Assembly (NCBI GenBank): GCA_026390435.1
Contig: JAPLFY010000141.1
Coordinates: 1 to 56,422, forward strand
Source of the DNA: Pseudomonadota bacterium
GTDB taxonomy: Bacteria; Bdellovibrionota_B; Oligoflexia; Oligoflexales; CAIYRB01
DNA length: 56,422 bases
Direction: 5' to 3'
A program made the translations under genes and the position numbers. The notes under the pieces were generated by a model that did not search any database, was not told where the DNA came from, and was given only the letters and a program-made list of their open reading frames with translations. The number at the start of each line of letters is the position of its first letter. The stretch's first letter is position 1. This document shows positions 1 through 56,422 of this stretch, piece by piece.

Positions 1-3000
1 GATGTCGGCTTCAACTAGATTTGCCCCGTAGATGACGCGGCCTTTCATGTCCACACCAACCTTGGTGTAGGTGCCGGCACTGGTGATGCCAGAGTTAACT
101 AAGGTTGGGCTTGGGTAGCTTCCAGTCAAATCACCGCTAGCAGCGCCTGTTGGACTTGTACCTGCGACCCAGCTCAAGGATCCAGAGCCGTTAGATGTGA
201 GTAAGTAACCGCTAGCGCCTACAGAAGCAGGTAGAGTCCACTCTAGCGATGAGCTCAGTGTGTCAGGAGCTTTAAGAGCAAAGTAGTTTGATGTGCCTTT
301 GTCATTCAAAATCAGTTTATTTGACAAGGTGCCAGTACCTTGGACTGTGATATTGCCCTTTGCTGTGACTGTAGATGAAGTTTTGATCGAGCCTGCTGTA
401 TCGATTGCTGTCGATCCACCAATGAGTGATACGCCAGCAATTGTGCCTGAATTGATCACAGGACTGGTGAGAGTCTTATTAGTTAAAGTTTCTACGTCTG
501 TTTCTGTGACGACGACACCACTGGATGGGAACGTGGCCGTCGAGGTTTTGCCGATACCGCCATTGCTAGAAGAAAGGATGCCACTGACGGCTGCTGAATT
601 GCCGAGGTTTAAAGCGCTAAATATCGGCATGCCACCGCCACTGGGGACGGTAAGGACTTGGTAGTCCGAGCCAGCGCTTGTGCTTAGCATGCCGTTCGCG
701 GAGTTGCCGATAACGACACCGTTGGTGTTAAAGGAAGTCGTTCCGGTACCGCCGTTAGTAACAGTGAATACGCCTGTCCCTATGATGCTTGCTGGTAGGC
801 TAGGAATATCGCTGCTCTGTAGGTTCAAACCAGTTACAACGCGACCTTTTGCATCGACAGCAACTTTGGCGTAGGTGCCGGCAGTGACACCAGAAGTAGC
901 CAAGGTTGGGTTTGGATAGTTACCAATAAGGTCGCCACCAGCAGCGCCTGAGGGAGCTGCGCCGGTTACCCAGCTCAAATTACCTGATCCATCTGTTTTC
1001 AGGATCTGATTGGCGGTGCCAACACTGCTAGGTAACGTCAAGACCGCAGAACCAGTTAACGTATCAGGCGCTTTGAGTGAGATCGAGTTCGTCGTGCCTT
1101 TGTCGTTTAAGATGATGGCTCTCGCATTTGTGTTGTCGCCACGGACTGTTAAAGTACCGTTGAGTACATGCGCGCCGGATGTGATAGTGCCCGTGGTGTT
1201 AATGACGGTCGAGTCTGTGATTAGCGAGGCGCCACTGATTGTACCAGCGGAGATTACCGAGTTGGTCAGAGTCTTGTTCGATAGAGTTTCTGTTGCTGTC
1301 TGGGTCACAACGACGCCGGAGCTTGGGAAAGTTGCAGTCGAGTTGATGCCGGTACCGCCATTACCAGTTGGCAATAACCCTGAGACTGCAGAGCTAGACC
1401 CTAGATTTACGCTGCCGAAGCTGGGGCCACTGAGAGTAGCGATCAAAACTTGATCCGCGCTACCTGCAGCTGTTGTGGAAATTGCACTGCTGCCACTACC
1501 GACCAGTACACCGTTGAGGGCGAAGCTGCTTGCGCCGGTACCGCCGTTGGCTACGCTCAGTGTTCCGGAGGTGATAATCGCGGCAGAAAGTGCAGGGATG
1601 TCAGACGCGGACAATTGGGTCGCAGCTGTTACGCGACCTTTTGCGTCAACGGTAACTTTCGTATAGTTTCCAGCACCAACTCCAGTATTTGTCAAAGTTG
1701 GGCTTGGATAATTGCCCGTGAGGTCACCGCCAGCCGAGCCGGAAGGAATCGAACCTGAAGCCCAGACTAGGTTGCCGGCGCCATCTGATTTGAGCAGCTG
1801 CCCATCAGTGCCGTAGCCGGTCGGTAGGCTAAAGGTCAGATTGGTAGCCAAGGCATCTGCAGCTTTTAGCGATATACCGTAGGTGTTTAGTGGATTATTT
1901 AGGACTAAGCGGTTGGCTTGGCCGCCGCTACCTTGAATCGTCACATTACTTGATGCGGTGATCGAAGAAGTCGTGGTGATCGATCCTTGCGTATTGATGA
2001 TAGTAGAGCCGCTGATCAATGAGGCACTGTTTATAGTTGCAGCAGTGATGATTGGGCTAGTTAATGTTTTGTTTGTTAGGGTTGCGGTGCCTACATCCGT
2101 AAGAACTACTCCGGAACTCGGGAATGTAGCAGTCGACGATATGCCGATACCACCGTTGCTAGATTGTAGGATGCCACTCACGGCATTTGCATTTGCTAGG
2201 TTTAACGAGCCAAAATATGGAGTGCCACCGACACTGGAAACGGTAAGGACGGAATACGCATTACCAGTGGCAGTTGAGAGTAGATTACCGGTGCCGCCGC
2301 CGATGATAACGCCGTTATTTGTGAAGCTGGTAGATCCGGTACCGCCGTTTGCAACGTTAAGTATGCCGCTGTTAATAATGTTTGCAGAGATGTTTGGAAT
2401 GTCCGAAGCTGATAGATTTGCTCCAGAGTAGACGCGACCTTTGCTATCTACTGAGACTTTGGCATATGTCCCAGCAGTCACACCACTTGGGCCAAGAACT
2501 GGATTTGGATAATTGCCGGAAAGGTCGCCACCAGCGCTGCCCGATGGCAAGGCAGAGGCTGTCCAACCCAATGAGCCTGAGCCGTTAGTGGTCAGTAGTT
2601 GGCCACCGGATCCGTCGTTTGCGGGTAGTGTAAATATGCGCGAAGCGAGTAACGCGTCTGGTGCCTTAAGTGCTACGTAGAACGTAGATCCACTGTCATT
2701 AAGCACTAGTTTATTAGCTGTGGATGTGTTGCCTTGGATCCTGAGATCGCCTACCACAGTATTTGCACCAGACTTGATCGTGCCGCTGGTGTCAATCGAT
2801 GATGAGCCAGTAATGACAGTCGAACCTGTAATCGTACCGCCGGTGATTAGTGGTGTGCTAAGAGACTTGTTGCTTAAAGTCGCGCTGCCAGCTTCAGTGA
2901 CTATCACTCCGGTGCTAGGGAAAGTCGCACCCGAATTAATACCTGTACCACCCAAACTTGCCGGTAAGATCCCGCTAACCGATGATGAGCTACTCAGATT

Positions 3001-6000
3001 TAGCGCGCTGAATGTCGGCATGCCGCCGCCGAGTGGAACTGAGAGAATTTGGTAACTTGTGCCTGGCGCTATGCTCAATAAAGCGCTCGTGCCGTTACCT
3101 ACCAGTAGGCTGTTGGCGGTGAAATTATTCACGCCGGTACCGCCTCTGTTTACTGCAATCTCTCCAGAACTAATGATCGAAGATGGTAGGCTTGGAATGT
3201 CCGAGACTGTTAAACTACCACCCGAGTAAACACGTCCCTTCAAATCGACTGCAACTTTCGCATAAGTGCCGGCGACCACCCCCGTAGCGGTGAGAGTAGG
3301 GGCCGGGTACGATCCGGTAAGGTCACCGCTTGCGCCGCCGGTAGGTGACGTACCAGAAACCCAACTCAATACACCGGAGCCGTCTGTTGTCAGTAGCTGA
3401 CCGTTGCTGCCGTCGGTGCCTGGGAGGGTCCAGACTTTTGAGGCTGCTAGAGTATCAGGGGCTTTGAATGACAGAGACTTAGCATTTGTTTGATCGTTGA
3501 AGATGAGTTTGTTTGCAGTTCCGGCACTACCTTGGATCGTCATATTACCAGTGACCGAGGTTGCACCCATGCTAGCGGTGCCGGTTGTGTTGATGATTGA
3601 GGACCCGCCAAGTACTGAAGCGCCGCTGATAGTCCCGTTCGTAAATAAAGAACCATCTATGGTTTTGTTGGTCAGAGTTTGGCTGGCGTCTGCTGTTACG
3701 ATGGTTCCTGACGTTGGATAAACTGCGGTCGAAGAAGTGCCCGTACCACCTGCGCTGGCGGGAAGTATGCCACTGGTGGCTGCTGCGTCAGCTAAATTAA
3801 GTGCGCCGAAAGAGGGCAGGCCGCCGCCTGATGGGATTCTTAGGATCTGATTGGCTGAGCCAGCGGCGGTTGACATCAGATTGCCAGTGCCGTTACCGAG
3901 GACGACTCCATTGTTGGTCAGGTTAGCTACGCCGGTACCGCCGTTGATCACACCAAATACACCTGAATTGATGATGGAAGCTGGTAAACTGGGGATGTCC
4001 GACGTCGACAGAGTCAGACCGGTGGTTACTCGACCTTTTGCATCAACAGTTACTTTGGCATAGTTGCCTGCGGTGACGCCGCTGGCTTTGAGAGTCGGGC
4101 TCGGATAGCTACCAGTTAAGTCGCCGCCTGCACTTCCCGACGGTGCTGTGCCGGTTACCCAGCCGAGTGAACCTGCTCCGTTGGTTGTCAGCAATTGGCC
4201 GCTACCGCCGTCAGCACCAGGCAAGACCAGAGTCACTTGGCCAGATACAGTGTCTGGAGCTTTTAAAGCGATGTAGTTGGATGTTCCTTTGTCGTTAAAT
4301 ATAAATTTGTTAGCAGTTGTGCTGTTGCCCTGCATCGTGATGTTGCCAGCAACTGTGGCAGTACCGATGTTCATCGTGCCAGTACTGTTGATAACGGTGC
4401 TGCCGGAGATTAGTGAGGTACCAGTGAGTGTGCCATTGTTCATGACAGGGCTAGTGAGGGTTTTGTTGCTCAGAGTTTCTATGGCCGTCTGAGTGACGAT
4501 TGTGCCTGATACTGGGAATATTGCCGCAGAATTAACACCAGTACCACCGTTGGCTATGCCTAAGATCCCGGTGACCGCTGCCGACTGGTCTAGGTTGAGC
4601 GCGCCGAAAGCTGGCGTGCCACCATTGCTTGGTACAGTGAGTAATTGGTAGGCTCCGCCGGCAGCTGTTGAGAGCAGGTTGTTACCGCCAGTGCCTAGAA
4701 TGACGCCGTTATTGCCGAAGTTCGCGGCACCGGTACCGCCGTTGCTGACACCAAGTATGCCGGAGCCGATGATGCTTGCAGGTAGACTTGGAATATCGCC
4801 AGCGCTCAGGCTCATGCCGGCAAGTACGCGCCCCTTAGCGTCAATGCGAACTTTAGCATACGTGCCGGCGGTTGCACCTGTAGCTGGTAGTGTTGGGTTT
4901 GGATAAGAGCCCGTTAGGTCGCCGCCAGCAGCGCCGGTTGGAGCCGCGCCACTTACCCAGGCAAGAACTCCCGATCCATTAGTCGACAACATCTGATTTG
5001 CCGACCCATCGGCACCAGGTAGAGTCCAGACCACAGACGTTGTGACAGTGTTGGGTGCTTTGAATGCTAACGATTTACTGCCAGTGTCGTTAAATATGAG
5101 TTTATTCGCGACGCTGTTAGTACTTTTGATGGTAATCGTGCCGCTTACCGCTTGTGCACCAGAACTCACGGTTCCGGTTGTATTAATGACGGTAGCGCCT
5201 TCGATGGACGAGGATCCGTTGATAATGCCTGATGCAATCGTAGGGCTATTGAGAGTTTTATTGCTTAGAGTCTCAACTGCGTCTTGAGTGACGATTACGC
5301 CGGTCGTTGGGTAACTGGCGGTTGAGACTGTTCCTGTACCACCTAAAGTTGAAGGTAGAATTCCAGACACTGCATTAGCTGAAGATAGGTTGACCGCGCC
5401 AAAGTATGGCTTGGTACCGTCGGTTGGAGTGACAAGGCTTTGATATGGTAAGCCGGCTTGAGTTGTAAGTAGGCCACCAGTTCCGTTGCCGATGACGACG
5501 CCCATGCTAGTGAAACTATTGGTGCCGGTGCCGCCTACAGTTACGTCGACTGCGCCAGAAACAATCTTAGAAGCATCTAAACTTGGGATGTCAGCAGGAA
5601 GCAGATTAGTGCCAGCAGTAACGCGGCCCTTAGCATCAACCGTCACTTTGGGATAAACACCTGGGATTGCCACCGATTTTAATGTTGGGTTCGGATAGAT
5701 GCCGGTTAAATCGCCGCCAGCAGTGCCAGTTGGGCTTGCGCCTGAAACCCAGGAGAATTGACCGCTGCCATTGGTAGTAAGCAATTGACCAGTCGAACCA
5801 TCTCCGTTCGGCAGTGTAAATATCACCGAGGACGTAACGTTGTCAGGTGCCTTCAGAGATATCGAATTATTACTGGAACCGCCGTCCCTAAAGACTAATT
5901 TGTTAGCTAATGCGGTGCTTGTGGTGATGGTGATATCACCTTCGACTGTGCTAGCGCCGGAGTTAATCGTTCCAGTAGTGCTGATGGTGGTTGCACCGTC

Positions 6001-9000
6001 AATGCGGACGCCAGAGATAGTGCCGCCGTTGATTTGAGGTGTGGTTAATGTTTTCGCTAGCAGAGTTTGAGCAGCTTCTGCAGTAACAACAGTACCCTCG
6101 GTGGGGAATGTCGCTGTCGAATCGACACCGGTACCGCCGAACGTCCTAGGCAGTATACCGGTGACGGCTGCTGACTGAGAAAGGTCGATGGCGCCAAACG
6201 AAGGCATGCCGCCGCCGGCAGGAACAGTCAGGCTTTGGTAAGGAGCACCAGCATCAGTGACTTGAAGTGCATCGAAATTATTACCGATGATAACGCCATT
6301 AGACGTAAAGCTACCGGCGCCTGTACCACCTTTTGTGACATCAAAGACGCCAGAACCAATGATTGATGCATTTAAGCTTGGAATGTCACTTGCGGTTAAT
6401 CCACCACCGAAAGTCACGCGTCCTTTAGTATCGACTCGAACTTTCGTGTAGGTTCCGGCGGTTGCGCCAGATGCCGCTAACGTTGGGTTCGGATAACTGC
6501 CGGAAAGGTCGCCACCAGCAGCACCAGACGGTAGGGATCCGGATGTCCAGCTTAAAACCCCAGCACCGCTGGTACTCAGTAACTGCCCGGCCGTACCATC
6601 GCTACCTGGTAGAGTCCATGTGACGGACGCAGCCAACGTGTTGGGAGCTCTAAATGAAACCGAGTTTATGGTTCCTTTGTCATTTAATATTAGTCTGTTG
6701 GATGTACTGCTGTTGCCCTGAACAGTGACGTTACCAGCTATTGTGGTAGTACCAATATTTGCTGTGCCAGTCGTATTGATGGTCGTGCTGCCACTGATTA
6801 CAGACGCACCGTTGATTGTGCCCGCTGTGATGACCGGACTAGTGATTGTTTTGTTAGTTAAAGTTTGGCTGCCGACATCAGTGATGATGACGCCCGAAGT
6901 TGGGAAAGTGGCGTTTGAATTCACTCCGCTACCACCAAGTGAGGTAGGCAGAATGCCGGTAACGGCTGCGGTTTGGCCTAGGTTAATCGCGCCGAATGAT
7001 GGAGTCCCGCCACCGCTTGGCACTACCAAGCTTTGGTAAGCCGTGCCTTTGGCGGTGGATAAAAGGTTAGACGAGCCGTTGCCAATAATGACGCCGTCAG
7101 TTGTGAAGCTTGAGGTCCCCGTACCACCATTACCCACACCAAAGATGCCGGAGGCAATGATAGTTGCTGGTAACTGTGGAATGTCACTTGGGACGAGGGT
7201 GGTGGCTGACAGCACGCGGCCTTTTGCATCTACACGCACTTTAGAATAGGTGCCAGCTCCCACGCCGGTTGTAGTAAGCGTTGGGTTTGGATAAACCCCG
7301 GTTAAGTCGCCGCCGGCAGCACCAGATGGAGCTGCACCTGTAACCCAGGCTAGTTGGCCTGAGCCGCTAGTGGTCAGTAATTGCCCGCTTTGTCCATCGG
7401 TTCCTGGTAAGATCCAGTTTACGGACGCGCCAATGGTATCGGGTGCTCTCAGCGATAGATAGTTCGTGGTCCCCTTATCATACATTAGCAATCGGCTGGA
7501 ATTTGCAAAGTTTCCGGTGATGCCGATGTTACCTGCAATGGTCGTCGCGCCGGCACTGATTGTTCCCGTTGTGGAAATATTTGTCGTGCCAGTTATCAGT
7601 GCAGCACCCGTGATTGTGCCGCCATTTATTGTTGGCGTGGTTAGCGTTTTATTACTCAAAGTTTCTGTTTCTGTTTGAGTTACGACGGTGCCAGTGGTTG
7701 GGAAAACTGCGGTCGAGTTGACACCGGTACCACCATTCGCTCGTGCCAGAACATTGGTAATCGCTGCTGCCTGTGACAGGTCGATAGCACCGAAGCTTGG
7801 TGCTCCGCCTGCACTCGGTACAGTTAAGCTTTGGTAAGCGGAGCCGGAAAGAGTCGAGCTGAGGCCGCCGGTGAGGTTGCCAAGCACCACTCCATTTTGA
7901 TTAAAGCTGGTTGCACCGGTACCGCCGAATGGCACACTGAAGACTCCAGAGCCGATGATTGATGTCGGTAAGCTTGGGATATCACCAGATACCAAGCTGA
8001 AGCCGCCAAATACACGGCCTTTTGCATCAACATATACTTTTTGGTAAGTGCCGGCCGAGATGCCGGTTCCGGTCAATACTGGGCTAGGGTAAGAACCAGT
8101 CAAGTCTCCCGAGGCTGCTCCTGTAGGAGCTGCACCAGCGACCCAAGCTAGATTGCCGCTACCAGTGGTGGTGAGCAATTGACCGCTGGTACCTTCGGTA
8201 GTGGGGAGCGTAAGGTTATAGGATGTGCCCATGATGTCGGGAGAGCGCAAGCCAATGTAGTTGGTTGTGCCTTTGTCATTTAGCACCAATTTATTGGCCA
8301 AGGTTCCGGTGCCTTGAATTGTTACATTTCCCGCTACTGTTGTGCTTCCGGCGCTAATCGTCCCGCTAGTACTGATCACAGTGGAGCCACTTATAAGCGA
8401 TGCGCCATTTATTGTGCCAGCAGTGATAATCGGCTTATCTAGAGTTTTATATTGTAGAGTTTCGACAGCATTGCGAGTCACTACGGTACCCGTGGTCGGG
8501 TATACGGCGTTGCCGCTTACCCCGGTACCGCCGTAGGTAGCTGAAAGAGTGCCCGAGACAGCTGCTGACTGGGAAAGATTGATTGGTCCAAATTTCGGCG
8601 TTCCGCCGTTGCTTGGCACAGATAAGACTTGCCATGACGTGCCGGCTGCCGTCGATAGCAGGTTGCCATCATCGTTACCGATAATGACTCCATTAGCTGC
8701 GAAGGACGATGCGCCCGTGCCGCCGAACGGTACGCTAAACACGCCCGATCCAATACTGCTGGTTGGGAGTTTTGGTACGTCTGAGACATCTAAGCTAGCG
8801 CCGAAATATACGCGGCCTTTCGCATCCACAGCTACTTTTTGATAGGTGCCAGCGGTTACACCGGTTGTCGTAAGTGTAGGCTGCGGATAAGAGCCAGTTA
8901 AATCGCCACCAGCCACTCCGGTTGGACTTGCGCCTGACACCCAAGTTAAAATGCCCGATCCGTTTGTGCGAAGTAATTGTCCATCGCTACCATCACCATT

Positions 9001-12000
9001 AGGTAGTGTCCAGGTAACTGAAGTGCCAATAGTATCTGGTGCTTTAAAGCCAAGTGATTTTGTCGAGCCGCTGTCATTAAACACTAATGTGTTTGCAGTA
9101 GTGCCATCGCCGCGGATAGTGATTGGTCCATTGATTGTGGTGGCCCCACCGTTGATCGTACCAGTGGTACTGATCACAGTAGTGCCGCCGATCAGAGAAC
9201 TTCCCGTCAAAGTACCGCCGGTGATCACAGGGCTAGTTAACGCCTTGTTAGTTAAAGTTTGGCTCGCGTCTGCTGTCACAACGACGCCGGAGGTCGGGAA
9301 GGTGGCTGTTGAGTTTACCCCAATACCACCACGATTTGTCGGTAAAATTCCGGTGACGGCTGTAGGCTGCGCCAGGTTCACTGCACTGAAGTAAGGCGAG
9401 CCGCCGTTGGATGGCACTGTCAGGCTTTGGTATGCTGTGCCGGCTGGAGTCGAGTAGAGATTGCCGGCATCGTTGCCGAGAATGACACCTTTATTAGTAA
9501 AGCTGCTTGATCCAGTACCACCAAAGCCTACACTAAGCATGCCTGTTCCGATGATGGAGGCCGGTAGGGCAGGGATATCGGACGCAATGAGCGCAGTTCC
9601 ATTAGTCACCCGGCCTTTTGCATCGACGGTAACTTTTGGATAAATTCCAGCGACTACACCACTCGGAGCTAGACTTGGACTTGGGTACGAACCAGCCAAG
9701 TCACCACTGGCAACTCCAGTTGGACTAGCGCCGGATACCCAGCTAAGGCCACCAGAACCATCCGTTCTTAGTAGTTGACCAGAATCCCCGTCATTGTCAG
9801 GTAGGGTGAGGATGAAAGAACTTGCCAAAGTATCAGGTGACTTTATGCCTATGGAATAACTATTGGTGCTGTCATTAAACACCGCTTTATTTGCAATTGT
9901 GTTATTACCGCGGATGGTGATGTCGCCGCGTACTGTAGTTGCACCACCAGCGATTGTTCCGCTAGTGTCTATGACCGTTGCCCCGCCAATCGATGAGTTG
10001 CCGTTGATTGTGCTGGTGGTAATCGTCGAACTGCTGACGGTTTTATTAGACATGGACTCAGTTGCGTCGCGCGTCACGACTACGCCACTCGTTGGGAACA
10101 CTGCGGTTGAGTTCTGACCAGTACCACCTGCGGAAGTTCCCAAAACTCCTGTAACAGCATTCGCTTGTGACAGGTTTATTGCGCCGAAGTATGGAGCGCC
10201 GCCGCCGGCCGGTACAGTCAGTATCTGATAATCAATGCCGGCAGGTGTGGAAAGTAAATTGCCACCGTTATTACCGATGATGACACCGTTGTTAGTGAAA
10301 TTACTGGATCCAGTACCACCGAATGCTACGTTGAGTTGGCCAGTATTAATAATGGATGCCGGTAGATTTGGAATGTCTGCGGCAACCAAAGCTGTACCGA
10401 ATTGAACGCGACCTTTAGCATCGACTACAACCTTTGGATATGTGCCAGCTGTTACACCAGTATTTGCAAGTTGCGGACTTGGATAGGATCCGGTCAGATC
10501 ACCGGTTGCTGCGCCAGTTGGTGCTGTTCCACTTACCCAGCTGAGTGCCCCAGTACCATTTGTGCTGAGGATATCTCCGCTGGATCCGTCACCATCAGGT
10601 AAGGTCCAGATCTGTGTGCGGCTGAGAATGTCTGGGGACTTGAATGCCAAGAAATTAGTTGTACCGCGATCCGTTAGCACCAGTTTACGGGCGGTCGTAT
10701 TATTACCGCGGACTGTAAGGTCGCCAGCAACTGTGGTGTTGCCTGCCGTGATGGAACCAGTGGTATCAATCACAGTGCTGCCGCTGATAAGTGAGCTGCC
10801 GTTCATCGTGCCGGCTGTTATCACGGGGCTAAGTATGGTTTTGTTGCTCAGCGTGCCAGCACCATTTTCGGTCACTAAGACGCCAGTGCTAGGGTAAGTT
10901 GCAGTGGAGTTGACGACGCCTGTACCACCAAATTTGGTTGGCAATGCGCCAGTGACTGCTCCAACTCCGGATAGATTTATTGCGCTGAAAAATGGCGTGC
11001 TACCGTCGGATGGGACGGTTAAGCTTTGATATGCGGCCCCCGCGATCGTCGACAGCATCGACCCGCCACCGTTGCCTAGGATGACGCCGTTAGCGTTAAA
11101 GCTGGCTCCACCGGTACCACCGCGAACTACTGGTAAAGTTCCGTCTGAGATAACGGAGGCTGGGAGACCAGGGATATCGCTTGCTGAAAGTGGCAAGCCA
11201 GTGATGACGCGCCCTTTGGCATCAACACTTACCTTTGGATAAACACCTGCGATCACACCGCTGGCAGCAAGGACGGGGCTAGGATAACTACCGCTGAGAT
11301 CACCACCAGCGACACCGTTAGGTGGCACGGCAGACAACCAAGTCAAGTCTCGCGATCCATTGGTCCCTAGCACTTGACCAATCGTGCCGTCGCCACTTGG
11401 TAAGGTCAAGACGGTAGATGCAGATAATGTGTCTGGTGCTTTGAAAGCAAGAGAGAATGTACTACCGCTATCATTGAATATTAATTTTCGCGCTGAATTA
11501 GTGTTGCCTTGGATAGTGATGTCGCCAGCGATCGTAGTATCGGCCGCTTTGATAGTACCTAGAGTGTCAATGACAGTTGACCCACCAATGAGTGACGAGC
11601 CGTTTACTGTACCGGTGGTGATGATAGGTTTACTCAACGTCTTGTTGCTTATGGTCTGTACATTTATATCCGTAGTGACAACACCTGATGTCGGGAAGGT
11701 GGCGCTACCGCTGACGCCGGTACCACCAACATTTTGTTTCAAGATTCCGGTAACTGCATTTGACTGCGAGAGATCGAGGGCACCGAACGATGGCGTCGTA
11801 CCGTCGCTTGGCACTCGCAAGGTTTGATAAGCAAGGCCGGCACCAGTGGACATCAGGTTGCCGCCGCCGTTTCCTAGAATGACGCCGTTGTTGGTAAAGC
11901 TGCCAGCACCAGTACCGCCGCGGCTAGTACCTAGGATACCTGCGCCGATAGCCGAAGCGTCTAGACTTGGAATATCTGAAGGAACTAATGCCGTACCAAA

Positions 12001-15000
12001 CTTGACGCGGCCTTTACTGTCGACCACCACTTTGGGATATGTGCCCGCGGTAACACCGGTAGGGGAAAGAGCGGGATTAGGATAGCTGCCTGTAAGGTCG
12101 CCAGTAGCAGCACCGGTCGGTGAGGTGCCAGAAACCCAAGACAATAAACCGTTGCCGTTGGTGGTCAGGATCTGGTTGTTGGTGCCATCGCCATTTGGCA
12201 AAGTCCAAGTTACTGAATTAGTCACCGAGGTCGGGGCTTTGAAGGCAACAAAACCAGTCGATCCACCGTCGTTAAAGACGAGGCTATTAGGCAAATTTCC
12301 AATAGGCTGGACGGTAAGAGTGCCAACTATCGATGTATTGCCGGCGGTTATTGTACCTGTTGTATCAATCGAAGTAGCACCAGTGATCAGTGAGGCACCA
12401 TTAATCGTTCCTGAAGCAATGATGGGACTGTTTAGTGTTTTATTGCTGAGCGTCGCGCTTTCGAATTCAGTCACCACGGTACCCGTGGCTGGGAATATCG
12501 CATTTGAGCTTACGCCGGTACCACCAACCGCCGTTCCCAGCACCCCTGTGACGGCCGCAGACTGCGATAAGTCAAGTGCGCTGAAGTATGGCGCAGTGCC
12601 ATCTTGAGGGACAGTTAAGCTTTGGAATGGCAGTCCTGCAGCAGTTGCAACTAATGCGCCAGCATTATTGCCAAGAATGACGCCCTTAGCGGTAAAGCTG
12701 GTCGCGCCTGTACCGCCGACGCCGACGCCTATGGTGCCGGTGCTGATCTTGGTGGCAGGTAAGTTCGGAATGTCAGAGGCTGTCAAAATGGCTCCGGCCG
12801 AGATTCGACCTTTGCTATCGACGGTCACTTTAGAATACGTGCCTGCAACGACACCGGTGGCAGTAAGAGTAGGATTTGGATAGCTACCGGTTAAATCACC
12901 GCTGGCAGCTCCACCTGGAGGTGCGCTTGCTACCCAACTAAGTGCGCCAGTTCCGTTGGTGGATAAAAGATTACCACTGCCACCGTCGCCAGAAGGTAAG
13001 GTCCAGACTACCGATCCGGTGAGAGTATTGGGTGCCTTGAAGGCGAGCGAGTTAGTCGTGCCCTTATCATTAAATACCAGTTTATTCGCACTGGTGGTGT
13101 TGCCGCGGATAGTCACGTCGCCAGTTATAGTGGTCGCGCCGCCTGCGATTGTTCCGGTAACATCGATAACACTGGTTCCGCTCAACCTAGCGTTGTTGAT
13201 CGTCCCGCCAGTTACGATGGGTGCAAGTATAGTCTTATTGCTTAGTGTTTCAGTGGCATCTTGAGTAGCCACCACACCAACGGTTGGGAATACTGCTAAG
13301 GAGTTAACGCCAGTACCGCCCAGTGCCCGCGGCAAAATCCCAGATACCGCATTCGGGTGAGATAAATTAATCGAGCTGAAGAACGGTGTTCCACCGCCGA
13401 ATGGGACGACTAAGCTTTGGTACTCAGCACCCGCAGCGGTCGAGAAGAGGTTGCTACCGTCGTTGCCGACGATGACCCCATTTTTGGCAAAGCTAGTGGA
13501 CCCGGTACCACCAAACGATACGGCAAGTTTGCCAGTGTTGATGATATCTGCCGAGATATTGGGGATGTCGGCTGCGACTAAACTTGTGCCCGCTGTGACG
13601 CGGCCTTTAGTGTCAACCGTGACTTTGGAGTAAACACCCGCGCCCACACCGGTTGTAGTCAGCGTTGGGCTAGGATAGGAGCCAGTCAAATCGCCAGTTG
13701 CTAGTCCCGTCGGTGCGGCTCCTGAAATCCAGCTCAAATTACCGCTTCCGTCTGTGGTAAGAAGCTGACCGTTCGTTCCAATCGCGCCGGGCAAGATCAA
13801 ATTAATTGGGCCACTCAAATTATCTGGTGATTTAATTGCGATGAAGTTGGTTGACCCACTGTCGTTGAGGACCAATTGATTTGCATTAAAGCCATCGCCG
13901 CGAATCGTCACGTTGCCATTAACTGTCGTAGCAGCTGCTGTAATAGTGCCGCTAGTATCAATTACAGTAGCACCACCAATAATAGACGATCCATTAATCG
14001 TGCTGGTGGTGATCGTACCACCGCTGATGGTTTTGTTGAGCAGAGTCTCTGTAGCATCCTGCGTTACAATCGTGCCACTGCTCGGGAATATGGCTGTCGA
14101 GTTTACTCCTGAACCGCCTCGACTTGTAGGTAGTACTCCCGTGGTTGCAGCTAACTGAGTTAGATTGAGACCACCAAAGTAAGGTGTCGTGCCGTTGGCG
14201 GGTACAATTAATGTTTGGTAAGCCGATCCAGCTCCGGTTGAGAAAAGGTTGCCAGCGTTATTGCCGAGAATGACGCCATTGTTAACAAAGGTGGAGGTGC
14301 CGGTACCGCCGTTAGCCACACCTAGTATTCCACTCTTGATCACGGAAGCATTGAGACTTGGTATGTCAGCTGCGACGAGGCTGGTGCCGACAATGACGCG
14401 TCCTTTGGTGTCTACGACGACTTTTGGGTAGGTCCCAGCCAGAACTCCAGAGGCAGCCAGCGTGGGGTTTGGATAACTGCCAGTTAAGTCGCCACCTGCG
14501 TCACCGATCGGAGCTGCGCCAGACACCCAACTTAGGAAACCGGAGCCGTTCGTGCTGAGTAGTTGTCCGTTCCCTCCATCAGTTCCAGGAAGTGTCCAGA
14601 CAATCGAGTTAGCGAGTGTGTCGGGTGCTTTGAATGCCAGCGATTTAGTGGTGCCGCTATCGTTTAACACAAGCTTATTAGCGGTGTTGTTGTTGCCCCG
14701 GATGGTCACGTCACCAGAGACTGTGGCGGCACCGGAGTCAAGAGTGCCTGATATACTAATTGTGGTACTGCCGTTGACGACGGCATTGCTGAGGGTGCCA
14801 CCGTTGATAGCGGGTGTGGTGATTGTTTTGTTTGTCAGAGTCTCCATGGCGTTTCTGGTTGCAACGATTCCGCTACTTGGGAAGGTGGCGGTCGAGGCAA
14901 GTCCGGAACCACCGAGGCTGGTGGGCAGAATGCCGGTGACTGCCGATGGTTGCGCAAGATTAATAGCACTGAATGAAGGTGCGCCACCACCAACCGGCAC

Positions 15001-18000
15001 GGTGAGGCTTTCGTACGGTGCCCCAGCATTAGTTGAGAACAAACTGCCTGTCCCGTTACCCAAAACTACGCCGTTAGTTTGAAAGCTTGCGGCGCCGGTA
15101 CCGCCGTTAGCGACGATCAGCTGTCCGTCGTTAATGATGGAAGCAGGCAATTTTGGAATATCCGCGACTACCAACGAAGTGCCGTAGGTGACGCGCCCTT
15201 TGGCATCAACAGTAACTTTAGGATAGGTGCCTGCGTTGACACCGCTCGGTGCCAGTGATGGGTTTGGATATACGCCAGTCAGGTCACCACTAGCAGCTCC
15301 TGTAGGTGCCGCGCCAGAGACCCAGCTCAGTGTACCGTAGCCATTCGTGCGTAGCATTTGGCCCGGTACACCATCAGTGCCTGGCAGCGTCCAAACTACC
15401 GAGCCGCCGAGGATATCGGGTGCTTTTAAGGCGAGTGAGTTGGACTGGCCTTTGTCGTTGAGGATGATTTTGCTCGCCGTAGTGCTGTTGCCTTGAATCG
15501 TGACATCACCTGCAATGGTGGTTGTACCCATGCTGGCAGTGCCGGTTGTGTCGATTCGGGTTGCCCCACCGATTAAGGAGTAGCCGTCTATCGTGCCAGT
15601 TGTCATGAGAGAATTTGTCAGTGTTTTATTACTCAGGCCTTCAACCGCGGATTGTGTCACGATCACACCGCTGGTCGGGAATGTGGCAAGGGAGACCATG
15701 CCGGTACCACCGGATGTGGTCGGTAGGATTCCGGTCACGGCTGCTGATTGAGACAAATTAACGGGAGCAAAGTATGGCGTGCCGCCGCCACTTGGTACTA
15801 CCAAGCTTTGGTAGGCAGAGCCAGCAGCCGTCGAGTAGAGGTTGCCGTTGGCATTGCCAACGATGATGCCGTTCGGAGTGAAGCTAGAACTACCAGTACC
15901 GCCGTTGCTAACGCCAAGTATTCCTGAAGTGATCACAGATGCTGGTAAGTTAGGAATGTCGCTGGCAGTTAGAGTAGCACCACTAGTGACGCGGCCTTTA
16001 GCGTCGACTCCAACGCGGAAGTAGGTGCCAGGAGTTACGCCCGTATTGGTTAACGTTGGGCTTGGATACGAGCCAGTTAAGTCACCACTGGCGACTCCGG
16101 TTGGTAGCGCGCCAGAGACCCAGCTCAAGACTCCTGACCCGTTGGTCGTCAGTAGTTGCCCGGTACCGCCAGCAACACTAGGCAGAGTTAAGGTTATTTG
16201 CGAGGTCAGCGAATCTGGCGATTTGATTGCTACGAAATTAGTCGTTCCACTATCGTTTAGAACCAGGCGATTCGCATTAGTGCTATTGCCTTTGATTGTG
16301 ACATCACCAGAGACTGATGCAGCGCCGCTATTAATAGTTCCGGTAGTGTCAATAACTGAGTTGCCGCTAATAAACATTGATCCGTTTATGGTGCCGCCAG
16401 TGATCACTGGTGCAGAGATTGTTTTGTTTCTAAGTGTTTCCACTGCATCTTGAGTCACGATGACCCCAGATGCTGGGAAAGTCGCACTAGACGTTGTGCC
16501 AGTACCACCGGCGCTGCGCGGCAAAATGCCGGTAATTGCCGAATTTTGAGCCAGATTTAATGGGCCGAAGTACGGCGTTCCGCCGTCACTAGGAATGGTT
16601 AGAACTTGGAATGCACTACCGGTTGAAGTGGAGAACAAGTTGCCGGTAATGTTGCCCAGGACGACGCCATTATTAGCAAAGCTTGAGGCACCAGTACCAC
16701 CGTTGCTAACTCCAAGGACTCCTGATTCTATGATCGATGCGGAAAGTTTCGGAATGTCTGAAGCAATAAGGGAAGTACCAGTTGTAACTCGCCCTTTTGT
16801 ATCGACAGTGACCTTGGCGTATTGACCGGCTGAGACCCCGCTTGGAGCAAGGATTGGGTTTGGATAAGATCCAGCTAGGTCGCCGCCGGCACTGCCAGTA
16901 GGTGAGGTCCCGTTACCCCAACTCAGCAGACCACTGCCATCACTGGTCAGAACTTGTCCGGTTGTGCCTACGCTGCTTGGTAATGTGAACGTGATGGGGC
17001 TGGTCACTAAATCAGGTGCCTTCAACGACACTGAGTTAATGGTTCCACGGTCATTTAAGACTAATTTATTGGCCGTCGTTGAATTACCCTGAATGGTGAC
17101 ACTGCCCGCAACTGTGGAAGATCCTGAATTGATCGTGCCCGTTGTATTTATTACAGTGTTACCAGTAATAAGCGAGTTGTTGCCGATGGTTCCCGAATTG
17201 ATTAGCGGCATGTCCAAGGTCTTGTTGCTCAGTGTTTCTACTGCATCACGGGTCGCTATCGTGCCAGCTGTTGGGAATGTGGCATTTGAATTAATCCCAG
17301 TACCACCGGATTTAGCGGGGAGCACTCCGGTTACCGCTGTAGCTTGCGCTAGATTGACAGCGCCAAAAGTTGGGGCAGAACCGTCACTTGGGACAATCAA
17401 ACTTTGATACGGTGCACCAGTCGACGTGGACAGAAGGTTGCCCGCACCGTTGCCGAGAATGACCCCGTTGTTGGTAAAGTTTGTAGTGCCAGTACCGCCA
17501 TTGCTGACGTTAATCCTTCCAGAGGTAATGATTGATGCTGGAAGGTTGGGAATGTCAGCTACTGTTAAGGTGCTACCAAAAGATACGCGACCTTTCGCAT
17601 CAACAGCAACTTTCTGATAGGTACCGGCGTTGACACCAGTTGCCGTCAGTACTGGCGCCGGATAGTTGCCGGTTAAGTCGCCGCCAGCACTCCCGTTAGG
17701 TGCTGCTCCTGTGACCCAGGTGAGTTGCCCTTGGCCATCGGTGGTTAGCAGTTGTCCAATGCCACCGTCGCCGCTTGGTAGCGTCCAGGTAAACGAACTA
17801 GTCAGGGTGTCAGGCGATTTAAGGGCCAGCGAGTTGACCGCGCCTTTGTCCATTAAAACAAGTTTATTTGCATTCGTACCGTTGCCGCCAACCGTCACGT
17901 TACCAGATGCTGTAATCGGTCCTGCGCTGATGGCTCCAGAAGTATTGATGGTAGTGGAGCCGGTGATTACGGATGCGCCACTGATAGTTCCGGCAGTAAT

Positions 18001-21000
18001 AAAAGGGTTATTCAGCGTTTTATTCGTAAGTGTAGCCGATCCAGACTCTGTAACGATGACGCCGCTTAAGGGGAATGTTGCGCTCGAATTTAGCCCTGTA
18101 CCACCACGACTAGATGGCAAGATTCCAGTAACTGCAGATGCCTGTGATAGGTTTATCGAACCGAAGGTTGGTGTGCCACCACCGCTAGGTACGATTAGGC
18201 TTTGGAACGGGGCGCCTGCAGCGGTTGAGTATAGGTTGCCATCGGCATTTCCTATGACCACACCGTTTGGCGCGAAGCTGGTCGAACCCGTACCACCGTT
18301 AGTGACTCCAATGACACCCGACCCAATGATAGAGGCTGGCAAAGTTGGTATGTCGGTAACGGTGATGCTACCGCCCGCCAACACTCGCCCTTTGGTGTCA
18401 ACGCGCAGTTTTGTATATGTTCCAGCGGCTACGCCGGTGCTGCTTAGTATTGGATTCGGGTACTGACCGATCAAGTCACCGCCAGCGACACCTGTGGGTG
18501 CTGCTCCGGAGACCCAGGTCAACACCCCTTGACCATCGGTAGTCAATAGTTGGCCGGAGCTGCCATCGATGCCAGGTAGAGTCCATATAAACGAACCAGA
18601 TAGAGTGTCTGGTGCCCTTAGCGAGATCGAGTTGGTGACTCCTTTATCGTTTAGTACCAGTTTATTTGAGATCGTTCCGTTACCTTGGATCGTTACGTTC
18701 CCAGATACTGTAGTCGCTCCTGCGCTGATTGTGCCCAGGGTATCTATGACCGTCGCCCCAGTGATACGCGACACGCCGTTGATGGTACCGGTGGTGATCA
18801 CCGGCATAGATAGCAACTTGTTAGTAAGAGTCGCAGTTCCAGCTTCCGTCACGATCACACCGGTGCTGGGGAAGGTGGCATTCGAGGTCATGCCGGTACC
18901 ACCGCGTGCTGTTGGCAGTATTCCGGTTACTGCAGTCGGCTGGCCCAGATCTACTGCAGAGAAAGCCGGTGCGCCACCGCCGGCCGGTATCACTAGACTT
19001 TGGTATGCAGATCCGGCAGCGGTTGAAAAAAGATTATTCGACGAATTCCCTAAGATGACACCGTTAGGCGTAAAGCTACCGGTGCCGGTACCGCCGTTAG
19101 TAACATTGAGCGTACCGTAGCTAATCACCGACATTGGTAACGGTGGAATGTCGCTGGCGACTAAACTAGTACCCGCTGTCACTCGACCTTTTTCATCGAC
19201 AGTGACACGGAAATAGGTGCCAGATGGGACCCCGGTGGCTGTTAGCACTGGATTCGGGTAGGCGCCAGTTAAGTCACCACCAGCGCTGCCCGTAGGAGCA
19301 GCCCCGGAAACCCAGCCCAGAGTCCCGGATCCGTTGCTGGTCAGCAGTTGACCATTAGTACCGTTGGCACTCGGCAGAGTCCAGACGATGGAGCCGCTCA
19401 TCTCATCTGGGGCCTTCAGAGCATATGAATTGATTGAGCCGCGATCATTGAGCACCAAGCGGTTTGCGGTGGTGCTGTTTCCTTTGATAACGACATTGCC
19501 AGTGGAAGCTATGCCGTTAGCTCTAATGCTGCCTGTCGTGTCTATCGTAGTTGCGCCACTGATCAGAGATGTACCGGAAATTGTGCCGTCGTTAATTAAA
19601 GGTGCAGTTAATGTTTTCCCGCTCAAAGTTTGGCTAGCCGTGTCGGTGACGACTACGCCTGATGTCGGGAATATGGCCGTTGAATTGACTCCGATACCAC
19701 CACGGTTGGTTGGCAAGATGCCAGTTACAGACTCGGACTGGCTAAGGTCAATCGCACTGAAGTAAGGAGTGCCGCCGTCCGCCGGAACGGTCAAGCTTTG
19801 GAAGCGTCCCCCTGCTGCGGTGGAGCTAAGTGGTCCGTAGGAATTCCCGATGATAACGCCGTTGGTATAAAATGCTGATGCACCGGTACCGCCGTACATG
19901 ACGGGAAGTTGACCGTCATTGATGATGGAAGCTGGTAAACGAGGAATGTTCTCCATCGATAAACTGGCACCTTCGATCACGCGGCCTTTATTGTCGACAG
20001 TGACCTTGGTGTAGATGCCGGCAACGACGCCAGATGGTGCGAGCGTTGGGTTAGGGTACAAACCAGCTAAGTCGCCACTTGCTACGCCAGAAGGTGGCGC
20101 AGACGATACCCAACTCAGCACCCCAGCTCCGTTTGTACTAAGAATATTACCGGAGCCACCATCAGTTCCTGGCAAAACGTAGCCAATCGAAGATGCCAGC
20201 GTATCTGGTGCGCGTAGCGACACGCCAAAGTTCGAACCTTTGTCGTTGAGCACCAATCTATTGGAGTTGGTGTTGTTACCTCGGATGGCAACATTTCCTG
20301 ACACCGATACCGATGCAGCGCTAATGGCGCCAGTAGTGCTGATGGTGGTCGAGCCACCTATGACTGACGCTCCGTTTATGGTGCCAGCTGTGATCACAGG
20401 GCTGATCAATGTTTTATTAGTTAGAGTTTCAGATGCGGTTTGTGTAACTACGACACCGGAACTGGGGAAGGTTGCAGTGGAGTTGAGCCCAATACCACCC
20501 CGATTTGTCGGCAAAATTCCTGTCACAGCAGCGCTTTGAGATAAATTTATGGCCCCAAATGAAGGTGTTCCACCATCGCTCGGAACTACCAAAGTTTGGA
20601 ACGCGGCTCCAGCCCCGGTGGAAAGCAAATTACCGCTATCGTTGCCGAGAATGACTCCGTTATTGGTGAAGCTGGTTGCGCCTGTACCGCCTCTACTTAC
20701 TCCGAAGACCCCGGTCGTAATGTTGACGGTAGAAAGATTAGGAATATCTGCCACCACTAAACTCGTACCTGCGGTAACCCGACCTTTGGCATCTACAGTG
20801 ACTTTAATGTAGCTGCCAGCTTGCACACCCGTTGTGGTCAAAACTGGATTCGGAAAGGCACCCATTAAATCACCGCCAGCGTTGCCACTCGGTGCCGCGC
20901 CCGTAACCCAAGTTAATTCTCCAGAGCCCGTGGTAGTAAGGAGCTGGCCACTGCTACCCTCGGTGGCAGGAAGTGTGAATGTGACTGAGCCATTCAGACT

Positions 21001-24000
21001 GTCGGGCGCCTTAAGAGCCACCGAATTAGTCGTGCCGCGGTCGTTCAACACCAACTTATTAGAATAAGTACCTTGGCCTTGAATCGTTACATTGCCGGCC
21101 AGTGTTGCAGTGCTAGCTTTAACGTAGCCGCTGGTATTGATGTTAGTAGATCCGTTAATCAAGGACGCGCCATTAATCGTGCTTGCAGTAACGATCCCGC
21201 CACTTAGAACTTTGTTAGTTAGTGTGGCAGAGCCTGCTTCTGTGACCACTACACCAGTGACTGGGAAGGTTGCTGATGAATTGATACCGGTACCACCGAG
21301 GGCGGTAGGCAATAATCCCGTTACTGCGGCTGGCTGTGCAAGGTTCAAAGCGCCGAATGTTGGAGTTCCTCCATTTGCTGACACTACGAGAGTTTGGAAT
21401 GGTGACCCGGCAGCAGTTGAGAACAAATTGCCAGTCTGGTTGCCTATGATGACTCCATTACTGGAGAAGTTATTGGTACCAGTACCACCATTGGCGACAG
21501 GGACCATGCCAGATTTGATAATGCTTGCGTCTAATCCAGGAATATCAGACGCATTTAAAGTAGTCCCGGAAACGACACGGCCTTTAGTGTCAACACTCAC
21601 CTTTGGATACGCGCCAGCATATACGCCAGAAGGTGCGAGTTGTGGAAATGGATACGATCCGACCAAGTCCCCAGAAGCGGGACCAGACGGCATCGATCCG
21701 CTAACCCAAGTCATAGCACCTGTACCATCAGACGTTAAAATCTGACCGTTACCACCTACGCTAGAGGGAAGTGTCAAAGTGAGCGAAGCAGGTAGGCTAT
21801 CTGGTGCTTTTAAAGACACAGCATTTGTAGTCCCTCTGTCGTTAAACACTAACGAGTTTGCCTTTGCATTGTCACCTTGAATGGTCACGTTACCTAGCAA
21901 GGTTGCCGACCGAGCTTTGATTGCTCCCGTAGTGTCAATTTCTGTCGATCCAGTGATTAACGCTGTGCCGGCGATCGTGCCATTTGTAATCGTGGGAGCG
22001 AGTAGAGTTTTATTGGTTAAAGTATCGGGGGTGTTTTGCCCTACCAAGGTGTCGGTAGCAGTCGGTAGTGTCAACAAACCCGTATTTCTGATCGCACTTA
22101 TGATTGGGGCTAATAACGTTTTATTTGTTAAAGTAGTAGTGCTGTCTTCAGTAACGATCACGCCAGATGGCGGGAATACAGCAACTGAATTAATTCCCGT
22201 ACCGCCTGATCGAGTCGGCAAAATTCCGGTGATTGCTGCTGACTGGGTCAAGTCTACGGCACCGAAATAAGGTGATCCGCTATCGCTTGGCACAATCAAA
22301 CTTTGAAATGCGGAACCGGCACTAGTGGACGCTAAATTACCGTCAGAGCCACCAACCACCACGCCTTTAGCAGTAAACCCATTTGTCCCGGTACCACCTC
22401 TTGTCACCGGAATGATTCCCGAGCTTATGATGGAGGCTGGCAGGCTTGGGATATCTGAAATAAGCAGGTCAGAGCCGCTAAGTACACGGCCCTTCTCGTC
22501 TACCGAAACCCGGAAGTAAGTGCCTGGTGTGACACCTGTAGGAGCAAGGGTTGGGTTAGGGAAGGAGCCTGTAAGGTCGCCACCGGCCGCACCCGCTGGA
22601 GTAACTCCAGACTGCCAGGTTAGAACGCCAGCACCGTCGGTGGCAAGCATTTGACCAGAGCTGCCAATGGTGTTTGGTAAGGTTAATACGACCGAACTAT
22701 ACAGCGTATCCGGTGCTTTCAGGGAGACCGAATTAGCGGCGCCTTTATCATTGAGCACGAGTTTATTCGCTGTTGTTGCATTGCCGCGAACAGTGACGTC
22801 GCCGACTACTGTTGCGGCACCAGTTTGCACTGTGCCAGTGGTGTTGATTACGGTAGCGCCACCGATGACGGAGTTGCCAGTGATATTACCGCTATTAATA
22901 ACCGGACTAGTCAGTGTTTTATTACTCAATGTGTCAATGGTAGCGCGACCGACTAAAGTGTCGCTGGTCGTCGGTAAAACCAACACCCCGGTATTAGAAA
23001 TCGCACTAATGACAGGGTTAAGTAAGGTTTTATTGCTTAGTGTTTCTGATGCCGTTCTGGTGACTACCGTCCCCGTTGCCGGAAATACAGCGTCTGATTT
23101 GATTCCTGTACCGCCGGCGCTTTGCGGTAGGATGCCCGTGACGGCCGCGCCTTGCGATAAATTGATAGCACCAAATGTAGGCACGCCACCACCGGCAGGA
23201 ATCGTTAAACTTTGATACTCGGTGCCGGCGCCCGTAGAGAATAGGTTTCCTGCATTGTTGCCAAGGATGACACCATTACTTGCAAAGCTCGATGCACCGG
23301 TACCGCCGTTGGCTACAGGCAGCATGCCCGAGCCGATGGTAGATGCTGGCAATTTGGGGATGTCACTGACAGTAAGACTAGTACCATAAATTACCCGACC
23401 TTTTGCATCAACTTGGACTTTTTGATAAGTCCCTGCAGTGACTCCGGTGGCCACGAGTATCGGGTTTGGATAGTAACCAAATAGGTCGCCACCAGCGGCT
23501 CCGGAGGGAGCTGCACCAGTTACCCAGTTTAGTACTCCGTTGCCGTCTGTCGCGAGAATCTGACCGTTGCTACCGCCACCGCTTGGCAGCGTTAAGGTTA
23601 CGGATGCGTCGAGAGTGTCTGGTGCCTTAAGTGACACCGCATTCACGGCCCCTTTATCGTTTAGTATTAAACTGTTGGCAGAAGTGTTGTTACCTTGGAT
23701 TTTCACATTGCCAGTGATAGTTGTTGCACCAGCTTTAATCGTGCCGACAGTGTCGATGCTGGATGCACCGACTATGACCGTGGTGCCAGTAATGGTACCG
23801 TTAGTTAGGATCGGACTTGCTAGGGTTTTATTCGCTAGTGTGTCGGTTGTATTGCGTCCAACTAGAGTATCGTTTGTTGTTGGGAGATTTAGTGTTCCGC
23901 CGTTTACAATGGCGCTAATGACGGGCTCGAATAAAGTCTTGTTGGTTAGAGTGTCTGAGGTATCCCGCCCGACTAATGTGTCGCTAGTCGTGGGCAGAGT

Positions 24001-27000
24001 GAGAACTCCACCATTGGCAATTGTACTGATTGTGGGTTGAATCAGTGTTTTATTTGTAAGAGTTGCAGAAGCAGACTCCGTGACAATGACGCCGGCACTA
24101 GGGAAGGTGGCATTTGAAGTGATACCCGTACCACCAAGAGTTCTGGGTAGAAGTCCAGTGACTGCAGCTGATTGTGCTAAGTCAATCGCGCTGAAGTACG
24201 GCGTCCCTCCGCCACTTGGAATCGTCAAGCTTTGGTAGGCAGTACCTGGTGCTGTAGAGAACAAGTTGCCAGTTGCATTGCCTACTACGACACCGTTAGT
24301 GCTAAAGCTGGAAGATCCCGTACCACCTCGGTTGACGCCGAGTACTCCGCTTCCAATCTGAGAGGCCGGCAAACTTGGTAAGTCTCCAGCGGTCAGACTT
24401 GTCCCCTGCAAGACGCGGCCTTTGTCGTCGACGGCCACTTTGAAGTAGGTGCCAGGACTAACGCCTGTGGCTTTCAAAATAGGATTTGGATAAACACCAG
24501 CAAGATCACCGCCAGCATTGCCGGTAGGAGCGGCGCCAGCCACCCAGCTTAGCATGCCTGCTCCATCAGTCATAAGGAGCTCGCCGCTGTTACCAGTGCT
24601 GCCAGGCAGCGTCAACACGATGGATCCGGTTAAATTATTCGGCGCCTTTAGAGCTACTGAATTATTGGTGCCGCGGTCGTTCAAAACCAGTGCGTTGGCA
24701 GTGGTGCTATTGCCGCGAATGTTGACGTCACCAGTAACTGTGGTCGCCCCGGAGCTGACAGTTCCAGTTGTGTTGATTACCGTGGAACCGCTTATTACGG
24801 CGGCTCCGGTTACCGTGCCACCATTCAATAAGGCATTGGTTAAAGATTTGTTGGTCAGAGTATCAGTGGTGTTGCGGCCTACCAAAGTGTCAGTCGTAGT
24901 TGGCAGCGTCAAAGTGCCAGTATTGGTAATAGAGCTAATTTTTGGTGAAACTAAGGTTTTATTTGAGAGTGTGTCAACACTATCACGAGCCACCACGGTA
25001 TCATTCCCGGTGGGCAGGGTGAGTAATCCGTTATTGGAGATGGAACTAATAACTGGCGTTGTTAGTGTTTTATTACTGAGAGTCGCCGGTGCTGCTTCCG
25101 TGACAACAACGCCGAAGCTCGGGAATACAGCGGTTGACATGACGCCGATACCGCCGCGGCCAGTTGGCAGTATGCCGCTGACGGCAGCTGATTCGGATAG
25201 ATTTAGCGCCCCAAACGAGGGAGCGCCGCCATCGCTTGGAATGGTCAGTGTTTGATAAGCTGTGCCCGTTGTCGTTGATACGAGGCCGCCAGTCACTTTT
25301 CCGATGACGACACCGTTATTGTTAAAGCTGGATGCTCCGGTACCACCGTTAACTACTCCGAGCACACCGCTGCCTATCACTGATGCGTTTAAGCTCGGAA
25401 TGTCGCTAGAAATCAAGGTGCCACCGGCTGTGACTCGCCCTTTCACATCGACAGTGACTTTTTGATAGATGCCCGGGGTTACTCCTGATGGCGCCAAAAT
25501 TGGGTTTGGGTATTGCCCTGCCAAATCGCCGCCTGCATTCCCATTCGGGGCGCTGCCGGTGATCCAGCGCATACTGCCGGCACCATCGGTGGTGAGGACT
25601 TGGCCATCGGCGCCGTCGCTACCGGGCAAGGTATAGGTTACCGATGAGCTGAGCACATCCGGTGCCTTTAAGGCCACCGAATAATTAGTTCCCTTATCGT
25701 TAAAAATTAACTTATTTGCCGTGTCGGCGTTTCCTTTAATGGAAATATTTCCATCAATATTGGTGGTGCCGGCACTCAGCGTTCCGCTAATGTCGATCGT
25801 CGTTTGGCCGATGATCCTGGAATTGCCTGAGACTGTGCCCGAGGTAATCACTGGAGAAATTAAAGTCTTGTTGGTTAAGTTATCGGTTGTGTTACGGCCT
25901 ACCAAAGTATCGGTGCTGGTTGGGAGGCTGAGCGTTCCAACATTAGTAATTGTGCTAATCACCGGGTTAGTGATGGTCTTGTTATTCAAAGTCTCAGTTG
26001 CATCTCGCGTGGCGACGATACCATCAGCCGGGAATGTGGCAGTTGAACTGATACCGATACCGCCCCGTGTCCGCGGCAGTATGCCTGTGGTTGCTGGCAG
26101 TTGGGAAAGGTCGATTGAGCTGAAGGCCGGTGCACTGCCGTCACTTGGAATAGTCAGGCTTTGATAGGCTGCACCCGGTGCAGTTGCGTTGATTCCGTCA
26201 GTGCCGCTCCCAAGTAAAACCCCATTTGGGGTAAGGGAACCAACTCCCGTGCCGCCTCGTGGTACTCCGATGATGCCATTATCGATCTTCGATGCCGGGA
26301 GCGAAGGTATGTCGGCGACGTTTAGTGTGGTGCCGGCACTGATTCGGCCTTTGGCATCAACGGTAACTTTGGAATATTCGCCTGGTTGAACACCGGTAGT
26401 CGTCAGTGTCGGGTTAGGATAAATCCCGGTGAAGTCGCCACCGGCCGCGCCGGTTGGGCTAGCGCCGGATACCCAACTTAGGTTGCCTGATCCATCGGTA
26501 AAGAGTAGCTGATTAGGGGTTCCATCTGCACCCGGCAAAGTCCACGTCACGGGACCAGCGAGGGTCTCTGGAGCTTTGAGTGAAATCGCATTTATTGCAT
26601 TTTTATCCGTCAAAATTAGTTTGCTCGCGGCTCCGCTCGCGGCTTTGATCGTGACGTCGCCAGTGACTGTAGTGCTGCCAGATTTTACCGGTCCGGTTGT
26701 GTCGATCGATGTCGATCCGGTGATTAGTGCTGCACCGCTAATGGTGCCTCCGTTGGTCAGAGGCGACTCTATTGTTTTATTGCGTAGTGTTTCAGTCGCG
26801 TCGCGCGTAGCGACAACGCCAGAGGTCGGAAAGGTTGCCGATGAATTGACGCCAGTACCGCCCAATGAGGTTGGTAGCGTGCCGCTGGTAATGATGGAAG
26901 CTGACAAGCTCGGTATGTCCACCGGTGACAGGGTGGTACCCGAGGTCACGCGGCCCTGCGCGTCTGTGCTTATTTTAGTGTAGCCGCCCGGGACGCCCGT

Positions 27001-28338
27001 GTTTGGAAGGCCGATGATCGCCGAGTTGCCAACAGTGTTAACGACTATGCCGCTCCCCGCTGTGACGCTCGCAATCTTGCTGTTAAAGGTGAGCCAGTCG
27101 ACCACGGAAAGAAAGCCGGACGATACTGATGACGCTTGACCTAGAGAAATTCGACCATTTGTCGAGTCGTAAGAAACAGGTGCTGTAGCTGAAATCGCTC
27201 TTTTTGCTGCCGATTGAGCACGGGGATCAGTGTAGTAGAGATTGCTGCCTTCGCTCACATCGCTTGTGGTTAAGCTGATGTTTCCGGTTTTTCCTGCTAC
27301 GGAGGTCACTGGTACTTGCGGAAAGGATCCCCAGGTGAGTCGGCCTGATCCATCGGTCTGTAGTATCTGACCGGTCGCTCCGTCTGCAGATGGCAGCGTC
27401 CAAACTATGTCGCTTGGAACATCGTCTGGTGCCTTGAGACCTACATAGTTTGAGCCAGATAGGCTGCCGAATCTTAGTTCGCCAGTCTGTCCGGCTCCAG
27501 TGCTAAAGGCCTTAAGTTCAACGCCGGCTTGCATCGCAGTGGAGACAGAACCCGCGGTGAGGACGGAATCTGCGGTAATAGCCGTCTGTTTGGTATTGAA
27601 AGCCAGCCAATCTGCCGTACTAAGATAACCATCGCTGACACTTGTGGCTGCGACTATGGACAAAGTTGGGGTTGTGCTGGTCATCGTGACCGCAAGTGGC
27701 GGTGTTGCCGTTACAGTCGTGGTCGCAGGAGACCACATCACACCATCGTAACTTAGAACTTGTCCTGCCACGGGGGCGGCACCGCTGATGTTTGTCCCTT
27801 GAATCGCGCTCGCGTTTGGCGTTGGGCTTTTCCAAACAAACTTACCATTCGCATCTTTAGTCAAGAACTGGTTAGCTGCTGGAGCTGTAGATGGACCGAC
27901 GCTTAGTTTACCATCGGTATTAAAATCTACAGTCTTGCCATCGACTGGCACTCTTGCTGCATAAGGAACTGTTACGACCTGTTGCAGTGGATACGGTGCG
28001 CTGGCATGGGTCAGGTCTGTGATTTGGAACCATACCGGCTGCGAAACATCGGGGAATACTTTAGCGTAATCAGCAGCGCTCAGCGTCACTCTTAGCTGGA
28101 AGATCCCTTCCTGTAGAGTCACGCTTTCGAATCCGTTTGTAACCGCCAGAACTGGCGCGCTACCTTGGCCGTCGTGGAAAAAAGAAATCTCTAATGCGAC
28201 CGGTCCAGCGACTGGTTTGCCACTAGTTTCAGTCAGCCGCCCGCTAAGCACGAAGTCTAAAGTAGACTGAGCGATTGCTGCTTTGGCGGCAAAGACCAAC
28301 GTAAACAGGAGAAATGATATGCGCACTACACTACGCAT
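1..28338 (-). CDS. Giant repetitive tail-fibre-like surface protein (C-terminus beyond left edge)
   Basis: One open frame of 9,446 codons runs from ATG at 28338 to the window edge without its stop. I checked the frame by translating at the start and at about 26950, 20780, 13600, 841 and 1; all are in the same frame, and the antisense shadow frames stay in register throughout. I did not check every codon by hand. GGAGGAA precedes the ATG with good spacing. Residues 1-24 are a signal peptide (cleavage after AIA). Residues 25 to about 150 form an N-terminal domain starting FVLSGRLTETSGKPVAGP, homologous to that of the fibre gene at 48171-53003. A tail-fibre-type YYTDPR motif follows near residue 366. 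From about residue 460 there are roughly 33 units of about 266 residues with motifs KGRV, DIPSLPAS, GGTGVNS, DATETL-NKT and WTLP-DG. The family resembles the mosaic adhesive trimer fibres of Bdellovibrio, so a secreted trimeric fibre is inferred. The receptor-binding tip, if any, is not in view. Confidence 0.9.
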   Translation of the reverse strand, partial: MRSVVRISFLLFTLVFAAKAAIAQSTLDFVLSGRLTETSGKPVAGPVALEISFFHDGQGSAPVLAVTNGFESVTLQEGIFQLRVTLSAADYAKVFPDVSQPVWFQITDLTHASAPYPLQQVVTVPYAARVPVDGKTVDFNTDGKLSVGPSTAPAANQFLTKDANGKFVWKSPTPNASAIQGTNISGAAPVAGQVLSYDGVMWSPATTTVTATPPLAVTMTSTTPTLSIVAATSVSDGYLSTADWLAFNTKQTAITADSVLTAGSVSTAMQAGVELKAFSTGAGQTGELRFGSLSGSNYVGLKAPDDVPSDIVWTLPSADGATGQILQTDGSGRLTWGSFPQVPVTSVAGKTGNISLTTSDVSEGSNLYYTDPRAQSAAKRAISATAPVSYDSTNGRISLGQASSVSSGFLSVVDWLTFNSKIASVTAGSGIVVNTVGNSAIIGLPNTGVPGGYTKISTDAQGRVTSGTTLSPVDIPSLSASIITSGTLPTSLGGTGVNSSATFPTSGVVATRDATETLRNKTIESPLTNGGTISGAALITGSTSIDTTGPVKSGSTTVTGDVTIKAASGAASKLILTDKNAINAISLKAPETLAGPVTWTLPGADGTPNQLLFTDGSGNLSWVSGASPTGAAGGDFTGIYPNPTLTTTGVQPGEYSKVTVDAKGRISAGTTLNVADIPSLPASKIDNGIIGVPRGGTGVGSLTPNGVLLGSGTDGINATAPGAAYQSLTIPSDGSAPAFSSIDLSQLPATTGILPRTRGGIGISSTATFPADGIVATRDATETLNNKTITNPVISTITNVGTLSLPTSTDTLVGRNTTDNLTNKTLISPVITSGTVSGNSRIIGQTTIDISGTLSAGTTNIDGNISIKGNADTANKLIFNDKGTNYSVALKAPDVLSSSVTYTLPGSDGADGQVLTTDGAGSMRWITGSAPNGNAGGDLAGQYPNPILAPSGVTPGIYQKVTVDVKGRVTAGGTLISSDIPSLNASVIGSGVLGVVNGGTGASSFNNNGVVIGKVTGGLVSTTTGTAYQTLTIPSDGGAPSFGALNLSESAAVSGILPTGRGGIGVMSTAVFPSFGVVVTEAAPATLSNKTLTTPVISSISNNGLLTLPTGNDTVVARDSVDTLSNKTLVSPKISSITNTGTLTLPTTTDTLVGRNTTDTLTNKSLTNALLNGGTVTGAAVISGSTVINTTGTVSSGATTVTGDVNIRGNSTTANALVLNDRGTNNSVALKAPNNLTGSIVLTLPGSTGNSGELLMTDGAGMLSWVAGAAPTGNAGGDLAGVYPNPILKATGVSPGTYFKVAVDDKGRVLQGTSLTAGDLPSLPASQIGSGVLGVNRGGTGSSSFSTNGVVVGNATGNLFSTAPGTAYQSLTIPSGGGTPYFSAIDLAQSAAVTGLLPRTLGGTGITSNATFPSAGVIVTESASATLTNKTLIQPTISTIANGGVLTLPTTSDTLVGRDTSDTLTNKTLFEPVISAIVNGGTLNLPTTNDTLVGRNTTDTLANKTLASPILTNGTITGTTVIVGASSIDTVGTIKAGATTITGNVKIQGNNTSANSLILNDKGAVNAVSLKAPDTLDASVTLTLPSGGGSNGQILATDGNGVLNWVTGAAPSGAAGGDLFGYYPNPILVATGVTAGTYQKVQVDAKGRVIYGTSLTVSDIPKLPASTIGSGMLPVANGGTGASSFASNGVILGNNAGNLFSTGAGTEYQSLTIPAGGGVPTFGAINLSQGAAVTGILPQSAGGTGIKSDAVFPATGTVVTRTASETLSNKTLLNPVISAISNTGVLVLPTTSDTLVGRATIDTLSNKTLTSPVINSGNITGNSVIGGATVINTTGTVQTGAATVVGDVTVRGNATTANKLVLNDKGAANSVSLKAPDTLYSSVVLTLPNTIGSSGQMLATDGAGVLTWQSGVTPAGAAGGDLTGSFPNPTLAPTGVTPGTYFRVSVDEKGRVLSGSDLLISDIPSLPASIISSGIIPVTRGGTGTNGFTAKGVVVGGSDGNLASTSAGSAFQSLIVPSDSGSPYFGAVDLTQSAAITGILPTRSGGTGINSVAVFPPSGVIVTEDSTTTLTNKTLLAPIISAIRNTGLLTLPTATDTLVGQNTPDTLTNKTLLAPTITNGTIAGTALITGSTEIDTTGAIKARSATLLGNVTIQGDNAKANSLVFNDRGTTNAVSLKAPDSLPASLTLTLPSSVGGNGQILTSDGTGAMTWVSGSMPSGPASGDLVGSYPFPQLAPSGVYAGAYPKVSVDTKGRVVSGTTLNASDIPGLDASIIKSGMVPVANGGTGTNNFSSNGVIIGNQTGNLFSTAAGSPFQTLVVSANGGTPTFGALNLAQPAAVTGLLPTALGGTGINSSATFPVTGVVVTEAGSATLTNKVLSGGIVTASTINGASLINGSTNINTSGYVKASTATLAGNVTIQGQGTYSNKLVLNDRGTTNSVALKAPDSLNGSVTFTLPATEGSSGQLLTTTGSGELTWVTGAAPSGNAGGDLMGAFPNPVLTTTGVQAGSYIKVTVDAKGRVTAGTSLVVADIPNLSTVNITTGVFGVSRGGTGATSFTNNGVILGNDSGNLLSTGAGAAFQTLVVPSDGGTPSFGAINLSQSAAVTGILPTNRGGIGLNSTATFPSSGVVVTQTASETLTNKTLISPVITAGTINGASVIGGSTTISTTGAISAASVSVSGNVAIRGNNTNSNRLVLNDKGSNFGVSLRAPDTLASSIGYVLPGTDGGSGNILSTNGAGVLSWVSSAPPSGVASGDLAGLYPNPTLAPSGVVAGIYTKVTVDNKGRVIEGASLSMENIPRLPASIINDGQLPVMYGGTGASAFYTNGVIIGNSYGPLSSTAAGGRFQSLTVPADGGTPYFSAIDLSQSESVTGILPTNRGGIGVNSTAIFPTSGVVVTDTASQTLSGKTLTAPLINDGTISGTSLISGATTIDTTGSIRANGIASTGNVVIKGNSTTANRLVLNDRGSINSYALKAPDEMSGSIVWTLPSANGTNGQLLTSNGSGTLGWVSGAAPTGSAGGDLTGAYPNPVLTATGVPSGTYFRVTVDEKGRVTAGTSLVASDIPPLPMSVISYGTLNVTNGGTGTGSFTPNGVILGNSSNNLFSTAAGSAYQSLVIPAGGGAPAFSAVDLGQPTAVTGILPTARGGTGMTSNATFPSTGVIVTEAGTATLTNKLLSMPVITTGTINGVSRITGATVIDTLGTISAGATTVSGNVTIQGNGTISNKLVLNDKGVTNSISLRAPDTLSGSFIWTLPGIDGSSGQLLTTDGQGVLTWVSGAAPTGVAGGDLIGQYPNPILSSTGVAAGTYTKLRVDTKGRVLAGGSITVTDIPTLPASIIGSGVIGVTNGGTGSTSFAPNGVVIGNADGNLYSTAAGAPFQSLIVPSGGGTPTFGSINLSQASAVTGILPSSRGGTGLNSSATFPLSGVIVTESGSATLTNKTLNNPFITAGTISGASVITGSTTINTSGAISAGPITASGNVTVGGNGTNANKLVLMDKGAVNSLALKSPDTLTSSFTWTLPSGDGGIGQLLTTDGQGQLTWVTGAAPNGSAGGDLTGNYPAPVLTATGVNAGTYQKVAVDAKGRVSFGSTLTVADIPNLPASIITSGRINVSNGGTGTTNFTNNGVILGNGAGNLLSTSTGAPYQSLIVPSDGSAPTFGAVNLAQATAVTGVLPAKSGGTGINSNATFPTAGTIATRDAVETLSNKTLDMPLINSGTIGNNSLITGNTVINTTGTINSGSSTVAGSVTIQGNSTTANKLVLNDRGTINSVSLKAPDLVTSPITFTLPSSVGTTGQVLTSDGSGLLSWGNGTSPTGSAGGDLAGSYPNPILAPSGVSAGQYAKVTVDTKGRVTTGTSLIASDIPKLSASIIESGVLGVSNGGTGASSFANNGVVLGNITGNLFSTSTGSAFQVLTIPSDGGTPYFGPLNLAQNSAITGILPRSAGGTGTTSSATFPASGVIVTQDAVETLRNKTISAPVITGGTINGSMFISGNSVIDTTGTINSGAASVSGDVTIKGNSTNANRLVLNDSGTTNFVAIKSPDSLTSQITLTLPSVAGGTGQLLTTNGSGVLSWVSGALPTGVASGDLTGSYPSPTLTNTGVTPGTYFRVGVDAKGRVTSGATLTASDIPNLPASVITSGILGVSNGGTGSSSFTPNGIIVGNANGNLYSTAAGSAYQSLVVPSGGGTPYFAPVNLSQSAAVTGILPTTSGGTGMVSLATFPTSGVIVTQSAVEGLSNKTLTNSLMTTGTIDGYSLIGGATRIDTTGTASMGTTTIAGDVTIQGNSTTASKIILNDKGQSNSLALKAPDILGGSVVWTLPGTDGVPGQMLRTNGYGTLSWVSGAAPTGAASGDLTGVYPNPSLAPSGVNAGTYPKVTVDAKGRVTYGTSLVVADIPKLPASIINDGQLIVANGGTGAASFQTNGVVLGNGTGSLFSTNAGAPYESLTVPVGGGAPSFSAINLAQPSAVTGILPTSLGGSGLASTATFPSSGIVATRNAMETLTNKTITTPAINGGTLSNAVVNGSTTISISGTLDSGAATVSGDVTIRGNNNTANKLVLNDSGTTKSLAFKAPDTLANSIVWTLPGTDGGNGQLLSTNGSGFLSWVSGAAPIGDAGGDLTGSYPNPTLAASGVLAGTYPKVVVDTKGRVIVGTSLVAADIPSLNASVIKSGILGVANGGTGTSTFVNNGVILGNNAGNLFSTGAGSAYQTLIVPANGTTPYFGGLNLTQLAATTGVLPTSRGGSGVNSTAIFPSSGTIVTQDATETLLNKTISGGTITTSTINGSSIIGGATVIDTSGTITAAATTVNGNVTIRGDGFNANQLVLNDSGSTNFIAIKSPDNLSGPINLILPGAIGTNGQLLTTDGSGNLSWISGAAPTGLATGDLTGSYPSPTLTTTGVGAGVYSKVTVDTKGRVTAGTSLVAADIPNISADIINTGKLAVSFGGTGSTSFAKNGVIVGNDGSNLFSTAAGAEYQSLVVPFGGGTPFFSSINLSHPNAVSGILPRALGGTGVNSLAVFPTVGVVATQDATETLSNKTILAPIVTGGTINNARLSGTSVIDVTGTIAGGATTITGDVTIRGNTTSANKLVFNDKGTTNSLAFKAPNTLTGSVVWTLPSGDGGSGNLLSTNGTGALSWVASAPPGGAASGDLTGSYPNPTLTATGVVAGTYSKVTVDSKGRISAGAILTASDIPNLPATKISTGTIGVGVGGTGATSFTAKGVILGNNAGALVATAAGLPFQSLTVPQDGTAPYFSALDLSQSAAVTGVLGTAVGGTGVSSNAIFPATGTVVTEFESATLSNKTLNSPIIASGTINGASLITGATSIDTTGTITAGNTSIVGTLTVQPIGNLPNSLVFNDGGSTGFVAFKAPTSVTNSVTWTLPNGDGTNNQILTTNGNGLLSWVSGTSPTGAATGDLTGSYPNPALSPTGVTAGTYPKVVVDSKGRVKFGTALVPSDIPSLDASAIGAGILGTSRGGTGAGSFTNNGVILGNGGGNLMSTGAGLAYQTLRVPSDGTTPSFGALDLSQSNAVTGILKQNVGGTGVSGSATFPTSGVVTTDINVQTISNKTLSKPIITTGTVNGSSLIGGSTVIDTLGTIKAADTTIAGDITIQGNTNSARKLIFNDSGSTFSLAFKAPDTLSASTVLTLPSGDGTIGQVLGTNGSRDLTWLSAVPPNGVAGGDLSGSYPSPVLAASGVIAGVYPKVSVDAKGRVITGLPLSASDIPGLPASVISDGTLPVVRGGTGGASFNANGVILGNGGGSMLSTIAGAAYQSLTVPSDGSTPFFSAINLSGVGAVTGALPTKFGGTGVVNSTATYPSTGVLVTENGAGTLSNKTILSPVITAGTMNGSSLISGSTVIDTTGSITAGNTTVAGDLTVRGNNTTARKLVLTDRGTTNFLAFKSPDILSRTQIWTLPDGDGSSGDILSTNGTGALSWVSGTAPTGAATGDLTGSYPSPQLANTGVTAGTYPKVVVDAKGRVQFGTALVAADIPNLPASIINTGQLNVAFGGTGSSNFTNNGVIIGNNGGNLLSTPAGIDYQILTVPAGGGAPYFGAINLSQANAVTGVLGTSAGGTGQNSTAVFPTSGVVVTRDATESMSNKTVSSSTITTSTINGNSSIGGATVIDTSGTIAGGATTVRGDITIRGNNTIANKAVFNDSTNSYSIGIKSPDTLASSFILTLPDNDGDSGQLLRTDGSGGLSWVSGASPTGVASGDLAGSYPSPSLAPSGVVAGIYPKVTVDAKGRVTNGTALIASDIPALPASIIGTGMLSVGFGGTGSSSFTNKGVILGNDAGNLYSTPAGTAYQSLTVPSNGGSPYFSAVNLAQPTAVTGILPTNRGGIGVNSTATFPTSGVVVTADASQTLTNKALTSPVITGGTLTGSSLIGGTTVISTTGTINGGATTINGPITIRGDGTTANTLVFNDSGSTKSLGFKAPDTIGTSVTWTLPNGDGSDGQLLRTNGSGILTWVSGASPTGVAGGDLTGSYPQPTLTTTGVTAGTYQKVAVDAKGRVYFGASLDVSDVPKLPTSSIGSGVFSVPFGGTGASSFAANGVIIGNDDGNLLSTAAGTSWQVLSVPSNGGTPKFGPINLSQSAAVSGTLSATYGGTGVSGNAVYPTTGTVVTRNAVETLQYKTLDKPIITAGTINGASLISGSTVISTSGTISAGSTTVAGNVTIQGTGTLANKLVLNDKGTTNYIGLRSPDIMGTSYNLTLPTTEGTSGQLLTTTGSGNLAWVAGAAPTGAASGDLTGSYPSPVLTGTGISAGTYQKVYVDAKGRVFGGFSLVSGDIPSLPTSIIGSGVFSVPFGGTGATSFNQNGVVLGNLTGGLSSTLSGSAYQSLTVPSAGGAPSFGAIDLSQAAAITNVLARANGGTGVNSTAVFPTTGTVVTQTETETLSNKTLTTPTINGGTITGAALITGTTNISTTGTISAGATTIAGNIGITGNFANSSRLLMYDKGTTNYLSLRAPDTIGASVNWILPGTDGQSGQLLTTSGSGQLAWVTGAAPSGAAGGDLTGVYPNPTLTTTGVGAGTYSKVRVDAKGRVLSATTLVPSDIPQLPATIIASGIFGVGNGGTGTSSFTTDGVIIGNGSSNLLSTAKGTAYQSLVVPSGGGTPSFGAINLGQTAAVTGILPTSLGGSGVNSNATFPTSGVIITDVGSQTLTNKTITSPVITAGTINGASVISGSTTINTTGTANIGTTTIAGNVTVQGNSSTSNRLILNDKGTINSVSFRAPNTLAASVTWTLPGSDGTAGQLLSTSGAGVLSWTSGSLPSGAAGGDLSGSYPNPTLAASGATAGTYTKVRVDTKGRVTFGGGLTASDIPSLNASIIGSGVFDVTKGGTGAGSFTSNGVIIGNNFDALQVTDAGAPYQSLTVPAGGGMPSFGAIDLSQSAAVTGILPRTFGGTGVDSTATFPTEGTVVTAEAAQTLLAKTLTTPQINGGTISGVRIDGATTISTTGTINSGASTVEGDITITTSTALANKLVFRDGGSSNNSISLKAPDNVTSSVIFTLPNGDGSTGQLLTTNGSGQFSWVSGASPTGTAGGDLTGIYPNPTLKSVAIPGVYPKVTVDAKGRVTAGTNLLPADIPSLDASKIVSGAVDVTVGGTGTNSFTSMGVVIGNGTGGLLTTQAGLPYQSLVTPTDGTKPYFGAVNLSSANAVSGILPSTLGGTGTVSTASYPTTGVIVTQDAVETLSNKTLNSPTIASGIINGSSSIEGATVINTTGTVSSGAQAVSGTITIKSTNSVANKLIFNDTGSKSLAFKAPNTVTTSVVWTLPGADGSANQMLSTNGSGVLAWVSGAAPTGAAGGDLTGSYPNPTLPATGATAGTYAKVRIDAKGRVLAGMSLSAGDIPSLPASIIGSGILGVSNGGTGAANFGNNGVILGTGGNNLLSTAAGGAYQLLTVPSNGGTPAFGALNLDQSAAVTGILGIANGGTGVNSAAIFPVSGTIVTQTAIETLSNKTLTSPVMNNGTLTGTSLISGSTVINSTGTMNIGTATVAGNITMQGNSTTANKFIFNDKGTSNYIALKAPDTVSGQVTLVLPGADGGSGQLLTTNGAGSLGWVTGTAPSGSAGGDLTGSYPSPTLKASGVTAGNYAKVTVDAKGRVTTGLTLSTSDIPSLPASIINSGVFGVINGGTGVANLTNNGVVLGNGTGNLMSTAAGSANQILRIPSGGGLPSFGALNLADAAATSGILPASAGGTGTSSTAVYPTSGTIVTADASQTLTNKTIDGSLFTNGTISGASVLGGSSIINTTGTASMGATSVTGNMTIQGSAGTANKLIFNDQTNAKSLSFKAPDTLAASKVWTLPGTDGSNGQLLTTDGSGVLSWVSGTSPTGGASGDLTGSYPAPTLTATGVVAGTYAKVAVDLKGRVYSGGSLTVSDIPSLPSSIISSGEIAVNRGGTGVNNFTANSLLVGNGTSALLSIAPGTSYQILSVPLGGGMPTFSALNLSSSSSVSGILPASLGGTGINSGATFPSTGVIVTEAGSATLSNKSLSTPLITGGTITGSTVITGSSSIDTSGTIKSGANTVVGDLRIQGNTSTANKLVLNDSGSTFYVALKAPDALLASRIFTLPANDGSGGQLLTTNGSGSLGWTASALPSGSAGGDLSGNYPNPVLGPSGVTAGTYAKVSVDSKGRVYSGANLSASDIPNISANIINSGILNVANGGTGSTSFTNNGVIIGGGTGNLLSTATGNAYSVLTVSSVGGTPYFGSLNLANANAVSGILQSSNGGIGISSTATFPSSGVVLTDVGTATLTNKTLTSPIITAATINSASLISGSTIINTQGSITTTSSITASSNVTIQGSGGQANRLVLNNPLNTYGISLKAADALATNLTFSLPTGYGTDGQLLKSDGAGNLVWASGSIPSGSAGGDLTGNYPSPTLTNTGVGAGNYTKVTVDAKGRVTAATQLSASDIPALSAAIITSGTLSVANGGTGASSFALNGVLVGSGSSAISTTAAGSADQVLIATLSGPSFGSVNLGSSSAVSGLLPTGNGGTGINSTATFPSSGVVVTQTATETLSNKTLTNSVISAGTISGASLITDSTVINTTGTITSGAHVLNGTLTVRGDNTNARAIILNDKGTTNSISLKAPDTLTGSAVLTLPSSVGTANQILKTDGSGNLSWVTGAAPSGAAGGDLIGNYPNPTLATSGVTAGTYAKVAVDAKGRVVTGLNLQSSDIPSLPASIIGTGVFTVTNGGTGTTSFNTNGVVIGNSANGMLSTSAGSDYQVLTVPSGGGMPIFSALNLGNSAAVSGILSSSNGGIGKTSTATFPSSGVVVTETDVETLTNKTLTSPVINSGTIAGVSLIGGSTAIDTAGSIKTSSTVTAKGNITVQGTGTLSNKLILNDKGTSNYFALKAPDTLSSSLEWTLPASVGASGYLLTSNGSGSLSWVAGTSPTGAASGDLTGSYPSPTLVNSGITSAGTYTKVGVDMKGRVIYGANLVEADI
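37..26952 (-). repeat. Tandem ~798-bp coding repeats (34 KGR landmarks)
   Basis: The motif V-D-x-KGRV recurs 34 times in frame between positions 37 and 26952. The usual spacing is 798 bp (266 codons), varying by a codon or so; for example the last standard interval, 20779 to 21577, is exactly 798. Each unit has three modules: GGDLTG-YPNP to KGRV to DIPSLPAS; a GGTG-start module with a VVIGNG-like core; and a GGTGVNS module with DATETL-NKTL, INGGTISG and WTLP-DG. Copies are conserved in protein but diverged in DNA, largely by synonymous change, so the array looks old. Confidence 0.92.
21577..26346 (-). repeat. Repeat units expanded by 111-bp (37-residue) insertions
   Basis: KGR landmarks at 26344, 25435, 24415, 23395, 22486 and 21577 are spaced 909, 1020, 1020, 909 and 909 bp. 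That is 798 plus exactly one, two, two, one and one copies of 111 bp. The extra 37-residue module reads roughly TNKTL-P-ISAI-NGG, then LTLPTTSDTLVGR and TSDTL, and lies beside the NKTL motif that every unit has. The unit nearest the N-terminus (26344 to 26950, 606 bp) is instead 64 codons short, apparently lacking the middle module. Confidence 0.88.
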
Positions 28339-28403
28339 CGTGTTCCTCCTGTTAGTTGCGAACGTTGTTTGCCGCCGAAACGATTGCGACAAAAGGATCC
28401 CAG

Positions 28404-28423
28404 CTTCGCCTCGGAAAGCGAAG
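28404..28423. other. 6-bp inverted repeat in the giant gene's leader
   Basis: CTTCGC and GCGAAG are perfect inverted arms around an 8-nt loop, about 65 nt upstream of the giant gene's ATG. It lies downstream of the candidate promoter at 28512-28539, so it would form in the leader RNA. No U-tract follows, so it is not an intrinsic terminator. A role in RNA stability or translation is possible but unsupported. Confidence 0.3.
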
Positions 28424-28511
28424 AGTTGGTCACTTTGGAGAATTCAAGCGCCATTTGCCGGAGTCCTCGTTCGGAGCCAACAGAAGCGGGAACGCATCTG
28501 TCCATGGCGAT

Positions 28512-28539
28512 ACGTCGGCACAATCTTAGGGGACCTTGA
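28512..28539 (-). promoter_or_regulatory. Candidate sigma-28 (FliA)-type promoter of the giant fibre gene
   Basis: Read on the minus strand, TCAAG is followed after 15 nt by GCCGACGT. The known FliA consensus of Pseudomonas is TCAAG with GCCGATA at this same spacing. The -10 matches in its first five positions only. It lies about 175 nt upstream of the ATG at 28338. The same TCAAG-N15-GCCGA arrangement precedes the second fibre gene, with a better -10. The resemblance is seen; promoter function is inferred. Confidence 0.45.
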
Positions 28540-29043
28540 GTCAGAAGTTGGCTGCATCTGAAATATCTGTAATACCCAGCAATAATTGCCTATATTGCTA
28601 GTCAAAATGTGCCTACCGGGTTTCTGGGCGCATAGGGTCGAAAAGATTGAGTAAAGTGCTGAGTTGTGGGGCTTTCTTAAGCAGTCTAGGGAACGGCGTC
28701 TTCGGCGATTAGCTGCTGTTCAGTTTATAGAAATAAATTGTTTAATTACTGGCAGTTGAGGGGGCTCGTCGGTCTAGAAGGAGTTTTCATAAAAAAATTG
28801 CACGCTGAGATCAACCAAACGATCTTTTTGATGTTTTGGATTTGGGGAGTGAGGGGGGTGCCCGCTTGGATCGGTCAAAAGCAAAAACTGTCCAGCCGGC
28901 CAATTTTACTGTGGCGCTTTTCACACTTTTCTGACGGCACTTAACTTGCATGGTTAAAAAGGTGGGGAAGAGGCAAAGATGTTGCGTCGCTTCGTCGTCT
29001 CTTTGCTCTCGTTCCTCAGAATAAATATTAGGGGGAGTTAGTC

Positions 29044-29430
29044 ATGGGAGACGCCACCAAAACTCTGCCACAGCAATTTCATAATGCTGGCTACGACCGC
29101 GAAGAAGAGTATTTCTATCAAATGAACCGTGAGCTGATTGAGCGAAATCGGCGCGAGTTAGACAAGCAGCGCCAGGAACTGGCGACCATTAGTTTGGCAC
29201 AGGCTTATTGGATGAAATGTCCGAAATGTGGTGCTGCGCTCAAGGAGGAGACCGTCCTCGGACTTAAGGGAGATGGCTGCGAAAAGTGTGGCGGTGTCTT
29301 CTTTGATCGTGAGGAGATTGTGCAGCTAGCGGAAACTCACGAACCCCATGCATTTAAAGAGGCAATACGCCTGGTATTCGGTGCAGCTGCGAAAAAACTA
29401 CCTAGTGGCATCAGTCAGTTCCCGGTATAA
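29044..29430 (+). CDS. Zinc-ribbon protein, zf-TFIIB-like
   Basis: This 128-residue protein has an acidic and basic helical N-terminal half (residues 18-50, rich in E, R and Q). A zinc-ribbon follows, with C59-P-K-C62 and C79-E-K-C82, ending in CGGVFFDREEI. The spacing and the GCEKCGGVFFD signature match the zf-TFIIB family of small bacterial zinc-ribbon proteins, whose function is mostly unknown; nucleic-acid or protein binding is assumed. The start is supported by AGGGGGAG seven nt before ATG. It has no signal peptide and is likely cytoplasmic. The M20 peptidase gene follows in the same direction 59 nt later, and the two may be co-transcribed. Confidence 0.8.
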   Translation: MGDATKTLPQQFHNAGYDREEEYFYQMNRELIERNRRELDKQRQELATISLAQAYWMKCPKCGAALKEETVLGLKGDGCEKCGGVFFDREEIVQLAETHEPHAFKEAIRLVFGAAAKKLPSGISQFPV

Positions 29431-29489
29431 ATGAGACAAAGTCGAAGGCCTATCTCGGGCTGAGGACTCACTCTCAAAGGCCGGTGGAT

Positions 29490-30947
29490 ATGAAAAAGCT
29501 CGCGGTGGCCCTAACTTTGGCGCTTTGCGTTTTGGTTGCAGTTTTGGTGGGGCGGACGTGGAGTTTAGCGGGGTCGACGACTCTACCAGCGGCCGCTGTG
29601 AAGATTGATCTCGATGCGTCAACGTTGGCCTACCGATTGGCGAAAGCGCTTCGGATTCAGACTATCGCTCACGTGCCACCTGAGCCTAATGAGCTGGTAC
29701 CTTTTCAGGCGCTTCATGAGTTGATGCGTAGTTTATTTCCGCGTGCGTTTAGCGCTCTCAAGACGGAAGTGATAGCGGGCGGCAGCTTACTGATGACGTG
29801 GCAGGGTAGCGATCCGTCGCTTGCGCCCATACTATTGCTGAGCCACCAAGATGTGGTGCCGGTGTCGCCAGGTACCGAGGGCGATTGGCTGCACCCTGCT
29901 TTTTCTGGTGTCATTGACCAGGGCTTTATCTGGGGGCGGGGCACTCTCGATGATAAAAGTGGCGTGTTTGGTCTGCTTGAGGCTGTGGAACATCTGTTGC
30001 TCAAGGAAGTAACGCCGAGGCGTAGCGTCATCTTGGCCTTCGGCCATAACGAAGAGGTCGGTGGCAGTGGCGCAAAAGCTATGGCGACTCTGTTGACTGA
30101 TCGCGGTATTCGCGCCGAGTATATCCTCGACGAAGGTGGCATGGTGAGCGAAGGGGTCATCAGCGGTATAGGTCAACCCGCTGCGCTTGTGGGCGTCACC
30201 GAAAAGGGCTACCTCAGCATCGAACTGACGGTGCAAAGTCCAGGTGGCCATTCATCGATGCCATCCAGGGACACGAATATTGGGCGGCTGTCGCGCGCGA
30301 TCACTCGTCTCGAAGCTAATCAAGAGCCTCTTCGCATCGGCACGACCTTAGCCGAATCGTTGCAGGCTTTGGCGCCAGCGATGGGGTTTGGGCGCCGTCT
30401 TGCTGTGGCTAATTTATGGCTGTTTTCTCCAGTGATCACCAAATTGCTGGCGGCTGCTGACTCAACTCGTGCTGGCATGCACACGACGCTAGCTCCGACG
30501 ATATTCCATGCCGGTATTAAAGATAATGTCCTGCCAGGTACGGCCACAGCAGTGATCAATCTGCGTCTTATTCCGGGTGATTCGATAGCCGATGCAATGC
30601 GTCGTGTTGAAATGGTGATAGGTGATCCAGAGGTGAAGATACGGCCGCTTGGTCACAACCGCGAACCGGCGCCAGAATCGGATCCCAAGTCCGGAAGTTT
30701 TGCGGCATTGGCGAACACGATTAAGCAGGTCTTTCCCGATGCCATCGTCGCTCCTTATTCAACGGTGGGCGCGACGGACGCGGCTCATTACACGGCCATG
30801 TCACCGAACATCTACAGATTTTTGCCGGTGCGGTGGGGTGTCGATGATCAAAAGCGTTTTCACGGCACCAATGAGCGCATCAGTGTTGAGGGCTATGCCG
30901 ACGCTGTCCGGTTTTATATTCAGCTGATTAGTAATACGGCTGGCTAG
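29490..30947 (+). CDS. M20-family metallopeptidase (carboxypeptidase/aminoacylase type)
   Basis: This 485-residue protein is anchored or exported by a hydrophobic N-terminal segment (residues 4-20) and belongs to the di-zinc M20 peptidases. Visible family residues are H119 and D121 in SHQDVVPV, the bridging D154 in GRGTLDDK, the catalytic/metal pair E188-E189 in GHNEEVGGSG, D214 in ILDEGG, and the late histidine in FHGTNERIS. The VVPV motif and length fit the yeast CPS1/PM20D1-like branch, which cleaves or forms N-acyl amino acids or small peptides. The substrate is not predictable here. I start at ATG 29490 because AAGG lies about 9 nt before it; an in-frame GTG at 29484 is too close to that site. 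Confidence 0.88.
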   Translation: MKKLAVALTLALCVLVAVLVGRTWSLAGSTTLPAAAVKIDLDASTLAYRLAKALRIQTIAHVPPEPNELVPFQALHELMRSLFPRAFSALKTEVIAGGSLLMTWQGSDPSLAPILLLSHQDVVPVSPGTEGDWLHPAFSGVIDQGFIWGRGTLDDKSGVFGLLEAVEHLLLKEVTPRRSVILAFGHNEEVGGSGAKAMATLLTDRGIRAEYILDEGGMVSEGVISGIGQPAALVGVTEKGYLSIELTVQSPGGHSSMPSRDTNIGRLSRAITRLEANQEPLRIGTTLAESLQALAPAMGFGRRLAVANLWLFSPVITKLLAAADSTRAGMHTTLAPTIFHAGIKDNVLPGTATAVINLRLIPGDSIADAMRRVEMVIGDPEVKIRPLGHNREPAPESDPKSGSFAALANTIKQVFPDAIVAPYSTVGATDAAHYTAMSPNIYRFLPVRWGVDDQKRFHGTNERISVEGYADAVRFYIQLISNTAG

Positions 30948-31097
30948 GGCTTGCGACCTGCATCCAGAAATTGTTTAAACACATGATATAACTGAAATAA
31001 ATAGATGGCGCATCATGGGGTGTGGTCAGATACTGCTTATAAATTTTTTACCGCTCATCGGGCGATCTGGAAATAATTGCCACCTAACGATTTATGC

Positions 31098-31126
31098 TTC
31101 AAAGATACATCTGCCTTTGGTATACC
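31098..31126 (+). promoter_or_regulatory. Candidate sigma-70 promoter of tRNA-Leu
   Basis: TTCAAA and TATACC, each 4 of 6 to the consensus, are separated by exactly 17 nt. They end 16 nt before the first base of the tRNA, the expected place for a tRNA promoter. Confidence 0.35.
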
Positions 31127-31142
31127 GTTGTTTCTCCATCAT

Positions 31143-31229
31143 GGCGGCATGGCGGAATCGGCAGACGTGCTGGACTCAAAATCCAGTGTCCGCAAGGACG
31201 TCCCGGTTCGACCCCGGGTGCCGCTACCA
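31143..31229 (+). tRNA. tRNA-Leu (anticodon CAA)
   Basis: A full cloverleaf can be drawn. The acceptor stem is GGCGGCA with TGCCGCT (closing G-U at 1:72), followed by discriminator A and an encoded CCA at 31227-31229. The D-arm contains TGGCGGAATCGGCAGACG. The anticodon stem CTGGA/TCCAG holds loop CTCAAAA with anticodon CAA at 31177-31179. A long class II variable arm (GTCC GCAA GGAC) follows, then the T-arm with TTCGACC. The long variable arm is typical of leucine tRNAs, and CAA reads UUG codons. Confidence 0.97.
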
Positions 31230-31256
31230 TCTCTCTCTCTCTCTCTCTCTCTCTCT
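31230..31256. repeat. (CT)13 dinucleotide microsatellite
   Basis: An uninterrupted run of about 13 CT dinucleotides begins directly after the encoded CCA of tRNA-Leu. It ends 7 nt before the stop of the convergent C45 hydrolase gene. It fills most of the 34-nt gap between the two genes. Such tracts slip easily during replication; here slippage would not alter a coding sequence. Confidence 0.95.
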
Positions 31257-31263
31257 TCCCAAA

Positions 31264-32511
31264 TTAGCCTAGACTCTTAAGTATCCCTAAAGCTTCCTTA
31301 GCTATTTGCTCTTGGAAAGTAGCCATGGCCTCGCTGCTCGGCTTCGTTCTCAGAAACTCCTGAGTGCGGGCGATGATCTCGCGCTGTGCTGTGAGGATCG
31401 GCGGTAGGATGCCCGTGCCCTCGCGATTGTTCAGCACCACGAGGTTCATGTATTTTGTCATTTCTTGTTCTGGTAGGGGTCTCAGTAGTCTTTTAAGACG
31501 AAGAGACTCTGCCTGCATGGGGACGGTAAGGCCGTCACTGAGCGCCCCTGGTACTTTGCCAGCTTCCACCCAAACTGGCACGGCAAGAGACGTAGCCGGC
31601 TCGCCGAGTAATACCCAAAGGGTCGCTAGTGAGTTTGGATTGCCTGGTGTCTTGCCCTCGATCACCACTGCCGAGGCCGTAGAGTTGCGATTGATCGTGT
31701 CGACGCTGGCGTACCATTCGGCGCTTTGGGAAGTTTTTGTCGCCAAGTCTTCTAAGCTCGGCACATGGAGCAAAACATGGCCAAAATCGCGCGCGAGGTT
31801 GTTAAAAATAAAATCGACATCGACTGCTGTGCTTTGCTGTTCGATTAAGTTAGTCGCGCGCTCAAAGCGCAGATAACCAACGCCTTCCCCCGGTGCACCG
31901 CTACGGGAAAAGTTCGTATTCACTAGGTATTGTTTGGGTGACTCATTCACCGACAGTTTATTAAAGCCGTGATTGTGCAGTTCAAAGATCGCCACCTCAC
32001 CGGAAGCATCCGTGACTACAAAATTAGTTTGTGCACCTAGATTAGGTCCCAGCTTTTGCTGCAGAAACTTTTCAAAATCGCCAATGCTGGCGACAGTCCT
32101 CAGGGCATCTGCCATGATGGCCCCTTCCTGGTCCTTGGCTTCTTTCGGATCCAGCGGGAGATTATAGGCAACGGAATTAAAAATACCAAATCCTTGGTCA
32201 TTAATGCCGGCAAACACAGCGCGCCCAGACGTCTCTGTGTGGTCGGCGAGGCCGATATATTTGTGGGGCTTAGCGTCGACGTAAACTACTCTGTTAGACA
32301 GATCATCGGTATCGCGATTTTTCCACATAAGTGGAACTTGAGATGCGGTGGCGACGGCTGTCCAGGCTGCTGTGGTGCAGGCATCAGCTGGGTCGTAAGG
32401 CAGAGCTGCTACCAGGCACAGTAATAATAAACGGTTTAAATGAAACAGGTTTTTAGACCAGTGTTTAACACTGGGAGACATCGGCCGTTTTGCGTACGTG
32501 TCACTACACAT
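31264..32511 (-). CDS. C45/acyltransferase-like Ntn-hydrolase, secreted
   Basis: This 415-residue protein starts with a signal-like hydrophobic stretch (about residues 26-38). The predicted nucleophile C45 follows in DACTTAAW. The next blocks, LMWKNRDTDD and GRAVFAGINDQGFGIFNS, are typical of the carcinine hydrolase / isopenicillin-N acyltransferase (peptidase C45) family. In these enzymes an exposed N-terminal cysteine attacks amide bonds. The substrate is unknown; location in the periplasm is inferred. I chose ATG 32511 because AGGAGA lies 9 nt upstream; an in-frame start at 32616 would overlap the heme oxygenase gene. It sits 31 nt after heme oxygenase and is probably the third gene of the phytochrome operon, an unusual partner. 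Lipoprotein processing at C45 was considered, but the residues before it fit a lipobox poorly. Confidence 0.8.
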   Translation of the reverse strand: MCSDTYAKRPMSPSVKHWSKNLFHLNRLLLLCLVAALPYDPADACTTAAWTAVATASQVPLMWKNRDTDDLSNRVVYVDAKPHKYIGLADHTETSGRAVFAGINDQGFGIFNSVAYNLPLDPKEAKDQEGAIMADALRTVASIGDFEKFLQQKLGPNLGAQTNFVVTDASGEVAIFELHNHGFNKLSVNESPKQYLVNTNFSRSGAPGEGVGYLRFERATNLIEQQSTAVDVDFIFNNLARDFGHVLLHVPSLEDLATKTSQSAEWYASVDTINRNSTASAVVIEGKTPGNPNSLATLWVLLGEPATSLAVPVWVEAGKVPGALSDGLTVPMQAESLRLKRLLRPLPEQEMTKYMNLVVLNNREGTGILPPILTAQREIIARTQEFLRTKPSSEAMATFQEQIAKEALGILKSLG

Positions 32512-32542
32512 GCTAGTGGATCTCCTCTTGATTTGGGGAATC

Positions 32543-33157
32543 TTAACTTGCCCGTAGCCATTCCAGCAACAGCCGAAATATTTCGCAGGCGCTTTTTCCG
32601 GATTCATTATAGGCACTTTCGTCGACTAAATTTTGAGCCTGTGAACGGAAGACATGCCACATAGCCAAGGTTTCGCTGCCGTAGCCAGTATAGAAACGCA
32701 GTTTTGTGTCATCCAATTCCAAATGCTTTATAAGAGACCTCCTGATCACCTGTGCACCTAAGGTGGCCCCCTCGATCACATAAAGAACTCCCACACACTC
32801 GGCAGTGCTAGAAATTGGCGAAATATTATCGCAATTGGGTGTATCGGCGATATTTTCTGCCGACACTGCTAACGCGAGTAAATCTGCAGAAAGCCACTGC
32901 GTTTTAAATCGCTGTGCGATACTCAGTGCGTCTCCGAATTTCCGGGAGTACTCCGCCAGACGGCCCTCCAAGGGGAGGTAAAAGCCGAGCATTTTGATGA
33001 GATGTGTGCGGTATTCAGCAAGTGTGAGGTCTGGTTTGAGCAGAGGGATGACAGATTCTATGGCCTGATGCTGGGGGGCGGTTTCGGTTTTTAAAAATTC
33101 AAGGAGAGACAGCTTTGCCGGGCGACCAGACGGCACGATTGATTGTTCGAGATTCAT
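32543..33157 (-). CDS. bphO: Biliverdin-producing heme oxygenase
   Basis: This 204-residue protein has the size and motifs of bacterial heme oxygenases. The proximal heme-ligand histidine is H30 in ETAPQHQAIE. The distal-helix region reads VIEGATLGAQVI, and FYTGYG and the C-terminal helices follow. The enzyme opens heme to biliverdin, iron and CO. The gene begins 18 nt after the bacteriophytochrome stop and has AGGAGA upstream, so it is in the same operon and supplies the chromophore. This pairing (bphO-bphP) is well known and supports both calls. Confidence 0.93.
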   Translation of the reverse strand: MNLEQSIVPSGRPAKLSLLEFLKTETAPQHQAIESVIPLLKPDLTLAEYRTHLIKMLGFYLPLEGRLAEYSRKFGDALSIAQRFKTQWLSADLLALAVSAENIADTPNCDNISPISSTAECVGVLYVIEGATLGAQVIRRSLIKHLELDDTKLRFYTGYGSETLAMWHVFRSQAQNLVDESAYNESGKSACEIFRLLLEWLRAS

Positions 33158-33175
33158 GAGATCTCATTCTCCTAT

Positions 33176-35926
33176 CTATTCGATAGTAGGTAAATGTAGG
33201 TTTTTAAAGGCAGAAAAGAGTGCCTCTCGATAAATCGGTTTGGTCAAGTAGGCAGTAAATCCAGCTTCTAATCCCTTGTTTTTGTCTTTCGTTGCGGCGT
33301 AAGCGCTCAAAGCGATTGCTGGAATTGGTTTCATATCGCGCAGCTTTTCCTCCTCGCGCCATAGACGTATTAGATCGCAGCCATTTAGTCGAGGCATCGC
33401 AATATCAGAGAGTATTAGGTCAAATTTTTGTCCGCGAAGTTTTTCCATAGCAACCTCACCATTTATAGCTGTGGTTACTGAGGCTCCATTTCGTTCGCAT
33501 ATTAGCTGAAGTGCTTGTAAAGCATCAGGTTCGTCCTCAGCGATTAATACTCTTAAGCCTTTAAGTAGGTTCTTGGATTGAATTGCTGGACTCAGTTTTT
33601 TTAAAGGCACAGGCTGATGATCTTGTAACTGCTGAATTGGTAGCGTGATGACAAAGCGAGATCCGTGACCGTATCCTTCGCTGTAAGCCCGAATGGTTCC
33701 GCCGTGCATTTCGGTGAGGCTTTTAACTATAGATAAACCGATACCTAATCCTCCGGCCTTGGTCGCCGTGTTGTCTGCCTGCACGAATCGGTCAAATATT
33801 CTCTCTAATTTTGACGGATGAATACCCACACCAGAGTCCGCCACTTCGAGATAGCACTCCGACATTGATTGAGAAAGTTTGACCCGAATGTGGCCTCCCT
33901 CTGGTGTGAATTTGATAGCATTACTAAGCATGTTCCATACTATTTGATGAAGCCGATCTGGATCAGCTGATAGTAAACAGTGCTCACAAGGTTGTAATTG
34001 AATGGTTAGGTTTTTGGTTCTAGCGGTAGGTGTCATGCCTTCGATGACTCTCTGGACAATGGCAGTCACATCAATATTGCTTTTGATATCTATACGCAAT
34101 TTACCTGAGATGATGCGGAATGTGTCTAATAGGTCATCGATCATTGCCACCTGCATTTTGGCGTTGCGATCAATAATATCTAGTGCATTTTGCACCTCTG
34201 GATCATGGTCTGGATTGTCACGCAGCAAATCAATCCACCCAATAATAATACTCAGGGGTGTCCTAAGCTCGTGCGACGCATTACTCAAGAATGCGTCTTT
34301 AGCCTTATCCTCTTTTTCCAAGTCATAGTATGAATCTGACAGTGTCTGCATTCGTCCAAATGTTTCTTGTACGAACGCGGATAGAAAGTAGTGGGCGCAC
34401 TCCTCATCTTCTTCGCTCCAGGCCCGCGATAAAAATCTAACTTTCTCTTTCCACTCCGCAAATGATGCTCGTGGAGTCATCTTTTCCATCGCTCCACGCA
34501 TCGGTAGCGTGGGATTATTGGGCTGGCCTCCCCAGCGCACTTCTTTTACTTCTTCTGGCCTTAACCAAATTACAAAATTCTCAAAGTTACGGAAGAGTGG
34601 CACTGCTAGTGCTCCGGCGGCATTTGGGTCTGCCTCAGCAAACTTCAAATCCAGCAAAAGACTGTCGCTCTTCCAGGCCTTCAGAGAATCCTGGGTGTGC
34701 AGATGCTTGGATAAGATTTCTAGAGTTTGCGGGGCTACCGGCGCGCCAGCGACCAATTTTTTATCACCAACCTTAACAATTACCGTTGAGCTAGAAGTCA
34801 TGCTCAAGAGTCTTGCTCCAGATTCTTTGAGAGTAAAGTCCGCATCTCTGCTTAGAGCCAAATCATTCAAGAATGATTGCATAAAGAGTAACGTCTCATT
34901 GCGAATATTTATTTTATTTCTCTCTTTCAATTCAGCCAATTTTTCCGCTAACATCCGTGCTGCTAAATCAAAAACATCTCGACTTTGGCGATCCGGATAT
35001 TTGGGGGCGGTAGCATGGTGAAATGAGATTAATCCCCAAAATTTGTCATTCACTCGAAGTGGTAGGGATATGGTGGATCTTACGCCCATATTTTCGAGGT
35101 ATTGAAGGTGTATCGGAGAAACGGCGCGAAGGAGGCTCATGCTGAGATCGAGATCCTGTGGTGAAATAGATTTGCTAACAATAGGCACAGGCTCAGCTTG
35201 GATATCTGCGATAATGCGTGATTGATTCTTAAAAAAAATCTCTCTCGAATGTGAGGGGATGTCTGATGCGGGATATTTCAGATGGATAAATTCCACCATT
35301 TCGGGTTGCTTTGCCTCAGCAATGACCTCGCCGTTCCATGCTTGGTCGAAGCGGTAGATTATGATTCGGTCAAATCCGGAGTGGGCAAATAATGATTCAG
35401 CCGTAGATTGGCATGCATCTTCGACTGTCTGCGCCCTGCCTAAGCTCGAAATCATTTTTTTAATTAGCTTAAGTGAGTTGTCCTCGTTCGTTTCGGCGTC
35501 TATTTGAAATTCCAAAATGAGTTTAGAAAAAATCCGATGGCACAAAGCAGAGCTAATACGACCTGTCCATTGATCCGGTAGTTTCGGGAAGACGTTGTGT
35601 GTCGATATTAATGCGCAGAATTTATCACAGCTATCAACCTGACTGCGGTCTCCGATACTGATTAGGTCATAGATATGTTGTCCAATCAGGGACTCACAGG
35701 TCTCAATATTGAGAATTTTTTCCCAATTTTTGCTTACGGCTTCGACGACCAGGGAGTCTGAGTTAGCGACAATCATCAAGCCACAACTCTGAATGGCGCC
35801 GCAAAATGCGATTGGTTCGTGCTCGCAGTCAACTAGATCTCTAATTTTATACGAGAGATTTTTTGACTTTCTCTCGAGCGCATCTTCCATACTCAGAAAG
35901 TAGTCGGTTGGGTTTTTGTCGCTCAT
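33176..35926 (-). CDS. bphP: Bacteriophytochrome hybrid histidine kinase with C-terminal receiver
   Basis: This 916-residue red/far-red photoreceptor has the domain order PAS-GAF-PHY-HisKA-HATPase-REC. The biliverdin-attaching cysteine is C34 in DCEHEPI. GAF carries PASDIP (219-224) and the chromophore histidine H273 in SPIHLQYL. The PHY tongue carries PRASF (485-489). The phosphorylated histidine is H552 in SHELRTP; the ATP-binding N-box is near N669, DSGVGI near 697 and GLGIGLS near 727. The receiver domain (about 791-910) has phosphoacceptor D841 and K896. The usual IQPHG motif reads IQSCG here, adding cysteines C42 and C48 near the chromophore. I start at ATG 35926, placed 8 nt after GAGGTGA, rather than TTG 35932. 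No separate output protein is encoded beside it, so the signalling target is unknown. Confidence 0.95.
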   Translation of the reverse strand: MSDKNPTDYFLSMEDALERKSKNLSYKIRDLVDCEHEPIAFCGAIQSCGLMIVANSDSLVVEAVSKNWEKILNIETCESLIGQHIYDLISIGDRSQVDSCDKFCALISTHNVFPKLPDQWTGRISSALCHRIFSKLILEFQIDAETNEDNSLKLIKKMISSLGRAQTVEDACQSTAESLFAHSGFDRIIIYRFDQAWNGEVIAEAKQPEMVEFIHLKYPASDIPSHSREIFFKNQSRIIADIQAEPVPIVSKSISPQDLDLSMSLLRAVSPIHLQYLENMGVRSTISLPLRVNDKFWGLISFHHATAPKYPDRQSRDVFDLAARMLAEKLAELKERNKINIRNETLLFMQSFLNDLALSRDADFTLKESGARLLSMTSSSTVIVKVGDKKLVAGAPVAPQTLEILSKHLHTQDSLKAWKSDSLLLDLKFAEADPNAAGALAVPLFRNFENFVIWLRPEEVKEVRWGGQPNNPTLPMRGAMEKMTPRASFAEWKEKVRFLSRAWSEEDEECAHYFLSAFVQETFGRMQTLSDSYYDLEKEDKAKDAFLSNASHELRTPLSIIIGWIDLLRDNPDHDPEVQNALDIIDRNAKMQVAMIDDLLDTFRIISGKLRIDIKSNIDVTAIVQRVIEGMTPTARTKNLTIQLQPCEHCLLSADPDRLHQIVWNMLSNAIKFTPEGGHIRVKLSQSMSECYLEVADSGVGIHPSKLERIFDRFVQADNTATKAGGLGIGLSIVKSLTEMHGGTIRAYSEGYGHGSRFVITLPIQQLQDHQPVPLKKLSPAIQSKNLLKGLRVLIAEDEPDALQALQLICERNGASVTTAINGEVAMEKLRGQKFDLILSDIAMPRLNGCDLIRLWREEEKLRDMKPIPAIALSAYAATKDKNKGLEAGFTAYLTKPIYREALFSAFKNLHLPTIE

Positions 35927-36046
35927 AGACAAGTCACCTCAATCCAGCGGACACGTCTAGCCAATCCCTAATTGGTCAACTAACATAGTGCAAAATTAGG
36001 CGCTATTAAGAATTTAATAAGTATCTTTTGAAACATAAGCTTCGAT

Positions 36047-36074
36047 TCAAGTTTCCTATGGATTTTTCCGACAC
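36047..36074 (+). promoter_or_regulatory. Weak sigma-28-like promoter candidate before the PEGA gene
   Basis: TCAAGTTT is followed by TCCGACAC with the same 15-nt gap between TCAAG and CCGA-type -10 as at the two fibre genes. The -35 half matches the FliA consensus fully, while the -10 half matches at 5 of 8 positions. It lies about 67 nt upstream of the ATG at 36141. Confidence 0.3.
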
Positions 36075-36080
36075 GAAAGG

Positions 36081-36099
36081 CACCTGTAAAAATCAGGTG
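36081..36099. promoter_or_regulatory. Inverted repeat CACCTG-N7-CAGGTG
   Basis: Perfect 6-bp arms around 7 nt lie between the divergent phytochrome and PEGA genes, 41 nt before the PEGA start. It could be an operator for a dimeric regulator or a small leader hairpin. No regulator gene is adjacent. Confidence 0.3.
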
Positions 36100-36140
36100 A
36101 ACATGGATAATCTCCACAATGCCTTTGAGTAACAGATCTT

Positions 36141-37832
36141 ATGAATCGTAATGAATTCGCGTTCTTGTTGACATGTGCTCTTGCTCTTGCGGGCAAAGCG
36201 TATGGTATCGATGCCGATTGTTACGACAAAGGTGACAAATACTTTATCCCGGCGGCGAACCTGCTTGAAGCTAAGAAGAAGGCACTTCTGTGTTTTTTTG
36301 CAGAAATTACAGTTAAATCAAGTACCAGGGAAGACAACCGTGAGGTCGAGTTCACCCAAGAGCTCAACCTGGAGGCGAAGAGCACAGTCATCGATTGGCA
36401 GGGTTTACGTCGGAGCGAGTCCCCAAATCTTTATCAATGGCCTATTAAAGATGTGAACGAAAACCTGAAGCAACTAGCGCATGCGAATGAGAAGAAGATC
36501 ATACCCGTAGAGAAAGAGGTGCAGGAGGTTTGGCGGTCCAACGCCATCAAAAAAGAGGTCATAGAAATCACCTCCAAACCGGAGGGAGCGGCTGTAACGT
36601 TTGACGGAGTGGAGAATGCGTGTACGACGCCATGTAAACTTGAAGTTCTCGATGGGTCTCATGCCATTGGACTTTGGAAGCAGGATTATAGTCGGTTATC
36701 AGGCACGATAAGTGTTGATTCTCGCCATGATTCATTCGGCTTTGAACTCAAAGAAAACATCGGACGGATTGCCTTCACCGACTGTCCTGCCGCGACATCG
36801 ATTAACATCGACGGGAATCGCTACGGGAATACCTCTGACTCAGTCATGAAGCTGGCACCAGGTAATTATGTGCTGGAGTTTGAACATCCCGAATACTTCA
36901 AAAACACGCAAAAAATATCGGTAAGAGTTGGTGATAATTCGAAAGTGACCTGTGCTATGCAGCCTAAAATCGGGGGTGTTGAGATATCGGCCCGCAGTTC
37001 TAAGGGCGATCCAGTCAAAGCTAGCGTTGAAATTGACGGCACTATAGTTGGTAAGACACCCGGAACTTACGAAGTTAGGGCCGGATCACGGCGCGTTAAA
37101 ATTTCTACGAGCGATGAAGCGTGGGAAGATACGATCATAGTCCAAAAAAGCTCCACGAGTCCTATTGTTGCCAAGCTTACACCGATAGAATCTGAAGAAG
37201 AAAAGATCAAAAGAAAGAGCTACCGCTCCTTTTCGACGATGATCGAAATCGGCTCAATGGAGGGTCTAAAGTTCATAGAAAAGAGTTCTGGTACAGAGTA
37301 CAAATTCGAGGATTGCAGGGAGAGCGGTGACCCTAGCAAGGGCGATACTCGCCGTTTTGTCCTAGGAAAGAATCTGACTGATAATTTTGGTATCAACATC
37401 GGCTACCTAAGTGGACACTATCAGGTGTGCCATATGTACTACGCACCTAAAACCTACGAGGCGCTAAGGTCCCGCTATGATGTCGAGTTTCAGGGGGCAA
37501 CGTTAGGACTGAACTATTCGCTCTTCAACCAGTGGAATCAGGTTCAAAACCCGTCGGACCGAAGCTTCACCAGATGGTTTGACTTCCGTCTCTCCTACAT
37601 GCCTCATCTGGGGATATCGCTGCAGAAAGACAAAACCCAAGGAAAGACCAGTTACGCATTACCTGGTGCTATCTTTGGGGAGTTCTCGCTCGCCACGTGG
37701 ACTTTTGATATGGTCAAAGTCTCAATGATCAATCTCGGTTACGTTGGCCAATTCAAGCTTCCCGAAGACAGCACCGTCTCGGTGGGCGATTTTTCCGTGC
37801 TGTCTTATTTCGGCTTTGGCCTGTCGTTTTAG
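36141..37832 (+). CDS. PEGA-domain envelope protein with C-terminal barrel-like region
   Basis: This 563-residue exported protein has a signal peptide (residues 1-22, cleavage after AYG). Three PEGA-type modules follow at about 142-204 (ITSKPEGAAVTFDG), 208-275 (INIDGNRYG to LAPGNYVLEF) and 277-348 (VEIDGTIVGKTPGTY). PEGA modules are surface or periplasmic beta-sandwich repeats. After a charged linker (SEEEKIKRK, about 351-359), the last 200 residues alternate aromatic and polar residues and end in GFGLSF, like an outer-membrane barrel. The function is unknown. Its stop overlaps the stop of the convergent LPP20-like gene by 4 bp. The Shine-Dalgarno is weak (GAG about 12 nt before ATG). Confidence 0.75.
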   Translation: MNRNEFAFLLTCALALAGKAYGIDADCYDKGDKYFIPAANLLEAKKKALLCFFAEITVKSSTREDNREVEFTQELNLEAKSTVIDWQGLRRSESPNLYQWPIKDVNENLKQLAHANEKKIIPVEKEVQEVWRSNAIKKEVIEITSKPEGAAVTFDGVENACTTPCKLEVLDGSHAIGLWKQDYSRLSGTISVDSRHDSFGFELKENIGRIAFTDCPAATSINIDGNRYGNTSDSVMKLAPGNYVLEFEHPEYFKNTQKISVRVGDNSKVTCAMQPKIGGVEISARSSKGDPVKASVEIDGTIVGKTPGTYEVRAGSRRVKISTSDEAWEDTIIVQKSSTSPIVAKLTPIESEEEKIKRKSYRSFSTMIEIGSMEGLKFIEKSSGTEYKFEDCRESGDPSKGDTRRFVLGKNLTDNFGINIGYLSGHYQVCHMYYAPKTYEALRSRYDVEFQGATLGLNYSLFNQWNQVQNPSDRSFTRWFDFRLSYMPHLGISLQKDKTQGKTSYALPGAIFGEFSLATWTFDMVKVSMINLGYVGQFKLPEDSTVSVGDFSVLSYFGFGLSF

Positions 37833-38434
37833 CGAGCTCCCTGCTCATTCTCGTGAGCGAGGCCCTCGAAAAATGAGCTCTGGGCATTGAGCAGCGAGGC
37901 GCGGATCTGCGCGTTACCGCCGTTGGCTGTCGTTGCCTCACGAAGTTGGCGCTGGAGTTCAGCCTTGTTGACGGCCAATTTTGCGACGCAGCGAAGTTTC
38001 AGCACGCGTTCCCCAGATTCGTCGCTTTGCTCTACTTTTTCCCAGTAGCGTTGGGTAGTCTTAACACCGCTGAGCTTGGACTGGCTAAGGAAGGCAGTGA
38101 GGGCCTCGTAACCTGGATCGCTAGCCGCATCTCTCTCGTTGACCTGGCCGCTTGTTGAGATGTGCTCCTTGATATAGCGCGCCATGGAGGAGCGGCCATC
38201 CAATTCTGCCGCTTTCAAGCAAGCTTCTGTCCGACTGTTAGCTCCCATACTTACCTGGGAGACAAAGATGACATCGCTTGATTCCTCAGCCATAGCTATG
38301 GAGCCATCGGCCCATGCTGGGGTCTCACTTTTGTTCGCAATTCTTTCGATGACGCGGGATTCTTTGAATTCTTTTGTAGATGCCGTGACGCACCCCTGGG
38401 ACAGTAACGTGAAGGCGATGACTTGGCGTAACAT
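37829..38434 (-). CDS. LPP20-like exported protein, possible lipoprotein
   Basis: This 201-residue protein has a short hydrophobic leader (MLRQVIAFTLL) followed by C15 in LSQGC. That is an imperfect lipobox, since the -3 position is S rather than L. The body has PAWADG near residue 40, an alternating sheet-helix pattern (IFVSQVSMGANSRTEACLKA, then ELDGRSSMARYI) and a late LKLRCVAKL strand. This resembles the LPP20/FlgT-N-like fold found in envelope and flagella-associated lipoproteins. I start at ATG 38434, which has GGAG 7 nt before it; the upstream ATG 38452 has no ribosome site. Family assignment is by pattern only. Confidence 0.55.
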   Translation of the reverse strand: MLRQVIAFTLLSQGCVTASTKEFKESRVIERIANKSETPAWADGSIAMAEESSDVIFVSQVSMGANSRTEACLKAAELDGRSSMARYIKEHISTSGQVNERDAASDPGYEALTAFLSQSKLSGVKTTQRYWEKVEQSDESGERVLKLRCVAKLAVNKAELQRQLREATTANGGNAQIRASLLNAQSSFFEGLAHENEQGAR

Positions 38435-38485
38435 ATCGGTACTCCGACTCATTTTGTAGCGAGTAAGCGATGCAGCGTCCGCCCT

Positions 38486-38505
38486 AAAACAGACGCCGAA
38501 AGGCG
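38486..38505 (-). terminator. Weak intrinsic terminator after the TPR gene
   Basis: On the minus strand CGCC-TTTC-GGCG is followed by TCTGTTTT. It lies 29 nt after the TPR gene stop (38534) and before the LPP20-like gene. The stem is only 4 bp and the T-tract is interrupted. Confidence 0.35.
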
Positions 38506-38533
38506 ATTAAAATTCCGCTAACATAGCTAGTGC

Positions 38534-39148
38534 TTACTTCAATGATTCCAGCGCTGCTTTAGCTGTGGGGTCATTGGGATAAACTGCTAGTACGTTGTGA
38601 TACGCAGATTTTGCCTCGGTATTTTTCTTTAAATAGCCTAGGCAAACGGCCTTCTGCACTAAGAAGGTTTGATCACTGGGATACAGCTTAAGCATTTTCT
38701 TTGCAGTTTCCAGTCCATCATCGAACTTTCCAAGCATGATGTCCGCGCGAATCAGGTTCCAACTGGCAGCGTATTGATCCGGCGAGATAGCGAGAATCTT
38801 TTCCGATACGGTCGCTACATCGCTCCAGCGGGCCTTAGCTGCATAGACATTCATCAGGCCGAGAAGAGCTTCCACTGACTTGGGCTCTGCTTCTGTTGCC
38901 CTCGTATAATGTTCTAGTGCATTGGCAGTGATCCCAGAACTAAGGAACAGATAGCCTAAACGTAGATTCAGAATGTATGAATCAGGCTGTCTTTTCTGGG
39001 CCTTTGCGATAACAGCGACGGCGTCTTTGTAGTTGTGCCTTTGCTCAAATTTGTACGACTCGCTAAGTTCATCAGCGACATCAACGAAAGATGCAGCCTG
39101 GGCCGAAACTGGAGATAGAAGAGCTAAGCTAAGAAAAAATGATTTCAT
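38534..39148 (-). CDS. Secreted TPR-repeat protein
   Basis: This 204-residue protein has a clear signal peptide (MKSFFLSLALLSPVSAQA) and about four tetratricopeptide repeats. Helix pairs are marked by A-Y-x(n)-P patterns such as NLRLGYLFLSSG, ALEHYTRATEAEP, LGLMNVYAAKARW and AKSAYHNVLAVYPNDP. TPR arrays bind other proteins, so a periplasmic scaffolding role is likely. It starts 12 nt after the stop of the beta-barrel gene, with AGGAGTG upstream, so the two are co-transcribed and probably act together. Confidence 0.82.
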   Translation of the reverse strand: MKSFFLSLALLSPVSAQAASFVDVADELSESYKFEQRHNYKDAVAVIAKAQKRQPDSYILNLRLGYLFLSSGITANALEHYTRATEAEPKSVEALLGLMNVYAAKARWSDVATVSEKILAISPDQYAASWNLIRADIMLGKFDDGLETAKKMLKLYPSDQTFLVQKAVCLGYLKKNTEAKSAYHNVLAVYPNDPTAKAALESLK

Positions 39149-39160
39149 CTGCGATCACTC

Positions 39161-40339
39161 CTAAAAGAAAAAAGTGCCGTTAAGTCCGAGTGCAGTCACA
39201 CTAGCCGTAGAATTAGTCGAGGTATTCTCAAGACTATCCTTGGCATAAAATAAGCCAATAGTAGCACTAGTCTCGTAGAAGTAATCTAGGGACAGCTTTT
39301 GTCCACCTTTGTGAACAGTAGAATTGCTCCAGACCACTAGACCATCGCCTAGGACAGCAAACACCTGCTCGCCAGACCAGGTCGATAGTGCGAGAGATAT
39401 TGGTGATAAAGTATAACGGAGCCCGATCTCCGTAGATGTATATGCTGACTTAAATGCTGTGACTGTTGGGTATTTAGACTTACTAAAGGTCATTTGCGGC
39501 GTAATGTTGTGATACTTCAGGTCGAGGCCAAGCAGTCCCCAATCAAAGGCGTTGCCAAAGGCCGTAGAGAAATTGCCAGTCAGCTGATTTACATCCAGAT
39601 TAGCTGGATAATATTTCGGATATTTGCTCATAGCATAAGTGACGCCAACCTGCGTCATGTCGTGAAACCAGCGAGCTCCCGCGATGATGTTGGATGCACC
39701 AGCAAGCGTCGACGCTGACGATGATTGCGTACGGTAGCCGAGTTTAACACCAATCGCATCGATAAACCGTTGCTCAGCAACAATAAGCATCTGGGTTTGA
39801 CTGTAGTCGGAGCCGTCGACTAACTTGATCGAAGCGGGTTCGTAGTCGACAGTAACTGAGGTAGACACAGTGTTGTAGCTGGCCATCAAGTCATAAAAAT
39901 AGCCGTCCTTCAAGCTTTGGTCACCAGAGAACGTTAGACTGCCTGCGACAGCACTAATGCTCCATGGTTTAGGTGCTGGAACGGAGGAAAGTCTTTCAAT
40001 TAGCGCCTTAAGTGTGGCACCCTGATTAGTTGGCAAGGACCTAGGGTTGATCCGACTAGCCGTCTCGTAGCTAAGGGAATAGTCGCCTAGTTTGTCCTGA
40101 CATTGCGCGATGTAGAAATTCGCGGTATCTGCCTCGGGTCCGCCAATCTTTGCCACGCCAGCGAGTTCAAGCATGGCTTCGACGCAGTGATCGCGCTCGA
40201 TCTCCTTCTTTGCTCGAGCGATCGAGGATTTTTTTTCAGCCTCAGTCATGGTGCGAGCATAAACACTGCCGCCCAAGACTAGACCGACACCTATTGGTAT
40301 TAGGCGACATGCGAGCAGCACAGACCTCAGGCATCTCAT
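39161..40339 (-). CDS. Outer-membrane beta-barrel protein with helical N-terminal domain
   Basis: This 392-residue protein has a signal peptide ending VYA. A helical, TPR-like segment (about 30-115, with CVEAMLELAGVAKIGG) is followed by about 270 residues of alternating aromatic/polar strands ending in NGTFFF, the usual terminal signature for BAM assembly. I start at ATG 40339, with AAGGA 8 nt before it; an in-frame TTG at 40357 has no ribosome site. It heads a two-gene unit with the TPR protein. The 94-nt gap before it, after the UT-M23 gene, shows no clear terminator. The function is unknown; it could be a transporter or a secretion channel. Confidence 0.72.
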   Translation of the reverse strand: MRCLRSVLLACRLIPIGVGLVLGGSVYARTMTEAEKKSSIARAKKEIERDHCVEAMLELAGVAKIGGPEADTANFYIAQCQDKLGDYSLSYETASRINPRSLPTNQGATLKALIERLSSVPAPKPWSISAVAGSLTFSGDQSLKDGYFYDLMASYNTVSTSVTVDYEPASIKLVDGSDYSQTQMLIVAEQRFIDAIGVKLGYRTQSSSASTLAGASNIIAGARWFHDMTQVGVTYAMSKYPKYYPANLDVNQLTGNFSTAFGNAFDWGLLGLDLKYHNITPQMTFSKSKYPTVTAFKSAYTSTEIGLRYTLSPISLALSTWSGEQVFAVLGDGLVVWSNSTVHKGGQKLSLDYFYETSATIGLFYAKDSLENTSTNSTASVTALGLNGTFFF

Positions 40340-40433
40340 AGTCGGAATCCTTATCAAGGTTTACATTCGTTACGTTTATTAAAGCATAGTTTCAGAAAAT
40401 ATTTTTGGTATCCACGTTAAGATTAACTACTTC

Positions 40434-42548
40434 TTAAATTTGGCAGTAGGCCTCATCGCCGATCCGTATGGACTTAATCCCGAGGATCGGGTCGAGTTTT
40501 GCCTCACTAGTATATTTCTTGCCATTGAACCTGACCTGTCCCGACACAGTAGTGCCTGACATATCCAGTTTGTAAATGCCTTTGGGATTCGCCTTAATGC
40601 CAAAAATACGTCCAATTTGCAGCACCCAGCAGTATGGTCCCCTCCAGGCGAGATCTATAGGGTAATGGTCTGTAAAGGTGAGCTCGTGGGAGTATGTGAG
40701 TGGTACTCGCGGAATACAGGCAAAAATCTTGGCTAGAATGGACTTCATATTTCCGTCAAAGTCGTAAAAATAGAAGACACTTTCTTGGATCCAAAAATAT
40801 AAGCGAGATCCATTCCCATCGCATAGATAACTACGGCCCGAGAGAGGATCTTTCGCCGATGTTATGGTGACTGGCTCCCCTGTAGTCTTTCCCTCTTTGC
40901 ATAAGCGACTAAATAAGAAGCGCCGACCGGAAGGCCATACAAAGGCATAATCCAGAGCCCGGTTTCGTTTGAACGGCTGTATAACAGCGTTTTTAAGTGG
41001 TACCGCGTGATATCTTAAGTGACCATCTACGAGAAAGCTTGCGATGCGAAATGGCAGTGTCTGTGAGGCAAAATAAGGCGTGAGTTGAACCTGTACATGC
41101 AGATGAGGCTGGGCTGAGTAGCCGCTGTTGCCGCACTGCGCTAGCAGCTGTCGTCCAGACACATAGTCGCCGATTTTAACGCTGACGGAATTCCTCTTAA
41201 GATGGCAAAGCGATACATAGCAGCCCGCATCGCTGCGGATGATAATGAAATTACCCCAATTCTTCTTTTCGTTTAGGCCACCAATCAGGTTGTCATCTTG
41301 GGCCTGTTCAATAGCCACTACGTAGCCAGAGCAGGGCGCCAAAACTTCTGCTCCGAACCCGTGGTAATGACTTAACTCCAGTCCATTCTCTTCAAATTGT
41401 CGCCCGTCAGTACCAACTTTGACAAAGTCCATTGCATATTGCCAAGGTCCTTGGTGGGTCTCGGTGCCGGCGAAACCCTGAGTGACTTGCCAGCTTCCGT
41501 CAAACGGCAGATCGATGGCGTGATCTGGGTAGCCAAATCGGTCACGGCGAGCGCTGAGTTTTTCGTAGGATTCTTCCGGAGTGCGTCCAATGAATAAATT
41601 GCGCCATTTAGATTGGTAATAAATGAGCGCCTGCATCAACCCAATGACCACGATGTTAAACGGTGCAGCTGACGGTCGGACGCCGAACATGGACAGAGAC
41701 TGACTCAGTCCGTCATAAAACAGCACCGTTAAAATTACGGCCAGTGCCCCTATGACTATGGACGTAATGGATGGGGTGAGAAACACCGTCGAAATGAGAG
41801 TGCCAGCGAAGATATAGTTGTAGGACTCAGGATTGGCCACGGCATCGTGCCATATTCCCGACTTTAGAAACTGCAGAGATACCCCTAGAAGAAAGCTCAG
41901 AAACATCGACAGAAAAAGTAGGCGCGAGTAAGCCAGGATAATCAGCGCTAGGGCAGCCCCGATCCAAAAATTACTCTGAAAAACCACGTACGCCATGGCA
42001 AAGCAAAAGCCTTTGATGAGCTCGGGTACAGCGCTAGGTCCCCAGTAGGCGTCCGCCTGGTGAAATATCGTCATTTGATAAATATGATCGTAACGAAGCG
42101 TCGCCAGTGAGAGAAAAATATTCGCGAGGGCAAAAGGCAGGGACATCACCGGCAGCTGTAAGGGGGTTGCCACTCTAGTGATGGTAATGGTTAGGAGTAA
42201 GGTCCCGATGGATACTGCCGTGAGCAGAGGCAGGGTGCTCCACTGCAGCCTGAATACATATCCAACAGATAAACCGATTAGAATCACATTCCTGAGATAG
42301 GTGTTATTCCACTGATATGCCTTGCGGATCCCGAGGCCATAGCCAAAGGCTAAAGCGATCAAAAGTGAAAGCAGTCCCGACAGACCTACATTTGGGTGAA
42401 TGAAGGTTAGAGCCGCAACTACACCACCGAATTTCCAGTCATCGACGACGAAAATCTGTGCATAGGCACTGAATAGTTGTTGCACAGATACAGTCACGGC
42501 GCGTATCGCGGGCAACTTAAATCTACCGACACCCACGAAGGCCCCCAT
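40434..42548 (-). CDS. Urea-transporter-like permease fused to M23 (LytM) peptidase
   Basis: This 704-residue fusion has an N-terminal part (about 1-320) with the two internally related hydrophobic halves of the urea transporter (UT) family. The signs are SAYAQIFVVDDWKFGG with HPNVGLSGLL, LPVMSLPFALA, and AYVVFQSNFWIGAALALI. UT proteins are channels for urea or small amides. The second part (about 340-490) is an M23 zinc endopeptidase with H365 and D374 (THQGPWQYAMDF), H449 and the HxH at 482-484 (PHLHV); all expected ligands are present. The last 200 residues are a beta-rich domain I cannot name. It is the last gene of the PqqD/ATP-grasp/decarboxylase cluster, 8 nt after the decarboxylase. 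No strong ribosome site is seen, so translation may be coupled. Confidence 0.82.
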   Translation of the reverse strand: MGAFVGVGRFKLPAIRAVTVSVQQLFSAYAQIFVVDDWKFGGVVAALTFIHPNVGLSGLLSLLIALAFGYGLGIRKAYQWNNTYLRNVILIGLSVGYVFRLQWSTLPLLTAVSIGTLLLTITITRVATPLQLPVMSLPFALANIFLSLATLRYDHIYQMTIFHQADAYWGPSAVPELIKGFCFAMAYVVFQSNFWIGAALALIILAYSRLLFLSMFLSFLLGVSLQFLKSGIWHDAVANPESYNYIFAGTLISTVFLTPSITSIVIGALAVILTVLFYDGLSQSLSMFGVRPSAAPFNIVVIGLMQALIYYQSKWRNLFIGRTPEESYEKLSARRDRFGYPDHAIDLPFDGSWQVTQGFAGTETHQGPWQYAMDFVKVGTDGRQFEENGLELSHYHGFGAEVLAPCSGYVVAIEQAQDDNLIGGLNEKKNWGNFIIIRSDAGCYVSLCHLKRNSVSVKIGDYVSGRQLLAQCGNSGYSAQPHLHVQVQLTPYFASQTLPFRIASFLVDGHLRYHAVPLKNAVIQPFKRNRALDYAFVWPSGRRFLFSRLCKEGKTTGEPVTITSAKDPLSGRSYLCDGNGSRLYFWIQESVFYFYDFDGNMKSILAKIFACIPRVPLTYSHELTFTDHYPIDLAWRGPYCWVLQIGRIFGIKANPKGIYKLDMSGTTVSGQVRFNGKKYTSEAKLDPILGIKSIRIGDEAYCQI

Positions 42549-42556
42549 AAAACCGA

Positions 42557-43966
42557 TCAGGAAACGTTGCGACTCTTAAAGCCTAAAACTGTGGCCTGTT
42601 TTTGCTGGAGATCTTCCGGCAATACTTCTAGGTTTTCGACGGCTTCGAGGTTCTCTTTATGGCGAATCAGGTCTACTTTGCCGTTTTTTCTGACCAAGAC
42701 AACGGCCGGCCTGTACTGGATGAACTGCATCCATTGCGTGACGTTGTAAGCACCGACTGGTGACAGCACGAGACGCTTTCCGACTCTTAATGGAGGGAGC
42801 ATCAAGCTGTTGTCGATTACGTCAATGTTCATACAGAGAGGTCCAAAGAGGACGGCGGGTTCGAGAAAGGAACCCTCGTCACCGTCCAGTTCAAAAACCG
42901 GGCGATACCATGTCGACGTATAGAGCAGGTTGACACCGGCATCTAGTACATAAGCACGCCTTGCATCTGGTAGTAGCTTGCGCGAAATTACCGAGGTAAT
43001 GAGGAATCCTGCTTCATCGATTAAATGCCGCCCAGCTTCCAAAACTAATGTCGGGAGTTCTGAGTCAGCGAAAATCCTTTTGAGGCAGCTAGTGATGGCG
43101 ATCGCGTATTCGGAAATGTTAGGCACAGCGACTTCTGGAGACTGGTAAACACCTTTTAAATGGCTCTTAGACGGGAATCCGCCGCCCATATCGATATATT
43201 TTAGGCGAACGCCGGTGTCACTTTCGATCTCCAGAAACAAGTTAGCCATTTTTTCTGCGGCGATTTCGTACGCCTGGACGGAAAGCATGAAGGTACCTAT
43301 ATGACAGTGGATACCTTCGAACTCGATGCCGGGAGCCTTGGCTAGGCGGCGTGCAGCATCCATAGCCTGTCCGCTCTCTATATTGAGGCCAAATCTACTC
43401 CACTGCGGATAAACGCCCGTGTTCATATTGACGCGCAGGCCTACCCTTGCCGTGAGCTTGATCTCAGTCGCTATTGCTTCGATCTGGTAGATCTCGTCCA
43501 TGCTGTCCACATGGATGACAGCTCCCTCTTCGATCGCGCGTTTCAATGCCGCTTTAGGTTTATACGGGCCATTGAAGATGATTTGATCGCCAGGTACTCC
43601 AAGGGCGCGCGCCTTCTCGTACTCAAAGTCACTAACCACTTCTGCAATGGCACCTTCTTCGTGAAAGATAGCGCAGATGGCTTTTAGATAATTTGTTTTG
43701 TAGCTCCATCCAAAGACCATCTTTGGGTAAAACCGCTTAAATACCTCAGTATAATTGGTGAAGGCATTCCTAATGGCGTCTTCAGAGAAGACAAAAAGTG
43801 GAGAGCCATACTTTTGCGCTAGTTCAGATACGGGCACTTTGCTGATCGAGGTTCGAACCGGCACAGAATTATTTGACGCAGCTCCATGCTTTGCGTAAAG
43901 CGGTCCGCCTAGCTTTACCATGGACGGTTTGGAATATGGCCGAGTCAATTTTTTGTTCTGTTTCAT
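42557..43966 (-). CDS. Fold-type III PLP-dependent decarboxylase (LysA/ODC-like)
   Basis: This 469-residue enzyme belongs to the alanine-racemase-fold decarboxylases (diaminopimelate, ornithine, arginine and related). Visible residues are the PLP lysine K90 in FGWSYKTNYLKA, H222 in CHIGT, the phosphate-binding glycines in DMGGGFP (259-265), EAGR (310-313, usually EPGR), C378 and D382 in GPLCMNID, and GAY (405-407). A basic 45-residue N-terminal extension precedes the catalytic fold. Its place between an ATP-grasp ligase and a permease-peptidase, away from lysine genes, suggests a specialised role, perhaps decarboxylating an amino acid or a carrier-bound product. It could still be the cell's DAP decarboxylase. 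It starts 52 nt after the ATP-grasp gene. Confidence 0.88.
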   Translation of the reverse strand: MKQNKKLTRPYSKPSMVKLGGPLYAKHGAASNNSVPVRTSISKVPVSELAQKYGSPLFVFSEDAIRNAFTNYTEVFKRFYPKMVFGWSYKTNYLKAICAIFHEEGAIAEVVSDFEYEKARALGVPGDQIIFNGPYKPKAALKRAIEEGAVIHVDSMDEIYQIEAIATEIKLTARVGLRVNMNTGVYPQWSRFGLNIESGQAMDAARRLAKAPGIEFEGIHCHIGTFMLSVQAYEIAAEKMANLFLEIESDTGVRLKYIDMGGGFPSKSHLKGVYQSPEVAVPNISEYAIAITSCLKRIFADSELPTLVLEAGRHLIDEAGFLITSVISRKLLPDARRAYVLDAGVNLLYTSTWYRPVFELDGDEGSFLEPAVLFGPLCMNIDVIDNSLMLPPLRVGKRLVLSPVGAYNVTQWMQFIQYRPAVVLVRKNGKVDLIRHKENLEAVENLEVLPEDLQQKQATVLGFKSRNVS

Positions 43967-44018
43967 AAGTCATCGTCCAAGGATTAAGTGAGCGAAAAAA
44001 GCAGCAACCGCAGATTGC

Positions 44019-45041
44019 TCAAACTGAGCTGGCTAATTTAAAGAACTTACTGATATCAGTAACTATTTCATAGGTATAGCGGACGAAGTATTTTCCGACC
44101 GGATATTCCGACGTTCGCCCTACGTCTCTTCCTTGCATAAGGCGTAGCAGCCGCTCCGGGAGGTTAATGCCGACGCCAGTAGCGAAGTAGACCCAGGCTG
44201 GAAACCGCGGATTGATCTCAATCAGAAAAATATCTTCACTATTTTGAATGCACTCAAGCTCAAACGGACCGCGCCATTTTGTATGGCTGACAAAGCGCTC
44301 GGCTAGTTCGTTTAAGGCGGGGTGATCAATCGTCACGCCTGTCCAGATTTTACCAATCGAAGTGGTCATTAACTTCTTGATAGCAACACTGCCGCAAAGT
44401 CCGCCTTCACCATCGCCGAGTCCGACCAAATTAATTTCGATACCAGATACCGGTTTCTGCAGCAGAATGGGCAGGCCCCAGTCAGCAGATATCTCGATAA
44501 ATTTGTGGACTGCATCCTGTAAGTTATAGGCAGCGCTCGCCTTGTAATAGCGTCCCTTCACAAAAATCGGCCAATCCGGGTCTTGGGCAGCGAATTCCTG
44601 TAGTTCGTCTATCGAATTAACGAGGGTTGTTTCTGGATATTTAATAGCTATATCAGCGCAAAGCTTGATGAGCTTTTCTTTGCTTCGCAAAGAAAATTGA
44701 TCCTCGGTCGGGAGGAAGGTTTTAATTCCCAGCTCACTGAGTTGATTCTGATGTTTAATATAGAGGGGTAGTTCGACATCTAAGCACGGGATAACAGCTT
44801 CAATTTCGTGGATTTTTTTCACATGGGCAAGTGCTTCACTAAGAGCGTTCCACCCTTTAGTCGGATACGGCATCCGATGCACGTGATCAATCATAAAGTC
44901 CATGTAATTGCCGGGATCATGGGCGTCGTAAGTTAGCCCGACAATGAGGCTGGCCGCCCCGGATTCTCTCAAACTACGGGCGACGGGAACCCCAGGTCCA
45001 GGATTGTCGGTCGCGTTCATGCCTGAAATGGCTACATGCAC
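44019..45041 (-). CDS. ATP-grasp ligase (CarB-like)
   Basis: This 340-residue protein has an N-terminal Rossmann-like part (MHVAISGMNATDNPGPGVPVA) that resembles the pre-ATP-grasp domain. Next come the ATP-binding half with SKEKLIK and PIFVKGRYYKA, the glutamate-rich metal/ATP site (FELECIQN), and the IEINPRFPAW signature. ATP-grasp enzymes join a carboxylate to an amine or thiol through an acyl phosphate. The start is GTG, with GGAG 10 nt upstream inside the PqqD-like gene's end; the two genes are 2 nt apart. The tight link to a PqqD-like protein suggests a peptide or carrier-bound substrate. The substrate is unknown. Confidence 0.87.
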   Translation of the reverse strand: MHVAISGMNATDNPGPGVPVARSLRESGAASLIVGLTYDAHDPGNYMDFMIDHVHRMPYPTKGWNALSEALAHVKKIHEIEAVIPCLDVELPLYIKHQNQLSELGIKTFLPTEDQFSLRSKEKLIKLCADIAIKYPETTLVNSIDELQEFAAQDPDWPIFVKGRYYKASAAYNLQDAVHKFIEISADWGLPILLQKPVSGIEINLVGLGDGEGGLCGSVAIKKLMTTSIGKIWTGVTIDHPALNELAERFVSHTKWRGPFELECIQNSEDIFLIEINPRFPAWVYFATGVGINLPERLLRLMQGRDVGRTSEYPVGKYFVRYTYEIVTDISKFFKLASSV

Positions 45042-45043
45042 GG

Positions 45044-45286
45044 TTATATCACTCCGTTGATGCGCAACATTTGCATGAATTCTTGGGTGTCCGTTTCAGC
45101 TTCATAGAGCGGGATCTCATAAGTTGCTGCCAGCGTGCGTGCCGCCGCATCTTCTGATTGCCCCTTTTTTAGTTCCGTCAAAACTAGTCGCGCCGTGTCG
45201 TTGAGTTGATAGGTCTCTCCAGTCCGCGGATCAAAACAGAATCCCTCGTCATTTGTGGCGAGCTGCATCAGACGGCTATGAGTCAT
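45044..45286 (-). CDS. PqqD-like small peptide-binding protein
   Basis: This 80-residue protein fits the PqqD fold: GFCFDPRTGETYQLNDTARL, then VLTELKKGQSEDAA, then a C-terminal helix ending FMQMLRINGVI. PqqD relatives bind precursor peptides and present them to modifying enzymes. No radical-SAM enzyme or obvious precursor peptide is next to it, which is unusual; an ATP-grasp ligase follows after 2 nt. I start at ATG 45286, with AGGTGGAG just before it, rather than GTG 45295, which lies inside that site. Confidence 0.78.
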   Translation of the reverse strand: MTHSRLMQLATNDEGFCFDPRTGETYQLNDTARLVLTELKKGQSEDAAARTLAATYEIPLYEAETDTQEFMQMLRINGVI

Positions 45287-45340
45287 GGACTCCACCTTTG
45301 TGTAATTTTTTTATAATGTTACTCGATCACTCTGCGTCTA

Positions 45341-45367
45341 GCAAATGGATCGTGTTTAGCCATTTGC
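45341..45367 (-). other. 8-bp perfect inverted repeat after the FadL gene
   Basis: GCAAATGG and CCATTTGC flank an 11-nt loop, 5 nt after the FadL stop and 54 nt before the PqqD-like start. No T-run follows on the minus strand, so it is not a standard terminator. It could partly uncouple the porin from the downstream cluster or protect the porin mRNA's 3' end. Confidence 0.45.
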
Positions 45368-45372
45368 AGGCG

Positions 45373-46653
45373 TCAGAATGCGAAATTTGCGCCCACAGTC
45401 AGGGAGGTCATGCTAAGTTGAAAGGTGCCGGACTGAGCATATCCCGACGGAATGTCTTTAGTGCCGTTGAGTGACATCGCGGCTACCTGTATCTGACGTC
45501 CAGACCCAAGTTGATAGCTGTATCCAGCAGCGAAAATCATGCGCGGGATTGCCTCTAGTTGACCGAGTTGAACTCCTCCAACCTGGCGTGGAGCTTGTTC
45601 GGCCGGCACTACGTCGCCGTTGCCCATATTGCCGTCATCTTTTGCGACTGATATCTGGAGCATGTGGCTGCGTCGCATCCAGTATTTGATGCCCATTGCG
45701 ATATTGTTGGTGCTCTTAAGATCTATGGTCGGCGCGTCAGTGCCGAGTCCGTGTTTCAGCACCCCGCGGCCTGCCGCCCACATCTCCCGTACATAATCTA
45801 GAAACAGTCCTACGGGCCCAAAGCGAGTTTCAAAGCCTAGTCCCAAGGTTGCAGGGTCATATCCTCTGCCTTCGAATGGTTGCAATTCCAGTGAGTCGGG
45901 GCTGTTTCTGGGCGCTACGTTGACAGCTAGTGTGCCTGCGTAGGTTCTTTTTGCCGCGGTCTTATAGCTTGCGGCTATGTTGGTTGCAGCTCCAATATTG
46001 CCGCGCAATCCGATATTTAATTGTGCCGATTTGCCGGCGTAGCTGGCCTCAATGATCGTGCGATCAGTGCCGGCGTTTTTTGTCGAGATGGAAGTTCTCT
46101 CACTGGAGTAAATGATGCCAGCGCCCGCCTCTACATTGTCGAAGAGTTGCCAGGCAACGCCGGTAGCTACTCGGCCTAAAACCTGTTTTTTTGCGACATC
46201 TAGTGCTTGAAATATCCCTGGGGTGAGCTCAATTGGCACACCGTAGTCAATTTGCGCTGAGCCAGTACCGTACGGGACTGCCGCTATGCCAAAAGCCAGG
46301 TCAGGTCTGGGCCGCCAAGCGATGCCGGCACTAGCCATGGGCGTCTTGATGTTGAGTACAGCGGATTCAAAGGTTTCGGTGTCACTGTTCTGGTAGGCAT
46401 AAGTGACATTCGCGACGGAAAGGTCAGCTTCAGGCTGTATTCGTTCTGACAGCAGCAAATTGGCTGGATTAAAGAATAATGCAGTAGCGCCACGCGATAG
46501 CGTTTGACCCGCACCTGCAGAGGCTTTGGCTTGGATACCCGGAAAAATGATATCCGAGGCTAGTGCCGGGTTGCCAGTCACCGCGCAGCCTAGACCTACG
46601 GCAAGGCTGCGTAGCACGCCGATTTTCCATAATCTGAGCGAATTGAATTTCAT
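45373..46653 (-). CDS. FadL/OmpP1/TodX-family outer-membrane transporter
   Basis: This 426-residue protein has a signal peptide ending near NPALAS. The FadL hallmark ASAGAGQTLSRGATALFFNP then starts the hatch region (about 44-63), and a long run of amphipathic strands ends in VGANFAF. FadL proteins import hydrophobic compounds such as fatty acids or aromatics across the outer membrane. It lies 86 nt upstream of the PqqD-like gene in the same direction, so it may be the first gene of that cluster, though an inverted repeat lies between them. Upstream it is divergent from the metallopeptidase gene. Confidence 0.88.
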   Translation of the reverse strand: MKFNSLRLWKIGVLRSLAVGLGCAVTGNPALASDIIFPGIQAKASAGAGQTLSRGATALFFNPANLLLSERIQPEADLSVANVTYAYQNSDTETFESAVLNIKTPMASAGIAWRPRPDLAFGIAAVPYGTGSAQIDYGVPIELTPGIFQALDVAKKQVLGRVATGVAWQLFDNVEAGAGIIYSSERTSISTKNAGTDRTIIEASYAGKSAQLNIGLRGNIGAATNIAASYKTAAKRTYAGTLAVNVAPRNSPDSLELQPFEGRGYDPATLGLGFETRFGPVGLFLDYVREMWAAGRGVLKHGLGTDAPTIDLKSTNNIAMGIKYWMRRSHMLQISVAKDDGNMGNGDVVPAEQAPRQVGGVQLGQLEAIPRMIFAAGYSYQLGSGRQIQVAAMSLNGTKDIPSGYAQSGTFQLSMTSLTVGANFAF

Positions 46654-46918
46654 AAACAGGATCTTACCATAAATCTATTTGTCAGGCTCGAATTGCAAGG
46701 TCGCATGGCTAATGTCTAGTCAGTGTTTGTGTTCTATAGAAGATCGATGCTCGTGGAAAATCGCCGTCTAGCGTGTTTGTTGATCTAATAAACATCAGAT
46801 TTAATGGCTTAAAGTCGGATTTGGTCGAGAGCTACCCCGGGTCGTGTTTCTGCTCCCTAACTTTGGCTGGCGTCTTGCAGTGCCTAAGCTGGGTTAGTGC
46901 GAACAAAGGGGTCGTCTT
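46654..46918. promoter_or_regulatory. 265-bp divergent promoter region
   Basis: This region separates the FadL gene (minus) and the metallopeptidase gene (plus). One possible plus-strand sigma-70 promoter is TTGTTG (46777-46782) with a 17-nt spacer and TTTAAT (46800-46805). AAGGGG supplies the ribosome site before ATG 46919. I see no convincing promoter for the FadL side. Confidence 0.25.
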
Positions 46919-48076
46919 ATGACAGCTAAAGCCAAAGTGTATTACGTTCCTTTTTTTGCCATCGGGCTTGCATTAGGCTGTAGTCAGCCGGCACCCGGCG
47001 CGAAGTCCCCGCAGCACGATCCTGTCCCCACGTCTACGACTGGGCAGCGGCCTGCAGATACCTCATCCTCCGATTCCTCTAAGGCCCCTTCTACTGTTAA
47101 GAAGTGGGAGGCCACTAATTGGACTACCGGTGATAGGTCGAGTCTTCAGGGTGCGGTAGTTACTATTGCGTCCGCTAGTATGGCAGCAGCCACGCTAGGC
47201 TCTAATGATGAGTTTTCCTTGGCGCTCACCGACTACGACCGCAAGCTGCGCACAAGCTCGCAGAACACGGTGTCAAAGACTCAGTTTTTAACCTTTGCCG
47301 CGGCTCAGGGGCAGGAGTTCTGGGACGAGGAAAAGGCAGAGATTCGGCGCATTATCACTGAGATTTCTCTGGCCGCCGGCGGCATTCCTTTGCATCTTCC
47401 CGACTACATCGTGTTTGTGAAAAGTACCCAGAAAGAAGAGTTCGATGCAAATTACACCAGAGGCCATGCCATCGTTCTCGGGCGTAACCTATTTGAAGAT
47501 GCAAAGCACACCCATGCCGACCGCGTGAAGCTAATTGCCCATGAGATGTATCATGTGATTTCACGCTTTGATGCCATTCTGCGTAAGCGTTCCCATGAAG
47601 CAGTTGGGTGTGTTTATAAAGGATCGCCACTGGTCTTAGATGAGCAGACTCGTAGTACTATCATCACCAATCCTGACGCGCATGAGTTCGCATGCGCGTT
47701 GCAGGTGACGTTGAAGAGTGGCGGCAAAAAGTGGGTGATGCCCGCAACTGTGCTGAAGGTTACCAACGGGGTAACGCCTACTTTCGCTGACATTACGACG
47801 AAGCTGCTGTTAGTGGATGCACCTGGCGCGCAGTGGCAGATTGTACGTGGCAGCGACGGCAAAGCACAATTTATAGAGACAACGACGACCAACTACGACC
47901 AGATCATGAACATCAATACTGACTATAATATTCACGCGGAAGAAGTAGTCGCGGAAAACTTTCCCTTGATGCTCACCGAAAAAGCCGATGGTATGAATAA
48001 AACAGGCACATCAACATCGCTAAACAGACCTGATTTTATAAAGAAATTGAAGACTATTTTTGAAAATAAAAACTAA
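46919..48076 (+). CDS. Lipoprotein with HExxH zinc-metallopeptidase motif
   Basis: This 385-residue protein has a classic lipoprotein signal (PFFAIGLALGC, C21 lipidated). A low-complexity P/S/T linker (22-62) is followed by a globular domain. H208-E-M-Y-H212 within KLIAHEMYHVISRFD matches the gluzincin active-site helix. Candidate third ligands are E224-region (SHEAVG) or the histidine/glutamate in DAHEFACAL. I do not recognise the peptidase family. It is probably anchored in the outer membrane. The 3' end of this gene is part of a direct repeat, and a second copy of its last 20 nt plus stop lies at 53164-53186. No homologous neighbour suggests a substrate. Confidence 0.72.
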   Translation: MTAKAKVYYVPFFAIGLALGCSQPAPGAKSPQHDPVPTSTTGQRPADTSSSDSSKAPSTVKKWEATNWTTGDRSSLQGAVVTIASASMAAATLGSNDEFSLALTDYDRKLRTSSQNTVSKTQFLTFAAAQGQEFWDEEKAEIRRIITEISLAAGGIPLHLPDYIVFVKSTQKEEFDANYTRGHAIVLGRNLFEDAKHTHADRVKLIAHEMYHVISRFDAILRKRSHEAVGCVYKGSPLVLDEQTRSTIITNPDAHEFACALQVTLKSGGKKWVMPATVLKVTNGVTPTFADITTKLLLVDAPGAQWQIVRGSDGKAQFIETTTTNYDQIMNINTDYNIHAEEVVAENFPLMLTEKADGMNKTGTSTSLNRPDFIKKLKTIFENKN

Positions 48077-48155
48077 TGCACCTGGAGCTTAGCCAGGCAC
48101 AGGCCTAGCGTATCGCCACATGGCGCGTTGAAGGCCCAAAGCTACGGCGGCTACG
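48054..48155. repeat. Direct repeat copy A (3'-end junction of two genes)
   Basis: These 102 bp align without gaps to 53164-53265 at an offset of 5,110, with 10 mismatches (about 90% identity). The copy holds the true 3' end of the metallopeptidase gene followed by a detached copy of the MFS gene's last 22 codons. The pair brackets the small fibre gene. Confidence 0.93.
48089..48155 (-). pseudogene. 3' fragment of the MFS transporter gene
   Basis: Read on the minus strand these 67 nt encode LGLQRAMWRYARPVPG and a TAA stop, matching the end of the MFS protein at 53199 with one L-to-V change in the tail. No start or upstream part is present. It is a remnant created when the fibre segment was inserted or the junction duplicated. 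Confidence 0.88.
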
Positions 48156-48170
48156 CGGCTACCGCCCGAC

Positions 48171-51100
48171 TTATATCTTTTGACAAACCAAAAGCTGCAA
48201 GTAAGGCATGGTTACATCGACACTGGCAGAGCCTGTGGATGCAGATGTAAAACTTGGAATGGTTACCGTGTGATCATGAGCTCCACCAGACGCTGAATTA
48301 AAAGCAGCAATGTCGACGGTGTGTCCATGAGCACCCGCGGCAGCGGAGGAAAATGGTGCGATGTCTAGAGTATGGGAGTGGCCTCCTGCTACGTTCGTAT
48401 TACGCCAAACAGCTGCGTATGAATCAGAATCCGTAACGCCGTCGTAATTGCCGCTGAAGTTTAAGTCATCACCTGGCCCAGCGAGTATGGCGTGGCTGTG
48501 ATCACCGCCCCAGCTTGTGCCAGTATTGGGTGGGTCGATGGTGTGCACGTGTGATCCCTCTGTATTGGAGGTCGCAGTGCTAGGAGGATCGACACTGTGT
48601 GTGTGGGCTCCACCGTTGCTCGTGGTGGTGACTGGTGCTGAGATTGTATGATTATGAGCCGGCACTGACGTGATATCCCTTGTTGCCAGGTTACTGAGCC
48701 CGGTCCCGACTGTGCCAGCTAAAGTCCCTCCAGCCTGCATGCCAACCAAAACCCGTCCGCGACCACTGGTGAGCTCGGACCAGCCCGATGGACAAGCCGA
48801 AGCATTGAAATAGGCAACACTTCCCGATGGCACACCAACTGCATTAGTCGCTGCGATAATCCAGTTAGCACCGTCACTTATGACTGTGACAAAAACCCAC
48901 TGTGAGCCAAGTACGAACGATGATGCCCCATCTATGGTCTGCGAGCTGGTCGTCGCCACCGTAACTGCATTGGCAGAATTATCGCGTTTTTTTATGAGGT
49001 ACTGACGGCCAGCGATACCGACTGCGCTTGGTAGTGTTAAAGCGTAAGCCGCAGTTGTGGCGTCGGCGATAACGATGCTGTCGGTATCCGAAATTGTGTA
49101 GGCTGCAGTTTTTGTAGTTACGGCAGTTGCAACCGGACCGGCTACTTGAATGGCTGTGTGAGCCGTTGAAATACCAACGCCCAGGTTAGTGGTCACGCGC
49201 ATACTTGCTGCAGTAATAGCACCGGCAGCAAAGTTGCCTGAGGCATCGCGTGCAACGAGTTTTGATGCGGTATTTGTGCTGGTGGCACCATTGGCCAGGT
49301 TAGCACCGGCGGCGACATTGGCCGCACTAACTCCGCCTACAGTCGTTACCGCCGTGGCGCCCTGAGGTCCCGTCACATCGCCCGCGAGTGAGCCGGTAAA
49401 AGATCCGGCCGATGTGGCATTAGTTGCCGTGCCGTTTAAGTTTGCCGTAATAGTGCCGGCAGTAAAGTTGCCGGAGGCGTCGCGTGCAACGAGTTTTGAT
49501 GCGGTATTTGCGCTGGTGGCACCATTGGCCAGGTTAGCACCGGCGGCGACATTGGCCGCACTAACTCCGCCTACAGTCGCTACCGCCGTGGCGCCCTGAG
49601 TTCCCGTCACATCACCAGCAAGTGCACCGGTAAAAGATACAGCCGACGTGGCACTAGTTGCAGTGCCATTTAGGTTTGCCGTAATAGTGCCGGCAGCAAA
49701 GTTGCCGGAGGCATCGCGCGCTACGATTTTTGCTGCAGTATTCGCGCTGGTGGCACCGTTGGCCAGGTTAGCACCGGCGGCGACATTGGCCGCACTAACT
49801 CCGCCGACCGTCACTACCGCCGTGGCGCCCTGAGTTCCCGTCACATCGCCCGCTAGGGCACCGGTGAAGCCGCCTGGAGTGCTCCACGACAGAGCACCTG
49901 AGGAATCCGTAGTTAAGTATCCACCTGCCGTTAAAGATCCTGGTAGGGTTAAGGTTAGGTCTGTCGCCATTGCTGGATTAGCCCGTATTTTTATATAATT
50001 GGCTGAGCCGTCGCTATCTTTGAAGGCGAGAGCACCACTAGGTGAAATCGCTGAGAGTAGGTTGCTGCTGCTATCCCGCCATTCCTGTAGGTTCGCTGTT
50101 TGACTGGCCGATCCGATGACGATGTGGCCCTGAGTGGCTGAATTTGGCGCCGTGCTAATGATTAGGCCTGAATTGAAGCCACCATTAAGGTCACGTTTTA
50201 CGATGGCTAAAGTACTATTGTTTGCTGTGGCAGTATTTGCAAGGTTAGCACCGGCGGCGACATTGGCCGCGCTAACTCCGCCTACAGTCGCTACCGCCGT
50301 GGCGCCCTGAGTTCCCGTCACATCGCCAGCTAGTGAGCCGGTAAAAGATCCGGCCGACGTGGCACTAGTTGCAGTGCCATTTAGGTTTGCCGTAATAGTG
50401 CCGGCAGCAAAGTTGCCGGAGGCATCGCGTGCAACGAGTTTTGAAGCGGTATTTGCATTGGTAGCACCGTTGGCTAGGGTGGCACCGGCGGCGACATTGG
50501 CCGCACTAACTCCGCCGACAGTCGCTACTGACGTGGCGCCCTGAGTTCCCGTCACATCGCCAGCTAGTGAGCCGGTAAAAGACACAGCCGACGTGGCATT
50601 AGTCGCCGTGCCGTTTAAGTTTGCCGTAATAGTGCCAGCAGCAAAGTTGCCGGAGGCGTCGCGTGCAACGAGTTTTGCTGCAGTATTCGCGCTGGTGGCA
50701 CCGTTGGCCAGGTTAGAACCGGCGGCGACATTGGCCGCGCTCACGCCGCCCAAAGTCACTACCGCCGTGGCGCCCTGAGTTCCCGTCACATCGCCAGCTA
50801 GGGAACCGGTAAAGCTGCCTGGCGTGCTCCAAGATAAAGTGCCCGCGGCATCTGTGGTTAAGTAACCACCAGCCGCCACATATCCCGGAAAGGTTAGGGT
50901 TAAGTCTGTCGCCATCGTTGGATTAGCTTGTAAGTTGATGTAATTGGCCGAGCCGTCGCTATCTTTGAAGACGAGAGCACCACTAGGTGAAATCGCTGAG
51001 AGTAAGTTGCTGCTGCTATCCTGCCATTCCTGTAGGTTCGCTGTCTGATTGGGCGATCCGATGACGATGTGGCCCTGAGTGGCTGAATTTGGCGCCGCGC

Positions 51101-53003
51101 TAATGATTAGGCCTGAATTGAAGCCACCATTAAGGTCGCGTTTTACGATGGCTAAAGTACTATTGTTTGCTGTGGCTGCATTTGCAAGGTTAGCACCGGA
51201 AGCGACATTTACCTCGGTCACGCCACCGACCACTGCCACAGTCGTAGCGCCCTGAGTTCCCCGGACGTCGCCGGCAAGTAAGCCGGTAAATGAGGCAGCC
51301 GATATGGCGTTACTTGCCGTACCAGTTAAATTTGCCGTGATTGTATTAGCGTCAAAGTTGCCGAAAGCATCGCGTGCGACCAGTCTTGACGCAGTATTTG
51401 TATACGTGGCGCCGTTAGCTAGATCGGCACCGGAAGCAACATTCGCTGCGCTAACTCCGCCGACAGTCACTACCGATGTGGCGCCCTGAGTTCCCGTTAC
51501 ATCGCCAGCTAAAGAACCAGTGAATGAGATGGCCGACGTGGCGTTTGTTGCGTTGCCAATTAGATTCGCTGTAATCGTTCCAGCGGCAAAGCTGCCCGAA
51601 CCATCGCGCCTGATGATTGTCGCAGGCGTATTTACATCGGTTGCGGCGTTAGCCAGTAGTTCAGCAGAGTGGATCTTATCCGCCGATGAAGAACCAACCG
51701 ACGCGACACTGGGCCCAGGAAAGCTGCCTATTAGGTCACCGCTGGCGTTTCCCGTTGGTTCGATTGATGAGGTCCAGCTCATGACACCTGCACCGTTAGT
51801 AACCAAGGCTTGGCCTGGTGCTCCGTCAGTTGCAGGCAGTATCCAAGTCGTAGACTGCGTTAGCGGGGAAGGGGCTGTGAAGGCGAGGAATTTGTTCGAG
51901 GTTTTATCGTTAAAGACCATTTTAGCAGTACTAGCGACATCACCGTGTATCGTTAGAGTGCTACTTACTGAGGTGTTCCCCGCCCTGATCGTTCCAGTAG
52001 TCTCGACGATAGTGTCTCCACCGATGGTGGAGGATCCGTTCATGAGGGCCGTGGTTAAAGTTTTACCAGTGAGTACTTCGGTAGCGTCCTCAGTTACTAT
52101 TACGCCTGCCAGAGGAAAAATCGCTGCAGAACTGACGCCTGTTCCGCCAGTGGTTGTCTGTAGTATCCCCGTCACCGCGGCGTTGCTTGACAAATTAACC
52201 GGACCAAAGCCTGGAGTGCCGCCTGCGCCCGCAGTCAAAACCTGGTGTGCTGATCCAGACACTGACGCCAACGGAGCATCGCCGGACCCAATAATCACGC
52301 TATTTTTCTCAAGATTTACCGCCCCGGTGCCGCCGCTGCTCACGGCTAATGTCCCCACACCGGAGCCGATGACTGGTGTGGTAGGCACCCATGCGTGTCC
52401 GTTGTAGGATAGTACCTGGCCGGTTTTCGGAACGTCGTTTTCCACCGAGAAGCCTTGAATTTTGCTTACCGTGGGTTCGCCCCAAGAGAGTTGCCCGTTG
52501 CTGGCTGTCGTCAAAAACTTACCGACGCCACCACTGCCAGTTACCGCGATCCCAAGCTTGCCTGTGGCTGAGTCAAAAGTGAGTGACTTTTCATCCACCG
52601 GGATGCGTAGCGCAAATGGCACGAATGAATAACGTTGGCGTGGATAAGCCTTGCCACCTGAGCTTATTTCAATAAATACAGGTTTGTCGTCGCGGCCGAA
52701 GATAGCAGCCCATGCGCCTCCGTCCAGCTCCATAGTGACCGTAAAAACACCCTGATTAAGTGGGACGCCATTGAATTCAAGGGTGTTCCCGCTTTGCTCG
52801 CCATCAGTCACGGTGTTCCAGAATTTGATTTGAATATCTGCAGACCCAGTCAGCGGAGCACCGTCTGCTTGGGTCAAGCGGCCTCCATAAGAAAGAGGAT
52901 AACTCGTCCCACCAAAAATCGGTCGTGCATAAAACGAGGCTAAGGACATCACTGTGACAGTGAGTGCCCGCATTGGTCGCAAATTGTATCGCTTAGTGCG
53001 CAT
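48171..53003 (-). CDS. Tail-fibre-like surface protein with collar-like, seven-HxH tip
   Basis: This 1,610-residue protein starts with a basic, hydrophobic leader. An N-terminal domain (YGGRLTQADGAPLTG, then IPVDEKSLTFD, GQVLSYNGHAWVP) is shared with the giant fibre protein. Next comes one GGTG/ATEVLTGKTL unit like those of the giant. Eight copies of an SFTGSLAGDVTGTQGAT module follow. A distal beta domain has TLPSAVGIAGRQYLIKKRDN and TIDGASSFVL. The last 221 residues (from 1390) resemble a phage tail-collar domain (VAYFNASACPSGW, GRGRVLVG, MPYLQLLVCQK). This tip carries HNH, HTH, HVH, HSH, HSH, HGH and HDH between residues 1450 and 1578. A trimeric, metal-stabilised adhesive fibre is inferred. 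The start at 53003 has only a weak GAG ribosome site. Confidence 0.9.
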   Translation of the reverse strand: MRTKRYNLRPMRALTVTVMSLASFYARPIFGGTSYPLSYGGRLTQADGAPLTGSADIQIKFWNTVTDGEQSGNTLEFNGVPLNQGVFTVTMELDGGAWAAIFGRDDKPVFIEISSGGKAYPRQRYSFVPFALRIPVDEKSLTFDSATGKLGIAVTGSGGVGKFLTTASNGQLSWGEPTVSKIQGFSVENDVPKTGQVLSYNGHAWVPTTPVIGSGVGTLAVSSGGTGAVNLEKNSVIIGSGDAPLASVSGSAHQVLTAGAGGTPGFGPVNLSSNAAVTGILQTTTGGTGVSSAAIFPLAGVIVTEDATEVLTGKTLTTALMNGSSTIGGDTIVETTGTIRAGNTSVSSTLTIHGDVASTAKMVFNDKTSNKFLAFTAPSPLTQSTTWILPATDGAPGQALVTNGAGVMSWTSSIEPTGNASGDLIGSFPGPSVASVGSSSADKIHSAELLANAATDVNTPATIIRRDGSGSFAAGTITANLIGNATNATSAISFTGSLAGDVTGTQGATSVVTVGGVSAANVASGADLANGATYTNTASRLVARDAFGNFDANTITANLTGTASNAISAASFTGLLAGDVRGTQGATTVAVVGGVTEVNVASGANLANAATANNSTLAIVKRDLNGGFNSGLIISAAPNSATQGHIVIGSPNQTANLQEWQDSSSNLLSAISPSGALVFKDSDGSANYINLQANPTMATDLTLTFPGYVAAGGYLTTDAAGTLSWSTPGSFTGSLAGDVTGTQGATAVVTLGGVSAANVAAGSNLANGATSANTAAKLVARDASGNFAAGTITANLNGTATNATSAVSFTGSLAGDVTGTQGATSVATVGGVSAANVAAGATLANGATNANTASKLVARDASGNFAAGTITANLNGTATSATSAGSFTGSLAGDVTGTQGATAVATVGGVSAANVAAGANLANTATANNSTLAIVKRDLNGGFNSGLIISTAPNSATQGHIVIGSASQTANLQEWRDSSSNLLSAISPSGALAFKDSDGSANYIKIRANPAMATDLTLTLPGSLTAGGYLTTDSSGALSWSTPGGFTGALAGDVTGTQGATAVVTVGGVSAANVAAGANLANGATSANTAAKIVARDASGNFAAGTITANLNGTATSATSAVSFTGALAGDVTGTQGATAVATVGGVSAANVAAGANLANGATSANTASKLVARDASGNFTAGTITANLNGTATNATSAGSFTGSLAGDVTGPQGATAVTTVGGVSAANVAAGANLANGATSTNTASKLVARDASGNFAAGAITAASMRVTTNLGVGISTAHTAIQVAGPVATAVTTKTAAYTISDTDSIVIADATTAAYALTLPSAVGIAGRQYLIKKRDNSANAVTVATTSSQTIDGASSFVLGSQWVFVTVISDGANWIIAATNAVGVPSGSVAYFNASACPSGWSELTSGRGRVLVGMQAGGTLAGTVGTGLSNLATRDITSVPAHNHTISAPVTTTSNGGAHTHSVDPPSTATSNTEGSHVHTIDPPNTGTSWGGDHSHAILAGPGDDLNFSGNYDGVTDSDSYAAVWRNTNVAGGHSHTLDIAPFSSAAAGAHGHTVDIAAFNSASGGAHDHTVTIPSFTSASTGSASVDVTMPYLQLLVCQKI
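49200..51560 (-). repeat. 234-bp coding repeats in a 945-bp higher-order pattern
   Basis: The module SFTG-LAGDVTGTQGAT to VARDASGNF to ITANLNGTAT is 78 codons (234 bp) and occurs eight times. Pairs of 234-bp modules alternate with a longer block (AIVKRDLNGGFNS, HIVIGS, LSAISPSGAL, LTTD-GALSWSTP), giving a 945-bp period: equivalent sites lie at 49414, 50359 and 51304. The two C-terminal-side copies are nearly identical in DNA, while the N-terminal one is more diverged, pointing to recent duplication or gene conversion. Confidence 0.9.
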
Positions 53004-53057
53004 TCAGGACTCGCTCTGCTGCCGTTGATGCTCCCGTCCCTTTGTGAACTAAATCGT

Positions 53058-53085
53058 TTATCGGCAGAATCCGCGGAGAGCTTGA
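53058..53085 (-). promoter_or_regulatory. Candidate sigma-28 (FliA)-type promoter of the small fibre gene
   Basis: On the minus strand TCAAGCTC-N12-GCCGATAA matches the FliA consensus: the -10 half GCCGATAA is perfect and the -35 half is TCAAG as in Pseudomonas. It ends about 55 nt before the ATG at 53003. It lies inside the inserted segment, so the gene travelled with its own promoter. Confidence 0.6.
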
Positions 53086-53163
53086 ATGCTGTTTAAGTAC
53101 CCATAACTGTGAGTAAAAATGCACAGATAGAGGGATAGAGGTAAGTGCTACAGCAGGTAGGAG

Positions 53164-53265
53164 CTATTTTTGAAAATAAAAACTGATGACTCTGTGGCTT
53201 AGCCAGGCAAAGGCCTAGCGTATCGCCACATGGCGCGTTGAAGTCCCAAAGCTACGGCAGCTGCG
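53164..53265. repeat. Direct repeat copy B
   Basis: This is the second copy of the 102-bp junction. It contains the true 3' end of the MFS gene (stop at 53199-53201). It also contains a detached copy of the metallopeptidase gene's last 20 nt, ending in TGA (53184-53186) instead of TAA. It lies 5,110 bp from copy A. Confidence 0.93.
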
Positions 53266-54401
53266 ACTGCGCCGGTGACCCATAGGATATCGTCCAGACG
53301 TCCTGCTGCTACGAGAGACCCGAGCGGTAACACCGCAACGGCACAGCAGGCGCGGTCTAAAATAGATTCCATAGACAAGACCGTAGCGCGCAGACGTGAG
53401 TCCGTGATTGCGTCATTGAGCAGTTGCTTCTGCACGGGGAATGCCACTCCGGCTGCAAACGAAAAGCAGCAAAAGCCAATCAGCGTTCCTACCTGACCGA
53501 AGGCGGCCACCAGACCTAAACTTGCCCCTAAGACAACCGTCGACAGGGTGACCACTCGCATATCATCGATCTTACTTCGCAGATAAGGTGCGGCCTTTGA
53601 TCCCAGCGCCTCAAATCCAGTCATCAGTGACATGCTCCAGCCAAAGGTCGTGATGTCAAAACTGCGGGCGGTCAGTATGGGCTGATATAGATTTACCTGC
53701 AGAATACGGACCATCACGAAAATGCCGACGCCTTGTAGCATCAGTAAAAATAGGCGGCCACTTAACACCCTCTTGTAAGCCCCGAAAGACTGGTCTGTGC
53801 TGCTGTCGGTCTTGGCTGCGACGGTTGGCATGGTGAAGCCGATGATTAAAGCTACAGCAGCATTTACTGCCGACAGCCAATAAGGCGAGGTCAGTTGCCA
53901 GGTCATTAACCAGCCTACTGCCGTCCACGCGGCAATGCGCCCGATAAGGCTGTAAAAGCGCGCGTCGGCCTCGACCTTCTTGTACTGATCACCTGCGCCT
54001 TGCGCTTGCAAATATTCATACATATAAGCACTCGAGGCACCCGAAATAAGCGACCTAGCCAGAGCAATGGCAAGAAAATGAAGCAAAAATCCCGAGTAAT
54101 TGGGCTGCACCACTGGCAGGAGGTTGGCGAGCACTAGAACGCCGGCACCCGCGAGCATACTAAACCGGTAGCCAAAGCGATCTGCGATAAATCCCGTTGG
54201 GATCTCGAGCGCACAAAATACCAGATAATAGATGCTCTGAATCCCGAAGATCTGGGGGTCGCTAAGACCCATCTTGCGCTGAACGGAATAAAAAATCGGC
54301 ACCCACAGCAGTAGATTAAAAAAGAACTGAAAGCAGGTGTAGCGTCGGCAAATGCTCGTCAGTTGGCTTTGTCCAGGGCTGCTCATGGTTGGTCCGTTCA
54401 T
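53199..54401 (-). CDS. Major facilitator superfamily transporter
   Basis: This 400-residue protein has about 12 predicted membrane segments. The cytoplasmic loop motif between helices 2 and 3 reads LEIPTGFIADRFGYR (65-79), typical of MFS drug/metabolite exporters whose helix 2 ends in LE-PTG. The start overlaps the stop of the upstream PEP-synthase-like gene as ATGA, so translation is probably coupled. A start at M6 (54386) is possible. The substrate is unknown; coupling with a phosphotransferase suggests export or import of the compound that enzyme handles. Its 3' end is duplicated at 48089-48155. Confidence 0.88.
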   Translation of the reverse strand: MNGPTMSSPGQSQLTSICRRYTCFQFFFNLLLWVPIFYSVQRKMGLSDPQIFGIQSIYYLVFCALEIPTGFIADRFGYRFSMLAGAGVLVLANLLPVVQPNYSGFLLHFLAIALARSLISGASSAYMYEYLQAQGAGDQYKKVEADARFYSLIGRIAAWTAVGWLMTWQLTSPYWLSAVNAAVALIIGFTMPTVAAKTDSSTDQSFGAYKRVLSGRLFLLMLQGVGIFVMVRILQVNLYQPILTARSFDITTFGWSMSLMTGFEALGSKAAPYLRSKIDDMRVVTLSTVVLGASLGLVAAFGQVGTLIGFCCFSFAAGVAFPVQKQLLNDAITDSRLRATVLSMESILDRACCAVAVLPLGSLVAAGRLDDILWVTGAVAAAVALGLQRAMWRYARPLPG

Positions 54402-56404
54402 ATCGAGTAAGGTCGCAGCTGCAGAATGTAAAGCTTATCTCCCAATGCTGCCCATTCGATGTCGGCTGGTGACGAGAAGGAATAGTCCTGAGAAAAATGC
54501 GACTGGAGGAGGCGGCCGCAAAATGCCAGACGCTGTAAAACTTCGTGCTTTTGGTCGTCTAGGTCTAAGCCTGAGGCACCCACAGCTAGGGTCCTGCCAC
54601 CACCTTCGACCGTATTATAGAGGTACTGAAATGGCTGCGAAACACCTGACACCACTTCGATAGCAGACTTGTCCGACACGTTGATGTAGACGTTGCGAAA
54701 GTCTTCGTGGGGGTTACTTGGGTTGGTAGTGACCATGACTCCGCCCATATCAGAAGCGACCTCTTCTTGAATGATCACTCCCATATAACAATCATCTAAA
54801 GAGATGCCCACATCTTGCCGTAGGCGCACGCTGCGTGGAGATACCAGGGAAGCCCACACCTCTTTGATGCTTTCAAATATCTTTTCCGCGCTCGTCACAT
54901 GATTGATCGACTCATAAATCCCGGCAGCGGAAAAGTCTTGGAGGTCCTCAGCGTTGGATGAGCTGCGGATGACAAAATTACGCACACCAGCTAGGTGATT
55001 GGTGATCTGTTCGTCAATCAGGTCGCGCAAATGGTCACTAAAACGCGTACCCCGGATGAGGCGCTGGAGTTCGACGCATAAGGCTTGGACCTCTTTGACA
55101 TTCAGCTCAAGTGCCATCTTTAAGCGGCCAATGGCCTGCTGGATCTTCCACGAGGACTGCAAGAATTCTTGCTGCAAGGAGAAGGGTAGGGCGATGCCGC
55201 GGGGGACTTGTACCGAGGCTCTGAGGTATTGCCAGGCCTTTTCCGGCAACCCAGAGTCAGGTTTAGTGCCTATAGCACTGGCCAGATATTGTAGGAGGTC
55301 GTGGCGTGGTGGGCGCGGGACGCGGTAAAAACCAGTCAATCGCGATGATCCATGGTCGAGTACATGACGTAATTCGCCCAGATTGGCAGCCTTGGTGCCG
55401 TAACGAAAGCGCTCACTCATCCGCAGGTCGCCCAAGGATACGACTTTTGTATTGACGGTTTCCGGCTCTTCCAGCCGAATACTGTGGACGCTCCAAGCCG
55501 GTTGCTGCGGTAGGGAGGACGGGGCATCAATCTTTTCTAATATAATTTCCGGCTGCCTTGGGTCCACTTCATAGCGCACCCACTGTCCATCGAGGCCGTC
55601 CTGGATCGCTTGTTCTCTGGCGTTGATTTGTACGGCATTGGGGATGCCCCAGCCACCAGCAAGGACGTTGGTGTGTGAGAGCGGAGTGGTGTGCTGGGCA
55701 TTAATCATGCCAGCAACGCGCGGGATATCATCAGGCACTCTGTCCATACAGACAATGTCGTACCACTTTATGGTGCTTGCATCGTGGCGGTAGCTATCGA
55801 CCGTGAAGGTCCGCAGTCGGCCGGTCGTTGTGCCTTTATTCAGGGCGACGAAATCATTGATGGCATAAAGCTCGTGGTTGTATAGGCGCGGTAAGGTAGT
55901 TCCGTCAATTGTGCTGACCACTGCCTCCTGCAAGTGATTTGCTGGTTTTAAATACAGCGGTAAAGCCACGTCTAGTTTTTGCTTAATCGTCGTATAAAGT
56001 GCGAGCAACATGCTTTTACCCATGTTGTCGATCTCGGTAGTTTCAATGGTGAAGAACTGCTCTCCGTCCTTCTTGTGTAAGGCGGCAATGCCGAGAAGGT
56101 AGGGACGGTCTTCACTTAGGTAAACTTGTTGGTTGAATTCATCAATACGCGCTCGTAACTCTTCCCGTTTAATTCCTAGAATGCGTTCAGCGATATAATC
56201 GGCGTGAAATGAATATTCATCGTTACTGATGAAGTGTACGCGGCCGCTCGCGCGTTCGATCACCACCTTAACAAACGGATGCCCACCCAATTCACCAGCT
56301 AATTGCTGAAAGGCTGGCAGCGTCAGCATGACTGGTTGGGCGCCAGGAGTTGAAGACTTGGCTGGATTATTGCTTCCGTAGTCAGGATCGGAAGGGTGTT
56401 GCAT
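54398..56404 (-). CDS. PEP-synthase/PPDK-like phosphotransferase (His domain before ATP domain)
   Basis: This 668-residue protein has an N-terminal region (1 to about 225) that I do not recognise. A phosphohistidine domain follows with TTPLSHTNVLAGGWGIPNA (H244 the likely phospho-carrier). A PPDK-type ATP-binding domain comes last, with RSSSNAEDLQDFSAAGIYES (480-499) and DIEWA to LYILQLRPYSI at the very end. The order His domain then ATP domain is the reverse of classical PEP synthase, and a separate PEP/pyruvate barrel is missing. It therefore probably phosphorylates a small molecule, as related antibiotic or glycan dikinases do. The start ATG has AAGGAT 8 nt upstream. It is followed by the MFS gene with an ATGA overlap. 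Confidence 0.85.
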   Translation of the reverse strand: MQHPSDPDYGSNNPAKSSTPGAQPVMLTLPAFQQLAGELGGHPFVKVVIERASGRVHFISNDEYSFHADYIAERILGIKREELRARIDEFNQQVYLSEDRPYLLGIAALHKKDGEQFFTIETTEIDNMGKSMLLALYTTIKQKLDVALPLYLKPANHLQEAVVSTIDGTTLPRLYNHELYAINDFVALNKGTTTGRLRTFTVDSYRHDASTIKWYDIVCMDRVPDDIPRVAGMINAQHTTPLSHTNVLAGGWGIPNAVQINAREQAIQDGLDGQWVRYEVDPRQPEIILEKIDAPSSLPQQPAWSVHSIRLEEPETVNTKVVSLGDLRMSERFRYGTKAANLGELRHVLDHGSSRLTGFYRVPRPPRHDLLQYLASAIGTKPDSGLPEKAWQYLRASVQVPRGIALPFSLQQEFLQSSWKIQQAIGRLKMALELNVKEVQALCVELQRLIRGTRFSDHLRDLIDEQITNHLAGVRNFVIRSSSNAEDLQDFSAAGIYESINHVTSAEKIFESIKEVWASLVSPRSVRLRQDVGISLDDCYMGVIIQEEVASDMGGVMVTTNPSNPHEDFRNVYINVSDKSAIEVVSGVSQPFQYLYNTVEGGGRTLAVGASGLDLDDQKHEVLQRLAFCGRLLQSHFSQDYSFSSPADIEWAALGDKLYILQLRPYSI

Positions 56405-56422
56405 GGTCGTATCCTTAGAAGA

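Follow-up and report, generated by a model that had tools for sequence, protein, structure and literature searches.

A predicted giant surface fibre of about 12,200 residues, resembling a much enlarged Bdellovibrio MAT, in a lake bacterium

The giant gene and its surroundings

The window, by which we mean the whole stretch of DNA analyzed (56,422 nucleotides), comes from a lake bacterium, the host, that is probably a distant relative of predatory bacteria. One minus-strand frame runs through it to the left edge, and its parts, together with the genes that matter for the argument, are as follows.

1..28338, minus strand: giant fibre gene, 5' part; 9,446 codons up to position 1, where the contig stops; estimate for the whole gene, 12,217 codons
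28270..28338, minus strand: predicted Sec signal peptide, residues 1-23 (MRSVVRISFLLFTLVFAAKAAIA, then Q), read from the sequence by eye
27937..28269, minus strand: beta-rich N-terminal domain (N-domain), residues 24-134; model pLDDT 72-91 over the first 100 residues
26443..27936, minus strand: neck, residues 135-632, between the N-domain and the first unit anchor at residue 633
21676..26442, minus strand: five long shaft units (303, 340, 340, 303 and 303 aa), their spacing equal within one residue in the ortholog from genome G004
1..21675, minus strand: regular shaft units of 264-268 aa, delimited by anchor spacing; these are units 6-32, followed by the initial 46 aa of unit 33
29032..30947, plus strand: divergent upstream genes, a zinc-ribbon protein (29032-29427) and an M20 peptidase (29484-30947), kept beside the complete G004 ortholog
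48171..53003, minus strand: a further, complete fibre gene, a 1,610-aa paralog whose N-domain is 33-35% identical to that of the giant protein and whose C-terminus is its own

The zinc-ribbon and M20 peptidase genes are locus markers and no part of the fibre.

An intact frame under purifying selection

The original prediction had described a frame of at least 9,446 codons, open from ATG 28338, with about 33 repeat units and roughly 0.9 MDa before the missing C-terminus. Our frame scan from that ATG to position 1 gave the same codon count, with zero in-frame stops, no frameshift and no N, while each of the five other frames contains 175 to 815 stops over the same stretch. We counted 33 unit anchors, corresponding to 32 full units and one partial unit, and computed a mass of 0.922 MDa for the visible chain (97.6 Da per residue). 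The predicted size thus holds for the visible part and falls short for the whole chain, which we estimate at ~12,200 aa and 1.2 MDa.

The left edge of the window is the end of the contig (C24) and not just of the window, and the host genome (G000) is a fragmented assembly of 153 contigs, which could suggest that the length was generated from repeats during assembly, or that the gene is decaying and its frame yields no single protein. We regard this as extremely improbable. Short-read collapse or expansion, which the original prediction had raised as a danger, is unlikely because the mean identity among the window units is 52% and the longest exact repeat inside the 28 kb frame is 23 bp; moreover, an independent complete ortholog carries its array on one contig with equal unit spacing. 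Decay is opposed by the comparison with the sister species G002 (MAG Loclat_bin-10810), in which 3,055 codons aligned without an indel (pS 0.31, pN 0.028, dN/dS 0.07). The fibre gene is an intact single frame under strong purifying selection.

Reconstruction of the whole gene

The complete ortholog belongs to another species of the genus (G004), where it lies on one 68.9-kb contig and encodes 12,413 aa (1.22 MDa), with its stop codon present. In the alignment, the window copy reaches to about residue 9,472 of this protein. The end of the frame, which the original prediction had proposed to seek by leftward extension, was recovered with its stop on another contig of the host genome, C106, where a truncated frame of 2,102 codons aligns with the ortholog from residue 10,142 onward at 53.5% identity. 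From these two ortholog positions, ~669 aa (2.0 kb) of the host's gene are missing between C24 and C106, giving the estimated total of 12,217 aa. The host genome yielded no gap-filling contig for this unassembled segment, and the ends of C24 and C106 do not overlap; a search of G002 for the middle and C-terminal end found neither, the G002 contig stopping after 3,055 codons. Two genes upstream of the window fibre gene match the upstream side of the G004 ortholog, and on the downstream side of that ortholog, seven genes correspond in order and orientation to those that follow the C106 frame. As judged from this flanking gene order and the alignment to the complete ortholog, C24 and C106 are one locus.

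Shaft units remain in register between species

The shaft is built from units marked by the anchor GGDLxGxYPxP, and after the five long units the spacing settles at ~266 aa. Among window units 1-29, 27 have the ortholog unit of the same index as their best match, at ~66% identity, and units 30 and 31 each match one half of a G004 double unit whose middle anchor is degenerate. With this double unit resolved the ortholog has 39 units, and the host's own gene is estimated to have 39 as well. Similarly, a pair of shorter paralogs, C69 of the host genome (4,682 aa) and G004:C34 (4,688 aa), has 14 anchors each, with 12 of 13 tested units in register. The unit register is old and stable. No cysteine occurs in the visible 9,446 residues, and the shaft as a whole is cysteine-free. 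An AlphaFold monomer model of a single unit was of low confidence (mean pLDDT 58) and was left out of the fold search.

Among 43 genomes of the order, full units (E < 1e-60) were confined to four, all of this genus. Since its short fibres contain such units too, the giant genes probably arose through duplication of a module that the genus already used.

A fixed number of units and a fixed register, together with a tip exchanged in the largest comparable pair, would be expected if the genus carried length-locked megadalton tethers whose reach is under selection. We offer this as a tentative idea, to which we give rather less than even odds. The fixed register may also follow simply from units too diverged to recombine, with no selection on length.

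An expanded family of fibres sharing the N-terminal domain

The N-domain occurs in 24 places in the host genome, each a separate gene, in 36 places in G002 and in 46 in G004, many of them at contig ends. The family of fibres bearing this domain is strongly expanded in the genus (genomes G000-G005), and, within the order, a few further families also have N-domain relatives. Neither a profile search of the PDB with the N-domain nor a fold search gave a PDB match (threshold 0.001 for the fold search), and a plasmid search with it returned none. A lone viral fold match below 0.001 was set aside for its low TM-score.

Within this family, the tip of the 1,610-aa paralog in the window is His-rich (AHNHTI and GAHTHSV repeats), unlike that of the giant fibre, and has a phage tail-collar-type look by eye; a 234-bp tandem repeat array lies inside its gene at 49209-50813. 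In a third giant lineage, G004:C18 (L036-L038), the frame stays open for at least 15,051 aa (1.47 MDa) and is cut by the contig end. This frame is larger than the window's fibre and has already entered its NVGIG region where the contig stops.

Likeness to phage tail fibres

The shaft matches the PHROG tail-fibre families 7389 (7e-32) and 9942 and, weakly (E ~0.01), the tail-fibre structures 6cl5/6cl6. Pfam scans covered the first 1,445 residues, 1,332 in the middle and the last 2,102, and detected no RTX, NRPS or PKS repeats or domains. These matches and absences agree with the early description of the protein as tail-fibre-like rather than as a polyketide/peptide synthase or RTX protein. The sole NCBIfam match of the fibre, to FlgD, was far below cut-off and was discarded as spurious.

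With phage and tailocin tail fibres the giant protein has in common the shaft motifs GDLxGxYPxP, DIPxLxAS and GGTGA and the general sequence style of trimeric fibres, and many viral contigs carry short stretches matching the shaft. While such resemblance could mean that the gene belongs to a prophage or a tailocin (a phage-derived particle) and encodes its tail fibre, not a fibre of the cell surface, the gene differs from phage fibres in its predicted signal peptide, in a length ~10 times greater and in sharing only short stretches with them, phage records having just ~40-45-residue motifs in common with it. Capsid, tail and terminase genes are absent among its neighbors, which instead include metabolic and signalling genes (peptidase, phytochrome kinase, PEGA, TPR, decarboxylase, transporter and similar); the locus is kept between species with these cellular neighbors, and the N-domain recurs in separate genes across the host genome. 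A phage origin of this kind is therefore very unlikely in our assessment.

The C-terminal region and its relationship to MATs

The C106 frame contains a region of beta-helix type with 12 GNVGIGTTxP repeats, followed by the tip. Its C-terminal part has its best PDB matches among the mosaic adhesive trimer (MAT) proteins of Bdellovibrio, namely 8ond (Bd2133; 1.7e-8) and 8oml (4.3e-4), and the last 120 aa match 8ond (2.4e-8) and 8ojn (0.0012). For the different tip of the G004 ortholog, MAT chains also rank first, weakly (8on4, 0.005). These matches fall in the beta-helix/NVGIG region and tip, a motif common to phage fibres, and are thus not fully MAT-specific. Between the host and G004, tip identity is 22% over the last 110 residues, compared with ~66% for shaft units in register, and cysteines are confined to the tip region in the proteins of both species. 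The 2,102 C-terminal residues gave no match to the S74 domain or to any other Pfam entry, and membership in the S74 subgroup of MATs, which would bring a C-terminal S74 chaperone-protease domain, was ruled out. A search for a Bdellovibrio genome, with a fragment of Bd2133 as query over the class and phylum scopes (the same 58 genomes), returned nothing.

MATs are typically ~1,000 aa long and follow a plan of signal peptide, beta-rich N-domain, beta-helices and exchanged tips; B. bacteriovorus HD100 has 21 of them, their N-domain is likewise reported by the authors to have no PDB match, and the crystallized piece of Bd2133 spans 14-15 nm over 370 residues, or ~0.04 nm per residue (PMC10769870). 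The window fibre shares much with the NS74 group of MATs, of which Bd2133 is an example (PMC10769870): a signal-peptide-like start followed by a beta-rich N-domain, likened by description and not by sequence; a repetitive fibre with a beta-helix and NVGIG-type motifs, which match 8ond, 8oml and 8ojn directly; exchanged C-terminal tips lacking S74 on a conserved shaft, in mosaic fashion; and many paralogs per genome with the same N-domain (24 in the host and 46 in G004, against 21 in HD100). It differs in being ~12 times longer (~12,200 against ~1,000 aa), in having ~39 diverged units of a 266-aa module, for which no counterpart has been reported in MATs, and in coming from a lineage other than that of the Bdellovibrio MATs.

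Taken together, the best reading, to which we assign a probability of roughly 0.75, is that the gene's product is a single chain of a giant MAT-type surface fibre, probably a homotrimer; we infer trimerization, surface display and target binding from sequence features. The window fibre is an extreme, much enlarged form of a known kind of fibre.

Proposed function and comparison with other giant proteins

In the mechanism that we propose, the chain would be exported via its Sec signal peptide and the conserved beta-rich N-domain would retain the fibre at the cell surface, while three chains co-fold into a long, cysteine-free shaft of ~39 units, mostly of ~266 residues. The beta-helix region would end in a small exchangeable tip that, far from the cell, may bind a target; a glycan carried by another cell or surface is the likeliest candidate. 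Phage fibres extend up to ~0.07 nm per residue. Taking this value and the ~0.04 nm per residue of the Bd2133 piece as bounds, we estimate that the fibre could reach roughly 0.5-0.8 micrometre.

The protein might instead be a giant surface coat or biofilm-matrix component, with a structural role in shielding, spacing or aggregation and no binding at the tip. A uniform low-complexity shaft does make up most of the mass, and coat-like giants are known, such as the 39,678-aa protein of Velamenicoccus archaeovorus (PMC10066038). However, a distinct beta-helix and tip differ between species while the shaft stays in register, and the C-terminal part resembles adhesive MAT tips, leaving a coat role improbable, if less so than a prophage origin. 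The V. archaeovorus protein, one of the giant ORFs of Omnitrophota, is likewise a presumed surface giant of an uncultured bacterium, and larger still, but it has 42 predicted transmembrane helices where the window protein is a regular fibre; most Omnitrophota giant ORFs are poorly conserved, whereas the window fibre is conserved unit by unit between species (PMC10066038).

Huge proteins have already been surveyed (PMC11573180), and our literature search, of partial coverage, found no paper on a megadalton protein of MAT or tail-fibre type. Many giant ORFs have no assignable function; the giant bacterial gene described here, by contrast, has a clear architecture, and its complete ortholog is available. 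The MAT or tail-fibre plan is apparently scalable to more than 1 MDa per chain and held intact by selection. Questions that follow are how export and assembly of so long a chain proceed with no S74 chaperone, why the number of units is fixed, and whether fibre length sets the distance at which the bacterium seizes other cells.

Other features of the window

The minus-strand gene at 33176-35932 encodes a bacteriophytochrome-type hybrid histidine kinase (PAS_2, GAF, PHY, HisKA, HATPase and receiver domains), a composition that suggests red-light sensing. On the same strand, 40434-42548 encodes a 704-aa protein combining urea-transporter and M23 peptidase domains, an unusual pairing. Within 31143-31256, a tRNA-Leu(caa) gene is directly followed by a (TC)13.5 repeat (31230-31256).
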